Shown here: positions 1 through 64,000 of the stretch, one piece after another | Position numbering within the stretch: position 1 is the stretch's first letter | How the letters are laid out: each line of letters begins with the position of its first letter | Assembly (NCBI GenBank): GCA_031763025.1 | Contig: JASSKH010000022.1 | Location: 12,367,581 to 12,431,580, forward strand | Length of the DNA: 64,000 nucleotides | Direction of reading: 5' to 3' | Origin: Macrocystis pyrifera | Taxonomy: Eukaryota; Sar; Phaeophyceae; Laminariales; Laminariaceae | Notes under the pieces: generated by a model | What the model was told of the DNA's origin: nothing | What the model saw: only the letters and a program-made list of their open reading frames with translations | Databases searched by the model: none | Program-made: the position numbers and the translations under genes

Positions 1-35
1 ACAGCCCTTGGGAGATAGTTCGCTGGGTTGTTTTT

Positions 36-55
36 ATATATATATATATATATAT
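36..55. repeat. (TA)n microsatellite
   Basis: Short alternating TA run just before the tail of the first SINE copy. Confidence 0.9.
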
Positions 56-57
56 TC

Positions 58-333
58 ATAATCACTTTTACTTTCCAGCTTAACTCGTTTAAGGTTTTAC
101 CCTCGGTGATGTTCTGGATAAGCCTGGCTTGGTCACAGGTAGGTGTCGTCTCTTCTCCCCCCGGTACGTGCCTTCATTTTCATCGCGCATAGGATTTAGG
201 ATTCCCACTGCTCGTCGATTTTCATCGAATGTAGCCAACTCACGCTCTCGCGCTTTCCGTTATCAATGTTCATGCAAGAAAAAGTCCCTACGAGTATGCA
301 CTCGGTGAGACTTGAACCCACGAAATTGATCTT
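58..333 (-). mobile_element. tRNA-derived SINE, copy S1 (5' truncated)
   Basis: Minus-strand copy of the SINE family best seen at 2,011-2,355. The tail end (CACTTTTACTTTCCAG as read on plus), the internal body and the B-box-like part (GGTTCAAGTCTC on minus) are present. The homology stops at about 333, before the A-box half of the tRNA-like head, so the copy lacks its 5' end. The body carries several substitutions. Confidence 0.85.
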
Positions 334-429
334 AGGGTTAGGTGTGTCCAATATTTTCCCCAAGGTCAGTCGTTGCGTGAGGTGTGTAGAGCCTCTCATG
401 AAAATAACCTCATGAAAAAAAGGTATTTG

Positions 430-938
430 TTTGCAAGCAGCCGTGTCGAGTTGGCCGTTCTACCGCTCACTACGTGAGCTACACAGCAGTATACTGCTTT
501 TTTGCTTTGTTTTTTCGGGCGGGTCCGTCACAGCTGGCGATCGAGTTGGGCCGTTTGTGCGGGTTGGAGAAGCTTTACTCCGCACCAGGAGAACGATCGC
601 ATCATGTACTAGGTAGTGTGTACGGAAGGTACGTAAGAGGTAGTTGCATCATACCCCATTGCTGTGTCTGGAAGTGGCCACACCAAAAAATAAATCAACT
701 CATTGATGCTGTCATCCATATGCAAGAAAGTCCGCCTCTAAAGCGGTTCTTAGTATTAATAGGATGCAGTTCACCCTTCATGCAACTCGCCGAACACCTC
801 ACGGCGCTTCGCGCTTGGTGCAAACGATGCCTATCTGGTCGGTAAAAACCGTACGTGCTCCGTCCCTGCCATCTAGGGATGCGAGGGTCTATGGTCATAT
901 GACTACGGCCATGCACGATAATGAGTACACCCCCCCGC
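430..938 (+). mobile_element. Repeat element B, copy B1
   Basis: Diverged near-full copy of a ~540-bp dispersed element (reference copies 8,328-8,868 and 43,771-44,316). Orientation here: the end with GAGCTA lies left and the end with CATGCACGATAATGAGTACAC plus a C run lies right. No long ORF is conserved between copies, so it looks non-autonomous. The class is unknown. Confidence 0.75.
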
Positions 939-951
939 GCGCGCTTTGGTC

Positions 952-1000
952 TTACGACTACGGCCACGCATGACAATTAGTGCATCCCCTTCCCCCCCTA
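952..1000 (+). repeat. Second terminal fragment of element B
   Basis: The last ~45 bp of element B (ACTACGGCCACGCATGA... followed by a C run) occurs a second time directly behind copy B1. Terminal pieces are thus repeated in tandem. Confidence 0.6.
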
Positions 1001-1076
1001 TTAATAGCTATTTTCTTCGTCTGGGATGCGGACGGGCAGTCGTTCGAGAACTCCCTACGACGCTAACAGTGAGTGG

Positions 1077-1079
<3 letters not shown>

Positions 1080-1112
<33 letters not shown>

Positions 1113-1427
1113 CTTCATCACTTCTACTTTCCAGCCCACTCGTGGGAGGTTTTACCCTCGACGATCTTCTGGACAAGCCGTGGTCACACGTGTCGTCCCT
1201 TCTCCCCCCGGTACGTGCCTTTATTTTTTGTCGCGCATAGGGTTCAGCGTTCCCACTGCTCGTCGATTTTCATCGAATGTAGCTAACTCACGCTCTCGCG
1301 CTTTCCGCTAATCAATTTTTTATGCAAGAAAAAGTCCCTATGAGCATGCACTCGGTGAGACTTGAACCCACGAAATTGATCTTGACAGGCACGCGGACCA
1401 CCTACCAAGCCACCGGGGACGACGGCG
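1080..1427 (-). mobile_element. tRNA-derived SINE, copy S2 (near full length)
   Basis: Minus-strand copy with a poly(A) tail of ~32 bases (T run on plus at 1,080-1,112), full body and tRNA-like head ending near 1,427. B-box-like GGTTCAAGTCTC and A-box-like TGGCTTGGTAGG are both readable on minus. The long homogeneous tail suggests a fairly recent insertion. Confidence 0.93.
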
Positions 1428-1589
1428 GTACATACATACGTGTAGACCGGTGCACCTGGTATAAATGCAAGGGTTACATTGTCTGAATATACGAAGTCAG
1501 CTGTAAAATATCCGGACCACCTCAAGGATGTATCCTGTGTCCGTCATAGGTTGTAAAGCCGGTTCAACGTATGAATATACGGTAAACGA

Positions 1590-2322
1590 ACAAAAACATC
1601 ATCGTATTCATAAATATATTAAAAAAAAAAACAACAGCTTTGAGATCGAGGACTGCGTCGAAGCTCATATTTTTCCAAGCTGTGCGTGATACTTTTAATA
1701 ATAATGGTGATACTTCGATCGCGTGCACTGCGGGATTTATATATGGCCTCGCGTGCACGGTATACATCCCGTATATGAGAAAGACGAAATCTGAAGCTGC
1801 AGAATTCAAGAGTGTGTGGGTCTATATTAAAAAAAAACGTGTATGCCAACATCATTCAGTCGTCGACAAAGAGCCAACCAAAATGAACAAACCTAACATT
1901 AAAATTACTACATCTATTTAGCAGGATTAAGACACAACTAACACCTGATACAACCAACCCTGCACACCTCCACATGTTTTGCCATTCTCTGACGACGTAT
2001 GTATGCAGACCGGCGTCCCCGGTGACTTGGTAGGTGGTCCGCGTGCCTGTCAAGATCAATTTCGTGGGTTCAAGTCCCACCGAGTGCATGCTCATAGGGA
2101 CTTTTTCTTGCATAAAAAAATTGATAAGCGGAAAGCGCGAAAGCGTGAGTTGGCTACATTCGATGAAAATCGACGAGCAGTGGGAATGTTGAACCCTATG
2201 CGCGACAAAAAATAAAGGCACGTACCGGGGGGGAGAAGGGACGACACCTGTGACCACGGCTTGTCCAGAAGATCGTCGAGGGTAAAACCTCCAACGAGTG
2301 GGCTGGGAAGTAAAAGTGATGG

Positions 2323-2357
<35 letters not shown>

Positions 2358-2404
2358 CCCCCGCCTCCTGTTCTACCCACCATAAGTCCATCACTATAAC
2401 GTAG
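1590..2404 (+). repeat. Repeat element D, copy D1 (interrupted by SINE S3)
   Basis: About 430 bp of unique-looking sequence is shared with 3,540-3,985. Copy D1 is split at 2,010 by SINE S3 and resumes at 2,356 (CCTCCTG...CATCACTATAAC). A third, diverged reverse copy lies at 10,470-10,625. No conserved ORF seen. Confidence 0.85.
2011..2355 (+). mobile_element. tRNA-derived SINE, copy S3 (full length, with target-site duplication)
   Basis: Reference copy of the family. The head matches RNA polymerase III promoter boxes: A-box-like TGACTTGGTAGG (TGGCTTGGTAGG in copy 53,831) and B-box-like GGTTCAAGTCCC. A ~230-bp body and a poly(A) tail of ~31 bases follow. It is flanked by AGACC at 2,007-2,011 and 2,355-2,359, and the uninterrupted target exists in element D at 3,937-3,945. 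This is the signature of LINE-mediated retroposition of a tRNA-derived SINE. No coding capacity. Confidence 0.95.
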
Positions 2405-3095
2405 TGAGTGGTGCACCGTATCTCAGGTGCCTGTATTTGCTTGCTATAACAAACATAATTGTACATCGTGCCGTATCAAGCGTGGTAGGATCTGCCAGCG
2501 TATGGCTCGTGACCCTATATCACGGAGGCACCGAGAAGTAGGTTTCTCGTTCCCATTTTCCCCAAATCTGAAAGTCGAGGAACAAATGGGATGAGGGGGC
2601 GAGGACCAAGCGAAACGTAGAAAACATGCCGACTGCTGTGGCAGACGTTATGCGTGCTTCGTTAGACGAAAGCGTATGGTAACTACGGTGGGGGGCGGGC
2701 TGCGGTATCTGAGAAAATATAGTGTAGGAGACCACCTACATAAACGCTCCGCCTTTGTCGCCCCTCAAGCACGACATAAGCGTATGTTAGTTCCGGAATA
2801 ACCGCACGGAGACACGCTACAACACTGCGTGCCGACAACCAGGTAAACGCGGTCCGAGTGCATCACACCGCGATCGCATACCTCAGTGTGTATCACCGTC
2901 GGAGGCGTCCGGAAAATCGTACACGACGTTCCCACGGGACAACCAACGGTAGCAGAACCCCTATTCAACTAGGCTACAAGTTTGGGGACAATAAGGAATA
3001 GAAGGCACCCGCAAAAAGGATACGCATCAAACGAGCGACGACATTGAGATAAGAGAAGGGTCAACAAGTATGGGTGTGATCTCATGCCGCAGCAG
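2405..3095. other. No recognisable feature
   Basis: About 700 bp with no repeat copy, splice-consistent exon or convincing ORF that I can see. Confidence 0.5.
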
Positions 3096-3540
3096 AGAGA
3101 GGCCTCATTGATCCCAAACTATATACGAATTAACGTACGACGCGATGTTACAACAGTAATCTGGACCAGAAAAGAGGGGACGCCAGCAGGGTGGATCCCT
3201 TTTCGGGAAAGCCTCCTTGTTGTATGGGGAGACAGTGATTGAGTATCACTCCGTGAGCGATATCGCAGCTCTACAACAGCACGACAAAGTAGAAAGAGGC
3301 TAGGAAAAAACAGACCATCCCGCCCGCCCATCGTTGGTAGCGAGGTGTACCGTCGACAACATCAGTTTTGTTAGTGTTTATTTTACCGGGGTACCTACTC
3401 TCTGCGACGAGGTGCCGCGTTGATTGCCAGATAACGAACGCGGGAGTAGTAACCCTGGGTGAGAGTCTCCGGCTGGTCGCAGCAGGAGACCTCATTGATC
3501 CCGTACTATATACGAATTAACGTACGACGCGATGTTACAG
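3096..3540. repeat. Direct repeat of ~50 bp flanking a 330-bp spacer
   Basis: The stretch containing CTCATTGATCCC, CTATATACGAATTAACG and GCGATGTTACA at ~3,103-3,153 recurs at ~3,490-3,540, immediately before element D copy D2. The two repeats differ at only a few bases. Possible remnant of a larger element or a local duplication. Confidence 0.7.
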
Positions 3541-3985
3541 CAGTATTCATAAATACATTAAAAACAACAGCTTTGACACCGAGGACTGCGTCGAAGCTCA
3601 TATTTTTCCAAGCTGTGCGTGATACTTTTAATAATAGTGACACTTCGATCGCGTGCACTGCGGGATTTATATATGGCCTCGTGCACGGTATACATCCCGT
3701 ATATGAGAAAGACGAAATCTGAAGCTGCAGAATTCAAGAAGAGTGTGTGGGTCTATATTAAAAAAAACGTGTATACCAACATCATTCAGTCGTCGACAAA
3801 GAGCCAACCAAAATGAACAAACCTAACATTAAAATTACTACAGCTATTTAGCAGGATTAAGACACAACAAACACCTGACACAACCAACCCTACACACCTC
3901 CACATGTTCTGCCATTCTCTGACGACGTATGTATGCAGACCCCCACCTCCTGCTCTACCCACCATAAGTCCATCACTATAACCAG
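3540..3985 (+). repeat. Repeat element D, copy D2 (empty SINE site)
   Basis: Uninterrupted copy of element D. At 3,937-3,945 it preserves the target into which SINE S3 inserted in copy D1. Small indels separate the copies (for example two extra codon-sized insertions near 3,737). Confidence 0.85.
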
Positions 3986-4102
3986 CCGTGCATAGTGACA
4001 CCCCCCCCCCCCCTGCCACAACCACGGCCATATATAAATATAAACCGTAGACCAATCTCCACCAAAAGCGGAAGGAACGGTACGGCACCCCCCCCCCCCC
4101 CC

Positions 4103-4207
4103 TCGGTGAAAACCCGACGTGCTCCGTCCCGGCATTGTAGGGATACGAGGGTCTATGGTCATACGACTACGGCCATGCATGATAATGAGTACACCCTCCC
4201 CCCCCAG
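4103..4207 (+). repeat. Element B terminal fragment, copy B2
   Basis: About 100 bp of the C-run end of element B (GTGCTCCGTCCCGGCATTG through ATGATAATGAGTACAC), bracketed by C runs at 4,001-4,013 and 4,088-4,102. Confidence 0.8.
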
Positions 4208-4515
4208 GTCAATGACGAAGGCAGGCAACGAATGAATACCCCCCCCTCCTCCCAATTACGCGAAACTGCTGTATGTAGTACTTCTCTGCTGTGCTCCGAA
4301 AACTACAAATCAATATATCGCCGTGAAAAAACGAAGGAGACAAGAGGAGCGAGGCCACGCATGGAGGCAAAAGAGCGAGCATCCCCAGTCCCTTTCCCCT
4401 ACCGTTCTGCCTGCTCATACGGGTCCCTTCATGGGGCTAAACACCCACATCCCTTTACCCTTTCGGAGCTTCAGAGGCCAACATCCACGAAAACACTGAC
4501 GATTACAGGGTCGGC

Positions 4516-4556
4516 AACGCGTACGTACGCGTACGTACGTACGTACGTACGTACGT
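4516..4556. repeat. (ACGT)n simple repeat
   Basis: Self-complementary ACGT/CGTA run; shorter CGTACGTA runs recur elsewhere in the window. Confidence 0.95.
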
Positions 4557-4588
4557 TCCAGTTCGGCGATGGCCAAGGCTCCCGTTAG

Positions 4589-4705
4589 GGTGGGGGGGTA
4601 CTCATGTCATGCATGGCCGTATCCGTATGACCATAGACCCTCGCATCCCTACATTGCCGGGGCGGAACACGCCGGGTTTTCACCGACCACGCAGGCGTTG
4701 GCGTA
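4589..4705 (-). repeat. Element B terminal fragment, copy B3
   Basis: G run followed by the GTACTC-ATGCATGGCCGTA terminus of element B, in opposite orientation to B2, ~380 bp away. Confidence 0.8.
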
Positions 4706-5085
4706 GGGAGGGTGAATTCTTGCGGCCTTTATTTCACCGGCTCAAGGCCGCTCGCCCTAATTAAAGGTGACCAAAACCCGCCCGTGAAAAGAGGGGTCAA
4801 CCCGTACGCATAGCTCGAGCCGGGTCCGGCTGTGGACTTCGAGGATAATGCACTCAGCTACATGCCGTACGGTCTACTGGCGTAGAAACCACCGGTAAAT
4901 GGCGTTTTTTTAGCGTATGACGGGGAAATTCGAGTGGAACACGTTTCGATTTCCGAAACAGAGACCCTAGGTTGACAGCTATAGAACTAACCATCCCCCA
5001 CAGTAGAAGTACCGGATGTACACTGTAACCAACGACAACACGCGGCTAGTAATAGCACGGTGCTATGATACGGACGTGATACGGA

Positions 5086-5175
5086 CGCAAGCAAGCAAAG
5101 CAAGCAAGCAAAGCAAGCAAAGCAAGCAAGTACGCGACCAAGCAAAGCAAAGCAAGCAAGCAAAGCAAAGCAAGA
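5086..5175. repeat. (AAGC)n-type simple repeat
   Basis: Irregular array of AAGC and AAAGC units. It translates to Ser/Lys/Gln-rich or Leu/Ala/Cys-rich repeats and is not a gene. Confidence 0.95.
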
Positions 5176-5790
5176 CTCCATGCAAAATAGGCGAGCAGCA
5201 CTACAACAACAGTGGGAAAACAAAAACAAAAGCAAGCGAACCTGGTCGTCGATACCGGTAGTCCAACAGCCAGCGTTGGCAACCCATAGTATTCCCTCGA
5301 CATCCATTATTCGGACCAACCAACAATCGTGAGCGCACATAAACTAGTACAGAAATCCGAATCAAAGTACCCCAATATTAATAGCCAGCGTCAAGAAAGC
5401 ACAAGACTGCACCTCAGGCGACAACACTATTTCTATAACAAAAACGCCAACATAAATCAGAAACCCCTACGTAAAATAAGCAAGTTGCATCATCCCCAAG
5501 GTAATCGTTGAACCGTCATAGTGCGTACAGCTAAAACACATTCGATGGGTCGTACATGGTCTTGAGAGAGCTACTATACATACTTCGGGTCATGCCTGCG
5601 TGAGACCAGCAAAAAACTTTACCGCTAGCTGCTGGTGGGACATACACATTAAAGACAAACGTTTCACGGCTTCCACGCATCACGTGCCGAGCGCTGGGAG
5701 AGTGGAACGCGTTGGGTCGAGCGCTTTCGCGCGACGACACTATATTTCTCAGTATTTTTCTCGTCTCATATACATTTTCGTGCCTGCTGG
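5176..5790. other. No recognisable feature
   Basis: Nothing supported here except a TATTAATA word at 5,376. Confidence 0.5.
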
Positions 5791-5796
5791 ACTGCT

Positions 5797-6114
5797 CATC
5801 ACTTTTACTTTCCAGCTTGACTCGTAGAAGGTTTTTAATACCCTCAGCGATCTTCTGGACAAGCCGTGGTCACAGGTGTCGTCCCTTCTCCCCCCCGGTA
5901 CATGCCTCCATTTTTGGTCGCGCATAGGGTTCAGCATTCCCACTGCTCGTCGATTTTCATCGAATGTACAGCTAACTCACGCTCTCGCGCTTTCCGCCGA
6001 TCATTTTTTTCATGCAAGAAAAAGTCCCTACAAGCATGCACTCGGTGAGACTCGGACCGACGAAATTGATCTTGATAGGCACGCGGACCACCTACCACGC
6101 CACCGAGGACGCCG
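5797..6114 (-). mobile_element. tRNA-derived SINE, copy S4
   Basis: Minus-strand copy with head and body but little poly(A). Relative to S2/S3 it has small insertions at 5,833-5,845 and 5,967-5,970. It is older than S2, S3 and S7 by divergence and tail loss. Confidence 0.9.
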
Positions 6115-6514
6115 GCTACTTGGACCATGCCAACACTGCGGTGCTCAATAGTTCGGTAGGGTATATACGCTGGTGGGTACTCAGGTACTAGCCGAGCGAC
6201 CGGTCCCTCCAACGTCGACTAAGAATGTTCAGCCAGTAAAAAAATCCAACCTAAAAAATTGACCAATCAGAAACTGCGGGTACGACATGTCTTTACTCGT
6301 GTACCCACCCGAGTGCCTATCCGGGTACCTACAGTACCCGAGTAGTACCCAAGCAGCCAGGTTTGGTACCCGTGCATCCGAGAGTGGATACCCTACTAAA
6401 GCACACCGTTGAATATTTTGTTTTAGATTTCCACATGCTGCGGTGAATGCTTCTCTTCTCACGTAGTCCGCCGGGGTGTTGTTCATTCCGCGGCCACCAT
6501 TTCTAATGCCTGGT

Positions 6515-6563
<49 letters not shown>
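6515..6563. repeat. 49-base G homopolymer
   Basis: Uninterrupted G run ~60 bp beyond the stop codon of the EsV-1-7 gene (C run on that gene's strand). Long G/C homopolymers recur throughout this window, often next to element B. Confidence 0.95.
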
Positions 6564-6564
<1 letters not shown>

Positions 6565-6622
6565 TTTCTTTCTGGCCTTCGTCCGTCGGACGCTCCTTCC
6601 TTTCCGCGGCCGCCACCGCTTC

Positions 6623-8222
6623 TCATGTTTTTCTTGCTTTCTTCTTCTTCGGCTGGCCGTAGTTGTTCTTCACGTCCACCATGTCCGCATCCTTGTGCTC
6701 CTTGCAGAAGACGCCCTTTCCCCCCGCCTTTCCCCACACGGGCTGGCGCCTGCACTCAGGGTTCGCGCAGCGAGGGTGTCGAACGTTGACCATACCCTCC
6801 GCCTTGTGGCTAGCACAGAAAGACGCCCTAGTGGCTCCCCCTTCCCACCCGTACGACGGGATGCGGTCGCACGAAGGGTCCTCGCAGCGCTTACTCACCA
6901 CATTCACCATCCCGGGTTCCTTATGCTTCGCGCAAAAGGCCGCCGGGGACCCGCGCAAGGCGAAGCACGGGGTCAGGCGGCACTCCGGACCCCGGCAGCG
7001 ACTAATGTTCAGGTTCGTCATACCCTCCTCCTTGTGCAAGGAGCAGCTCATCCGCTTGCCTCCCCTGAACCCGAACGACGGGCTGCGGGTGCACCCCTTC
7101 GCGGCCTCACAGACCCGCATCTTCTCCATCCCGGGGAGCCTGTGCGCCGCGCAGTACTTGGAAGCTTTTCCTTTGTCACCCTCGAGCCGGAAAGACGGGA
7201 TCAGCGTGCAGCCTTCCCGCTCGCAGCGGCGAGACGTGATGTCCACCTGCCCGGCGGCCTTGTGCGAGGCGCACCTAGTCGCCCGCGCGTCCCCGATGCA
7301 CCCGAACGAAGGCCGTCGCGAACACCCCCCCTCGAAAGAGCAGGTCCGCATCCTTCCGGCCACGACGTGGCCGGGGCCCGTATCCTCCGAGCAATCGAGC
7401 ACCTTGCTCCCTTTCTTCCTCCTCGAACGGGGGGAGGGCTTTCGTCGGCTCGGCGCGCGCCGGGTCAGGGGGGGGGGGAGCCGTCGGCGGCGGCGCCGGG
7501 AGCAGCTCGGACGCCGAAGCTGCAGCAGCGCCCTGCAATCGCACGTCGCTCTCGGCCCAGTCGTCGGGCGGCGCGATCCCAACGGCTGGGCGAGATACCC
7601 CGACGGCTGGGGGAAACACTCCAACGGCTGGAGGATATACCCCGACGGTTACTTTTTCTGCGACCGGAGGGGCGATTCCCACCGCCGGCGAGGGGAAAAC
7701 AATGCCCAACTCCGCCGGGCGTGCAATCTCGACAGCCGCCTCCGCCGCCGTCATCTCCACTGCCGCAGCCGCCGCCGCCACCGCCGCAGCCGCAACCGCC
7801 TGGGTTGAACGGTCCAAAGTTGCGGCGGCCAAGTAGCTTTGAGGGGCTGGACACTCGCGGGAGAAAAAGAGGCCATCCGACTGGCCGCAGTCGGCCGGCG
7901 ATTCTCCGCCGACACCCTCATGACGGAAAGCCGACGCAGGCGCGGGCGCAGGCGAAAGTGCAGGTGCAGCAGCGGCGCCCGACCCCACCACCACCTGGGG
8001 CGGGTCCAGTAGCGGGGGAGGGAATTGGTAGCCCTGTTCGGGTACGTACTCGCGGGGCGAGTCCGGCTTCACCTCCACTCTAGGCGGCCTGTCGTCTACA
8101 TCTGGCGCCATCCCCGTCGCGATGAAACTGTGCTCACCGCTTGCTGCGCCACTTGTTTCCTCTGCGTCCCGCCGGGATTCGCAAAGACGGTGCGATTCTC
8201 GCTTGATCCGACCAGTCGACAA
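6623..8222 (-). CDS. EsV-1-7 repeat protein (six Cys/His motifs); N-terminal frame uncertain
   Basis: The C-terminal part (about 7,360 down to 6,623) carries six tandem copies of a motif with spacing C-x4/5-C-x15-18-C-x2-H, each followed by a segment like KAEGMVNV. This matches the EsV-1-7 family, which includes IMMEDIATE UPRIGHT of Ectocarpus, a regulator of basal filament development. The four conserved residues probably bind a metal. The protein ends PKKKKARKT, a plausible nuclear-localisation signal. Two overlapping minus-strand frames are open: one (333 codons from 7,624) contains the repeats; the other (from 8,222 to 7,275) is an Ala/Pro-rich disordered sequence with repeats like PPAVGV. 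They overlap at 7,275-7,624, which includes an 11-base C run at 7,469-7,479. A short intron or a homopolymer indel could join them, making 8,222 the true start. Function beyond the family is unknown. Confidence 0.85.
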
Positions 8223-8327
8223 CAGCGTGATAGAGGCAAGGGGGGCAGCAGGGCCACCGCCGTCGCGCTGCTCCGGAGTGGCCAGACCTGCAAAAGAGGT
8301 AGTGTCGAGATGGTGGGGGGGGAAGCG

Positions 8328-8868
8328 TGGGGGGGGGGGGGGGGGGGGTACTCGATAGGAGAGATGTACTCATTATCGTGCATGGCCGTAGTCATATGGC
8401 CACAGACCCGCGCATCCCTACAATGCCGGGACGGAGCATGCTGAATTTTCACCGACCAGGCAGACATAGCTTGCACCAAGCGCGAAGCGCCGTGAGGAGT
8501 CCGGCGAGTTGCATGAAGGGTGGGCTGCATCCTACTAAGCACCGCTCGAGAGACGGATTTGCATATGGATGACAGCTTCAATGAGTTAGTTTAATTTCCG
8601 GTGTAACCACTTCCAGAGACAGCAATGGGAGTACTATGTAACTGCCTCTTGAGTGCCTTACCATAAACACTACCTGGTACGTGATACGATCATTCCCCTT
8701 GTGCGGAATGAAGGTTCTCCACCTCGCACAAACGATCTAAATTCGACGACCAGCTGTAACCAACCGCCAGAAAAAAAACGGTACCCTGGTTGTCTAGCTC
8801 AAGTAGTGAGCGGCATGTTTTACAGTATCGTTGTCAACCGACGCCAACCCAACCTATATAATAGAGGG
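8328..8868 (-). mobile_element. Repeat element B, copy B4 (reference full length)
   Basis: Begins with a G run and GTACTCATTATCGTGCATGG and ends at AACCCAACCTATATAATAG. It lies ~105 bp upstream of the EsV-1-7 start candidate. Inside it, at 8,671, the word TACCTGGTA sits where the copies at 11,990 and 43,980 lack 7 bp. No conserved ORF. Confidence 0.88.
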
Positions 8869-9130
8869 AGGGGAGGGGGGGGGGTATTAATGTCCTGCGT
8901 GGCCGTAGTCGTAATGACAATATACTCTGGCGCCCCTGTATATAAATGCCGGGATGGAGCACGTCGTGTTTTCACCGACCAGGCAGACATTTGCTTGCAC
9001 CAAGCGCGAAGCGTGGCGAGGTCTTCGACGAGTGGCGTAAAAAGGGTGAGAGCTGCATCGAGCTACAAAGAAGAGCCGCTTGTGAGGCGGAGTTTCTTGC
9101 GTATGGACAACAGCGTCGGGGGGTGGTGGG
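8869..9130 (-). mobile_element. Repeat element B, copy B5 (3' truncated, head-to-tail with B4)
   Basis: Starts at the G run at the end of B4 and reproduces the first ~250 bp of the element in the same orientation, then ends in another G run at ~9,118-9,145. Confidence 0.82.
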
Positions 9131-9240
9131 GGTGGGGGGGGGGGGAGGGGTTGCGTCACAGCTCCTTCAGGGCGGCACCCACGTTCAAGACAAAACACAA
9201 CTACTCGAAAATAGAGGTAGGTCACTCTTGCAGTGTAATA

Positions 9241-9344
9241 TTACGGGGGACCACAGTTAACAGGACCAAATATTGTTAACAAAAATAGGTAAATATAAAG
9301 GTTTTTATGTGTACCATAGGTCCTACTAACTATGGACCCCCGTA
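9241..9344. mobile_element. MITE family A, copy A1
   Basis: ~105-bp inverted-repeat element with ends TTACGGGGGACC and GACCCCCGTAG, bracketed by TA. Interior is AT-rich (TTGTTAACAAAAATAGG). No coding capacity. Confidence 0.92.
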
Positions 9345-9779
9345 GTAGTAGTAGTAAAAAGTTCAGTAACCTCTGTAGGACAGCACCCCCGTTGCGAGAA
9401 GTAGACTGAGCTATACGTGCTTCTGTGCAGTGCCGTAGCAGAAACAGTTAATTCTTGTTTCGCCCTAATGATTGGCGAGGTGCTTTTGGTACCAGCGGGA
9501 AATATTGGCAGCAGCAGCAGTAGCAGCGTTAACGTAGACTTTATCGGCACACGAAGAAGCGCCGTTCGTCGTCCGTCCGCACAGGGAAACAATGGAGTAA
9601 TATCGAGCAGATGCTAGGGCTGGGCCCTGGTGGCTCCAGTCAGTGCAGCATGCGCTGGCTGCGAAGGAGCGGTGCAAATGCGGGAGCAGGACGATATTAA
9701 GCCACACTTCCTCGGGATAGCAAAGCAACGCGCAGACACGGGGTACACCATCCGTACAACGACATCAGAGGTACAACAA

Positions 9780-9780
<1 letters not shown>
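9345..9780. other. No supported gene
   Basis: Runs of AGT and AGC trinucleotides; no consistent exon or repeat-family copy found. Confidence 0.5.

Positions 9781-9785
<5 letters not shown>

Positions 9786-9815
<30 letters not shown>
9786..9815. repeat. (CAG)n microsatellite
   Basis: About nine CAG units within a wider CAA/CAG-rich stretch. It reads as poly-Ser, poly-Gln or poly-Cys depending on frame, with no sign of a real gene around it. Confidence 0.95.
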
Positions 9816-9816
<1 letters not shown>

Positions 9817-9999
9817 GCAACAACAGCAGTAGTTCAACAGCACCCACGCGTCACGCTCTGACCTTTCGTGACAGCCACGGTGCCTTCGTGGTTGCGTGTG
9901 TGCAGTGTTCACCTCCACGTCCGACTTGAAAATCAAAATCAACTAAACATCGTCGAACCTACCCCGCCATATACATAGGAACGCCTTACAATGTTTCCC

Positions 10000-10065
10000 C
10001 CTTTTCAACTTGCGACACCCCCGGGTTTCAAGCCGACCACATCCCGGAGGGGGACCTTGTGTTTT
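10000..10065 (+). repeat. Dispersed ~65-bp repeat F, copy 1
   Basis: CTTTTCAACTTGCGACACCC...ACATCCCG-AGGGG-ACCTTGT recurs at 17,440-17,512 with a small indel. GGGAT/CGGGA-rich sequence follows to ~10,205. Confidence 0.75.
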
Positions 10066-10469
10066 GTACGGGATCTAGCCACTACGGGATTCGACGGGAT
10101 TGTTCGTGCGGGATCCGGCCACCGCGGTGCTCCCCAGGACAGGATGCAGCCACGACGGGACAAATCCCGCGGGAAAAGTCCCGAGGAGTGCCCTCAAACT
10201 ATTCCTTACGTCACCGGGAATTGAATTATTTTGCGCTGTATACCAGGTTCACAGTACCGCAGTACGAGCAGCATATTTCTTGTTCGCAGAAACAAAAACA
10301 CAGGGAGAAAAAAAATAGCAGACACACATCGTAATTGAACTCGGAACCTGAAGCGAGCACGTACCCTGTCATAGTTCCCCAATCTGCGGGGGAGGGTGAT
10401 GGGCGTTTATTAGGAACCATGCGTCAGCGGGATTGTACATTAACCATTTTCACTATTCACGGGATTCGG

Positions 10470-10625
10470 GACACAATGTCAGCTTCAGATTTTGTCTTCC
10501 TCACGCACGGACTGAATACCCTGCATGAGGCAACACAAAACCCGTAGCACGCACGATGGAAGTATGACACACAGCTTGAAACGATGAGCTTCGACGAAAT
10601 CCTCCATGTCACACCTGCTGTTGAT
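10470..10625 (-). repeat. Repeat element D, copy D3 (diverged, reverse)
   Basis: Reverse-orientation relative of D: TCTGAAGCTG/GACGAAATCTG and the region corresponding to CGTCGAAGCTCAT are recognisable. Heavily diverged from D1 and D2. Confidence 0.65.
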
Positions 10626-10659
10626 CTGGTAATTATATACATATCCTGAACTCCTGAGG

Positions 10660-10800
10660 GACGCCTTTGTGCGAGAACGGGATATATGTATACTTGCGCG
10701 GGACTCGCTTGTCCGGGCAGGCAATTTAATCCTTTCGGTGGCCGCGGGAACGGGATACAAGAATTTGCGCGGGACTCCTTTGTGCGGGAGCGGGGTTTCA
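10660..10800. repeat. Imperfect tandem repeat rich in GCGGGACTC
   Basis: Two to three units containing TTGCGCGGGACTC and GTGCGGGA-CGGG. Repeat class unknown. Confidence 0.6.
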
Positions 10801-11146
10801 CATCCATCACGTCCGACCCCTGGGGTACACGGCAGCCGTATTAATATTACCATGTGGTACCAAAAATGACATTTTCCTAGAAAACTTTTACTTTTCTACT
10901 GCGGTCGCGGGTCTTTCCTCCCGCTCTCGGCTGCGGAACGCGCAGGCGGCTCGCATGTACACCACCACGGCGCAAGTGTGGGCCCCGGCCAGGCTCCTGG
11001 GCGCGTGCTCTGGGCCATCAGAATCGCGAAATCTGGTGCTAGAGCCAAGCAGGTCTACGGAAAAAGTTTCTACGGGAACGGGTATAATTTTTGCACCAAA
11101 CCCTCCGAGTTCTGCTGTACCTCGCACCATACACGTAGCACAACTA

Positions 11147-11255
11147 TTACGGGGGACCACCGTTAATAGGACCTACGGTACACACAAAAAAACCTACATA
11201 TTTCATTTTTTTACCAACAATAGTTGGTGCTATTTACTATGCCCCCCCCCCGTAA
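11147..11255. mobile_element. MITE family A, copy A2
   Basis: Ends TTACGGGGGACC and CCCCCGTAA with perfect flanking TA on both sides (11,145-11,146 and 11,256-11,257). Confidence 0.95.
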
Positions 11256-11682
11256 TAGCACCAGATACGCAGCCTAGACATGGCCATGTCGCACGGGGCA
11301 CGCACGTAGCCAGTGGTCAAAGTCATTTACTGCCTGCCTTCATCTGTCTCACTACGCTCCCAGCTCTTTTGCGTGTGGCTGTTTCTCCCAGCCCTCTCGA
11401 GTCCGCGGCAGTGTGACTCGCGGGCACGACCCATCCTGCCGGCTGTCTCGCTGTACTCCTCGCATAGGGCACGGCCGACACTTCCCGCCTCCGTCTGTCT
11501 GGCTGCACTCGAAGCTCCTTCCGTTGCGATGTGTAGGTCTCGTGTTGGGCACGATAACATGGAATCCTCTCGAGGACACACTCGTGCAGCTGAGCAATTC
11601 CAGCTGCAGCAGTGCATATACAGTAGAGCTGTACCCCTGCGAGTATTCGCGGCCAAAGAGTGCTCGCGAAATCCGGGGGGCG

Positions 11683-12155
11683 CGGGGCGTACTCATTATT
11701 ATGCATGGCCGTAGTCGTGTGACCATGAACCCTCGCATCTCTACTACACTGCCGGGACGGAGCACGTCGGGTTTTCACCGACCAGGCAGACATTGCTCGC
11801 ACCAAGCGCCAAGCGGCGTGAGGTGTTGGGCGAGTCGCATGAAGGGTGAGCTGCATCCTACGAAGAAGCGCTTTAAAGGCGGATTTTCTTGCATATGGAT
11901 GACAGCGTCAACTGAACCAACGTCTGGTGCGGTCAGTTCCAGTGACAGCAATGGGTTTACTATGTAACTGCCTCGTGGGTGCCTTACCAAATACACACCC
12001 TGTGATACGATCAGCCCTCTCGTGCGGAGATAAGGTTCTCCCGGCACAAAAATTGATAACCGCAAAAAAAAAAACGGTACCCTCGCTGTCTAGCTCACGC
12101 AGTGAAAGGCGTCTTTTACAGCGTCGTCGCCAACCGACGCCAACCCAACCTATAT
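11683..12155 (-). mobile_element. Repeat element B, copy B6
   Basis: Near-full copy beginning at a G-rich run and GTACTCATTATTATGCATGG and ending at AACCCAACCTATATATATA. At ~11,985-12,000 it lacks the 7-bp CTGGTAC seen in B4. Confidence 0.87.
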
Positions 12156-12563
12156 ATATATACCAAGTATATAATATTGTTATTGCCCTCGATGAACTGC
12201 GTTCGAGCGCTGTTCTCAGTTTGCTTGTCTTTCTTTTTGTGAAGTCAGTCGCAGTTGGAGCTGGTGAGAGTGACGAGAGAGACCACTCGTCACCGGCACA
12301 GATGGCACCCCAGCAGGCGGGGTTTGGCTCAGGCTGAGCGTTTGCGTGCTGGCTATCGGTACTACTCGTGGTCGTACAGGGCGGGGATATGGGACATTCG
12401 TCGTGGTTCTTGAAGAGCATTCAGCATCCTACAGTACGTACATTCCTGCTTCGTGTTGTTGGTAGTGATGCACCAGACTCTTCTACAGCCTACTACTACT
12501 AGAGGAGTGGGAATGACGAATGTGAACAGATCTACGGCAGTGGTCAAGCTCCAAACTGCACTA

Positions 12564-12674
12564 TTACGGGGGACCATAGTTAATAGGACCTACGGTATAC
12601 ACAAAAACCTATATATTTACCTATTTTTACTATTAATAACAATATGTGGTCCTATTTACTATGGTCCCCCGTAA
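12564..12674. mobile_element. MITE family A, copy A3
   Basis: Well-preserved copy; TTACGGGGGACC...GGTCCCCCGTAA flanked by TA on both sides. Confidence 0.95.
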
Positions 12675-12679
12675 TAAGC

Positions 12680-13125
12680 TATTGCGTTGGCGGTTGTTGT
12701 ATCGTTATGGATGTGTTGCTGTCGTTCTCAGTCTCGTCATGCAGTACCAACGACAGATGTCCCGCCAGCTCGACCGGAACAGGCGACAGAGGTGCTGCCA
12801 GCCGGCAGAGACTCCGGGCACACAACAAACCAGGGATGACCCTGGGGACACAGGAACATCACTTCGGATTCCTATTAATATGTAGTGCTACCAGCCGCAG
12901 CGCATCACATCGGCACGAGCACCCGCACCAGTACTACAGCAATGGGATCGAATTCATGGAGATAATCGGTTTTGCAGTGCTAAATACATCACTTACTAAG
13001 CGATGCGCGTCAAAGCGCAGAAACCTTGTACAACTACTACAACTTCCTGTCGCTCGTCTCTGTCTAGTAGAAGGCATGGACACCTGGACGTCCTGGATGT
13101 TCACGGGTGGAAAGAGCAGTTTAGT
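12680..13125. other. No supported gene
   Basis: No repeat copy or splice-consistent exon recognised; one TATTAATA at 12,873. Confidence 0.45.
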
Positions 13126-13127
13126 GT

Positions 13128-13256
13128 GAGGTCGCAAGTGTTGTCCCTTGCCCGCTATATTTTTATCGCCCAGACGGTTCAGCATTCCCGACTGCTGGTC
13201 GATTTTCATCGAGTTTTGCCAACTACCCCTCTGAAACAAGAAAAAATCCCTAGGCT
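13128..13256 (-). mobile_element. tRNA-derived SINE, fragment S5 (old)
   Basis: Degraded body fragment: GGTTCAGCATTCCCGACTGC, TCGATTTTCATCGA and AAGAAAAAATCCCTA match the SINE body in order. Head and tail are missing. Confidence 0.7.
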
Positions 13257-13914
13257 GGTCGAATTAACCCATCTGCTTACAACAGTTGCTATTACCAACA
13301 GTTGCTCGGTATCTGTCTTTTGCTTCGTTCTCATCTTAGTCGTGCCGTCCTATTTTAAGTACGTACTGCTGGGGAGACCATTTCGCAAAACTCTGACTTT
13401 TTCTCAGTACAAAGCTTGTTACAATCACCATCCTCTTCAACGATGTGGCCATCGGAACCTCTGCCCTGTCGTGCTGCTGTGAACTTAGAGCAATTCATTA
13501 TAGTCTATTGGCTAAAAAAAAAAACGCCCACCGATCCCTCTCGAATGACGTTACTATTAATATGTACCCCTAGCACTGCTGACCACTCTGAACATCAAAG
13601 TAAGAACCGTCTTGATCTCGATAATAGTACCCCCCCACGGTCTGTATCTTCTGGCCGGCCAAAGTCCATTAGTATTTTCTATAATACAGTAGTAGCCCAA
13701 TTTCTGGCCGGTCAGAGTATAATAGCATTTCGCATGGATCATATGATGTGGTCGAGTATCAGTGGGTTACCCGATTTTAGAGCCCCTCGTGCGTACTACA
13801 GCCTACATAGCAGGTGGAAAGCGCTCACGAGATGGCTCCTACCCCGGCGCGCTCTGCAGTCAGAGAGACGAGGCGCTGCCATCGCTCGTCGCGCGCTCGC
13901 TCCTGCTCTAAGGG

Positions 13915-13985
13915 GAGGGGGGGGGGGGGGGGGGGGGGACCCGGGTACTCGCGAGTTTTAGGGGCCATTTTAGGCGAGTACCCGG
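13915..13985. repeat. G homopolymer and GTACTCG inverted repeat
   Basis: A ~23-base G run is followed by GGGTACTCGCGAG and, ~25 bp on, GGCGAGTACCC in inverted orientation. The same GTACTCG words are dense at 14,640-14,770. Confidence 0.7.
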
Positions 13986-14049
13986 ATACTTGTCCACAGA
14001 CGAGTTCCCCAATGATGTCACCAACCTTAGCAATTTGTTTATGACATAC

Positions 14050-14395
14050 AATAGCATGGTATCATGCCGCGATATAGATAGGAATTACAGTAGAATGATG
14101 GTGCCACCATTTATATGGGAAATAATCTGGTACTTGGTCTAGTGTTGTGTATAGTCATTTAGGATATTGCCGCGATATATCTAGGAATTACTATGGTGCC
14201 AATGTTTACATAGGAACTATTAATAGAGTAGTGCATGGTATTAATAGTGTGTTTTTTATAGGAATATGAGTATATAGGGATTAGTTTGGCGCCTCCGTTT
14301 ATATACGAATTATGGTACAGTAGTTAAGTGTGTTTGGCATAGGTAATGGTATGGTATATGGTACGGCGGTTTATATACGAGTCAGTATGGCGTTT
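14050..14395 (+). repeat. Diverged tandem repeat (~4 units)
   Basis: Units sharing CGCGATATA-ATAGGAATTA, TGGTGCC and TTTATATA-GAA recur about every 90-110 bp. Two TATTAATA words lie inside (14,218 and 14,239). Confidence 0.6.
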
Positions 14396-14399
14396 GGGG

Positions 14400-14485
14400 G
14401 AGGGGACGGTGTCAGGTAACCCCCTCTCCACGACTACGGTCATGCATGACATAGTATGGGTGCATGGGTACACCCTCTCGGTAGG
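14400..14485 (+). repeat. Element B terminal fragment, copy B7
   Basis: CACGACTACGGTCATGCATGA followed by a GGGTACACCC end; short, diverged. Confidence 0.55.
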
Positions 14486-14639
14486 TGCGTAGATGAAAAA
14501 TTCGACGGGGGGTGTCGGAAAACACTTTTCGTGCGCCCTATGTAAGGTTTCTTGTAGATCTGCACGATGTACTGCACAAGGGACGTGGTTTAGGGGATGA
14601 AACAGTGTCATCCCCGGGGTTTCCAGGGGTGAAACAGCG

Positions 14640-15410
14640 AGTACCCGGGTATATACTCGTTACTCGCGAGTTCGCGGGTACTCGGGCCCCTAACACTCGT
14701 GAGTATAAAAGTGCTGCTCGTACTCGTCGCGAGCATTGACAAAGAGAGTTTGTACTCACGAGTACCCGGGTTTTTTCTCAAAGTGGTACGAATCTACTAT
14801 GCAGCACCCGGCAAACTACATAATATCACGGGTTTACTCTGAAAACAAACAGTAAGTGTGTGCTCTGTATGTACTTTGTGTACTCTGTGAGTACTCTGCC
14901 GTAGATTACCCACTCCGTGTACGTTTCCGTGCAGCACACTACAGAGTACCTCTGGGTACGAGTATGTGTGTGTACTCCGTGTGTACTCGTTGCGCTTCTA
15001 CATTCGTCCTCTTTGTGCACTCTATGGACTCCGATACACTATGTGTGTACTCTTGGTGACATGTGTGCTTTTCAGTAAAGTACGCATATATGTTGTGTGT
15101 TGTGTGTTCTCTTTTTTCTGCGTTCTCTTTATACACTCTCTTGTGTACTCACCTGTACGGCGCGCAACCCGGCCATGTGAACTATTTGTGTACTGTGTGC
15201 ACTGTGGTGTTCAGCGCAGCGAGTACAGCAGCACTGCCTGTGTGTGCTCCGTTTACTCGCTCGTTGTGATATTGTGCACGCAATAGGTGTGCTGTGCGGT
15301 CTATACTGTTCTCTGTGCGTATAGTTACTGTTGTCTGGGCGTACTCTGTGCGTGCTCTGCGTGTTCTCTTTGTACACTACTCTTTGTACTCTGTGAGCTC
15401 TTTTAGTACT
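14640..15410 (+). repeat. GTACTC-rich degenerate repeat tract
   Basis: 770 bp in which GTACTC, TACTCTGTG and their complements recur every ~10-20 bp without a strict period. The first 130 bp is rich in ACTCGCGAG/GAGTACCC palindromic pieces. Open frames here are Cys/Val/Leu-rich by-products of the repeat. Confidence 0.7.
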
Positions 15411-15419
15411 CTGCTTGAA

Positions 15420-16020
15420 GTAGTGTAGTAAGTCTGTGAGTTTCTGTTCAGGGTAGTTCCAAAGGCCGTTTCCCATGCGGTTCGTTTTTTCGAGCTTCAG
15501 ATTTTGACCCGATCCCATTTTCAGATATGAAGTTGGCAAATCGGAACAGTCTTCCTTTCCGGAAAAATCATATTTTTTGTGCGTGCAGATATTCCAGCAA
15601 GACCAACTGCTACTGCAGTGGTTTGGCGCCGCGAAGAGACGCGCTGGGTGCGCTGCCCCGCGCGTAGGACCCAAGCGTCCGAGCCCACGTTTACTGCCTC
15701 TGCTAGAGTCAACCTGCCTTGATATTTTGTGTTTCATTTAGTGCCTGACTACTGCTGCTGCTGCTGCTGTGCAGCAGTGTAGTCTACGAGTACGTATCCG
15801 CGGGAGGTGGTGCGTGCAGAGTGCGCTTCTCTTGGTCTCTGGGCCCGAGCCCGCGCCAGCCGACTATAGTCTGGCCATGGAGGGACGCGCCGCCCGTGCG
15901 TTGGGCGCGAAGCAACGTCGCTATACAGCTGTGTCACCATCCAACTCATCGATCGTTCTGCTGCTATTTGTTGTCGTGGATAACATCTTGAATTTAGAGA
16001 GCATGCCATTTTCGATTTGA
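15420..16020. other. No supported gene
   Basis: A CTG trinucleotide run lies at ~15,748-15,770; otherwise nothing recognised. Confidence 0.45.
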
Positions 16021-16023
16021 AAA

Positions 16024-16076
16024 ATCTGATGACCCAAGTCGTCGGACCCAAAATCCGACGACTTGGGTCATCGGAT
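16024..16076. repeat. Near-perfect 23-bp hairpin
   Basis: Left arm 16,024-16,046 (core GATGACCCAAGTCGTCGGA) and right arm 16,054-16,076 pair with one mismatch around a 7-base loop. A related but decayed version occurs at 45,098-45,152. Could be a small foldback element or the loop of a structured RNA; no neighbouring gene decides this. Confidence 0.85.
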
Positions 16077-16449
16077 TCTCAAAACGAAAAAAATCCGGTT
16101 GGATTTTGCATATTTGGATTGCATAAGCAGGGTCATTCCTTTTTGAGATCGAAAAATACAAATAAAGCTCGAAATCGAACCGCATAGGCAACAGCCTAAC
16201 GAACAAAAAATACTGACGATTAGCAAAATTCGATCGTGATAACAAGATATCACGATTCGTGACTTTCCAGTTCTAATGAAAATGGTTGATACCAGGTATA
16301 TCACCCTTTATATCAAGCTTCATGATATTTCAAAACTGTAAAACATCCAAAGCATAAAAAATCCAAGGGTCTTTGCCGTTGGTGCGCGAGTGGGGCCGGG
16401 CTGGGCCGACCGCACGGTATATTTCCAAATCACGGGCCGAAGCCCGATC

Positions 16450-16560
16450 CAGCCTGTAAGATTCCTATTTCACGCGCCTGTGAGCTTCCAATCTCACGCG
16501 AGCCTGCGAGATTCCAATCTCACTGGTCATCTGCCCGGCCTCGCCCGTGAGATTCTGATA
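16450..16560. repeat. Short repeats of GAGATTCCAATCTCAC
   Basis: Three to four imperfect ~26-bp units (CCTGYGAGATTCCAATCTCAC), each itself partly palindromic. The flanks show nothing else recognisable from 16,080 to 17,435. Confidence 0.7.
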
Positions 16561-17439
16561 CTATTTTCGCTCTTTGTTTGCGCTGTGTCTCCTCGACCTC
16601 GAGGTTTCAAGGCCGCAACGTGCTCGATAGCCCGCGCCCAGCGGTTGCTTTGGGCAGCCGCTTACTGTCTACAGTCGGCGTACGGAGCAGAGTCTGCCCT
16701 ATGCCCCTACACCGGTCTTCGGCTACCGTTGGGTTGCATGGGCTACATAGTGCCTCGATCAGGCATATGCACTAAGCATGTATAGCCACGACGAATAGTC
16801 ACAGGTCGTGATACGTTCCTTCTAAATATAAAACGGAGAAGCTACGCACTGTAAACAAAGAGGCGTCATGGTTAGCGAGGTTTTTGGTCGTGCATCACGA
16901 TTCATGACAAATGTTTCACGTATGGTATCGTGGTTGTGTTCGTTCGTCACGGATGCCCCTCGCTGCTACTGCTTCCTTTGGGGCAGTACAGCAGGCTATG
17001 CCACATGTTTGCTTTACAAATAATCACGAATGTGATGTGCGTTGCCCGCTTACAGTTGTTGTTATTGTTGTTGTTCTCACATTAACTCATCGCCACTGAA
17101 CAATTCAATGCAGTTCGTGGTCGCAGGACAGGCTTTACTCGCTAAGGAGTGGAAGAATACCCCTCGCGCTCCGGGGCACTAAAAAACAAAAAAAAATACC
17201 TCGGGAAAAAAAATAAAATAACCAAAGAATAGTACACGTGATAACTGAAGCACATCTACAGTACACCTGTGACAAAAATAAAAAGCGAGGTCCGCGCACA
17301 TACGTATCAGACACATGCGGTACGCTGTACAAGGAAGTCGCCACAAAAGCCGAGAAGACCGCATAATACCCACAAGAAAAAGACAGGATGAAAAAAACAA
17401 CTCGACGTCGAAAAATCAACACCGAAAAAAAAAAACAGT

Positions 17440-17512
17440 ATCCCTTTTTAACTTGCGACACCCCCGGGATTTCGCCGTAAGTCAACAACATCCCGAAGGG
17501 GAACCTTGTACC
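17440..17512 (+). repeat. Dispersed repeat F, copy 2
   Basis: Second copy of the 10,000-10,065 repeat. Two TACC(A/T)GGTA words follow at 17,553 and 17,563, overlapping as an inverted pair. Confidence 0.75.
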
Positions 17513-17579
17513 AGTATATATTACGGCGTACCAGGGTACCCGTGGTAGTACGTACCTGGTACTACCAGGTATAAACCTA

Positions 17580-18520
17580 CCTACATATATATTTCTCTGA
17601 GCGTGCTCGGTTGGTACATCCCTGGCCTCTCAGAACTCCCACTTGGAGACCCCCTCTTTGCATTTCTTGCCGGGGAGATCAGTTTCAACTTTTCTTCCTC
17701 TTTCGTTATGTATGCGTGCGTGCACCCAGAGCACGGCACCGCAGGCGAGCCCGGCGCCGTCGCGGGTGTCAGCGGGTGCTGGCGGGTAGAGGGGGGAGTT
17801 GACAGAGCGCGGTCGCCGTTTTCGTGGCTATGCGCCGCGTGTGCCTCGAGATACGAGGGAAGCATGATGTACGAGTCTGTAAGGGTCGTTTGGGCGTGTA
17901 AAAGAATAAGCATGCTCATCTTTGTGACCAAGCTGAAATTCACGGAGAGAGTTCCGCAGTCTGAGCACCAACATTGTCGAGCTGGTGAACGAGGGCCACG
18001 GTATGTTTTTTTTTGCTTGACGCGAGGCGCGCGACGGGGCTCACTGTTCTGTGGCAGAGAGGGAGGAAAGCCTTACCCGGACCGAATCGGTGGCGAGATG
18101 GCCGCGAAAGGGGCGGGCGGCGTATGAGCTTGAGAGAGAAGCTCTGATTTTCGTTTTTTCTTTTTGACCGGTGCAAGGTGTTCCAATCGGGCAGAAAATA
18201 ATCACATGAGAGCATGAGAGCGGATGAATTTTTTTTTTCTTTCTGAATTTTTCGGTTTCATTTTCCTTGTTTTGCGGTGCTGCTGTCTGCTGCACCGTGC
18301 TGTGCTTTCTCTTTCGTACATACCAAAAGAACATGAACACCCTGCCTGGGGTATGTACGTACGTACGGCATGTGGCGTTCGGGTTGTTTTCCTGGATCGG
18401 GCATGGAGCTCTTGGCATTTGCAAGTCGCCTGTTTGCACCTTACTGTTTATCGGACCGTCTGGTCCCATTCTTCCTCGCGTGAGCGAGCGTAGCGGGCGG
18501 AACCGCCCGCTGCGCGAAGC
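17580..18520. other. No supported gene
   Basis: Open frames on both strands are not backed by splice-consistent structure, domains or repeats. I cannot exclude an exon. Confidence 0.4.
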
Positions 18521-18639
18521 GCTTGTACGAAAATATTTACGTAATCTGTACGATATCTGCAATTTTCCAAATTTCTCATCAACGTTTTGCGTTATACTGC
18601 TGTACCTCAGACCTCAGGCACAGTCTTGAGTTGCCACGA

Positions 18640-19600
18640 CACGTTCGGGTGGGCAGACCCGCGTTGGGCAAAGCCTGCGAGGTGTTTGCTATTAGTAGTA
18701 CAGTATGTTGGAAGCTACACCGAAGCAACAGCACGCCAGGAAAGGTCTACTTGCAGGAAGCGCTTGGAGTTGATCCTCGTCGCACGTTTGATTCCGGCGA
18801 TAATTTTGAAATGATATATATCGGGGTGCATTTTCCGCTCGACCTCCATCTCGTATCCAGCGAGTTGGAGAAAGCAGAACATGAATTGGGGCACCGCAAC
18901 GTATGGTCTACAACACGACGGAGGACGCAACATATCGGGGTTCTATATGAGTCGTCTGCTGCAACTGCTGTTCACTGCTTGACGCGCTCCGACAACGGCT
19001 TGATCGACAAAGCTTCAGACCAGGTACCATTGAGATCATCAGAATGCCTGTCAAGTGAAAATACCATGTACCTCCTGCCGAGTCCGAGGCTGTCCCTGCT
19101 GATTCAGCTGCAGCTTTACGCCGGATTCCAATGCGGTTCCAACCGACCATCTTCTCCTGATCGAGAGCAGCTTCCTTCACGAGAGATGTCATTCACCATT
19201 CGTCCTGCAGCCTGGCTGTGGTGCAGCGGAGTGAACCAGCGGGCAACGCACCCCCCGAAACCCGAAATCAAACCCAAGGAAAACGCCGTGCAGGTATGTC
19301 AACTCCACAATTTATGAGATCATGAGATCGAACATCTACTACGACGACCCAACGATCCAACATGCTCATATACTTACTGCTGCTGTTGACACAGGTTGCA
19401 CGTGGCTGCAGGGAACATCTCACTGTGTAGCAGCCCAGTATCCTAACAACTTTATAACACATGGCAAGAGTCTCCAGGACATTGATCCAGAATCGATTAT
19501 TATGTTGAAGGGCACACAGCACAGAACGGCATCGCAGCAGACGAGCGAGAGCAAGATCAACCAACGACAGAAATACCAAAACAAATATAATTAATAGTAC
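18640..19600 (+). pseudogene. Coding-like patch, possibly a decayed retroelement
   Basis: All three plus frames contain pieces that look more protein-like than their surroundings. The frame open at ~19,322-19,594 contains AAVDTGCTWLQG, and DTG followed by a small residue resembles the active site of retroviral-type aspartic proteases. No reverse transcriptase, integrase or LTR is visible nearby, and frames shift repeatedly. Decayed mobile-element coding sequence is one reading; chance is another. Low confidence. Confidence 0.25.
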
Positions 19601-20221
19601 GACGTACTCATACTCGTACGTGATCTTTCTCCAGTGTGCCTTGTTGTGCCTTTCCTTACTTTTTTCTTTTATTCGCCCTCCCTATGATTGATTGCTTGTT
19701 CTTGATCTTGGTCTTGATATATCTTGTGTGCCCGATGTACTATTGCATGTATATACGCACAGCTGCTACGCACGAGCGAGAAGGTCAATCGCGCCCCAAT
19801 GTACAGAGTAGCGTGAACATATACTGTGCTGTAGACAAAGGTACTATATTTTTAATCATAGTACGTACGGAAAAGCAAAGGGGCGGGGTGGCGAGGTCGG
19901 TGGACGCAGGGTGCCACCTGGGTGTCAGAAGAACGCTCGTTTTACGCATTGTCGCCAAAAAAGATACTGCCGTATCTTAGATATAGATCATGGTTTGAAG
20001 ATCATCAAAATATCTTACAGGTATGCTAGATGTAACTTATACTCTCAACCGTACTGATCAACTTGTACGATCTCATCATGGCGGACCGCCAACATCGGTC
20101 ATACACATCATGAGGTACAGTCTACCGCACATATAATACTACTGATTATTTGTGCAAATACTAATATATAAACTTCGGTCGTCGTGCTGTGTGACCAATA
20201 CCCCAACAAGCCCTCTGACCG

Positions 20222-20470
20222 CTTCCCGTGTATACCACCGCCCATGGATGCGCATTTTCTGACTTTTCCAATCCATGTTTTTTTCGCAGTCCCATGGGTA
20301 GTCAATGCCATGAACGTGAATGGCACAGCCATATGGGACTGTCAAGGCTCTTCTTCCGTAGCACTGCCAAGACGAAAGGGCTATGGCAGTCCCCATGGCA
20401 GCCCCCCATGGCAGTTTTTGTGAAATACATCATGAAAAAAGTTGCCATGAAACGGTCATGACCGTCGGTT
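20222..20470. repeat. CATG-rich island, part 1
   Basis: Many CCATGG/GCCATG words (for example CCCCATGGCAGCCCCCCATGGC). Same character as 20,950-21,785 and 32,325-32,515. Confidence 0.7.
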
Positions 20471-20524
20471 TCGTTGAACGTTTGTGAAATCATATACCAG
20501 GTACTTTTTTTGTTTTGTTTGTAT

Positions 20525-20950
20525 GATCACTTTTACTTTGAACTCATATCTGTTTCGGGGAACCATAGTTAAAAGGACCTACGTATGGTATACATAAAAA
20601 CTATATATTTACCCATTTTTACGAGAAATATTTGATCCTATTTACTATGGTCCTCCGTAATGGGAGTTTTTTTACTCTCAACGATCTTCTGGACAAGCCG
20701 TGGTCGCAAGTGTCGTCCCTTCTCCCCCCCGGTACGAGCCTTTATTTTTACCGCGCATAAGGTTCAGCATTCCCACCGCTCGTCGATTTTTATCGAATGT
20801 AGCTAACTCACGCTCTTGCGTTTTCCGCTAATATATTTTTTTATGCAAGCAAAAGTCCCTACTGTACGAGCATGCACTCGGTGAGACTCGAACCCACGAA
20901 ATTGATCTTGACAGGCACGCGGACCACCTATCAAGCCACCAGGAACGCCG
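20525..20950 (-). mobile_element. tRNA-derived SINE, copy S6 (interrupted by MITE A4)
   Basis: The SINE tail side (ATCACTTTTACTTT...AACTCA) lies at 20,525-20,547 and the remainder at 20,664-20,950. The gap is filled by MITE copy A4, so the MITE inserted after the SINE. At 20,861 the copy carries an extra CTGTA (CCCTACTGTACGAGC versus CCCTACGAGC in other copies). Confidence 0.85.
20552..20663. mobile_element. MITE family A, copy A4 (nested in SINE S6)
   Basis: Diverged copy; left end TTTCGGGGAACC, right end GGTCCTCCGTAA. Interior TACGTATGGTATACATAAAAA matches the family. Confidence 0.88.
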
Positions 20951-21785
20951 TAAATTTCATGAAAGTGTCAGGGGAGCGCCATGGAGGCCCATGCAAGCGC
21001 ACGAAGGCGCACAAAGCGCCATGCCATGAAAGCCCGTGGAAGTGAGATAGAACTTTCATGAAAGTGCCATTGGAGTAAGCCCATACTAAATGTACCCTCT
21101 CCGACTTTTTCATGGCACGCCATGGCAGCCCCTATGGCGCACCATGCCACACACCGCCATGGGCCCACACGGCAAAACCATGACACCGTCATGGCGATGC
21201 TGTGGGAGTCATGACATATTTCATGCGCCTTCGTTCATGACATTTCGTCGACCTTCATGGGCCTTCACGGGCTTTCATGGCAATGCCATGGCCATTCATG
21301 GGTTCGCCATTGGGTTTCGTGGTACCGACTGCCATGACATGCTATCAAAAATGTCATTGCATGGCCATGAACATGTCCCACGGTGGTGCCATGGGACTGC
21401 CACCACCATAATACGACGCCCCCATCGGCTGGCAGCGGCATGATGGCCAATGCCGTTGTAATGCATGGGAGTTGATGAAGACAGTGCGGTGCCAGTACAG
21501 CCACGGTCGCCCATGAACGGGCACCCTTGCGGCGTGCCGTGGCGCATGCCGTGGGGCGTACCACGGTATCGCCACAGCATCCGCATGGCGTGTCTCACAG
21601 CGTGTCCCATGGAACTGCCATGCGCCTTTATGGCATCGCCAAGGCAGCGGCAATACAATGGCGGTGTCATGAAGGCCCATGCCAGTGCCATGACAATACC
21701 ATGAAATTGTACAACAGTTTGCGTTTGTTGATGAACGTGCTGTGTGGCAGTCTCCCCATGAAAGCTCATGAAGTGTCATGACAGT
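20950..21785. repeat. CATG-rich island, part 2
   Basis: 835 bp with CATG or CATGG roughly every 9-20 bp on both strands (CATGG being CCATG on the other), embedded in GCCATGAAAGCCC-like words. Several frames stay open as Met/His/Pro-rich sequence, an effect of the motif and not a gene. No fixed period found by eye. Confidence 0.75.
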
Positions 21786-21828
21786 TCAAGTTTCACGAGG
21801 ATTTCAAGAGAAAGTGAAATAGGGTGCA

Positions 21829-22333
21829 TCACCCACGCCACCGCCGCAATCGAATCATTCCGGCACCCAATACATACCTGGTAGAATTTTTCATCGGGTA
21901 AAACGTGGTTTTGTTTTCTAAGCCACTTTGTGAGTGAGGTGTGGAGCTCTTCAAGTGAGAAGCCTCCCGAAAATTACGTGAACCCCTACCGTAAACATGC
22001 TTCTGGGGTGCCGAAGTAGGTTTGTCGGTTTCCGAAAATTGCGCCGATATCCTTGTCCACCACAACATCCGTACCATGTACCTGCTTGGTACGGCTAAAA
22101 TCGCCAGAAGGTCGACGTTGATTGGAAATGTCCGCTAAATTATCGCACACTCGTCTAGCTAACTGCAAACCCCAAAATCGCGGCGGTAACCAAACGTGCC
22201 CTGATACCCATCGGTGCAATTGTTTCGCCTCCATCAAATGCACTCCAAACGACTCGATCGAATGACTCTCGGGATAATTGACTCCTTGAGGCAGCTGGTA
22301 CAATCCCTCACAGGCCCAGTTAGACCCACGCAA
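21829..22333 (-). pseudogene. Coding-like region of unknown identity
   Basis: A minus-strand frame of 115 codons (22,333-21,986) followed, after frame changes, by a segment with SLEELHTSLTKWLRKQ ending CAG/GTATGT at ~21,877. Composition and donor-like end suggest exons or a decayed element. I recognise no family. The donor-like site lies inside a TACCTGGTA word (21,875). Confidence 0.3.
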
Positions 22334-22954
22334 ACATTCACTGATAGGATATATACTACTATAGCACTGCTACTATGCCGTAGACCGAAAACGCATGGTC
22401 TATCCACAGCATAAACCAAACTTCCAACGGACCAAATCGCATGTAAGCTATGATACTCGGCAGTACGCGGTTTTGTTCATCCACAGCGCCGGCAGAAACA
22501 CAAGACATCAGCCCACCCCACAGCACGCAAGGAGAGGACAAAAAATCTGCGAATCGGCAGCACATGCATCACGCTTAGTTCTGCATGTCGAAAACATCAA
22601 CGAACATTGCAACGAAGTCACTAACCTGACGATCCTGATATATGTAAGTGGTCCTTGGTACTTTTAAACCCTAAGACCCCAAGATGCTGTCATCCTGCTA
22701 GTCGCCATTCCATGTACGGCACAAGAGCGCGTCCATTCCTTCCGAGTAAGAGCGTACGAGAGTCCTGTTTCCGCTCAAGAAACGACGGTCTGCACCATCG
22801 TCAGACTATGCGGTACATGTCTCGAAAGGTACCTGTAGGGGACTGTGTCGCGAAAAGAAACTGCGACAAATTCTAAGCCACTACCAGGTACTACGTTATT
22901 GTATGGTACGGAACTGTACTTTATCTCTCGACCACACGTGACGGGCGAACAACA

Positions 22955-23356
22955 CTATAAGGTGATGTTCTTGAGCAACACTCCCTTGTGCACACCGCAA
23001 CCCTTGTCCGTGGGTTTGCTTCCAAACCAGCACCGTTTCGATGCTCTAGGTGTGGTTTGGCATATAGAGCGCCTATGGGAGTACCCCCACCCCCCTTCTT
23101 GAGTTCCCCTGGCTTTTCTAGACGATTGTGAATAGTACACGTGGGCCATTGTAGGATGCTGCGTCGGTGCACTGCCGGCAGATCGCTCTCGAGCTTCCCC
23201 CAAGTGCACGAAGCCCCGAGCCGTTACGAGCGCGATCACCGCCGACAAAGTGTCGACACCTTGTCCCAGAGTCGGAATTCTCCGTGATAGCTCTGCGCCC
23301 TCCATCTTCCCACGGTTGAATTCCATGCTACTGATTAAAGGGCGTTCCATACTCAA
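22955..23356 (-). pseudogene. Long open frame of unknown identity
   Basis: 134 open minus-strand codons with balanced composition (contains ALVTARGFVHLGEARE). No domain recognised, no partner exons located. It lies ~475 bp beyond the stop of the HMG-box gene on the same strand. Confidence 0.25.
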
Positions 23357-23830
23357 CCAAGAAACATACTGCCAGATGTATCTGATTGTCGCTTAGACAA
23401 TGGAAAGTGAAGCGGCGCTTGATGCCGCAAACGTTTATGACAACGTGTAGCCTGTGTAAAGGACTTGGCTATCCCATAGCCTGTCGCCTGCGTCGTTCGT
23501 GTTGTTCAGGTTTGTACCTACCGTCCTCAAGCTGACGGGTCCTCGGGCGACACCAACGAAACGCGTTGCATAGGCATCTAGAGCCTGCCACGGCACCACG
23601 TACACCCTACTCATCGATACACCTGCTCTGGCTCAGCGATGATCACGAGCAACCTGAAAACCAAAATATCGTCATACATCTCACACGCCCTCAAGGTTGG
23701 GGGGTGGCGGCGGGAGGGGGGGTGACTCACATCAAGAATTTACCAATGGTACGGATTGCCTTACCCAGCGGAGGTCAAGTACTTGGGAAGTAATGCAAGG
23801 ATTGAGCGCATTCTACGACGTCGTCTGTTA

Positions 23831-26800
23831 TCAAGTTGCGGCGGCGCCAGGAGCGGGAGCGGCAGTCCTGGCCGCTCCCTGTGCGATGTTACACAAGTCC
23901 CTCTCGTAGCGCTCGCGGTCGGCTTTGGCCCGTTCCGTGAAGGTCAGCTTGTCCTTGGCGGGTAAGCTGCGCCATTCCTCGCCCATTACTCGCCCGAGGT
24001 CCTTCGGCAAGATGAGGAGGCCGTGGAGTTGTTAGCTTCTTTTGGAAATGCACCCACACTTTGGACAGAAACTACTACGGTACTGCATATTCTTGAATTA
24101 CGAGTGGTACAACGTTTCCAGTAGCAGTGAAAGGGATGGCAGGGACGGGGGGATTTTCATGTCTCTCACATTCAGTAGCGCGTGTAATTGGAGACGGGCA
24201 ACTATTGAATCACACATTTTCATCCTTCAGTTCAATGCGTTTGTGATGAATGCATTGATGATAACCGTGCTCACTGTAGACGAGAAGACGTGAGAGCAGC
24301 AGGGCGATTGAGTGACAACATGCCGAAAAATGCATGCCATTCACTCTAAACGACGCAGACGTTTTGCATTTAGCCCACCTCGCTTCTGCAAACAATGAGG
24401 AATTACACCCTTAAAGAGCTAGAGTTGTAGGATTGTTGTGCCGCTTGCTGTCGAGAGCCATTGGGTTTTGACACAAAGGGCGAGGGACCGCTCGGTCTGA
24501 ACTGCTACGATAGAACTGCTACTATTAATATGTTGCGAAGGATATGAATCGAATTTTATAAACTACGCCGTTCACCGTCATAGCCATGCTGGGCCTCGCC
24601 ATCTTGTACGCGACGACCCGCTCCGTGTAGAATATCATGTAGGAACTCTGGGGAACTTGGGTCTGTGCACGTGGCGGTCGGAAAAGCGCACGTGGGTTAT
24701 AGGTGTGCGCAGCGCCCGCAACAAACAGGTGTTAACCATATCTCGCACGCCGCTGAAATACTTCAAACAGGTGCAATTTAATATCGTTCACGGTTGGCTT
24801 GTGTTGCTGTGTCCTCGTACCCGGTACGTTGGCATTTCAGTTGTTCTACCCATTAATTTGCGACTATGTTTGTTTTGGTTTTTCTCTGTCTCACAGTTTG
24901 TGACCACATACCTGGTAGTAAGTATCTCTCTGGGATGGAATCAGGACGGGCACTGGGCGTACTGATACAGTTGGGTAGAAAGGACGGTTCAGTGCGAAGT
25001 CAACGCACACACGGCTGAGGAACTTCAAAGGGATGCCAGTTAATATCGCGCACGGCCGGGGACTCCACGTGGATGCCAGTAAATATTGTAGGGAAGGCTG
25101 CCCATGAAATCGTGCGCACGAGAAAGTGTGAACCAAACGGCAGTGCAATATTTTGGGACCTCGTTCGGTGCGCCGTGTGTACGGGTGGAGATTCGACCCC
25201 CCTCCGAGTCGCCATGTATGTGTTGTGACGTATGCTATCGCTCTAGAGCTACAGTCGGTACGGTGGTCCCGACCTTTCCCATCTGAAGTTACTCCTTTCG
25301 CAACGCGAGTACAAGGCCTTTGAGTCTCAATCACATTTTTTCTAGACAATGTCATCGCTGGTTGTTCTTGTACCGTTCGGTTGTATATGTGGATACACCA
25401 ACGGCCCCTATATTCACGTCCAGAGGGGTAAGTACCAGTGCCAGGAACTGTGAAAGAGTCGATAACCTTTTTCAAGTGGGCTGCTGTACACGGAGGGGCG
25501 GCATCAAGCTCAACAAAAAATGTTTTACCTGGCGGGGTCTTTCTTAGACATCTTGGCCACGATTTCCCGGCCTGCCCTGCATGCCGCCTTGCGGTTGCTC
25601 TTGGAACGCTGCTTTGGGGCTGCTGTGGTAGAACGAGTCTGTGAAGGCGTCTTGCGCTTCTTATTTCCGGTGGCGTTTGGCTCTTGCTCATAGGCCTAAG
25701 CCCCAGGCATTAGGCAAATATATGCGTTTGTACACAGCGTTCGTCGAAGAGAATCAACGATACACATTTTTTATTGTTTTTCCCCAGCGCAATGCCGTGA
25801 CACATGGAAAAAGTAAATACATGGTCTGCATCGTATTATGCACCGCCCAAGGAAAATATATTATAGCGGACACGACTTATATGTTGTTGCTGAATAAAAA
25901 ATGTTTCAAGAGCTACAGCCGGTAGCACATGGGGACGCGGTTCGCATTGCGAGATAGGTGTTGTTTCTCGACAACGGTTGGGTAGCGCAAATAGACGGGG
26001 ATCGAGTCTCGCAGAAGGAAATGCAGTTCGATGGCAGGCATATATGATGCTGCCATACTGTCGTCGTCGAAAGGCGAGGAGGCACAAACATAATGTACAG
26101 AAGCAAACCCATTCCGAGCGAAACGCGTCGCTCGCTATATATCTTGACAAAACCTTCATTTTCCCCGGACATGGGGGTCATGTCAACAGTTTATGTACAG
26201 TAGTCTTGCCCTATACCTTGTGCCTGGCAAGATTCGCGCAAGACACGCTATTACTTACGGGTGGGTACACATCTTGATCGTCGGCTCTCGAAGCACCCTC
26301 TGCCGCGTGGCCGAGTGGCTGATTGCCGCCACAAGTCCCGAGAGGAGTCATAGGGGTGACGACCCCAGCACGGTCGGCTCCGGCGCCAGCACCGCCCCCA
26401 CAGAGTCTCTCGGCGGCAGGACTTACCGGAGACGAGGAAGTTCCGGCAAGGGACAGCGTGTCCAACAGTCCCTTGGGGTAGCCAAAGTCGGGGATGGAGT
26501 TTCCGAAAGAGCTGGCAGCCTGGGGGGACAGCCGCGGTGACTGCGGGGCGTGGTGGTTTGTACCCCCGACAGTGAGTAGTAGGAGGTAGGGATTCGCCTC
26601 GACCGTGTGTATTCCCACAACAGAAGCTTGTCAAATGTTAGAGTCGGTATCAAAACACGATGCATGAGTAGATCTAATGAAGAAGGTCCCCGGTGAGAGG
26701 AGGGCACACCACCTATTCTATATCGCACAGACAGGGCGTTTGCCAACAGTTATATCACCGAACCGAGCACTATCAAGTACTCTTCTCTCCATAGTTTTAC

Positions 26801-27885
26801 TAATAGGAAACTTGTTCGGTTCCTACCTTGCCTACCGATGCCGTGGTAGCTCTGGTCGATGTACGACCTATGCATCCATGCTGCGTTGAGGGGGCGTGCG
26901 TACATCGCACCCATCCACCACACAGAAGCGTCCTACCCTCTAAAGTCGAAGTGCCTACGCACTGAGGACCTACGAAAGTCCAACGGGGAGTTGTAGAGAG
27001 TCTCCCATGATTCAGGTCACGTTTCGATTCGTACTATCGAGCATAGCGTTATAGCCTTCAAGAATTCACCTGCCAGTCGGGCGTGCGTATGTCCAGGCAG
27101 CGCTTAGCCGTTCTCCCGGGTGGCACCGGGGTCGTCGGGTCCGATTGAAACGACGGCGTCCCGATCTACGAGTGCGTGTGTTGATGGTCCCGATGTTAGC
27201 AGAGGTTCGCGCGTGAGCGGGATGCAACTCAAATAACACAACAAAGCTCTGAGAGCCGAATGGCCTGAAGGAGCCACGGCAGGAGAGTGCACCTTGCTTT
27301 TCGAAGGTTCCTAGCGCGGGGACTTACACAGTACGCTTCACCCAAAACCACTTTTCGTTATATACTTTGTTTGTGCCACCCCATGAACAATCCCGATCGT
27401 CGGGAAAACTAAAAGAACATTCAGAGCACAAGTCAATGGGGTTGCAAACATACTGTGGGGTGTTGCAGGGACCACGTCGTCGGGGATTTGCCTTTTGAGC
27501 TCGTCAACACTTGATCAATATATATCAACGGTGTATGGTAGTATCCTTTATGAATGACTCGACTGACACCTGACGACGCTTCACCAATCTGATCTAAAAG
27601 GGCGGTCCTTTACTCATTCGATTTCGTCCATCGATTAATCCATTCAATCATCTCCTCATGCTCCCATTCCTTCATAATATCAAGCCAAGTACGTACGCGG
27701 CTGCGGCATACAGACCTGCGGTGCACGGAGCGGAGTAGCTACCTGTGTCAGAACCAGAGCTGCGCTCACGGCTTCGTACCGAACCCGCTGACTGTCTGAC
27801 TTGTTCTTGTAGGGAGTCTTGGCCACCTCCGACAAGCTGTCCCACTCCTCGGCGAGGATTCTCGATAGCTCTTCGAAAGACAAGG
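23831..27885 (-). CDS. Two-HMG-box protein, 3' exons (5' end not found)
   Basis: Exons fitted with consistent phase: 27,743-27,885, 26,259-26,519, 25,529-25,695, 24,576-24,645 and 23,831-24,001 (stop TGA). The first holds the second half of an HMG box (SFEELSRILAEEWDSL...KSDSQRVRYEAV). The second is Ser/Gly/Pro-rich linker. The third is basic (NKKRKTPSQTR...SKKDPA), like the lysine-rich arm before an HMG box. The last two form a complete box: SSYMIFYTERVVAYKMARPS joined to DLGRVMGEEWRSLPAKDK and ADRERYERDL, with the HMG aromatic (Y, F, W) and basic positions present. HMG-box proteins bind the DNA minor groove and bend it, so a chromatin or transcription role in the nucleus is expected. The first half of box 1 must lie upstream of 27,885 and I could not find it; an extra exon near 27,150 is possible. 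Confidence 0.8.
24893..25016 (+). repeat. Dispersed repeat C, copy C1
   Basis: ~140-bp repeat with TGTGACCACA, CACGGACACTGGGC and AACGGTTTAATGTG in order (diverged here). It lies in an intron of the HMG gene. TACCTGGTA at 24,909 adds bases relative to copies C2 and C3. Confidence 0.75.
27095..27292 (-). other. Possible additional exon
   Basis: 62 open minus-strand codons ending DDPGATRENG then TAA, inside the intron between the first two HMG-gene exons listed. Phase does not fit simply between them, so it is left out of the model. Confidence 0.2.
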
Positions 27886-27904
27886 CTGGTGATGCCCCCC
27901 TTCG

Positions 27905-28040
27905 AGTGGTATGAATGTGTATGTGCATGTGTATGCATACGTGAGCGTATGTTAACGTCCATATGTATGTGCACCTAGGAACCTTGATGTGTATGAGCAT
28001 GTGCACGTACATGTGTGTGCATCTATGTTTATGCGTATGT
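27905..28040. repeat. TGTATGTGCATG-type degenerate simple repeat
   Basis: Alternating purine/pyrimidine TG/CA/TA tract; the same type reappears at 28,900-29,260. Confidence 0.85.
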
Positions 28041-28045
28041 GTTCT

Positions 28046-28160
28046 AAGGATTACCCTGGGCTTGGTAATCGGTCGATCTTTTACCCCTATAGCTCAGTAG
28101 GCAACACCTTCACATTTGGCGTCGTCGAGGACACGGGTTCGAGTCTCATTTTGAACGTTT
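28046..28160 (+). mobile_element. tRNA-like repeat (second SINE-like family), copy 1
   Basis: Contains a textbook A box (TAGCTCAGTAGG at 28,089) and B box (GGTTCGAGTCTC at ~28,137), 36 bp apart. The would-be acceptor stem does not pair, so this is a tRNA-derived SINE head or tRNA pseudogene and not a working tRNA. The upstream 40 bp (CTAAGGATTACCCTGGGCTTG) is shared with the copy at 28,828. Confidence 0.75.
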
Positions 28161-28235
28161 CTTTCATAGAAACACTTGCGCGTGCGTCCCTGAAAACATA
28201 TCTCCCTGGTTCTCCAGGTATTGAAACGAAGGGGG

Positions 28236-28300
28236 TAGGTCAGCGTACGGCCGTTTACGGTACCGTCGCTCCAAAGATCCTGCTGACGACGCCACGTGTA
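28236..28300 (+). repeat. Direct repeat partner of 28,752-28,812
   Basis: TCAGCGTACGGCCGTTTACGGTACCG...CCAAAGATCCTGC recurs diverged at 28,752-28,812. It suggests that 28,046-28,830 contains two offset copies of one larger unit. Confidence 0.6.
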
Positions 28301-28827
28301 GTAGAGCCCGAGGATAGAGTTAAGAGAAGTGGAATGCAGGAACTGGCTTGGAAGGCAGCTTCTCCTGTTCAGGAGACATATTTCTTTGTTGTCGTGTTAT
28401 TCCCCTTTATGACGAGAGGATTGGGAGCAGTTTGAGAGTGATTAGATTCGGGCTTGATTCGAGGTATCAAGCCCACTCTGCTCCCTTCTATTGACCCGCT
28501 AAACGGGTAAATACACTTGCCCGAGCAACTTTCCTCGGACGCCGGTGCACGCTTCTCTTATCGGTGATCCTACCCAAAGGAGTAGTCAAACCCCAGGACA
28601 CCTCTGTAGTCTACTAAAACCTAATTCTACGCGTCATCCTGTCTTTAAGGGAGGTCTGTCCTGGGAACATTCCTTGCATCCTCACGAAAGCCTTCGTAGT
28701 ACTGGCTGTCTTACCTACCGAGAGAAACTGCAAAACCCTGAATACTCTCACGGGCAGATCAGCGTAGGGCCGTACATGGTACCGACGCCCCAAAGATCCC
28801 GCCGTTCAGAGGGGGGGAGAGAGTTCT

Positions 28828-28898
28828 AAGGAGTACGCTGGGCTGGGTAGTCGAGCGTTCTTTTACCCCTATAGCTCAGTAGGTAACACCTTCACACA
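28828..28898 (+). mobile_element. tRNA-like repeat, copy 2 (truncated)
   Basis: Repeats CTAAGGAGTACGCTGGGCTG and the A box TAGCTCAGTAGG, then breaks off into a TG-rich tract before any B box. Confidence 0.7.
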
Positions 28899-28914
28899 TG
28901 TGTGGCGTGTGTCC

Positions 28915-29250
28915 ATGTGCGTATGTATGTCTACAATATGTATACCGAATATGTGGAAATCATGTACGTGTATTGGTACGTGTATCTGCATCTGTATGTA
29001 TATTATGTGTATGTATGTATATATATCTGTGTGTTATTAATAGTGTTCGTGCTTGTGTACATGTGTACAATCACGTGCATGTAGAGTGCGTATGTATGTC
29101 TACAGTATGTATACCAAACATGTGAAAATCATGTACGAGTACGTGTATTGGTACGTGTATCTGCATCTGCATGTATATAATGTGTATGTATGTGTATATC
29201 TGTGTGTTTGTGTTCGTGCTTGTGTACATGTGTACAATCACGTGCATGTA
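28915..29250 (+). repeat. Tandem duplication of ~170 bp
   Basis: Unit 1 (~28,918-29,085) and unit 2 (~29,086-29,250) are nearly identical (GCGTATGTATGTCTACA to CACGTGCATGTAGAG). Unit 1 contains TATTAATA at 29,035 where unit 2 has only TT at the corresponding point. Unit 2 has an extra GAGTAC. Confidence 0.92.
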
Positions 29251-29644
29251 GAGCTGCATCCGTGGGAACGTCAAAGTGGGGATAAAACCATAGAGTCCGT
29301 CAATAATGATTCGATCGCCGAAGTGGATCGAGGAGCAAAGGGCGGCGTTCCGTGTTGCTGGCATCGCAACCTTTTATGGTATCGCAGACTGGCACGGCAC
29401 GCGGATATACGCAATCTGAGGGAAGGGCGGGGGTACAGGGCTGTAAGAAGCATGCTTAAAGCCGGTCGCAGGGACTGGCAAGGTCATGGATTGTGTCTCT
29501 GGCTGGTCAGGTACACACACATACATATGGGGGGGGGGGGAGGGATCATAAGCATACGTGTTCTAAAATGAAGTCAGTGGCAACAGATCACTCGCCAATT
29601 TGCGGATGATACTGTAGTCAGGTCAGGAACATCTATCCATATGG

Positions 29645-29750
29645 AGGGATGGGGGGGGGGGGTGTACCCATTGCCATGGTGTTCGACGAGTCGCATGAAA
29701 GATGAGCGGCATCCTACCAAGAACCACTTGTGGGGCGGACTTGGTATCCA
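29645..29750 (-). repeat. Element B fragment, copy B8
   Basis: G run plus GTGTACCCAT, then an internal part (GTTCGACGAGTCGCATGAAAG...ATCCTACCAAGAACC) joined with the intervening section deleted. Confidence 0.65.
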
Positions 29751-30690
29751 TACAGGGTGTTTAGCGGCAAAGGTTAAGAGCCGGTTGCAAGGGATCAGAC
29801 GGAGGAAGGGCGAGGCAGGGAGCCGACCGGGTGCGGCGTGAAAACAGAGCGCCCCGGCTACTGACAGCTCGGAATGTGGGAAGTGCACCACCATGGGAAC
29901 GATCGGAAGGCACCCCGAGAGCACCCACACATGCCTGTTGTTTGAGATAGCGGAGAAGAGATGGACACTCGCTCGCTCTTGTACATAATAAGTAGGACAG
30001 CACACCTAGACGGCTTTTGTCTCACCCCACTGGCTCGGCTTTGGAGTAGTATGTCTGTAACGAATAAGCCGCACAACATGCCCAAGAACATTGACTTATG
30101 CTCCGTCGAAAAAAAAAATATTTCTAGTCTGCAGACCGCTGCTGGTGTGCTGGTGCTGGTCCTGGGTATATTGCTCTGCTGGTAACCTTGAGCTGGCGCA
30201 GTGTATACAGTAGTAGTAGTTGGTTCATTTAACATTCCAGGTTATTACACTCTGAGACCCGTTCAACCCAGACAAGAAAGAGCCAGACACCAACAAAACG
30301 TTATTAATTATCAGAATCAAGCAACCAGTTTCTAATAAACCCGTTCGTTCTGCCAGCCGAATAAAAGTATACACAATGCGGTACGCGTATTGCTAGTACA
30401 TCCTCGTGCCAGAGGGCATTGTGTACGATACGAGCCAGGAGCAGTATGATACGTTCGAAAACGTGAAAACAAATTGCCGCGCGTGGCGGTCGCCTGGAAT
30501 CGAAACCCATGCATACGCAGGCGAGCCGGCGCTTCAAGGCCAAGTACGCGCGCTTCAGCTATCTATGATACCTGCTACTACTACTCTATGTAGTATAAAT
30601 AGTGTTGTTGTACAGTACCTGAGTCGCCCCATCTTCTCCTCCGAAAACAGTGCGAACGGGGAGAGAGGGATGTCCCTGGAAGGCGTCGTC
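29751..30690. other. No supported gene
   Basis: No repeat-family copy or convincing exon recognised. Confidence 0.4.
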
Positions 30691-30705
30691 TGGTGATGGT
30701 GTTGG

Positions 30706-30815
30706 TGGAGGATGATGATGATGATGACGATGATGACCACGACGGTGAGGATGAGATGATGATGATGATGACAATGATGGATGACAATGATGATGATAAT
30801 GACGATGAGAGCAAG
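30706..30815. repeat. (GAT)n microsatellite
   Basis: Interrupted GAT/GAC array; Asp-, Met- or Ser/His-rich frames here are repeat translation. Confidence 0.95.
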
Positions 30816-31469
30816 AATAAAACGATAGAACGATGCCCAGGCGGGGAGGCGGGAAATATTAAAAGACAAAGATACACGACCAGTACGAGCGGTGAGCGTA
30901 CTGCCGTACCAGGTACGTAGTAGTACCAGCGACACACGGTTGGTTGCCGGTGCGAGAGGCAGACGAACGAAACGAAAACCGGCGCTCTCAACACAGCGGA
31001 AACAATATACGGTAGCAATACGAGTAACCATGCGCCGTACCATCACAGTCCGGGCGGTCAGAGCAGTGCGCAGGGGGCAAGGTATCCCTAGGGCGTGGGG
31101 GGCATCTTTCAGCGATGATGATTATCGCTAACGTATATAGTACGTACGATACGTACATATACCTGGTACGACGTATCAGGTTGTAGAACTCACAAAAAGC
31201 TGCAGCAAATATATTATTGAACAGGATTTTCCTTCTTTCTTTTCTCGGAGCTACAGCAACAGCTGCAGCATGCAGCTGCCTGCAGTATCATGCTCTCGCA
31301 CGACGTATGATGACGAGCATTCTATGTATAACCAGGTACCGGCGGGTGACTTTCGAGCCCTCTCATGTTGGACTTTCGGTATCCAAGCATGGACACTACT
31401 ACTACTGCTCTGTACGTATACGAGCACTCCGAATTAATTGTTGAGTTGCGAGAAGGAGAGTTCCAGAGG

Positions 31470-31790
31470 GCTAATGGGTGACACACATACAGACAGCAGT
31501 GGTAAGCCCAACCAGCATTTCGTCTACTGCCCAGTACCCTCCACCGATATCGGTGCGCCGCACAGCATCCGAACTCTTTCAGGCTTTCAGGGCTCCCAGA
31601 GCTTATTGATGATGAAAACCCAAAACCACCTCCGGGACAAAGATCTGATTTTGCCAACTTCGGACCCGCTCGCAACCAGCGCGCTTCGTCGCAGACTATG
31701 TTTTTGTCAGTGCCCATACCGGATACATCGATGACAGGCGCGGAGATGTCGCACGCGGCATCCGGGTGCTGTTGGTGCAGCTCTCCGGAT
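31470..31790 (-). other. Candidate exon of unknown gene
   Basis: Minus frame open across ~100 codons with well-mixed composition (contains KLAKSDLCPGGGFGFSSS). It lies on the strand of, and upstream of, the HMG-box gene, so it could belong to its missing 5' part, but no splice link was established. Confidence 0.25.
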
Positions 31791-32324
31791 TCATGAGCAC
31801 TGCTTTTTTGCTCCCTTGTGGGATGCGATGTGTGTGGAGGGTTGGTGTATGTGTGATGGATTGGGGTTTCGATAGGAAGATGAGGCGTGTTTTGGGTGAA
31901 ATACTTCCTGCAGTCCTGCAGTCTGCGGCGATCGGTGAGCGGGGAGCACCGAGCACTGAGTGCAAATACGAGGATGATAGCCGTATACTGCTATTTATGC
32001 TTTAAGGCGGGACGGAGAGCGTTGTGTTCGGGGGAAGAAGAGACACTATGTTTCCTGCAGCTCCACCAACACGCAATTATGAATTATGGAGGAAGCAAGA
32101 AGAGTGGGTGTTGGGTACTGGTACATTTTACAATGAGTGGCAACAGCAGCTAGCTGCGGGTGCTGCTTGCCGTTGCACCGCATGTTTTACGAGTAGCAAA
32201 TGGCAGATAGACAACTAACTGGAGCAAGGATAGATAGCTGGCGGCACAGCTGCAGGTAGGTGCGCATACGAAGCGCAACGAAGAAAAATGAGGAAGATCC
32301 GATGTTTGAGATCTACTGCTGCTG

Positions 32325-32515
32325 TAATTGCCATGGCATGCCGTGGGGGGTGCTGTGGCGATAAACGTGGGGGTTTTGCCAAGGCGGTAACACACATGGT
32401 ATGCCATGGCAATCCCCACGGCATGCCACGAGATCCTATGCCATGCCATGGGATGCCGTGCCATGGTACCCCCCACGGCATCCCATGGCAATGCCACGGC
32501 ATGCCGCGAAAAAGT
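32325..32515. repeat. CATG-rich island, part 3
   Basis: 190 bp built of ATGCCATGGCA, GGCATGCC and CCCCACGGCATGCC words, so it is highly self-complementary. Isolated from parts 1 and 2 by 10.5 kb. Confidence 0.8.
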
Positions 32516-33330
32516 CAAACAGATAGAGTAGACCCCTACAGGTAGGTAGAGCGGGTGTGTTCGAGGGAAGATTTGGATTTTTGAATTTTCGCTACTACTG
32601 CATTTCCACACGTTTTGGGAACAGGCAAAATTTGGCGTTCACGTTACGCTTTGCACTGCTCCATGGCTAGTGTGACTGCCGTTGTATCTGGTGGGTGCCT
32701 CGTTTAGTTATATACATACGCTTTATGCCACGAGGGAATGGGGGGAGGGGTAACAGCAGGAGGGGTAGAAGGAACACCGTACAAGTGTATGGGGGCAGGG
32801 GGGGGAACAGGAGGAGTAGAAGGGAAACCGCGGTAGAAGAGAGTAGCAGAGAGACCGCAGATAGGGTAGCAAGGTACCAGGCCGACTAATAGGTTGGACT
32901 TTTCTTTGCTACTCGTACCGCCAACTGCTGCGGCCGTTCGGTATGCATTTTGATTTTTTTCCCTTCTTATCCTTATGAAAGAAGTACTACATAGTGGGTG
33001 GGTGACGAGCGTATTTTGGCCCACTCACTATTGCTCTTTTTACTTAGTTAAGTGTTCACCGGGATGCATAGTCCCCTTTTTCCTTCTCGTATCTTTCCCC
33101 TTGCACGTCCCTTTTGGCTCATGCTCGGGGTAAGTATGTATGTGTCTGAGCTTTGGCTTCCCATTTTATTTATTTATTTGGGATTCTCCTTTTCTTTTTC
33201 TTTTTCTTGTTCTTTTTCGGTTTGGTTTCTTCGTTGCTTCTCTTTCTTTATGGTGTATTTTGGTTGCTGGCGTATGTATGTATGTTGTGTCGGCCGCACC
33301 TAGTGCGAAGGCATGGTATTGCGTAGGCTA
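32516..33330. other. No supported gene
   Basis: Includes a GGAGGGG/GGAACAGGAGGAG-rich stretch (32,740-32,830) and a TTTCTTTTTC pyrimidine tract (33,185-33,225). Confidence 0.45.
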
Positions 33331-33333
33331 TTA

Positions 33334-33472
33334 ATGCATTACGGTGTGTTATCTCTGTGTCGTAGTCTGTGACCACAGAGCTCGTATCTTTCTAGGGTGA
33401 AGAATCAGCACGGACACTGGGCTTGCTGGATGTCGACGAGTAGAAGAACGGTTTAATGTGAAGAACACACAC
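33334..33472 (+). repeat. Dispersed repeat C, copy C2
   Basis: Almost identical to C3 (56,350-56,494): TTAATGCATTACGGTGTG to GAAGAACACACACA. The very low divergence suggests recent spread. No coding capacity or terminal repeats seen. Confidence 0.9.
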
Positions 33473-33784
33473 AGTAGTATTAATAGGAGAGTGTTATTAG
33501 TATTAGTAATAATATTTAATAGTGCTGTAATTTCGCGCAGAATGTAGTTGATACTATTCAATATACTATAACGAAGTATACTATGTTTAGCACCAAGAGT
33601 TGTTTAGCCTTAATGACGTCTTCTGTGCGTCCTGCGATCTGTGATTGATTGTTGTGCTACTGTATGTACTGCTGTACTACGGGAACGATATCCTTTTCTC
33701 TCTCAAGAAGACCCGTCATGGGAGACCGGATATTTCGCAGTGCGGGCACCCTGGACAATAGGCAATGACCCCTGCAATAGCAAT

Positions 33785-34225
33785 ATAATCTGGTGCAATG
33801 GACAGCTTTATTGTCGTTGGCAAAGTCTATCGATTGGCACGTTCCTCGATCCGTTGTCGTCGGTATGTCTATCGATAGGTTACGTCCCCAACATATTGTT
33901 CAGGCAGGAGTGTGCTGAAATACCTGGGTTGAAAGCTATTGTCACCGACAATGGCTATCGACGGATAGCTTGCAGAATCTACTGCGGTCCACAGTGGCTA
34001 TCGATGAATACATTTCTTGATCTATTGGGGCCGGCAATGGCTATCGATAGATGATGCATTTCTTGCTCTATTGTGACCCGCAATGCCTATCGATAGATGC
34101 GTTTCTGAATCTATTGTGACCAGCAAGGGACATCGATAGGTACATTTCTAACCTTGGCCGGCAATTGCTATCGATGAACACCGTTGAGAATCGATTGTGG
34201 TGGACAATGTCTATCGATGGACACC
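33785..34225. repeat. 43-bp ATCGAT satellite, block 1
   Basis: Diverged units with a palindromic CTATCGATAG core, a spacer, then CTATTGTG and CGGCAATGG. Period is ~43-46 bp. Confidence 0.85.
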
Positions 34226-34609
34226 ATCACCCGCTTATTTCCACACCTACAATGCACTCTGATTCACTAAGTAAGGCAATATTTTGTGCCGCAGCAATGT
34301 CATATTTTCATCTTGTCATCACCACCAGTAAGGAATGAGTGCATGATGTAGCGTGATGAGTAGCAATGTCGGTGCATAGCATAGCGTGAAGGAGGGCTGC
34401 AACGTTGGGTGTCTCAACAAGGCAGTGGGCATCATGGGGGTTAAGTGTGTTGCATTGATGGCTGTGTTGTTGTGGTTGGTACTCTGTGTTATTAATAGTG
34501 ATTCCTAATCGGTTACACTTTGTGTGTATAAGATAGATGAGGTAAGATGTGCATATATATACCCTGAACAATAGGAAGAGGAATAGAACATTGCCGTTAC
34601 AGTAGCCCC

Positions 34610-35215
34610 GAAAAAGCGTGTGTCAATGGATACTGTTAACGATCCAATGGACTGGCAACGCTGGCTAACGAGAGACATTGTGAACCACAATAGACTGGAA
34701 ACACTGTCTATCGATAGACACTGTACCACAATGGACTGGCAACGCTGTCTATCGATATATTTTAACGACAATATACTGGCAACGCTGTCTATCGATAGAT
34801 ATTGTCAGGGAACAATACATTTTCGGCAATGGAGACAACATTCCTTTGCCCCAACAATGGAGTCACAAGGTTGTCCATAGATGGCCATTGTCCTGAACAA
34901 TAGATGTTGGGGAAGCAACCGTGATATATATTGTTTGAACAGTAGACTAGAAACGTTTGCCTATCGATGGCTATTGCCGCCAACAATATACACGCAATTG
35001 TATCCACCAATAGCCATCGTCACCCACAATAGATTGTTGAGCGTGTTTTCGCGATAGACTATTGCCTACGGTAAACCTGTTGTATACCGTGGAATGATGT
35101 ATGTCGATGGCCATTCTTGACGACCGCCGAAGCTTCTATTGCCGCCAACAATAGGTACGCGATTGTGTCTAACAATAGCCGTCGCCACCCACAATGGATT
35201 GTTGGGCGGGCTCCG
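34610..35215. repeat. 43-bp ATCGAT satellite, block 2
   Basis: Same words in mostly opposite orientation (CACAATAGACTGG, AACGCTGTCTATCGATAG). The separating 34,230-34,600 has no satellite units. Confidence 0.85.
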
Positions 35216-35224
35216 AAAAGTATG

Positions 35225-35585
35225 AATCTGACTTACTTCATTTCAGTATGGGACAAAAACCTCGAGTTAAGAAACGGAAAGCTGATAATTTTCTTGTCAC
35301 GGTGGTTTTATTTTTAGCATCCAGATTATTTTTGAACGTGCAGTTAATATAACACAACGTAAGGGTAATAAATCGAATTTATTTCCGAAACAAACAAACA
35401 AAAAGATGACCAGCATCCAAAAAAATAACTATTACTTACTTGGTTTCAGCATGGGACAAAACAAACTCGAGAGAAACGGAAAGCTTATGTTCTAGTTTAA
35501 AGATCCACGTTTTATTCGAAGTGGAGTTAGTATATTGTAGGACAAAGTAAGTGTATTAAATCCAATCAATTTCCGAAACTACCAG
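35225..35585 (+). repeat. Diverged direct repeat H (two ~160-bp units)
   Basis: Unit 1 at ~35,225-35,395 and unit 2 at ~35,430-35,585 share TTACTT-TTTCAG-ATGGGACAAAA, AGAAACGGAAAGCT and ATTTCCGAAAC. They sit between satellite blocks 2 and 3. Confidence 0.8.
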
Positions 35586-35859
35586 CGCACACAAGTTGAT
35601 GACAGTTCCCAATACCTTGGTGCCCGAGTTTCTATTAATAGCGACATCTATATATAATGTCTTCTTCAAATGAGTGTGAGAGCGTATGGTCTCCGCAACA
35701 TGATGACGTCGGTTCACATTATTACCACATACATACAGAACATGACGTTCCTGATACCTGGTACGTATTTGGCAACTTGTTGTGTTTCAAAAGATAAAAT
35801 CTCATCCCCATCGGAAGGTTATTCTCAATTAGGAAAATCGGGTACGCGATTGTGTACAA

Positions 35860-36425
35860 CAGCAGTAATCATCGCCATCCACAATAGATTATTGGACGCG
35901 CTTCCAAAATAGAGTATTGCCTCGCGTATATCGTGGGATGAGAGCAAAATATCCTCGAGATGGCTATATATAGATGGATAGCTTGTACAATATATTATGG
36001 CCGGCAATGGCCATCGATAGACACATCGTACAATCTATTGTGGTCGGCAAGGGCCATCGATAGACATATCGCACAATCTATTGTGGCCGTCAATGACCGT
36101 CGATAGACCTCTCGCACAATCTATTGTGGTCGGCAATGGCCGTCGATAGACCTCTCGCATAATCTATTGTGACCACCAACGGCTATCGATAGGCATTTCA
36201 CACAATCTATCGTGGCCGGCAATGGCCATCGATCGACATCTCGCACATTCTACTGTGACCTGCAATGACCATCGACAGACGAAGTTCACCATCTATTGTG
36301 TTCGGCAATGTCTATCGATCGACAATATCACCAGTCTATTGTCACCGACAATATCTATCGATAGATACCTTCTACAATCTATTGTCGCAGACAACATACA
36401 TCGATAGATCCCCCCTTCTCGTCTA
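35860..36425. repeat. 43-bp ATCGAT satellite, block 3 (best preserved)
   Basis: About ten units. Three consecutive ones from 36,011 are each exactly 43 bp (CCATCGATAGACA...CAATCTATTGTGG). The unit combines a palindrome (ATCGAT core) with CTATTGT/ACAATAG. Confidence 0.92.
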
Positions 36426-36429
36426 GTGT

Positions 36430-39400
36430 CGAAGCAATAGACTATTCTTGTGTCCATTGTCCAGAGTGTGGTGCCCACATTGCGTATGTATATTTATATT
36501 CGTGCGTACGTATTGATTGTCCACGCGTTTTGCCACCAAAACCCAACTCTTTTATACTGCCTGCCATACAGAAGGAAGAGGGGGGGGGGGGGGTATGCTG
36601 CATGCTGCCTGCTGCATGCTCCATTTTTCTTGGAACCCTCGCCTTGATGAGAGATGAGATAGATAGAATAGGACGAATGCCGATAATAGAAGTGAACACC
36701 ACGTCGACCACGATTACTACTACTGCTACGTTCAGCATCGGCCACACGGAGCCCGGCTGCTGGGGCACACGAAGCAGCCTGGGCTTCCGGGTGTCCGAAA
36801 CGCTGGCAACGGAAGATGTACGACTCGAGCGCAGCCTGATGAGGATATTTGTTGTACTACTGCAGTTTAGTACTACTGGTGGTGCACTCTTCCCCATATA
36901 GAAGGTTTTGGTTTCGAAAAGATCGCATTATTATTTGTAGTAGCCGCTTTTTCAGGTCGTATCAAATTTTCCAAAAAATCCACACATGGACAGATCACGA
37001 TCTATCTACTGTGGGTGGATCATCTAGATCTTAACCTCAAGATTTTACGAACGATCTGTACAGTACAGATCCGATCAAAGCAGGAAACAGGTCCTATCTC
37101 ATGCACATCATGTTAGGGTTTGGTTTAAGGTTTCTGTAGTTACACTGGGATCATACACAGCTGTGACCCTCAGCCACAGTGCCAAATAAGTGGGAGGGTA
37201 TAAAACTGTATTTCAACCATACGGATGCCGTTTTATTTTTGATGAATTGAATCTCGGCGCGGGTCTGCGATGCACGAAAAAAGAGTTCGATTGGGTACGA
37301 GTTGTTGTCTGCATTCATTCATTTGCTCATTTACCCACCGGGGAGGCTCTTCGAGGCGATACTACTGTACGTCGAAAGGCTTCCAGGTGATATGTAGGCA
37401 TTACATAAAAAAAAAACCCTGCCCCGCCCCCGTTCGCCCCTATATTTTGCTACCACAACCAAAAACATAACCTCACCGCTGCCCAACGCGAGTGGATACG
37501 GCTGACTACACACCCTCTTGCAACATAAAACATAATGAAGCTAAACTACTAATTAATAGCTAGCAAAGAGAGAAGAATCAATACATGCGCGCCGTGGCAG
37601 AAAACACGTGGGAACAGCAGAAAAAAAACAGGGGAAGTTAAGCTATTAATAGTAGACAGGGGTAAAAAAAAAACATTGTCCGGAAATTGCGGGAAACTTC
37701 GGACACGGGCGAGAAATTTCGGGCGGCGGGAGAGGTCCAACAATAAGAGGGAACTTGAAATTTCCAAGAAGGGGGGGGGGGGGGTTCCCAACACACAAGA
37801 ACAACAGACAAGCGCCGAAGAAGCATACTGTGAACATGTAAAGGAAGGAACTGCGGAGTGGGCACAGGAAAACATGGACGCCATGCAAGACGCAAGCAAC
37901 TCCCGTTTTCGCACGCTGCCGGCACCTAAAGGGTGCCCCAAATAGTACGTATGTTTTTACAAACATACACCGAGAAAAAAAAATGAAAGACCCACCGCGG
38001 CGGTGATCCCTACGGTATGTGGTAGGTAGGTGCGGTGCGGCGTAGTACCGTGCGGTAGGGCAATAGCACTATGTAGTACGGCATGGTTCGGTGCGGCACG
38101 GTACAAAGCAGCCCGACTCCTCCCTCCCCGCCGCCCTACACCGAACATACGACTTTTAAAGCTGAGCAAAAACGGGAAACGACAACCACTGCAGGAGGAA
38201 GAAAAAACAACACACCCACTCAAAGTTTTGTAAATAAATCAAGAAAAATGCAACCCAATCCAAAGGTTTGCGAAGGTCGAGTTTCACAGCATAAAATGGG
38301 CAACAAAGGTTACAAGGTACCTGGTGAGCATAAAAACGGCAATAACATCCAAACGGTTGGCAAACAGCATACTATCCATACTCATCCTCACCCCCCCCAG
38401 CCCCCCCAAACAAACGAAAAATCCTCCGTGGGTACAGCCAGCGCACATTCACGTATACATACACGTTCGCCAAGAAAATTATCGTCGAATTACCCCGATA
38501 TGGCAACCGCCCCCCACCCCCCCCCCCTCCTCCCCCCCACCCCCTCCGCTACCGGGCGTAAGACAGACTGGCTCCGAAGACCCCGCGTCCAGGTACGCTG
38601 CTGTACAAAACCGTGACGCCTGTCAGGCTCCTGCAAAGGGGCGGCGCTGATATTGCTCAAGCTTACCGCACGACGTCATGAAAGCGAGATCTACGAAATC
38701 TACAACATCTCGTCGAACGCGTGGCGGGGGGGGGGGGGGGGGGGGGGGAAGAAGACGAAAAAAACGGAGCTATAGAGCGACCTAAAAGCAACCGCTGTTT
38801 TTCTTTTGCCCTTAAGTGAACAAACGGCGGAATAATACCAAAAGCTGCTCTAGCTTTGGGCGACAGACCTCGCCGTACAAACGGGGAAGCCCGTGCTCAT
38901 CTCCACAAAAGCCGTGCTCATCTCCACAAAAGCCGGCTTCTCCAGAACAAGGAGCTTCAGCGAAAAAACGAGAAAAATAACTTTGTTCCGGCAGGAATGA
39001 TATACGTTATAGATCGAAGCGTCCCCTTCGCAAAACGCCTCGCATTCCAAGCACCCCGCGCCTCACAGGCGGGAAAGCCTCCGTTGGCTATAGCTAGTCT
39101 CTTGTCGAGAGATCGCTCCATTCTTCGACACCCCAAGAATGATTTTTCACAAACTGTGAGACGGCGCCCAAAAACATCAGAAAAGAAAAGGCAATACATG
39201 CCTAAGAGACGGAGCGCAGCCATGCAGATAGGGACTTATCTGCACCGCAGGGTGGAAGGGGGGAGGGGGTAAGTAAGTCCCTCTTCCCCTCCCCCTCGAC
39301 ACCCAGACTCATGCTGCCTGTCTCCCTGCACACATCCTCCTACAGTCTGGTTCAAGTCGTCTAGACGGGTCGGATCGCACCGGCCCCAGTCCCCACCCCC

Positions 39401-39840
39401 GCCCCGTCCTTGCCCCACCATCTATCGTTTCAACGCGGCGGGCTTCTCTGTCCCTAGGCAAGATTTATGTGTTTCATCTTTCACCCGCCGGCTTCATCGA
39501 GGGAGCCACCTCCTCCCCGCCTTCTATATGCCAGGGCGGTGGGCTATCCTCATCGCGCTAAAGGGGTAGCCTGCGTCGCAGCCACCATCCGGTGCCTCCC
39601 CGCATGTCTTCCTGCTTGCCTACCTACCTACATACCTACCTGGCTCGCTGCCTCGCACACGGCACGGCAAACCCTGCAACCAGCCTTTGCGTTCCGTTTT
39701 TTTTTGCGTCCCCCTTTTGCCGTGATGAGTTCGCCTCTCCCCTTTGATAAACCCCCTCCAGGACGTCACCCTCCTCCTATTCGGGGGCACAAATCACTCG
39801 GAACTAGAGTTGCCCTTTTAACCCAGTGGGGCAAAAAAAA
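36430..39840. other. 3.4 kb without a supported gene
   Basis: G runs at 36,579-36,593, 37,768-37,783 and 38,707-38,728, C-rich tracts at 38,390-38,540, and a GTGCGGTA/GTACCGTGCGG word cluster at 38,020-38,100. No splice-consistent exons or repeat-family copies found. Confidence 0.45.
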
Positions 39841-39845
39841 AGAGG

Positions 39846-41167
39846 TTAAACGGCCTTCGCCACGGGCACCTCCACAGCAGGCTCCGCAGCAGGCACCTCC
39901 GGAGTGGTATTGGCAACAGTAGTAGCCGGGGCGGGTGTCGCGGCCGGCTCGGCGGCGGGAGGAGCCTTCCCCGCGGCGGAGTCCGCGCTTGGGGTGGGGG
40001 CCGGGGCAGGGCTTGGATCCTCCAGGGGGGGCGTCGGCGTGGGGGCCACCTTTGGGGCAGGGAGGGAGGGGGGGGACAGGGAGGGAGCGAGGGGGGACAA
40101 GGGGGGGGGGGGGGGGGGGGGGGTCAGCGGTAGATTGCGGTGCTTCGTTTATCGCTGAACTGTTTGTATGGGTCGCGCGCTTGGGACTGCTGCTACGAAC
40201 TCTCGTACCGTGCACTTACCGGGGGCGGGGGCGGGGGGGGGGGGGGGGGACCATGACAGCTCCCGCGGTTTTGGTTATCGCTGAGTTGTTTCGGTCGCGC
40301 GTTTTGGGCTGCCATTGCTTTGCTGCTAATGCGGTGCGTTACGTACGCTTTCCGGGTAAGAGAACTCCCGAAAAAAAAATGTAGAGTTGGGCGCTTTGGG
40401 CTGCCGCTGCTGCTGTTAACACGGCGCCATGCGCCTTCCCGCTGCAAGTATCGCTGACACGTTAGGGAACATGTCGGGGCCGTCGCTTTCGCCTCAACAA
40501 GACGGGAGAGCGAAATACGGGAAGCCCGCAGCCTGAAACGAGAAATAACAGAGAAGGGCGCTCTAATGATAGTAAAAAATTGGGTTATGGCCAAATCTTC
40601 GCGTAAGATCGACGGCAGACAGTACCGTCGCCACGTGAACATGACCATAGACATGGCCATGCTGTTGTGTCGCGACTCACCGGCTTGACGGGCTCCTGGT
40701 CTGACCTCACGCTCCCGAAGCTGGAGCGGCTGCCCGTGCTCGGGCGTCCCATCTGCAGACGAACAGGCATACAGAAAAAGTCGTCTTGTTATAGCTGCTG
40801 GTGGTGTTGTTGTCGACGTTGCTGTTGTGTATGTGGTGTGTGGTGGTGGTGGTGTTGGTGGTGGTGGTGGTGCTGTGTTATTGAGTGTGTGGCGCTGCTG
40901 TTGATCTCGTGCCGGTGTGTCATCACATCCTTCGAACCAATTTCTCTGCGGGTCAAGGCCTCGAATTTCTGCGCATCATCTTCTCGACGACGACAACAAC
41001 AAGTGGCTCTGCGCGACGACGACGAAATCGGCGGCACTGCTGTGCGTGCCTCCTCTCTTTTCCGTGAAGTGAGAACGCCGTTGTCATTACTTTCACCATC
41101 ACACCACCCACCACCGAAAACATCGCCATCACCACCACCATCATCATCCTCGTCATCATCATCATCC

Positions 41168-41198
<31 letters not shown>

Positions 41199-44100
41199 TA
41201 TTATCATCAGTATCATCATCATCATCATCATCATCATCACCATCACCATCATCAGTATCATCATCATCATCATCATCATCATCGCTATCCACTCATACCT
41301 GGTACCGGTGCTTCGTATTCCACTACCCGTCGATTCTACATTCCGCATGTCACTACCCTTCGATTACCATCATCGATTTTTCGCCAATATCCTGCTCTTG
41401 CGCTTTCGGCGACTAAGCAAGACACTATCACGGGGGAGCATACTGTAGTATATCAGGACTAAATATGCTCAGTAAAAATACTGGAATATATAGATGTTTG
41501 TGATGGGTCCTGATTCACTATGGTCCCCCGTGACATCAATCAGAACCAAATGTGGTGTGTAGACATATAGGGGGATACACGGCTTTTGGGGCCATCGCGG
41601 ATTCTCAATATCTGGCACTGCAGTAGTATGTACCCACCTTGGAGGATTCGTCGAGGTCCAGCATGCCGCCGTTGGTGTTGATGCTGTCCTTGATGATGGA
41701 GAGGGCTTCGTGCATCTCCGCCTCTGTCGTGTTCCGGAAGGTTACGGTCTTGCTCTTCGACGAGGACCCGAGGTGTCGCTTGAACGACGAGGTCACCTTC
41801 ATCTTTCCGCTCACCTGCAGCATCACCAGCATCAAGAGTAAAACTGTGTCAATACAGCAATAGTGCCAGTACCAGTATTAGTGCCAGTACCAGTATTCGC
41901 ACGAGTATCGGCGCGAGTGCCAGTTCAAGCATTGGTGTAAAGTATCGGTAAAAATGCCGATATAGTATAGTGTGTGTCACTTCAAGTTTTGGTGCAGGTA
42001 CTGCCGTATGCCTGGCACCAGGGAATGGCTCATCTCGATACACACGACGCTCCACACCCGCCCCCGCCCGAGCTGCTCGAAACACACACACGCACCTCGA
42101 TCTTGTGGCTCTTGTGGCTGGACACCGCCTCCACGGTGGACTCCTCGTCAAGCTGCAGGGTGGCGGTGCTCTTGAACAGCAGCACTTCCTCGAGGTCCTT
42201 CTTGTTCGCCAGCAGGTCGTCCAGCTACAAGGTTCGGCATCAGCATTATCATCAGAACAACAGCACCAAGCGCCAGAATAATCAGTCTCGGTGTCAAGTG
42301 TCGGTTCAAGGGTAGTAAGTGTATGGTAGGCATGTGGTCCCTTTTTATTCCCATTTTATCGCCGCAAAAAATGAGTCGATTCTATTTCCAGGTAAGTTTG
42401 CACAACATTGAGCGGATCACGAAACTACACATCAAGTACTGTAGATCTCAACCTGCCGCCATGGGATGCTGTGCAGGATCTATACGGCACAGATCCGAAA
42501 CAGAAAACGTGTGCTGGATCATGCAAATGTACACCGGTTCCCACTCGGCAACATGAGCTATTAATACGCAGGTTGGTCAGCAGATCAGGAATACATCTGC
42601 CGTGAACGGTTCACGTCACGAAGCGGGGATCGATGATCTGCCCCATGTGTTTATTAAATGGCCCCAAAAAAGCAAGCACCTTTCTATGCAGGCGTTAAGG
42701 CAAGCAACCTTCGCATCGCGTCCGAGATTGGAGGTCCAAAAAAATACTGCCAATTGTCCCCTTATCAAGTTCGGGTACCAGTCCCTCAAAAAATAAAGTC
42801 ATTCTACGTCGTAGGGAAGAAAAAGGTGCGCGGAAATTTGAGCTCCCTTATCCCGTATAATATAATCAAGATATCACAACCCCTGGGACGAATTTCAGCA
42901 CTTGGTTTCCTCCAGAACATCGGGGGGCGCACACAACGAAATAGGTGGCTTTGGGAAGATTTCGTCGAGAAGGTTGGTTGCATCTTAAGACGCATCGCTG
43001 GTCGTACTCAGTACGCCCTCCCAGCCGGTAAGAAACCCAGCTGCGAAAATTGTCCGAGGGGGGTGGGGTGTGTTATCTTGCGTGTTATACAAAGTATATA
43101 CCGTTCTCCTTCATCGCGAGGTCCCTCAAAAAGGAAATACCTGCAGCTGCACCTGGTACGACTTATCGACGAAATACAGTTTGCTGGCCGTGGCCGACCC
43201 TCGATTTTGGTCGGGGTGGGAACGGGGTGTCAAGTGGATCCTGCTGGCGGCTAGTTATATCCCTGCCGGCGACTAACTATACACCCACTGTCGTTTTAGG
43301 GGGCTCAGGTCCAAGTGGGATGAGGTCCGGTGGGACAAGGGTGTCAAGCGGAAGCAGGGCGCGACGTGAGAGTGTTAAAACAAATAAACGGCGGGAAGCA
43401 CAATTTAACGAATTGAAGGGACATTTCCGAATTTGATGTGAGCTCTGCCGCTCGGTGCTGGCGCTAATGGCAGCAGCTTCTGCTAGCGGTGGTGCTAGTA
43501 TACGCCTCGGTGTCTGCGTTAGCGCCGATGTCGGAAATAGTGGCATTGCCAGCATCAGTTTGCGCGGTACCGGCTTAGCGGTCACAGGAGGAAATATATA
43601 CGAATCACATGGCTACAGGACAGCGCATGTGTACTGTAAGCTTCAAGTATACGAAGCGTTGGTAATAGTGGGAGCGGATGCATCATCGCCAGTGTCGGAC
43701 ATAGCCCCCCCCCCCCTGTCAATGGTCATATGACTACGGCCATGCACGAATGAGTACACCCCCCCCCCCCTATATAGGTTGGGTTGGCGTCGGTTGGCAA
43801 CAACACTATAGAACATGCCGCTCACTACTTGAGCTAGACAACCAGGGTGCCGGGTTTTTTTTGTTCTTTTTTTTTTGGGGCGATCGGTCACAGCTGGTTA
43901 TCGAGTTATTAATGGATCATTAGTGCGAGGTGAACAACCTTTACTCCGCACGAGTGGGAATGACCGCATCACGTAGTGTTTACGGTAAGGCACCCAAGAG
44001 GTAGGTACATAGTACTCCCCATTGCTGTCTCTGGAAGCGGCTACACCGGAAATTAAAATAACTCATCGAAGCTGTCCTTTACGTGCACGCCCGCCTCACA

Positions 44101-47100
44101 AGCGGTTCTTAGTAGGATGCAGCTCCCCCCTAATGCGACTTGCTGGACACCTCACGGCGCTTCGCGCTTGATGCAAGAAATGTCTGCCTGGTCGGTGAAA
44201 ATTCGACGTGTTCCGTCCCGGCCTTGTAGGGATACGAGGGTCTATGGTCATACGACTACGGCCATGCATGAGATCGAGTACATCTCTCCTATCGAGTACA
44301 CCTCCGCCCCCCCCCCCCCTGCCCCCTCTCTCACGCACACCCTTTCTCCCGTTCGCCTCACTACAGCTATGTATGGCTTCTTTTCTCACCGAGATGGTGG
44401 GAGAGATGCCCTGGAACGCCGCCGAAGGGGACACGTCCTTCTTCAGGCCCGTGGAAGCCGGCACGTCGAAGAAGTGGATGAAACCGTCCCACGAAAGCAC
44501 CATCAGCCTGAACGACCAAAAGCAAACGGAAATACCTGGTGAGCATTGCACGTGCTTTGTACGTACCTCGATCAATCTCACTAGGTCGCGTTTCATATCT
44601 ACGTTTTGATATATTATACTACGAGTGCGAAGGTTCCTTAGCAGAAACAATTACGCCCGGAATTGCTTTGGGGTGTTTCGGTTCCTAGCCCTTATTCAGG
44701 CCCGTCGACCGTCGACGCCGGCACGTCGAAGAAGCGGGTAAACCCGTCCCACGCAAGCACCATCAGCCTGGCCAAGGGAAAAAAAAAAAATAACAACAGA
44801 TTCATACTGATTCGCAACACACTAAAATACTGTACGTACAGCAACCAGATACCAGGTATTTATGTACGTATATGTCCGCTCCGATTCCGATCCGAGAGTC
44901 AGATTCCTAGTTTTTCGATCCGAGCAATGATTCGTCCGCTGTTTCGGCTGCTTCTTACGCGATCGAATTTCGAGCTTCAGATTCGCACGTTATTCGTCAG
45001 CAAAAAAAAAAATGTTCTTATACAGTCGGCCATTTCATGTTTCTGACATCGTGTGTGTGTGGAGGGGGGGGGGGGACAAGCTTTGCGCAAAATATTTAGG
45101 CAAAATCCGATAGCCCTAAGTCGTCAGGTCTTGGGGGCAAAAATCCGACGACTCCACACTTCATCCATCAAAATGTTCCACATCTCGGGACACATCATCG
45201 ACTTCTTGAGAAATATCACAAGTGGATGGAAAGTTTTGTGTACGACGTATCACCCGTGTGGTGCTTCGCTGCTATCATAACGGGCTTGCTTCTCTTTTCG
45301 CTGAGAGAAAGGTTGCGTGGCAACCTGGCATGTTTTCACACACAGGAGTCTCACCCGGCGTGGTACTTGCTGCCGATGGGCCTGCTTTCTCTCCGCTCCA
45401 CCATCATCTTAGACCGCACCAGCGGCGACTCCAGCGGCGCCTGCTCTCGCAGAGCACGGTGGATCAGGAAGAACAAGCGAGAGGGTGCACGGGTTAGCAC
45501 GGAGGTAGTGGGGGGCGTATGTAGCACAGAGGGAAGGAGGCATGGAGGGGGCTACAATGATTTTCACTGTACCGCAGCGCCGATGAAGGACATTGGCCTG
45601 CTTATCCCTAGGAGTTCTGTTTTAAACGTCCCTGCTGCTGCTGTCATGGTAACCGGGGACGCGTACAGGCAGGCTTGCTCGTACAGCAGAGTACAGGCTT
45701 GCTCGAGTGCAGCAGCACAGGCTTGCTGTTCCCTACCACGTAGGTGATATTCTCAAAGTTGCCGCTGCTGCTGCTCCTGCTCCTGCTACTGTTATAAACA
45801 GGTGCGCGGACAGCAGTACAGGCAAGATTCGATGTACCACTACTGTGTCCGGAAATACAAGAAATCGTTTGGCGGTTCAGACTATTACGGGGGGCCATAG
45901 TAAATAGGACCAAATATTGTTAGTAAAAACAGGTAAACATATAGGTTTTTGTGTGTACCGTAGGTCCTATTAACTATGGCCCTCCGTAATATTAATAATG
46001 CCCCAATACCCCAACGAAAGATCCTTACCGGAGGGGTGATCTTCAATACGATGGCTTCGAAACATTTTTCCCAATTTCAACACATGCTGCCGCGGTCCCT
46101 CCATAGGGTCGGTATATATATATGCGTCAGCCAACAACACCGGCGCTACAGCAAACAACTGGCACTACTGCGAGCACTTTCACGCTGGTGAATCCCATCT
46201 GATGTTGACAAGCGATTCCAGACAGGCACTATAGAGGGGAGCCGGCGCTGCTCAACCGGCATTGCAGGCGGATCACTACTGCTGTACCGCACAGCTCACC
46301 GTGAGGGAGTCGATGAAGGACATGTCGGAGGGGAGGGGGTCGGGGTACTTGCTGCGCGTGGTGTTGGGCAGCTCGTGGTCCTTCTTTGACTTGTGCTTCT
46401 GCGATGCGAGAGGCGACCCATGAGAGGTAGATGTCACATGCGAGATAGGTGGTACACGGGGCAGTAGGTGGCGCATGAGAGGACGGTGGCACAATAGAGA
46501 AGAAGCAGGTGGCACGTAAACGGATGACACGCTACAGGTAGTAGTTAAAACGCGAGAGACAGATGGGTAAGTACCCGCATGGTACAACAGAAGAAAGAAA
46601 GCGGCGCAACCAGCATACAACGGATCTCGTAAGATATGACACTTCTCATTGCATTCCGCTCACTGAGGGCTGTACGTGGGCGGGAGGGTCTTCGTTCAGT
46701 TTTTTAGCGCGCTACTGCAGTTGCTAACCTGGCGGGTTCCGGAAGCGTCTATTGGTAGTGCTCGTGCAGTCGGTTGTGAAAAAAAAACACGTAAAATGAA
46801 ACCTAAAACCAAACTATTAATAGTAGATGAAACAAATCAATAAACAGTAAAAAGCTGAAAAATCCAATCCACTGCAGCAAAATACAAACAAATGTGGGCG
46901 CGGTAAAAGTGAAATACCAGGTAACTCTTATCTTCTGGGCCGCAACCAACGCCCGCGGACGCAATGCAATTTACCTCTCAATGCAATCCAACACAGTTCA
47001 ATCCAACCCCGATCTGCCTCAAAAAATGAACATGAAACTGGACTAAACTACGCTAAAATCACGCCAGGTAGAGACCAGGTGTACCAAAAAACAAAACAGA

Positions 47101-50100
47101 ATTCATACAAAAAAAAACACAAAACACAAAACGTAGCCGAAAACCGATCGCACCTTCTCCTCGGAGGCGATCAACGCCCTCGCCGACACGTCGCGCTCCA
47201 CCTCCCCGGAGGTGGCATCCACGGCCTTCGCGCTTTCCAACGCAAAAGCGCAAAGCTCGGGGAGCTTGCTCCAGCTGTTCTGGATGGCCGCCGTAGCGGC
47301 GATCATGAAGTCGCGAAGCACCTCGCGCCTGCTGGCTTCCAAAAGCTTCATCTGTAAATATCACGCCGTAAGGAAAGAGCGGCCAGGGGGAGGGGGGTGG
47401 AGGGGTGGGGGTGGGGTAGGGGGATGAAGGTGGTGGGGGTAGGGGAAGGGAGGGGGGGGGTCGGGCGGGGGGGGGGGGGGGTGTACTCGACATCATGCAT
47501 GGCCGTAGTCGTATGACCAAAGACCCTCGCATCCCTACAGTGCCGGGACGGAGCACGTCGGGACGGAGCACGTCGGGTAGTCACCGACCAGGCAGACATT
47601 GCTTGCACCAAGCGCAAAGCGCCCTGAGGTGTCCGGCGAGTCGCACGACGGGGGGGGGTAACATCCGCCTCCCTTCGCCCACCGCTCGAATCCCTCCAGA
47701 AATATGTTTTCCCGACAAGACAGCTACCCGTCACCGGACGAGATACAACCGCGCGCTTAACCCCATCCCACCTCGTTTGAATGCTAGTCCCAGCGAAGTT
47801 ACCGCTACCACTCCATACTCCCCTTCCCCCTCCTCGCTCTCCCGCCCCATGCTACCGTCTCCACTCCGTACCCTTCCCCCCCCCCACCCTCCCCACCCGA
47901 TTGACTGATACCACTCCAACCCCCCCCAAGAAGGCCTCAAACATCCCATTACTGTCACACCTGCACCCCCCCCCCCCTCCTTTCATGAACGCCTCTCCCA
48001 CTCCATTTAGGTTTCCATTCCGTGACCCCCCCCCCCCCCATATGCATCACAATGGGAACAGCTCCCCCTCCTCCTCCCCCTTCTCGCCCCCCCATTCCAT
48101 AACTACTTCCCCTCTTCATGAATGCCTCTGCCACCCAATTTCCCCTCACCATGCCGTCACCCCTTCCCCCTCCTAACATTTTCGACGGTGTCATCCATAA
48201 GCAACAAACCCCACCTCACAAGCGGTTCCTAGTAGGATGCAGCCAGCTTGCCCGTCATGCGGCTCGCCGAGCACCTCACGGTTCGCGTCGCGCTTGGTGC
48301 AGGCAAGCAATGGTTGCCTGAGCGGTGAAAACCCGACGTGCTCCGTCCCAGCATTGTAGGGACGCGAGGGTCTATGGTTATACGACTACGCTCATGCACG
48401 ACAACTATTACAGGAGACCATAGTAAATAGGACCTACGGTACACACAAAAACCTACCTGGTATATATTTACCTCTTCTTACTAACAATATTTGGTGCTAT
48501 TTACTCTAGGTCCCCCTTAATAGTGCAACCCCTTCCCCGGGTACGAAACGCCTCCCTGTATCACCTTGCCCAAAACCTCCTTCATCTTGTTCGACACAGC
48601 GTCCCAGGCCTCCTTTTGGTGAACCACCGCAGTACGGTAGCTGCAATCCAGGAACCAAATGTCCTCGCTCTGATTAACCCCTCCGAGCTGAATGCCAAGG
48701 ACCTGGCGGGGGGTGGGATAGGCAAAAGGTGGGGAGGGGGCGAAAAACAAAAACAAGACAAAAATAAAAAACATAGAGACGCAGAGGAGAGGAGGCAGAC
48801 AGCAGACGGGAGGCGTCAAACAAAAACATGCCAATAAAAAAATGAGAACAACACCAAATAGCAACGAGATATTAAGTGGGACACAGGGGAGACGAGAGGC
48901 AAGAGGCAAAGGAATTCCTAAGAAAGAAGCAGACACACGAACGGCACTGGCCATTAATTTCATTTTCTTTGACCCAACGATGGAGGGAGAAAATACTGAA
49001 GCATAAGCTCACCAGCACGAGTTATGCACAAAAAACGGGGATTGGCCGTCCCAGGGAACGTTTTACGTCCTCCCCCCCCCCCCCAATGCTTCTCGCGCTA
49101 TTTTAATGCCTGTCACTCACCTGTTTTACCACACAACGGGGTCTTTAGAAAAGTTCCCACGGGGTCTTTAGAAAAGTTCCCAAATGAGTTGTTGTCCAAA
49201 AGTTGCTTTTTTAGTTGCAGACTGATACCACGTATAAAGTATGTGCCTGTGTAGATTTTACTCGTTACTGCCTAGGCAGCAGCAGCAGCACTAGCAGCGC
49301 AACCGTATTACCAGAGTGTGTAAACGACCTGGATCAGCCCAAACTCCTCCGATTATTACGTAAACCCTTACGCACTGCAACGTTTTTTTTAGCGCGATGT
49401 CGGCGGGTTTGTACTTTCAGAAGACGGCAACATACCGGGCAAGGTGCGCACAACCGCGCATCGCCACCACCACCAGCAACAATACCACCACCACCACCAC
49501 CACCATCACCACCACCAACAACAATATCAACCACCACCACCACCACCACCATACATACCTCTTTATGCACTGCCTTGGGATCGTTTGTTATTCTGCCAAG
49601 CAGTGTGCTCTATGTCCAATTTTGGGCGAGGTACAGATCCACTCGCCCGAGTGGCGTAGGCCCGGGTAGTCAAAATAATGGCAGCATACCCCCCCTACAG
49701 CAGCAGGAGTCGCGGCTGATTTCACCGCTGACGGTACGGCCCACCATCACCAAAGCAGCCACCAACATCACCACTATCACCCACGCCACCACCGCCACAA
49801 TCATCACTGAATACCTGCTAAATACCACCGCCACCACTACAACAGTCGATTCATCCAGCCCATCAGCAGTGCATCCACCAGCAGCGCAGGCAACGCCATC
49901 ACCGACACCATCACCGACACCACCCACAACAACACCAACACCGCCACAATAGCCACCTCGAACTCAACCACCACCACCGGGAGAAACAGCAGCAGCATCG
50001 CCACCGACACCGCCACCAGCACGTTTACAGCCACCAAGAACAACCACCACCGCTCCCAACACCAACACCAACACCACCACAGCCACCACCATCAACATCA

Positions 50101-51919
50101 CCGACACCACACGGTCGTGATGATGACTGGACTTGCCTCTTTGAGGTGGAGGAACGACTGCCCGACCCGCTTGTCGATGTTCCGTAGGCTCTGCAGGCAT
50201 GCGTCACCCTCGTCCGACAGCTCCTTGAACCTTTTGTGGGTTTCCTTGCCCATGGACTGGGCATCGGGCAAACCAGGACGGATGGAGGGGGAGAAAAGGA
50301 GAGCGGGGTAGGGGTGTGAGGCGGGGAGGAAGGGGAGGAAGAACGAGAGGGAGAGGGAGGGGGGAGGGGGAGAAAGGGAGAGATAGAGAGAAGACAGGGT
50401 CAGAGACAAGGGACCAGGTAGGGAGAAGAGTAGGGGAGAAGGAGCCAGGCAGGGGCGGGAGAGTCGGGAGTAGCGGCAATGCTCAAAACAGGGGATCGAT
50501 CGAGGTGTATCGGCATCGAGCGACGCACAATAGTGCGCTTACAACGTGGCGTGACAACAACAAAAAAAAACTTTCAAACATTCAAGCACCAACCTCCACC
50601 AATACCCCAACCATTCGGCGCCCCTCCCCTCCCCCCTCCCCTCCCCGCCTGATCCCGATCATAGGATTCGCCTTACCCCCCCCACACACACGCCTCTCTC
50701 TCCCCTCATTGACCAATAGTCGTTGACTACACCTGAACCCCCCTATCCTCCCTCCGTCCCCACCTCATCCCAATCGTTGACGTCGCGTTAACCCCTCCCT
50801 CCCGCTCTTTATTCCAACCATTGACTTCGCATTAACCTCCCCCCCAACCAATAACTTCATACCACGCCCCCCCCGTCTCCCCCTCCCGCTCCTTGCATCC
50901 CAACCATGGACTCACCTTGACCTTTCCCAGCAGCTCCTCCTCTTCGAGCTCGTCGCACAGCACGTCGCGATAGCGGGCGGCGCGGCAGTCCATCTCCGCC
51001 ATCTCCCACATGGCCTTCACGGGGCCATCCGAGGGCAGCTCCCTGCCAGCGCCGCCGGCCGTCGTGGAGTCTTCCGTGGCGGGCAGCGTCTCGCCCTTCG
51101 ACTTAGCCTTGTACTCCGCATGACGGATCTTGTCGTGGCTGGTTCGGGGGTAGGGGGGGGAGGGGAGGGAAGGGGGAAGGGAGGGAAGGAGAGAGGGAGG
51201 GGGAGGGGTCAGACAGGAAGTGCAAGGGAATACAACACCATCGCTTCAACGGAAAAGATAAAACCGAGACCAAAAAAAAACGTCCGCGCTGGCCGACTCG
51301 ACTTGCACTGATGGGCCAGATGAGGGCGAGTCCCTTTGCAGTTGGTCACCGTTTACATACAAACAGTGGTTGCAACAATAGCAAACACAAAAACAACGAC
51401 AGCAACAGCAGCAACAACAACAACAAAACCACAACCCACCAGGTATACAACAACACATACAACAACAAAACAGAACGCCCTGACCAGTGCACTACTCCGC
51501 GTCCTCAAACCGCAAAAGATCGATCAACGCAGATTCCATGCAGTTTGTAAAACAACGTCGGTATCTAAATACAGTGGTTGGAAAAGAGTCAACAAAAATC
51601 TCAACAACCAGCAAAAAAGGAATCATCTCAATTCTCAACAACCAGCAAAAAGGAGTCTGGCCTCACCTACGGTCGATACGCCTCAACCGTGGGAGCGACG
51701 GAAAACATAAAACGAGACACAAGGATAAGACAAGATATGTTGAGGACAGCCGCGAGGCTGCCGGCCGAAACAGGGAGCTAGCCACCTTGGCGTGAGGTGG
51801 GGGAGTCGGTGAGGGTTGGGGTAAGCGTGGGGGTGGGGCGGGGGTGTTGGAGTGGGGGTAGTGAGGGTGAGGATGGGGGTGGCGATGGGGGCCGGGGTGG
51901 GGAGTGGGATAAGGGGTGA

Positions 51920-51950
<31 letters not shown>

Positions 51951-54145
51951 AATTAGGGTGGGGGTGATGGGGGCGAAGGTCGGGTTGAGGGGGGGGGGAG
52001 GGGGGGGCGCGCGGACCCACCGAAGCTTGGCGGTGCCCTTTTTGTCGCCGAAGACCTTGTCGGCGTTGGCGTAGACGGACGACGAGTAGACGCGATCTGT
52101 TTCCAGCCTTCCCGCGATGTACAGCAGCACCTGTGCGTGCGAAAGGTGAGGGTGCAATCGGAAAAAATACGGGGGTATAAAAACGGGGAATAAAAAACGG
52201 GAATTGAAAAAACTCAAAGAAAAGAGAAAAAAAAAAAGAAAAATGCACGGACATATATGAACGATCGAAAAGTGCGAATGAATATGTGCAGTCGGCGGGG
52301 TATTGCAAGCACAGTGCAGAACAGCACACAACAGCACCGCGTAGCACAGCACCCAACAACCCAAGTCCAAGCACGAGCACAAACACCAGCACGTCCACAA
52401 ACGAAACAAGTTCATCACCTGCTGAGTAGATCCGTCGTTGTCCGTCATAAGGTCGCAAAGGCTGGACCAGTAGATAGACGTCTTGCTGTACTCACTGGCG
52501 AAATAACTTTTTCGTTGAGGGAGGCGGGAGGTGGAAGGGGAGGCGGGGGGGGGTGGAGGAGGGAGGGGACAGCGGAATCGCGGCAGGGAGGGGTCGAAAT
52601 TGGATACACAGCAATAGTACCATACCCCCGAAATGTTCGTGTTCGAGTGGGATGAGTGGTACCGTACCGTGCGGTACCACGAGCGATTATTATCAGCTGG
52701 TTATTCCCACTCTGTCCGGAACGCAAGGACCATTTAGTCACTATTATGGATATTCAAGTGTCCTTACATTTCCGATGAGAGTGGTTCGTACCAGCAGCAG
52801 AGTGAAGCAGCGAAAAAAAAACCCATGAAAAACGACCGATCAGGTATCCTTCAAGAGGTCGCACCCGACGACCCGCGACCAGTACAACGCGCGGCCGAAT
52901 CATCACACGCAGACCCGAAAAAGTGACCTTTCAACAAACTTATCGATCGGGTACGGGCACGAATAGCTGAGGTGTTGACCGGTTTTGTCGTTTTACGCAA
53001 AAACAATACTAACGCAAGAACACAAGTGAAACGACACGAAGCAAAGCCGGGCGACGCAAAGCTCATTGTTGTACATATTGGTCATATGATACCCCCGAAA
53101 CGCCTACTTATCTGATGGTGCCACTTTAGTCTATGCGCTGGGTGATGAGAGATGATGACCATTTCGCGGGACCATAGCAAACAGGACCTACCGTATACAC
53201 AGAAGCGTGTATGTTTCCCTATTTGCACCAACAACATTTGGTCCTATTTACTATGGTCCCCCGTAACAGTCAAACCGCGGTCTCCTCGTAGCATAGTAGT
53301 CTGTCATGCGTCAAGGCCTCTTTAGCCCCCACTATTCACGTACTCAGCATTACGGGGGACCACAGTAAATAGCACCTGCGGCACACACAAAAAACCTAAT
53401 GTTTCCCGATTTTTACTAACAAAATTTGGTCCCATTTACTATGGTCCCCCGTCATAGATAGTCAGGCAGGCGTCAAACCGCGGTCATCCACAAATATGTA
53501 GCGTCTTGGTTTTGTCATCGTATTTTGCTCGAAGTTTGTACCGCAAGTAGCCTCTTGAAGCTTTGAAGCGCAGAGGACAAACATCCGCCTGGTCGTGTTA
53601 CAGCCACAGAACACCAAGCGAGCAAAGAAACAGTAGTAGCACTGGTCCAGGCTGGGTTTCACATCTTTGAGGACTCGTGTGCATTCTACACAAACTTTCA
53701 GTATGCCGACTCCCTGTAGTACAGTAGTTTCTTATTTTCCTGTGAATATCAGCCTGACTCTCTCCGTGCATGTTTTCTTACTGTAGTACAGCAGTGTAAA
53801 TAACTTTCGGTGTGCCCACTCCCTATATAGCCGGCGTCCCCGGTGGCTTGGTAGGTGGTCCGCGTGCCTGTCAAGATCAATTTCGTGGGTTCCAAGTCTC
53901 ACCGAGTGCATGCTCATAGGGACTTTTTCTTGCAGAAAAAAATGATTAGCGGAAAGCGCGAGAGCGTGAGTTAGCTACATTCGATGAAAATCGACGAGCA
54001 GTGGGAATGCTGAACCCTATGCGCGACAAAAAATGAAGGCACGTACCGGGGGGGAGAAGGGACGACACCTGTGACCACGGCTTGTCCAGAAGATCGTCGA
54101 GGGTAAAACCTCCTACGAGTGGGCTGGAAAGTAGAAGTGATGACG

Positions 54146-54184
<39 letters not shown>

Positions 54185-57100
54185 ATTTTCCTGTGCTCAT
54201 CAGCCTGACTTTTTTCGTGCGTGTTTTCTTACTGTTTGTAGTACAGCAGTGTAAATAATATATCGCTCTGGTCGGAAAAATAATCCCGGTTTGATGATCA
54301 ATCACATCAAAGTTATAACGGGTATTGTATACCGGGCCAAAGGGGTATATATAGATGGTATGTTTCTTGTTCAACACCGCTGTAGTTGAAGAACTTGGTA
54401 CCGGTATGGTATACTCCTACAGCAGCAGTGGTGTACCGGTACCCATTAAGACCATCCGGTAGGAGGCCCTGAGTAGAGAGGATCCTAGGTAAATCGGCTG
54501 GTCTCGAGAAAAAACTACTTGGAACTAGTGTGGGATCATTTTTTCAGCATCGTAGTGAAACATGATACCTGGTACAGTACGAGTACCATATCAGAGATAA
54601 CGCCACCTAAATTGCCCTTCACGAGGTGGTCTTCAAGTGGGTATACCACTGCGGTGTGCGTATTGGTGGATTGGTGGTCGTTATCGCCGATAATCCAGAG
54701 AAGTCTTGCGGTCGAAGCGCGCAAGAAAGAAGGAATGAAGTACTGCTGTAATATACCAGGTGCCGTCTAACCCGAAAACATGTGCGATGTTGTGCGATGT
54801 CATACGAAGTATTCAGTAGGTAGTAGTAAATAAGACTTACGGTACACACAAACAAATATACATTAAATTTATACTGATAATATTTGGTCCTATTTACTAC
54901 GGCCCCCTGTAACAGCGCGTCCCTTTGAACGGATTTCTCGTGTTATTATCTCGACAACGGAGAGAACGCCGAACGATGCATCTATGGATGGAAAAGTCTC
55001 GGCGAGATCTTTCCTCATGTTTTGGAGAAAAATATCTTGGAAATTCGTCCCAGTTGGTTTGTTGTCTTGTATTAATACAACTCTGTCCCAGAATGCAAGG
55101 AGCAGTTATACTGATTATTAACCTATAAACGGTACCTATATTTTGGGACAGAGTGGTCTATCGTAGGAACGAACACCCTCAATACTGCTGATCACGGAAG
55201 GAAGTTTCATGCTCAACGGAACATCGTGTCGACAAACATCGTGTAATCACCATTATATTACGAGCGAAGGCCTGATACTTCCTACTATATTATGAGTGAG
55301 TCGCTCGCTGTTGCTGTTTGTTGGATGTGGCATCAACGCAGTGTGTTGCCTTGACTGACCGCCCCGCAGAACAAAACTACGGCAGTACTACTGTAATGAA
55401 GTATATACCAAGGAAATAAGGAGGTCGTGACGCGACCTACACGAGCGGTCTCCTTAACACCATGTCTACGCGCTTGCTTGAAGACCTCAATGAAGTTAGA
55501 CTCGGACTTGGAAAATTCTTGCAGTAGTATCAAAGCGGGCCGAACAATATCCGAAAACTGAAAATGTACTCGAGACACGACTACTACTGCTGTAGGTAGG
55601 TAACGAACCTGTTTGTTCCATTCTCAAAAACAATGTGTATGCTACTGATACTGCTGTGTTCCGTGTTGCTGTTCTCACATTAACTCGCCGCCATAATCTA
55701 GTCCATGGTCAGGCCAATTATTATGCAGTCGGAATTCCAGTCAGTTGAAAAAAGGTCCATTCAGCACGTTTGCGCATGTCTCCAGCCCCGGAAATGGGGG
55801 AATTTGGCCTTTCTCTTGTCAGAATAGGTTTTCGCCAAGGTCTTACATCCGAAGATAATATACTGTACCAGATATATAGAGTACGTACCTGCTACAGCAG
55901 TAGAACATTTTCTCATTTCTCCACGGTTGCAGTTTCAGGAATGCTGCTGCTGTTCAATACAACTCTATCCCGTAATATAGTGGCCGTTTATAATTATTAT
56001 CAATACACTAAAGTTCCTTACTTTTCGGAACAGAGTGGTACCAGGTATGGCACGCTTGTGTCTGTCTCCCAGCGGTCTGTACGAGTATATAGGACACTCA
56101 CCTGAGTACAAACAACCACGGGTACCTGCCAGGTATTTACAGCGGTCAGCACGATATGCTACACAGCACATATCCATACTGCCTTTGAACATGGCCAAAA
56201 GAACGGGACGGGACGGGACAGGACAGGACGGGCAATCAACAATCAAGACCTCAAAAACTGAAAACCAAAAAAGGTCTAGACTCGTACTGACAAACAAGCA
56301 AACAACACCACACCCAGTCGTAGTAGCATGGCATTCGAATCGCACCACTTTTAATGCATTACGGTGTGTTATCTCTGTGTCGTAGTCTGTGACCACAGAG
56401 CTCGTATCTTTCTAGGGTGAAGAATCAGCACGGACACTGGGCTTGCCGGATGTCGACGAGTAGAAGAACGGTTTAATGTGAAGAACACACACACACACTT
56501 TCCTACAGCAGCAGCATTATTGAGGGCAAGGCCGTTTTTCGCCGTCGGCTAAAACGTCTCTGCATGGCAAAGGTTATTTACTGGCTTCCACTGCGTATGT
56601 ATACAGGGTTAAGGGTACGAGTAGGACACTGAGTTGAGCTTGCCTGTCCTGTATAGGACTGCAGTCACGTCTTGGGGACAAACTACTTAGAGTTTGAACG
56701 GTTTGTCCCGAAAACGGGACTGTGGTTCTAAAGGAGTCGAGCTGCATCGTTAATTGCGAGGGCTGTACCATAACCGATTTCGACCCGGACCCGGCGTCTT
56801 CAGAACCGGACGAGCTTGCGCTCCTAACGCGTTGAACTAACGGAATTTTCGGGGCATGCCGCCTCGAGTTGCCTGGTGGCCGTAGTGCAGAGTATTCGGG
56901 GGCCTTGCTGATTGCAGTGTGTTGGGAATGCGGATTTCCTTTGGTTCTATTTTTCTTAATTCGATCGTACACAGCATACTGCGCCACCTACAGTAGTAGT
57001 GCACGACAGCTACTAAAACGAGCAATAAGAAAGGCAAGCCATTATTGACAGGAATATAAGAAATTCGGGGGTCGTTATCTGGAATCTGTGTATATGCGTT

Positions 57101-58944
57101 GGCCATTCTCCAATCCAGTCTGGACCAACTTTCTTGTTCAATATCTGTATATGAGAGGCTGAACGACGTAGGGCGTACACCTCACAGCTCACCTGCAGCA
57201 GGGAGGTGTCCTGTACTTGGAAACACGAAAATTACAAAAAGAAAAACAAAAAACATGGAAAAAAAAAAAAGGAATATGCACCAGAAGAATGCGTACCACG
57301 GCGGTACCAGGTACATCTTACCTCACGTGACTTGACTTACAGCAGCAGTGGCACCAGAACACCATCACGCCACGCCGACGGCGGCTGGGCGTGTGGGTTG
57401 CATTTTTTTTTCTTTTCTTTGCCTTTTTCATCCCCTTTGGAGATCTGGGTGAAAAAAGCTGTCCCCCAATACACTTTCTTACCGTATTCGTGTACCGGTT
57501 CCAGTCCATGTGTACACGTTCAAGATGTACATACACCCCTCCCCCCGTGTAAGTGGAAATAATAACAACAACAAATAAAAGGCTTTGCATTTGCCTGGTA
57601 TCATACCGCACACGGTACGACTACGCTGTATACGTTCCAGGGTATGCCGTAATACAAACCAGCCCTATTACGCAGCTTGCAAAGTTGAGTATCAACTATT
57701 TAATCAGTCGATCTCACAGCTGACGTATTCCAAAATTTATAAAACCAGCCCGTCGACACCACACGAAGAGGCAACGACGCGACTCACCTACAGCAGTACC
57801 TCTCGAGCTCTCAAGGTGCGATGTCGAAAAAAAGATCAACATGGTCATGGTTGAATTGAATGACATGAAGGAAAGTTGAAAATTGGACGAGACAGCTGAC
57901 TTTTATTTTATTTTTTCGTCACCTTTGATCAACTTGCATAATTTCCAGCTTGACCCTTTTAGGACTGCCGTTCCGTTTCGGGTACAAACTACTTGGAATT
58001 AGAGTGCTTTGTCCCCAAAACGGGACTGCAGTCGTAAAGTCCTCGTAGGAGGTGTTACGTACGCTCAGCGAAGTTCTGGATAAGCAGATACAGCAGTAGT
58101 GGTGGTCGCAGGTGACGTCCCTTCTCCGCTCCCCCGTACGTGCCTTCATTTATTTCACCGGGTATATTTTTATCGCGCATAGGGTTCGGTATTGCTCGTC
58201 GATTTCATCGAATGTTGATGTTGCTGACTCACGGTCTCGCGACTTCCGCTATTATTAAATAATATAAACACCCTTGTACGTACTCATTTCGCTCAGGTGC
58301 CGAATAATTATATATTTTCCGGATTCGGGGAGAGCTATTAATATTAATACTAGACTTTGCGGACTCGGAACAGCAACAACATTGGGGCGATTGGTGTGTG
58401 CGCCTAGATATGTGCGAGGCAAGCAAGCACACGAGTCGGTCACCAGGTGTTCTGACATTCTGACAAGCCAACCCTATCCCCCTATCGAGACCTTGCTCAT
58501 GCCCTGATGTCCCTTCCTCCGCTACCACTAATATTAATAGAGAGCTCGAAGGGTCGGGTTGCATCTGAAAACATCAACCTCCCCGCCCGTGCGAGCTCAT
58601 TTTTTGTGCATACAACAATTCGTGATACGCGCAGCTAGGAAGAAAGAAATATGCCGAAGTACTCGACGTGGATACTATTATTAAATAGTGGATACCTTGT
58701 TTGCTGCCCGCGAACGTATAATAAAATACCAGGTGCGTATATGGAGTAGGTCCGAAAAGACATGAACAATAACATGGTACAAAAGTCGGAAAAGTCGGAA
58801 GGCAACAGGAAGCGTGCACTTTGTCTCCAGGTCGGCTGCGTGGCTGCGCTTGACCACTAAGGGAATAGCTCACCCAGATCTCTTGCTCTCGAACACCACG
58901 AGCTCGGCCATGTCGGCCCGCGGAGGAGGCGGAGACAAGTCCAT
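39846..58944 (-). CDS. F-BAR and PH-like domain protein, 14 exons, 607 residues
   Basis: Exons in transcript order: 58,874-58,944; 52,419-52,494; 52,021-52,130; 50,916-51,138; 50,137-50,256; 48,565-48,702; 47,154-47,351; 46,300-46,398; 45,355-45,443; 44,390-44,507; 42,096-42,224; 41,638-41,814; 40,681-40,752; 39,846-40,049 (stop TAA). Phase agrees at all 13 junctions. Residues ~30-310 are helical and charged; LLYIAGRLETDRVYSSSVY matches the FCH/F-BAR helix, followed by AMWEMAEMDCRAARYRD and THKRFKELSDEG helices. Residues ~365-510 look PH-like, from SKYHAGLMVLSWDGFIHFF to TVTFRNTTEAEMHEALSII. A Ser-rich link and an Ala/Pro tail (to VPVAKAV) follow. F-BAR proteins dimerise, bind and curve membrane, and link it to actin during endocytosis or cytokinesis; the PH part may add lipid binding. 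The fifth exon uses a GC donor (GAG/GCAAGT). The first exon fits by phase but sits 6.4 kb away, and the last acceptor (AAAG/GTG) is inferred. Confidence 0.87.
40101..40123. repeat. 23-base G homopolymer in the last intron
   Basis: On the gene's strand this is a C run that lengthens the polypyrimidine tract before the proposed last acceptor at 40,050. Length change here could affect splicing or frame. Confidence 0.85.
40835..40875. repeat. (GTG)n microsatellite
   Basis: GGTGGTGGTGTTGGTGG run in an intron of the F-BAR gene. Confidence 0.9.
41095..41288. repeat. (CAT)n microsatellite
   Basis: ~190 bp of ATC/CAT units in an intron of the F-BAR gene; reads as poly-Ser, poly-Asp or poly-Met in different frames. 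Confidence 0.95.
41428..41533. mobile_element. MITE family A, copy A5
   Basis: Diverged copy, intronic. The left arm reads CATACTGTAGTATATCAGGAC where the family has CATAGTAAATAGGAC, a 5-bp insertion (CTGTA) at a TA. Confidence 0.85.
43697..43770 (+). repeat. Element B terminal fragment, copy B9
   Basis: C run, then GTCATATGACTACGGCCATGCACG and GAGTACACCCCC, directly abutting full copy B10. Confidence 0.8.
43771..44316 (+). mobile_element. Repeat element B, copy B10 (full length)
   Basis: From TATATAGGTTGGGTTGGCG to the C run at 44,306-44,318. It retains the state without the 7-bp CTGGTAC at ~43,976. It lies in the F-BAR gene intron and ends ~75 bp from exon 44,390-44,507. Confidence 0.9.
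44698..44772 (-). pseudogene. Duplicated fragment of the PH-domain exon
   Basis: Reads LMVLAWDGFTRFFDVPAST then a stop within nine codons, matching LMVLSWDGFIHFFDVPAST of the exon at 44,390-44,507 only ~190 bp away. The acceptor CAG before the duplicate reads GGCCAG/GCTGATGG, similar to the real one. A decayed partial exon duplication in the preceding intron. Confidence 0.85.
45098..45152. repeat. Decayed relative of the 16,024 hairpin
   Basis: AAATCCGATAGCCCTAAGTCGTC and, after TCTTGGGGGC, AAAATCCGACGACT: arms of the 16,024 foldback with mismatches and an indel. Confidence 0.6.
45885..45989. mobile_element. MITE family A, copy A6
   Basis: TTACGGGGGGCC...GGCCCTCCGTAA with TA on the left; the right-hand TA is the first dinucleotide of TATTAATA (45,990-45,997). 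Intronic. Confidence 0.94.
47456..47650 (-). repeat. Element B, copy B11 (truncated)
   Basis: G run plus the first ~190 bp of the element. It carries an internal 15-bp duplication (GACGGAGCACGTCGG twice) and ends at another G run, ~105 bp from exon 47,154-47,351. Confidence 0.82.
48184..48404 (+). repeat. Element B, copy B12 (truncated)
   Basis: GACGGTGTCATCCATAAGCAA to CATGCACGACAA; MITE A7 begins where the last bases of B would be expected. Confidence 0.8.
48408..48520. mobile_element. MITE family A, copy A7
   Basis: TTACAGGAGACC...CCCCCTTAA between TA dinucleotides. Contains TACCTGGTA at 48,454 in place of the family's TA (AAAACCTATATATTTACC in other copies). Only ~45 bp downstream of exon 48,565-48,702. 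Confidence 0.93.
49465..50110. repeat. (ACC)n-rich simple repeats
   Basis: Clusters of ACC/CAC/CAT triplets separated by less regular sequence, filling the intron between F-BAR exons at 48,702 and 50,137. Confidence 0.85.
51780..52015. repeat. G-rich low-complexity tract
   Basis: GGTGGGG-type sequence next to the 5' splice site of F-BAR exon 52,021-52,130. Similar purine-only tracts occur at 50,280-50,460 and 51,150-51,210. Confidence 0.75.
53163..53266. mobile_element. MITE family A, copy A8
   Basis: TTCGCGGGACC...GGTCCCCCGTAA; the interior AAGCGTGTATG is diverged. Confidence 0.88.
53350..53454. mobile_element. MITE family A, copy A9
   Basis: TTACGGGGGACC...GGTCCCCCGTCA, 83 bp from A8. 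Confidence 0.9.
53693..54262 (+). repeat. Tandem repeat E interrupted by SINE S7
   Basis: A ~115-bp unit (ACTTTC-GTATGCC-ACTCCC, TTTCTTATTTTCCTGTG, TTTTCTTACTG, ACAGCAGTGTAAATAA) occurs at 53,693-53,808 and again from 53,809, where SINE S7 splits it at 53,830; it resumes at 54,178. Confidence 0.85.
53831..54177 (+). mobile_element. tRNA-derived SINE, copy S7 (full length)
   Basis: Complete head (A-box-like TGGCTTGGTAGG, B-box-like GGTTCCAAGTCTC with one extra C), body and ~33-base poly(A). Very close to S2 and S3, so a recent insertion, into the first intron of the F-BAR gene in opposite orientation. Confidence 0.95.
54819..54912. mobile_element. MITE family A, copy A10 (left end lost)
   Basis: Starts at AGTAGTAAATAAGAC and ends GGCCCCCTGTAA; the terminal ~12 bp of the left arm are missing. 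Confidence 0.85.
56350..56494 (+). repeat. Dispersed repeat C, copy C3
   Basis: Nearly identical to C2 at 33,334-33,472 over its whole length; a short CA run extends the end. Confidence 0.9.
56650..56740. mobile_element. Short foldback element G, copy G1
   Basis: ~85-bp inverted-repeat element with arms TAGGACTGCAGTC and GACTGTGGTTCTA around GGGGACAAACTACTTAGAGTT. Matches 57,958-58,043. Confidence 0.8.
57935..58255 (-). mobile_element. tRNA-derived SINE, copy S8 (old, interrupted by G2)
   Basis: Body words TTCTGGATAAGC, GACGTCCCTTCTCC, GTACGTGCCTTCATT and CGCGCATAGGGTTC lie in family order, with several small insertions including TACAGCAGTA (58,089). The head is lost. Confidence 0.82.
57958..58043. 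mobile_element. Short foldback element G, copy G2 (nested in SINE S8)
   Basis: Arms CTTTTAGGACTGCCG and GGGACTGCAGTCGTAAAG around GGGTACAAACTACTTGGAATT; inserted in the tail side of S8. Confidence 0.82.
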
Positions 58945-59512
58945 GATCCCTCTTGTTGGTTTGTTGAGGTTTTGAAAGTATCCAATTAGTCGATCGCGGT
59001 TGACAGAATTCCTCTGGTGAGCCTTGTTTCCGCTAGTCTGAAGAGTCGGTGCCAAGGTCCTTCTGTTCCCCTTGAGTTCCTTCTTTTCAGCCCGGCGAGT
59101 GAGTGGGTGTGGGGGAGTGCACGCGGTGAGTTTTCGGCCTGCAGCAGATTGTAGAATAAAAGGCGCTCGCTCTTCGAAAACCCAAAATCTGACTGCAAAA
59201 AAGAAAAGCGCCTTGTATTACTTCGAAGGCTGTTTCATCGGAAGAACCTTTGGCGGGAGCCCGGGGATTGCTTTCGGCTTTTGAACCCACCCAACCATGC
59301 ATCTTCGTGCACCCGCTCCTGTGAAACGCACAACAACCGCTGGAGGTTCTCTGTCCCGTGCTGTGCCCCAGTCAGCCACAGAGCACAGATATCGCAGGGG
59401 GATAGGACCGGCTGCCTTCACGGAACCCCCTCCCACCCCCCCCCTTCTTCCCTCACCTAGACCGTCCCGGGCTGGCGCTGGACGTGTCGGACGCGGGAGA
59501 ATCAGCATAGCC
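58945..59512. promoter_or_regulatory. Likely bidirectional promoter region
   Basis: Lies between the start codon of the minus-strand F-BAR gene (58,944) and the plus-strand signal-peptide gene (59,513), head to head 568 bp apart. No TATA box I would defend, and the 5' UTR limits are unknown. The inference rests only on the divergent arrangement. Confidence 0.45.
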
Positions 59513-61028
59513 ATGGGGTCGGGAAGGGTCGCCGTGGGGAGGAGGTTCATCCCTCTCGTCTGGGTTGCTGCGTTCAGTGCCCTTGCCATCCTAGACTCGG
59601 CAGGCAGGGCCATGGCTCAGCCTCAAATGGACAGCGCAATGGTGAGATCCACGACGATTTTTGAAGGCTGCAGAAATGGAGGAAAGGGAGAGCCTTGTGA
59701 CTGGGGGTTAGCTCCGCTTTGTGTGCTCGGTGTGTTGCGATTTATCCCGTCCTCTTGCGTGTGAAGTGCGGAGGGAAGCAGCTCTTTCTTTGCAGCCTGT
59801 TTTACTTTCGTATAGTGGACTGACTGGCACCTGGTAAAACAAACAAACAACCGTTGTTATACATGTGATACGAAGTACGTTCGTTCGTGGTCTCCCAGCT
59901 CCCAGGCTCGCAGGTTGGCTTTCCCGTTGAAAGCTGTGTGAGCCCGAACGCCGGCCGCACCCCCCTCGTGTATCCATCCACTTATTTATCCGTCAGCTCT
60001 CATCAGACGTGAAGACGTCGTTCCATGCAACGTCACAAAGGTCACAAACGTACCTTCGTGTGAACACAACACGAGAGACGGACCTACCTGGTACTTCCAC
60101 ATATATTAGCTACACGAATATAATCCTGGAAAAAAACGGACTCGCTGATGGGTGTTGAGAGACTCACCCTATCTGTCGCTTTCGGGAGGTGTGCTCTCGT
60201 GCCGTCAATTTGTGACCCCCCCCCTCCCTGTTTCTGGTTGTCTAACGCTACGATTATTATATACCCTCGGTCTGCTACGTGATCAAGTATTCACCAGTTA
60301 TGATACATCATCAGTCAGTGCGTACCGTCGGCTACCCCGAATGTTTCAGGTGTACAAAGTTTTGGTATGTACGTACTGCTGCTGTTCCGTTACATACTGC
60401 TGTGCTGCTCACATCTCATGCATGATACGATAGAAGTTTAAATTATGGATTCAAAGGAAGCCTCCTGCCACAGCAAGCAGGGGCTCACCCAGGGCTGTTT
60501 AGCAGTGACCCCCGCGCTGGCCTGGTCGGCGCGGCAGAGCGCAGGCAAAGTAATTATTCTACAGCAGCTATTAATAGTACTACTACTGGTGTCGAATGTG
60601 CTATATCGTACCAGGAATACCTCCAAGCCGAAGCCGTCACGTTCTAGACACTTTACTACTTGGTAGTAATATGGTTGAGCGTTACTGTTGCTGACTGACT
60701 GCTGTACTTAAAATAGTATATAAATAGTTGTCGCTACTCTCGGAACTCATGCAGCAGGATAGTTGTACAGCTGTCGCCGACTTGTGTGCGTTGGATGGGT
60801 GGGGGCGGGAGTACTTGGTGTTGTCCCATCGCCATTGTAGACTGTCGTGCTGTTGTCGTTCGATCGTAAGACAGCAGACATCCGGATCAGGCTCCCTCCG
60901 CCTTACGTACTGATGTCGTCTACGTCGAGTGGTGCCACACAGCTGGAGACGAACTCGCGTGGAAGAAACTAAATCAGGAACAGCATGGATGAATCAGCGT
61001 GAATTGCAAAAAAAAAAACAAAAAACAA

Positions 61029-61065
<37 letters not shown>

Positions 61066-61684
61066 GACAAGCGAGATGTTACGGGGGACCATAGTAAATA
61101 GGACCAAGTATGATCAGTAAAAATAGGGAAATACAGTGGTTGTTGTCTGTGCCGTAGGTCCTATTTACTATGGTCCCCCGTTATAGGTGACATCGGGGGC
61201 TGTATTACCCTTTGAGGAAATGCACGTTCATGTATACAGCAGTAGGTATACCCTGCGGCCGCAACTTCGTGGCGCCGAACCTCTACATTAGAGCCGCCTT
61301 GGGCTTCGGCACTCCGGCTGTGTGTGAGCAAGTCGGTGCGGTATCAATAAAATATACCACCTCGAAGCACAACGACTTGCTTTTTTTTTCTGTACGACGA
61401 GCGCTGCTAATCGTATGTACGTACACATATACCATGGTATACGATATGCAGCACGCACACAACACAGGCCACAGCAGCAGCAGAGAGCAAGAAGCGCTTC
61501 GTCGCTCTCCTGATGCTCTCGCCAGGACATAGAGCAGGCGCTGAAGATGCGGGGCGAAAGCCTGCCCGGCGATCGTGGGCGACGGGGATGCAGCGGCGTT
61601 CGTCCGTGGGGTTCTGCATTCGACGCAAGCAAACCGAGAGGACTTGAGGACGAGGATGAGGAGGAGAAGGGATTCGTTTCGCAA
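59513..61684 (+). CDS. Putative secreted protein, 5' exons (tentative model)
   Basis: Exon 1 (59,513-59,641) encodes 43 residues with a clear signal peptide: basic start (VGRRF), hydrophobic IPLVWVAAFSALAIL, and an AMA/QP cleavage-type site; donor ATG/GTGAGA. Candidate next exons fitting in phase are 60,474-60,549 (QAGAHPGLFSSDPRAGLVGA), ~61,240-61,319 (IPCGRNFVAPNLYIRAALGF) and 61,526-61,684 (DIEQALKMRGESLPGD... then acidic LEDEDEEEKGF). Each has an AG acceptor and a usable donor, but the third acceptor is ambiguous (three AGs within a TACAGCAGTAG stretch) and the last donor is weak. I recognise no domain and found no 3' end. Exon 1 is fairly secure; the rest is a hypothesis. Confidence 0.45.
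61031..61065. repeat. (CA)n microsatellite
   Basis: About 17 CA units following an A-rich stretch, just left of MITE A11. Confidence 0.95.
61079..61183. mobile_element. MITE family A, copy A11
   Basis: TTACGGGGGACC...GGTCCCCCGTTA followed by TA; well conserved. Confidence 0.94.
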
Positions 61685-62629
61685 GTTTGGTTGCCGTAGC
61701 ACCGTCGAACGAGCGTCGCCAGGTTCTCCGCGGCGTCCCCTGCAGACGCTAAGCGAGGGACCTCGCTGAGACAGAGAGGTCGCCGCTTGGGCTCGGTCGA
61801 ATCGGAAGCGCGCCAGCTGCGGGAGATGTGTGACGGCCAGAACAGCCACAGCGCAGCAGCAGCAGCAGCAGGACAGCACACACACGCCGGCAAATGTGAA
61901 GTTGCGCCGCATGAACAATCAAATGCTTAATCAAGTAAAATGGGTCGCACCTGACGCTCGGACCACGAATGGAAATCCATTGGCAAACAAACGTGTTGCA
62001 GCGATTTCAAAATGCATGGGTGCCTGAAAAAAAAAAGGCGGCCGCTGAATCAGAAAAATTCGTGTTCGCTCCTAAAAATAGCTGTGTGATATTATACCTA
62101 GCTGCGTACTGCTCTGTATACGAGGCGAACGTGATGGGGCTGGGTACTGAACCAGGATCCACGTGCAGTACATCTCTCCCGGCTGAGGCAGCTGCCAGGA
62201 TGCCAGTGCAGTGACGACTGACGTACAGTGATGAGTTACATGCATCTACTAAAAACGCCTCACCATACAACAGAAACCCCCTGAAAATGAACCCTGCGCG
62301 CAGAGGGGACAGGGGACATCATTATACAGGAAACGTAATACGAAAAACTAGCGCTGAGAAAGGCAGGCTGAGATTTACAGGAACGTGAACGAAATTCGGC
62401 AGTCGTTGTACTGAAATTAGTGCAGAACGCACCCATTCTTGAATTAAGAAATCCAGCCTGACCAGGTTTCTTGTTTCTTCCTTTCGATCGGTGTTCCTTC
62501 CCGTACCGCAGTGCTGTACACCTTGTTTGCTGGCATTTTCTTTTTTTCCCTGTGAGTCAGATCAACCTACACACCTTCTTACCCAAACCTTGCCTTTGAA
62601 ACATGGCTCAAAGTCAAACGCATTTTTAG

Positions 62630-62890
62630 CGCTTCGTAGTGAATGAAAGCCAAATCGCTTTGAACCGGGGCCCGGCACGGCGCCTCCAGCAGGGCCCCCC
62701 GGGGGCGCCGGGTCAGGCACCCTCGCCTCTCGAGGGGGAGCGGTGGTCGCGGTCGTGGCTGCTCGTTCTGGCTGAGGCTACCAATACCCAGTCCAGCCCT
62801 ACACGTATCACTGAAAAACCAGACCCTATGGCATCCCAATCAACAACGGAGAATATTACTGCAGGTCAGGGAACCGTTTCGAGAACAATC
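62630..62890 (+). other. Coding-like Gly/Pro/Ala-rich patch
   Basis: GC-rich plus-strand stretch with CAG/CAGGGCCCC acceptor-like sites and frames such as QGPPGAPGQAPSPLEGE. It could be a downstream exon of the signal-peptide gene at 59,513, but frame and boundaries are unresolved. Confidence 0.25.
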
Positions 62891-62991
62891 TGTTGTGTGT
62901 TATTGTAGAGATAATTGGGCGTCTGCTTTCAGTGTTCTTTTCGGCAAGCAACGTGGCTTTATTTTGGTTGACCGCGTGAGGGGCAATAAGT

Positions 62992-63097
62992 GTTGCGGGG
63001 GGGCATGGTAAATAGGACCTATGGGACACACAAAAACCTATATAATTCCCTATTTTTACTAGCAACATTTGGTCCTATTTACTGTGGTCCCCCGTAA
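62992..63097. mobile_element. MITE family A, copy A12
   Basis: TTGCGGGGGGGC...GGTCCCCCGTAA followed by TA. Confidence 0.92.
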
Positions 63098-63293
63098 TAG
63101 CAAGTGGGTTTAGCGCGGGACGGTGACCGCAGAAAAGGGCAAGAGCACGCGAACAGGCAGAAGGCTGCTGCCTGTAGCGGGCCAGCGGTTTGCTGAGCGG
63201 GGTATTTCTTGGTTCCTCAGCAATAGTTGTCAATATAGGAGATATCCCATCGTCTTGCATATGTTGTCTACTGTGCTTGCTGCATATACACAA

Positions 63294-63432
63294 CAATGCA
63301 GTGTCTCTGTAGTGTGTGTGACCACAGAACTTGTATCTGTCTACTCGTAGGATTGAAGGATCGGCACGGACACTGGTCGTGCTGGGTGTCGACGGGTAGA
63401 AAGAACGGTTTAATGTGGAGAACGCACACAGC
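63294..63432 (+). repeat. Dispersed repeat C, copy C4
   Basis: Diverged copy: TGTGACCACAGAACTTGTATC, CGGCACGGACACTGG and GAACGGTTTAATGTG in family order. Confidence 0.85.
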
Positions 63433-63544
63433 GCGGGTGTAAATGGTTCCTCGTGTCTCCTGCCTCCTGCCACAGCAGACCTACGATATTCGTTCGTAAT
63501 GGGAAAAATCAAAAACGAAAACCGGGCAAAGGAGTTGTTATTAT

Positions 63545-63648
63545 TACGGGGGTCTATAGTTAACAGGACCTATGGCATACATAAAAACCTATATATTTAG
63601 GTATTTTTACTAATAATATTTGGTCCTGTTAACTATGGACCCCCGTAA
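63545..63648. mobile_element. MITE family A, copy A13
   Basis: TTACGGGGGTCTATAG...CTATGGACCCCCGTAA with TA on both sides; arms match almost perfectly. Confidence 0.95.
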
Positions 63649-63935
63649 TAGTATGTACATAAGAGTATGTTTGAAGAACGAAAAAACGGTTGTTGGTTCT
63701 GTTTTTTTTCTGGCCGTTTCTTCAACTGGTTAAACTGGATGTTAACCCCAAACGTCTCTGAATACTGGAAACCAATGACGATATGTTTGTGTTCAGTGTG
63801 CTGTTTTTTTTTTTAATCCGATTCACTGAATTTAGAGTTCTGCAATTGTATGGAAATATTAGCCGTTTATGGACGTATATAGCGTAGCTCGACTCTCCAC
63901 CTGCCATAGATACACCCTTACGCCCCTCCCCTCTT

Positions 63936-63938
<3 letters not shown>

Positions 63939-63970
<32 letters not shown>
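63939..63970. repeat. C homopolymer (~32 bases)
   Basis: Uninterrupted C run near the window edge. Confidence 0.95.
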
Positions 63971-63973
<3 letters not shown>

Positions 63974-64000
63974 CCACGTGTGTCGCTTATCGTCCCCCTT

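Follow-up and report, generated by a model that had tools for sequence, protein, structure and literature searches.

An over-represented palindrome in a kelp genome as the probable commonest excision footprint of a TA-inserting MITE family

Introduction

Why should one palindromic word of eight bases, TATTAATA, recur at scattered positions of a kelp chromosome? The question is raised by a stretch of 64,000 nucleotides from Macrocystis pyrifera (hereafter the window), in which the initial annotation had listed 20 such positions, had put the enrichment at about 20-fold and had proposed that the word is the scar left behind when a short element, MITE A, is cut out from between its duplicated TA target dinucleotides. 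Here we surveyed the word, the element and several related words in the window and in the whole assembly. As judged from sequence comparison, TATTAATA is very probably the footprint most often left by the excision of MITE A, a non-autonomous element of 105 bp which inserts at TA and duplicates it.

Materials and methods

Whole-assembly searches covered 537,376,219 bases in 223 contigs. A sample of 20 stretches of 10 kb each was taken from the same chromosome (200 kb, GC content 50.38%), and the window, these 20 stretches and four further loci (L055-L058), which were chosen for holding TATTAATA, together form the 275-kb set. Excision was read from paralogous copies inside one assembly, in place of other strains. 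The reversed word, ATAATTAT, served for comparison with the count of TATTAATA.

Distribution of the word and features of the window

All of the 20 positions given earlier carry the exact word and three more were found (754, 12631 and 55070), which brings the window to 23 copies (Table 1). Dinucleotide-shuffled versions of the window hold 0.76 copies on average (sd 0.88, maximum 3 in 100 shuffles), so that the measured enrichment in the window is about 30-fold; under an order-2 Markov model 0.35 copies would be expected, and TATTAATA has the highest count of any palindromic 8-mer in the window. The 20 stretches of the same chromosome hold 28 copies against 1.1 expected, with 4 of the reversed word. 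Genome-wide, where a count near expectation would have spoken against the annotation, TATTAATA occurs 94,130 times and the reversed word ATAATTAT 7,522 times.

The window also contains an open frame on the minus strand at 6623-7624, in which the cysteine-rich EsV-1-7 motif (PF19114, E 4.3e-64) occurs six times; this motif family is typical of brown algae, and the frame fits a brown algal host. Pfam searches on 10 long open reading frames of the window gave nothing but EsV-1-7 at E up to 0.1, and tRNA and Rfam scans were empty. A minisatellite of 43-bp units, to which ATCGATAGA is common, lies at 35944-36409 with related units at 33931-34244, and long poly-G/poly-C runs are present at 6515-6563 and elsewhere, the longest having 49 G.

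Table 1. Positions of MITE A copies, TATTAATA sites and other scar-like words in the window
Feature	Position	Strand	Remark
MITE A with flanking TAs	9239-9347	+	
MITE A	11145-11254	-	
MITE A holding the 12631 scar	12562-12676	-	
MITE A	20553-20661	-	
MITE A, diverged	41426-41532	+	
MITE A	45883-45991	+	
MITE A holding a TACCTGGTA scar	48406-48522	-	
MITE A	53161-53266	-	
MITE A	53349-53456	-	
MITE A, partial	54823-54912	-	
MITE A	61079-61184	+	
MITE A	62993-63099	-	
MITE A	63542-63650	-	
TATTAATA in dispersed repeat	754-761	.	bare TA in 5 of 6 listed paralogs; sixth unaligned there
TATTAATA, C..G flanks	999-1006	.	exact match
TATTAATA	5376-5383	.	exact match
TATTAATA	10839-10846	.	exact match
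TATTAATA within MITE A copy	12631-12638	.	same TA elsewhere bare or filled by nested MITE A
TATTAATA	12873-12880	.	exact match
TATTAATA	13555-13562	.	exact match
TATTAATA, C..G flanks	14218-14225	.	exact match
TATTAATA, starting 21 bases past the start of the 14218 site	14239-14246	.	exact match
TATTAATA	24523-24530	.	exact match
TATTAATA in unit 1 of 175-bp tandem duplication	29035-29042	.	TT at this spot in unit 2
TATTAATA	33478-33485	.	exact match
TATTAATA	34490-34497	.	L051 paralog: TATTGATA (shared, mutated)
TATTAATA, C..G flanks	35633-35640	.	L051 paralog: TGTTAATA (shared, mutated)
TATTAATA, C..G flanks	37644-37651	.	exact match
TATTAATA	42559-42566	.	exact match
TATTAATA adjoining MITE A; first TA is right target duplication of the MITE	45990-45997	.	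exact match
TATTAATA, C..G flanks	46815-46822	.	exact match
TATTAATA	55070-55077	.	exact match
TATTAATATTAATA, two overlapping TATTAATA, serial scar	58336-58349	.	exact match
TATTAATA	58532-58539	.	exact match
TATTAATA, C..G flanks	60569-60576	.	exact match
TACCTGGTA, second scar-like class	8671-8679	.	paralogs without the 7 bases
TACCTGGTA within MITE A	48454-48462	.	other MITE A copies without the 7 bases
TACTGTA, third scar-like class	20860-20866	.	paralogs without the 5 bases
TACTGTA, third scar-like class, within diverged MITE A	41441-41447	.	
TA-CCWGG-TA, sites 1-10	8671, 16290, 17553, 17563, 20495, 21875, 22882, 24909, 30907, 31160		
TA-CCWGG-TA, sites 11-19	35755, 41296, 44850, 46915, 48454, 54566, 56039, 57305, 60085		
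TACAGCAGTA/TACTGCTGTA	3536, 18595, 33667, 46277, 54741, 55585, 55893, 57789, 58089, 61235		

Structure, copy number and class of MITE A

The element has the ends and the length first described for it, TA-TTACGGGG...CCCCGTAA-TA around 105 bp, and its inverted ends reach 27 bp in the best copies. The 275-kb set contains 36 copies (13 in the window, 21 in the 20 stretches and 2 in L055-L058), of which 27 are full-length; among these 27, 15 measure exactly 105 bp, 15 have TA on both sides, and divergence from the consensus is 11.5% on average with a range of 2.9-21.2%. Genome-wide, 17,014 copies have kept both ends exactly (TATTACGGGG...CCCCGTAATA), which is a lower bound on MITE A since decayed MITEs are left out. 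The earlier proposal that scars outnumber surviving copies is borne out by the counts in the window (23 against 13), in the 20 stretches (28 against 21) and, with decayed MITEs left out of the count, genome-wide (94,130 against 17,014 both-ends-exact copies).

A copy nested within another at L052, compared with the bare TA of other copies, shows that MITE A duplicates its TA target. Its inverted ends, short non-coding body and high copy number are those of a Tc1/mariner-type MITE, and its footprints, with terminal bases between two TAs and with TATTAATA and 2-3-base variants at one and the same TA, are likewise of the Tc1/mariner type. In a search for further TA elements by their inverted ends, no short family other than MITE A recurred clearly between TAs. 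The Tc1-type DDE_3 profile (PF13358) had no match in the assembly, and it matched 3 of 14 control genomes. Two other classes were considered and rejected. PIF/Harbinger MITEs make a 3-bp TWA target duplication, and comparison of the filled and bare site shows a 2-bp duplication of TA, not a 3-bp one; piggyBac-type elements use a TTAA target and excise precisely, and here a bare site consists of TA and not of TTAA, and excision leaves some bases in place.

Some further occurrences of the element were noted. At G000:C128:1591869-1592042, three matches to TTTTTAC plus the MITE A left end follow one another at a spacing of 74 bp and may be a tandem array derived from MITE A. A 16-base core of the MITE was found in 26 prokaryote loci, and real MITE A copies in two of them, which belong to Phycisphaera and Oligoflexales MAG records: L018 (JALZVY010000069.1, bases 1-2000) and L012 (JALZUO010000060.1, bases 1-111). 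Near base 2000 the GC content of L018 rises from 48-52% to 66%, as might be expected of a chimeric contig or of contamination by algal DNA, and the copies in both loci are most likely algal sequence within bacterial MAG records; the L018 and L012 assemblies show no enrichment of TATTAATA (3 against 4 and 39 against 39 of the reversed word). Four IMG/VR matches to the 16-base core were discarded as chance, none being below E 1e-3 against the MITE A model and a second scan being empty.

Differences between repeat copies

Where a sequence is present in several copies, the gain or loss of the word can be read directly. At 754 the word stands where five of the six listed paralogs have a bare TA, and in a larger set 16 subject places support the insertion. 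Within the MITE A copy around 12631 the word is present, and other copies lack exactly those six bases and have the TA bare. In the tandem duplication at 28,917-29,253 unit 2 lacks the word, as the annotation had noted, and the units differ by six bases there; what unit 2 has at the spot is TT, not TA, since unit 1 reads GTGTGT-TATTAATA-GTGTTC and unit 2 GTGTGT-TT-GTGTTC. The fourth case, L037:3129, has TATTAATA against TG in the partner copy, and thus two of the four paralog cases (754 and 12631) have TA at the spot, one (29035) has TT and one (L037:3129) has TG.

Across the set as a whole, repeat copies differ from one another by 509 insertions of 3-20 bases, of which 53 can be written as TA-x-TA; 20 of these 53, with lengths of 12-17 bases, resemble units internal to a repeat or artefacts of alignment rather than scars. 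A search with the joined flanks reached another place for 10 of 55 scar queries. The L051 partners of the sites at 34490 and 35633, and likewise L056 and L057, which have one scar in common, are scars inherited by duplication and are neutral to the excision reading. Alignments at 42559, L044:50 and L052:8675 are too poor to judge.

The repeat which holds the 754 site is dispersed, several hundred bp long and present in both orientations (8313-8629, 44018-44334, 463-929, 11684-12050 and others). In its L038 copy a MITE A occupies a TA that lies 3 bp away from the position corresponding to the 754 scar.

One TA in three states

The body of MITE A itself contains a TA, in the context TTTTTAC-TA-ACAATATTTGG (hereafter the test TA), which is found in three states: bare in other copies, occupied by TATTAATA in the copy at 12562-12676, and filled by a complete nested MITE A at L052. 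The strict bare-site pattern is matched by 15 of the 36 sample copies, and the other 21, which fail it, are unsorted. Genome-wide, the test TA is found as two TAs separated by at most 30 additional bases at 288 places, and the reversed pattern at 0.

The spectrum of these extra bases was grouped by hand for the first 100 of the 288 places, taken in contig order and hence not a random draw. These comprise 36 cases of TATTAATA, 5 of TATTATA, 3 of TATAATA, 5 of TATTTAATA, 3 of TATTAAATA and 1 of TATTATAATA, the last five words being the products expected from 2-3 retained bases of TTA...TAA, together with 8 serial scars containing TATTAATA. With the serial scars counted, 61 of these first 100 fit the retention of 2-3 terminal bases of TTA...TAA; 10 belong to a CAG/CTG class, 4 are longer duplications of MITE sequence, and 25 fall outside the terminal-base rule, the CAG class and long internal duplication.

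All 12 scar loci that were fetched fit the MITE A model around the scar. Among eight candidates for the filled state, four (L075, L080, L081 and L082) are MITE A nested at the test TA with halves of the host copy on both sides, and the other four are MITE A in unrelated DNA. A count of left junctions, 697, was rejected as a measure of nested MITEs, as, among four loci behind it, L059-L061 are copies of a single nested arrangement, L062 is not nested and only those four of the eight further candidates are.

Target-site signature

Insertions of MITE A have a preference beyond the TA itself, with C at -1 in 67%, A at -2 in 63% and T at -3 in 50% of 54 half-sites. The corresponding values are 55, 50 and 56% for the flanks of TATTAATA (108 half-sites), against 20, 28 and 29% for any TA. 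In 49 sites (the 55 sites less 4 near-duplicates, one from each pair, and less 2 in or adjoining MITE A) the combination AC-TA accounts for 29% of 96 half-sites; its share among all TA is 5.9%, and 10,000 random draws never gave more than 15.6%. When four-position flank models were scored on TATTAATA against background, MITE A gave +72 bits, CCWGG -56 and CWG +51; the CWG-class model thus also beats the background, and the fit of the flanks does not point to MITE A alone. The scars strongly bear the TAC-TA signature of MITE A insertions, unlike TA generally, and the CWG class has part of it. The shorter words TATTATA and TATAATA, taken over the whole set, have C at -1 in only 19% of 98 half-sites, and most of them in the whole set are therefore not scars of the MITE A family.

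The proposal of the initial annotation that TATTAATA is the excision scar of MITE A is thus supported from three sides, by the differences between paralogs, by the TA in three states and by the matching target flanks.

Proposed mechanism

The end products are what is observed; the cutting and pairing steps set out here are drawn from the known chemistry of Tc1/mariner elements. A Tc1/mariner-type transposase supplied by a relative would cut the non-transferred strand two, less often three, bases inside the ends of the MITE. The TT overhangs of the two flanks would then be filled and joined to give TA-TT-AA-TA, both TT being kept because TT overhangs are unable to pair with each other. With a three-base TTA overhang the outer bases could pair and a single copy would be left, as TATTATA or TATAATA, and mixed cuts of two and three bases would give the five-base fillers of TATTTAATA and TATTAAATA. 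Excision repeated over time would have produced tens of thousands of scars.

Alternative explanations

The main donor of TATTAATA may instead be another family, or a larger autonomous element, with TTA...TAA ends and a TA target, MITE A being one of several donors, and we regard this as unlikely. A scar records just the first 2-3 bases of its donor, 94,130 scars are far more than 17,014 both-ends-exact copies, and the DDE_3 profile search found no autonomous element, all of which would suit a second source. Yet among 704 continuations after TATTA the most frequent one, bar a TTA run (TTATTA, 96), is CGGGGG, the start of MITE A (29), and MITE A fits the target signature and occupies the very TA that is scarred.

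That the word is a functional palindrome, maintained by selection for protein binding or regulation, for example, is very improbable: it would account for a perfect palindrome being very common, but not for its exact six-base presence or absence between repeat copies, for its position inside MITEs, for its adjoining other TA-x-TA units or for one-TA variants which keep 2 or 3 bases of the MITE end. We give very little credence to the idea that TATTAATA is a preferred target of MITE A and not a product of its excision, for which the copy adjoining the word at 45,990 could be cited, since MITE A flanks favour TAC-TA, not TTAA, and a preference cannot explain how the word arose in repeat copies when related copies have a bare TA. 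A composition effect of AT-rich or microsatellite DNA is practically negligible as an explanation, because although TATATATA and ATATATAT, the A/T palindromes nearest to TATTAATA in count, are frequent too (17 each in the window), the remaining 13 of the 16 palindromic A/T 8-mers occur 0-5 times each there, TATTAATA tends to have a C before it and a G after it and not A/T neighbours, and the reversed word is 12 times rarer genome-wide.

Other scar-like words

Further words of the form TA-x-TA are in excess. The window holds 19 copies of TA-CCWGG-TA where 0.61 would be expected, and the 200-kb sample has 49 where the expectation is 1.74; TA-CAGCAG-TA (TACAGCAGTA/TACTGCTGTA) occurs 10 times in the window against 0.2 (about 49-fold) and 22 times in the sample against 0.58 (38-fold); and TA-CAG-TA occurs 29 times in the window against 10.4. 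Insertions seen between paralogs back the CCWGG class at 3 sites, CAG/CTG at 3 and CGAG/CTCG at 2. At 54,566 three different TA-x-TA units stand in a row, TACCTGG-TACAG-TACGAG-TA (TACCTGGTACAGTACGAGTA), like serial excision scars.

The CCWGG, CWG and CAGCAG words look like scars of other TA-inserting families. In the 275-kb set, TATTA continues as CGGGGG 29 times; in contrast, after TACCAGG, TACCTGG or TACAGCAG no common continuation was found in that set but TA (and CAG repeats), and so no abundant donor of the CCWGG or CAGCAG class is visible there. None of these other classes yielded a filled state, which makes the scar reading weaker for them than for TATTAATA.

We tentatively consider, as a possibility somewhat short of even, that several TA-inserting families left scars which outnumber and partly outlive the elements, that donors of the CCWGG and CAGCAG classes are rare or gone, and that one pairing rule governs all of these words. 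Under such a rule, overhangs able to pair with themselves around A/T mismatches would keep just one copy, in one orientation or the other (CAG or CTG, CCAGG or CCTGG, CAGCAG or CTGCTG), and ends which do not pair, such as TT, would leave both. The 275-kb set holds CAGCAG 20 times and CTGCTG 12 times, with the mixed CAGCTG and CTGCAG once each, and this rarity of mixed forms is as expected if a mismatched joint passes on one whole strand. If the rule were true, some of these elements would have their non-transferred strand cut at a depth of 5 or 6 bases, beyond the 2-4 bp of footprints reported for Tc1/mariner.

Significance and comparison with known systems

Cut-and-paste transposons mostly erase their own history, and here the scar word and its sister words keep a readable record of excision. 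Through them the excision of MITE families can be counted genome-wide, with information on the frequency of departure, the repair of breaks and the depth of cutting, and the idea of scars as pointers to families now gone becomes testable. For kelp genomics, small TA insertions may be a source of markers. The case also advises caution, as an over-represented palindrome is not necessarily a regulatory motif.

In another brown alga, Ectocarpus, 17 Mariner-Tc1 families with almost 12,000 copies, mostly non-autonomous, are described in the main text of the transposon paper on that genus (PMC12477816), in which the words footprint and excision do not appear. MITEs of this kind (e.g. TcMar-N1_Ec32) are, like MITE A, brown algal and mostly non-autonomous, a likeness drawn from their description in that text. 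Among the papers listed by full-text searches of one open library, none was listed as describing a genome-wide excess of a footprint word in a brown alga.

For Stowaway MITEs of Triticeae and for Osmar5 in yeast, passages of PMC1925063 describe terminal-repeat footprints of 1-4 bp inside the TA duplication, and for Stowaway repeated loss and gain at one TA. Those passages concern one intron compared across species, whereas the kelp presents one dominant footprint word and a MITE-internal TA with hundreds of insertions.

Excision of Tc1 leaves TACATGTA, and that of Sleeping Beauty leaves TACAGTA or TACTGTA. In the Tc1/mariner superfamily footprints have 2-4 bp and those of ZB zero to three, according to the passages on footprints in PMC7913693. 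With Tc1, Sleeping Beauty and ZB the kelp system shares the TA target and the short terminal remnants between two TAs; it differs from them in having a MITE as donor and in offering tens of thousands of footprint sites that can be read from the genome itself.
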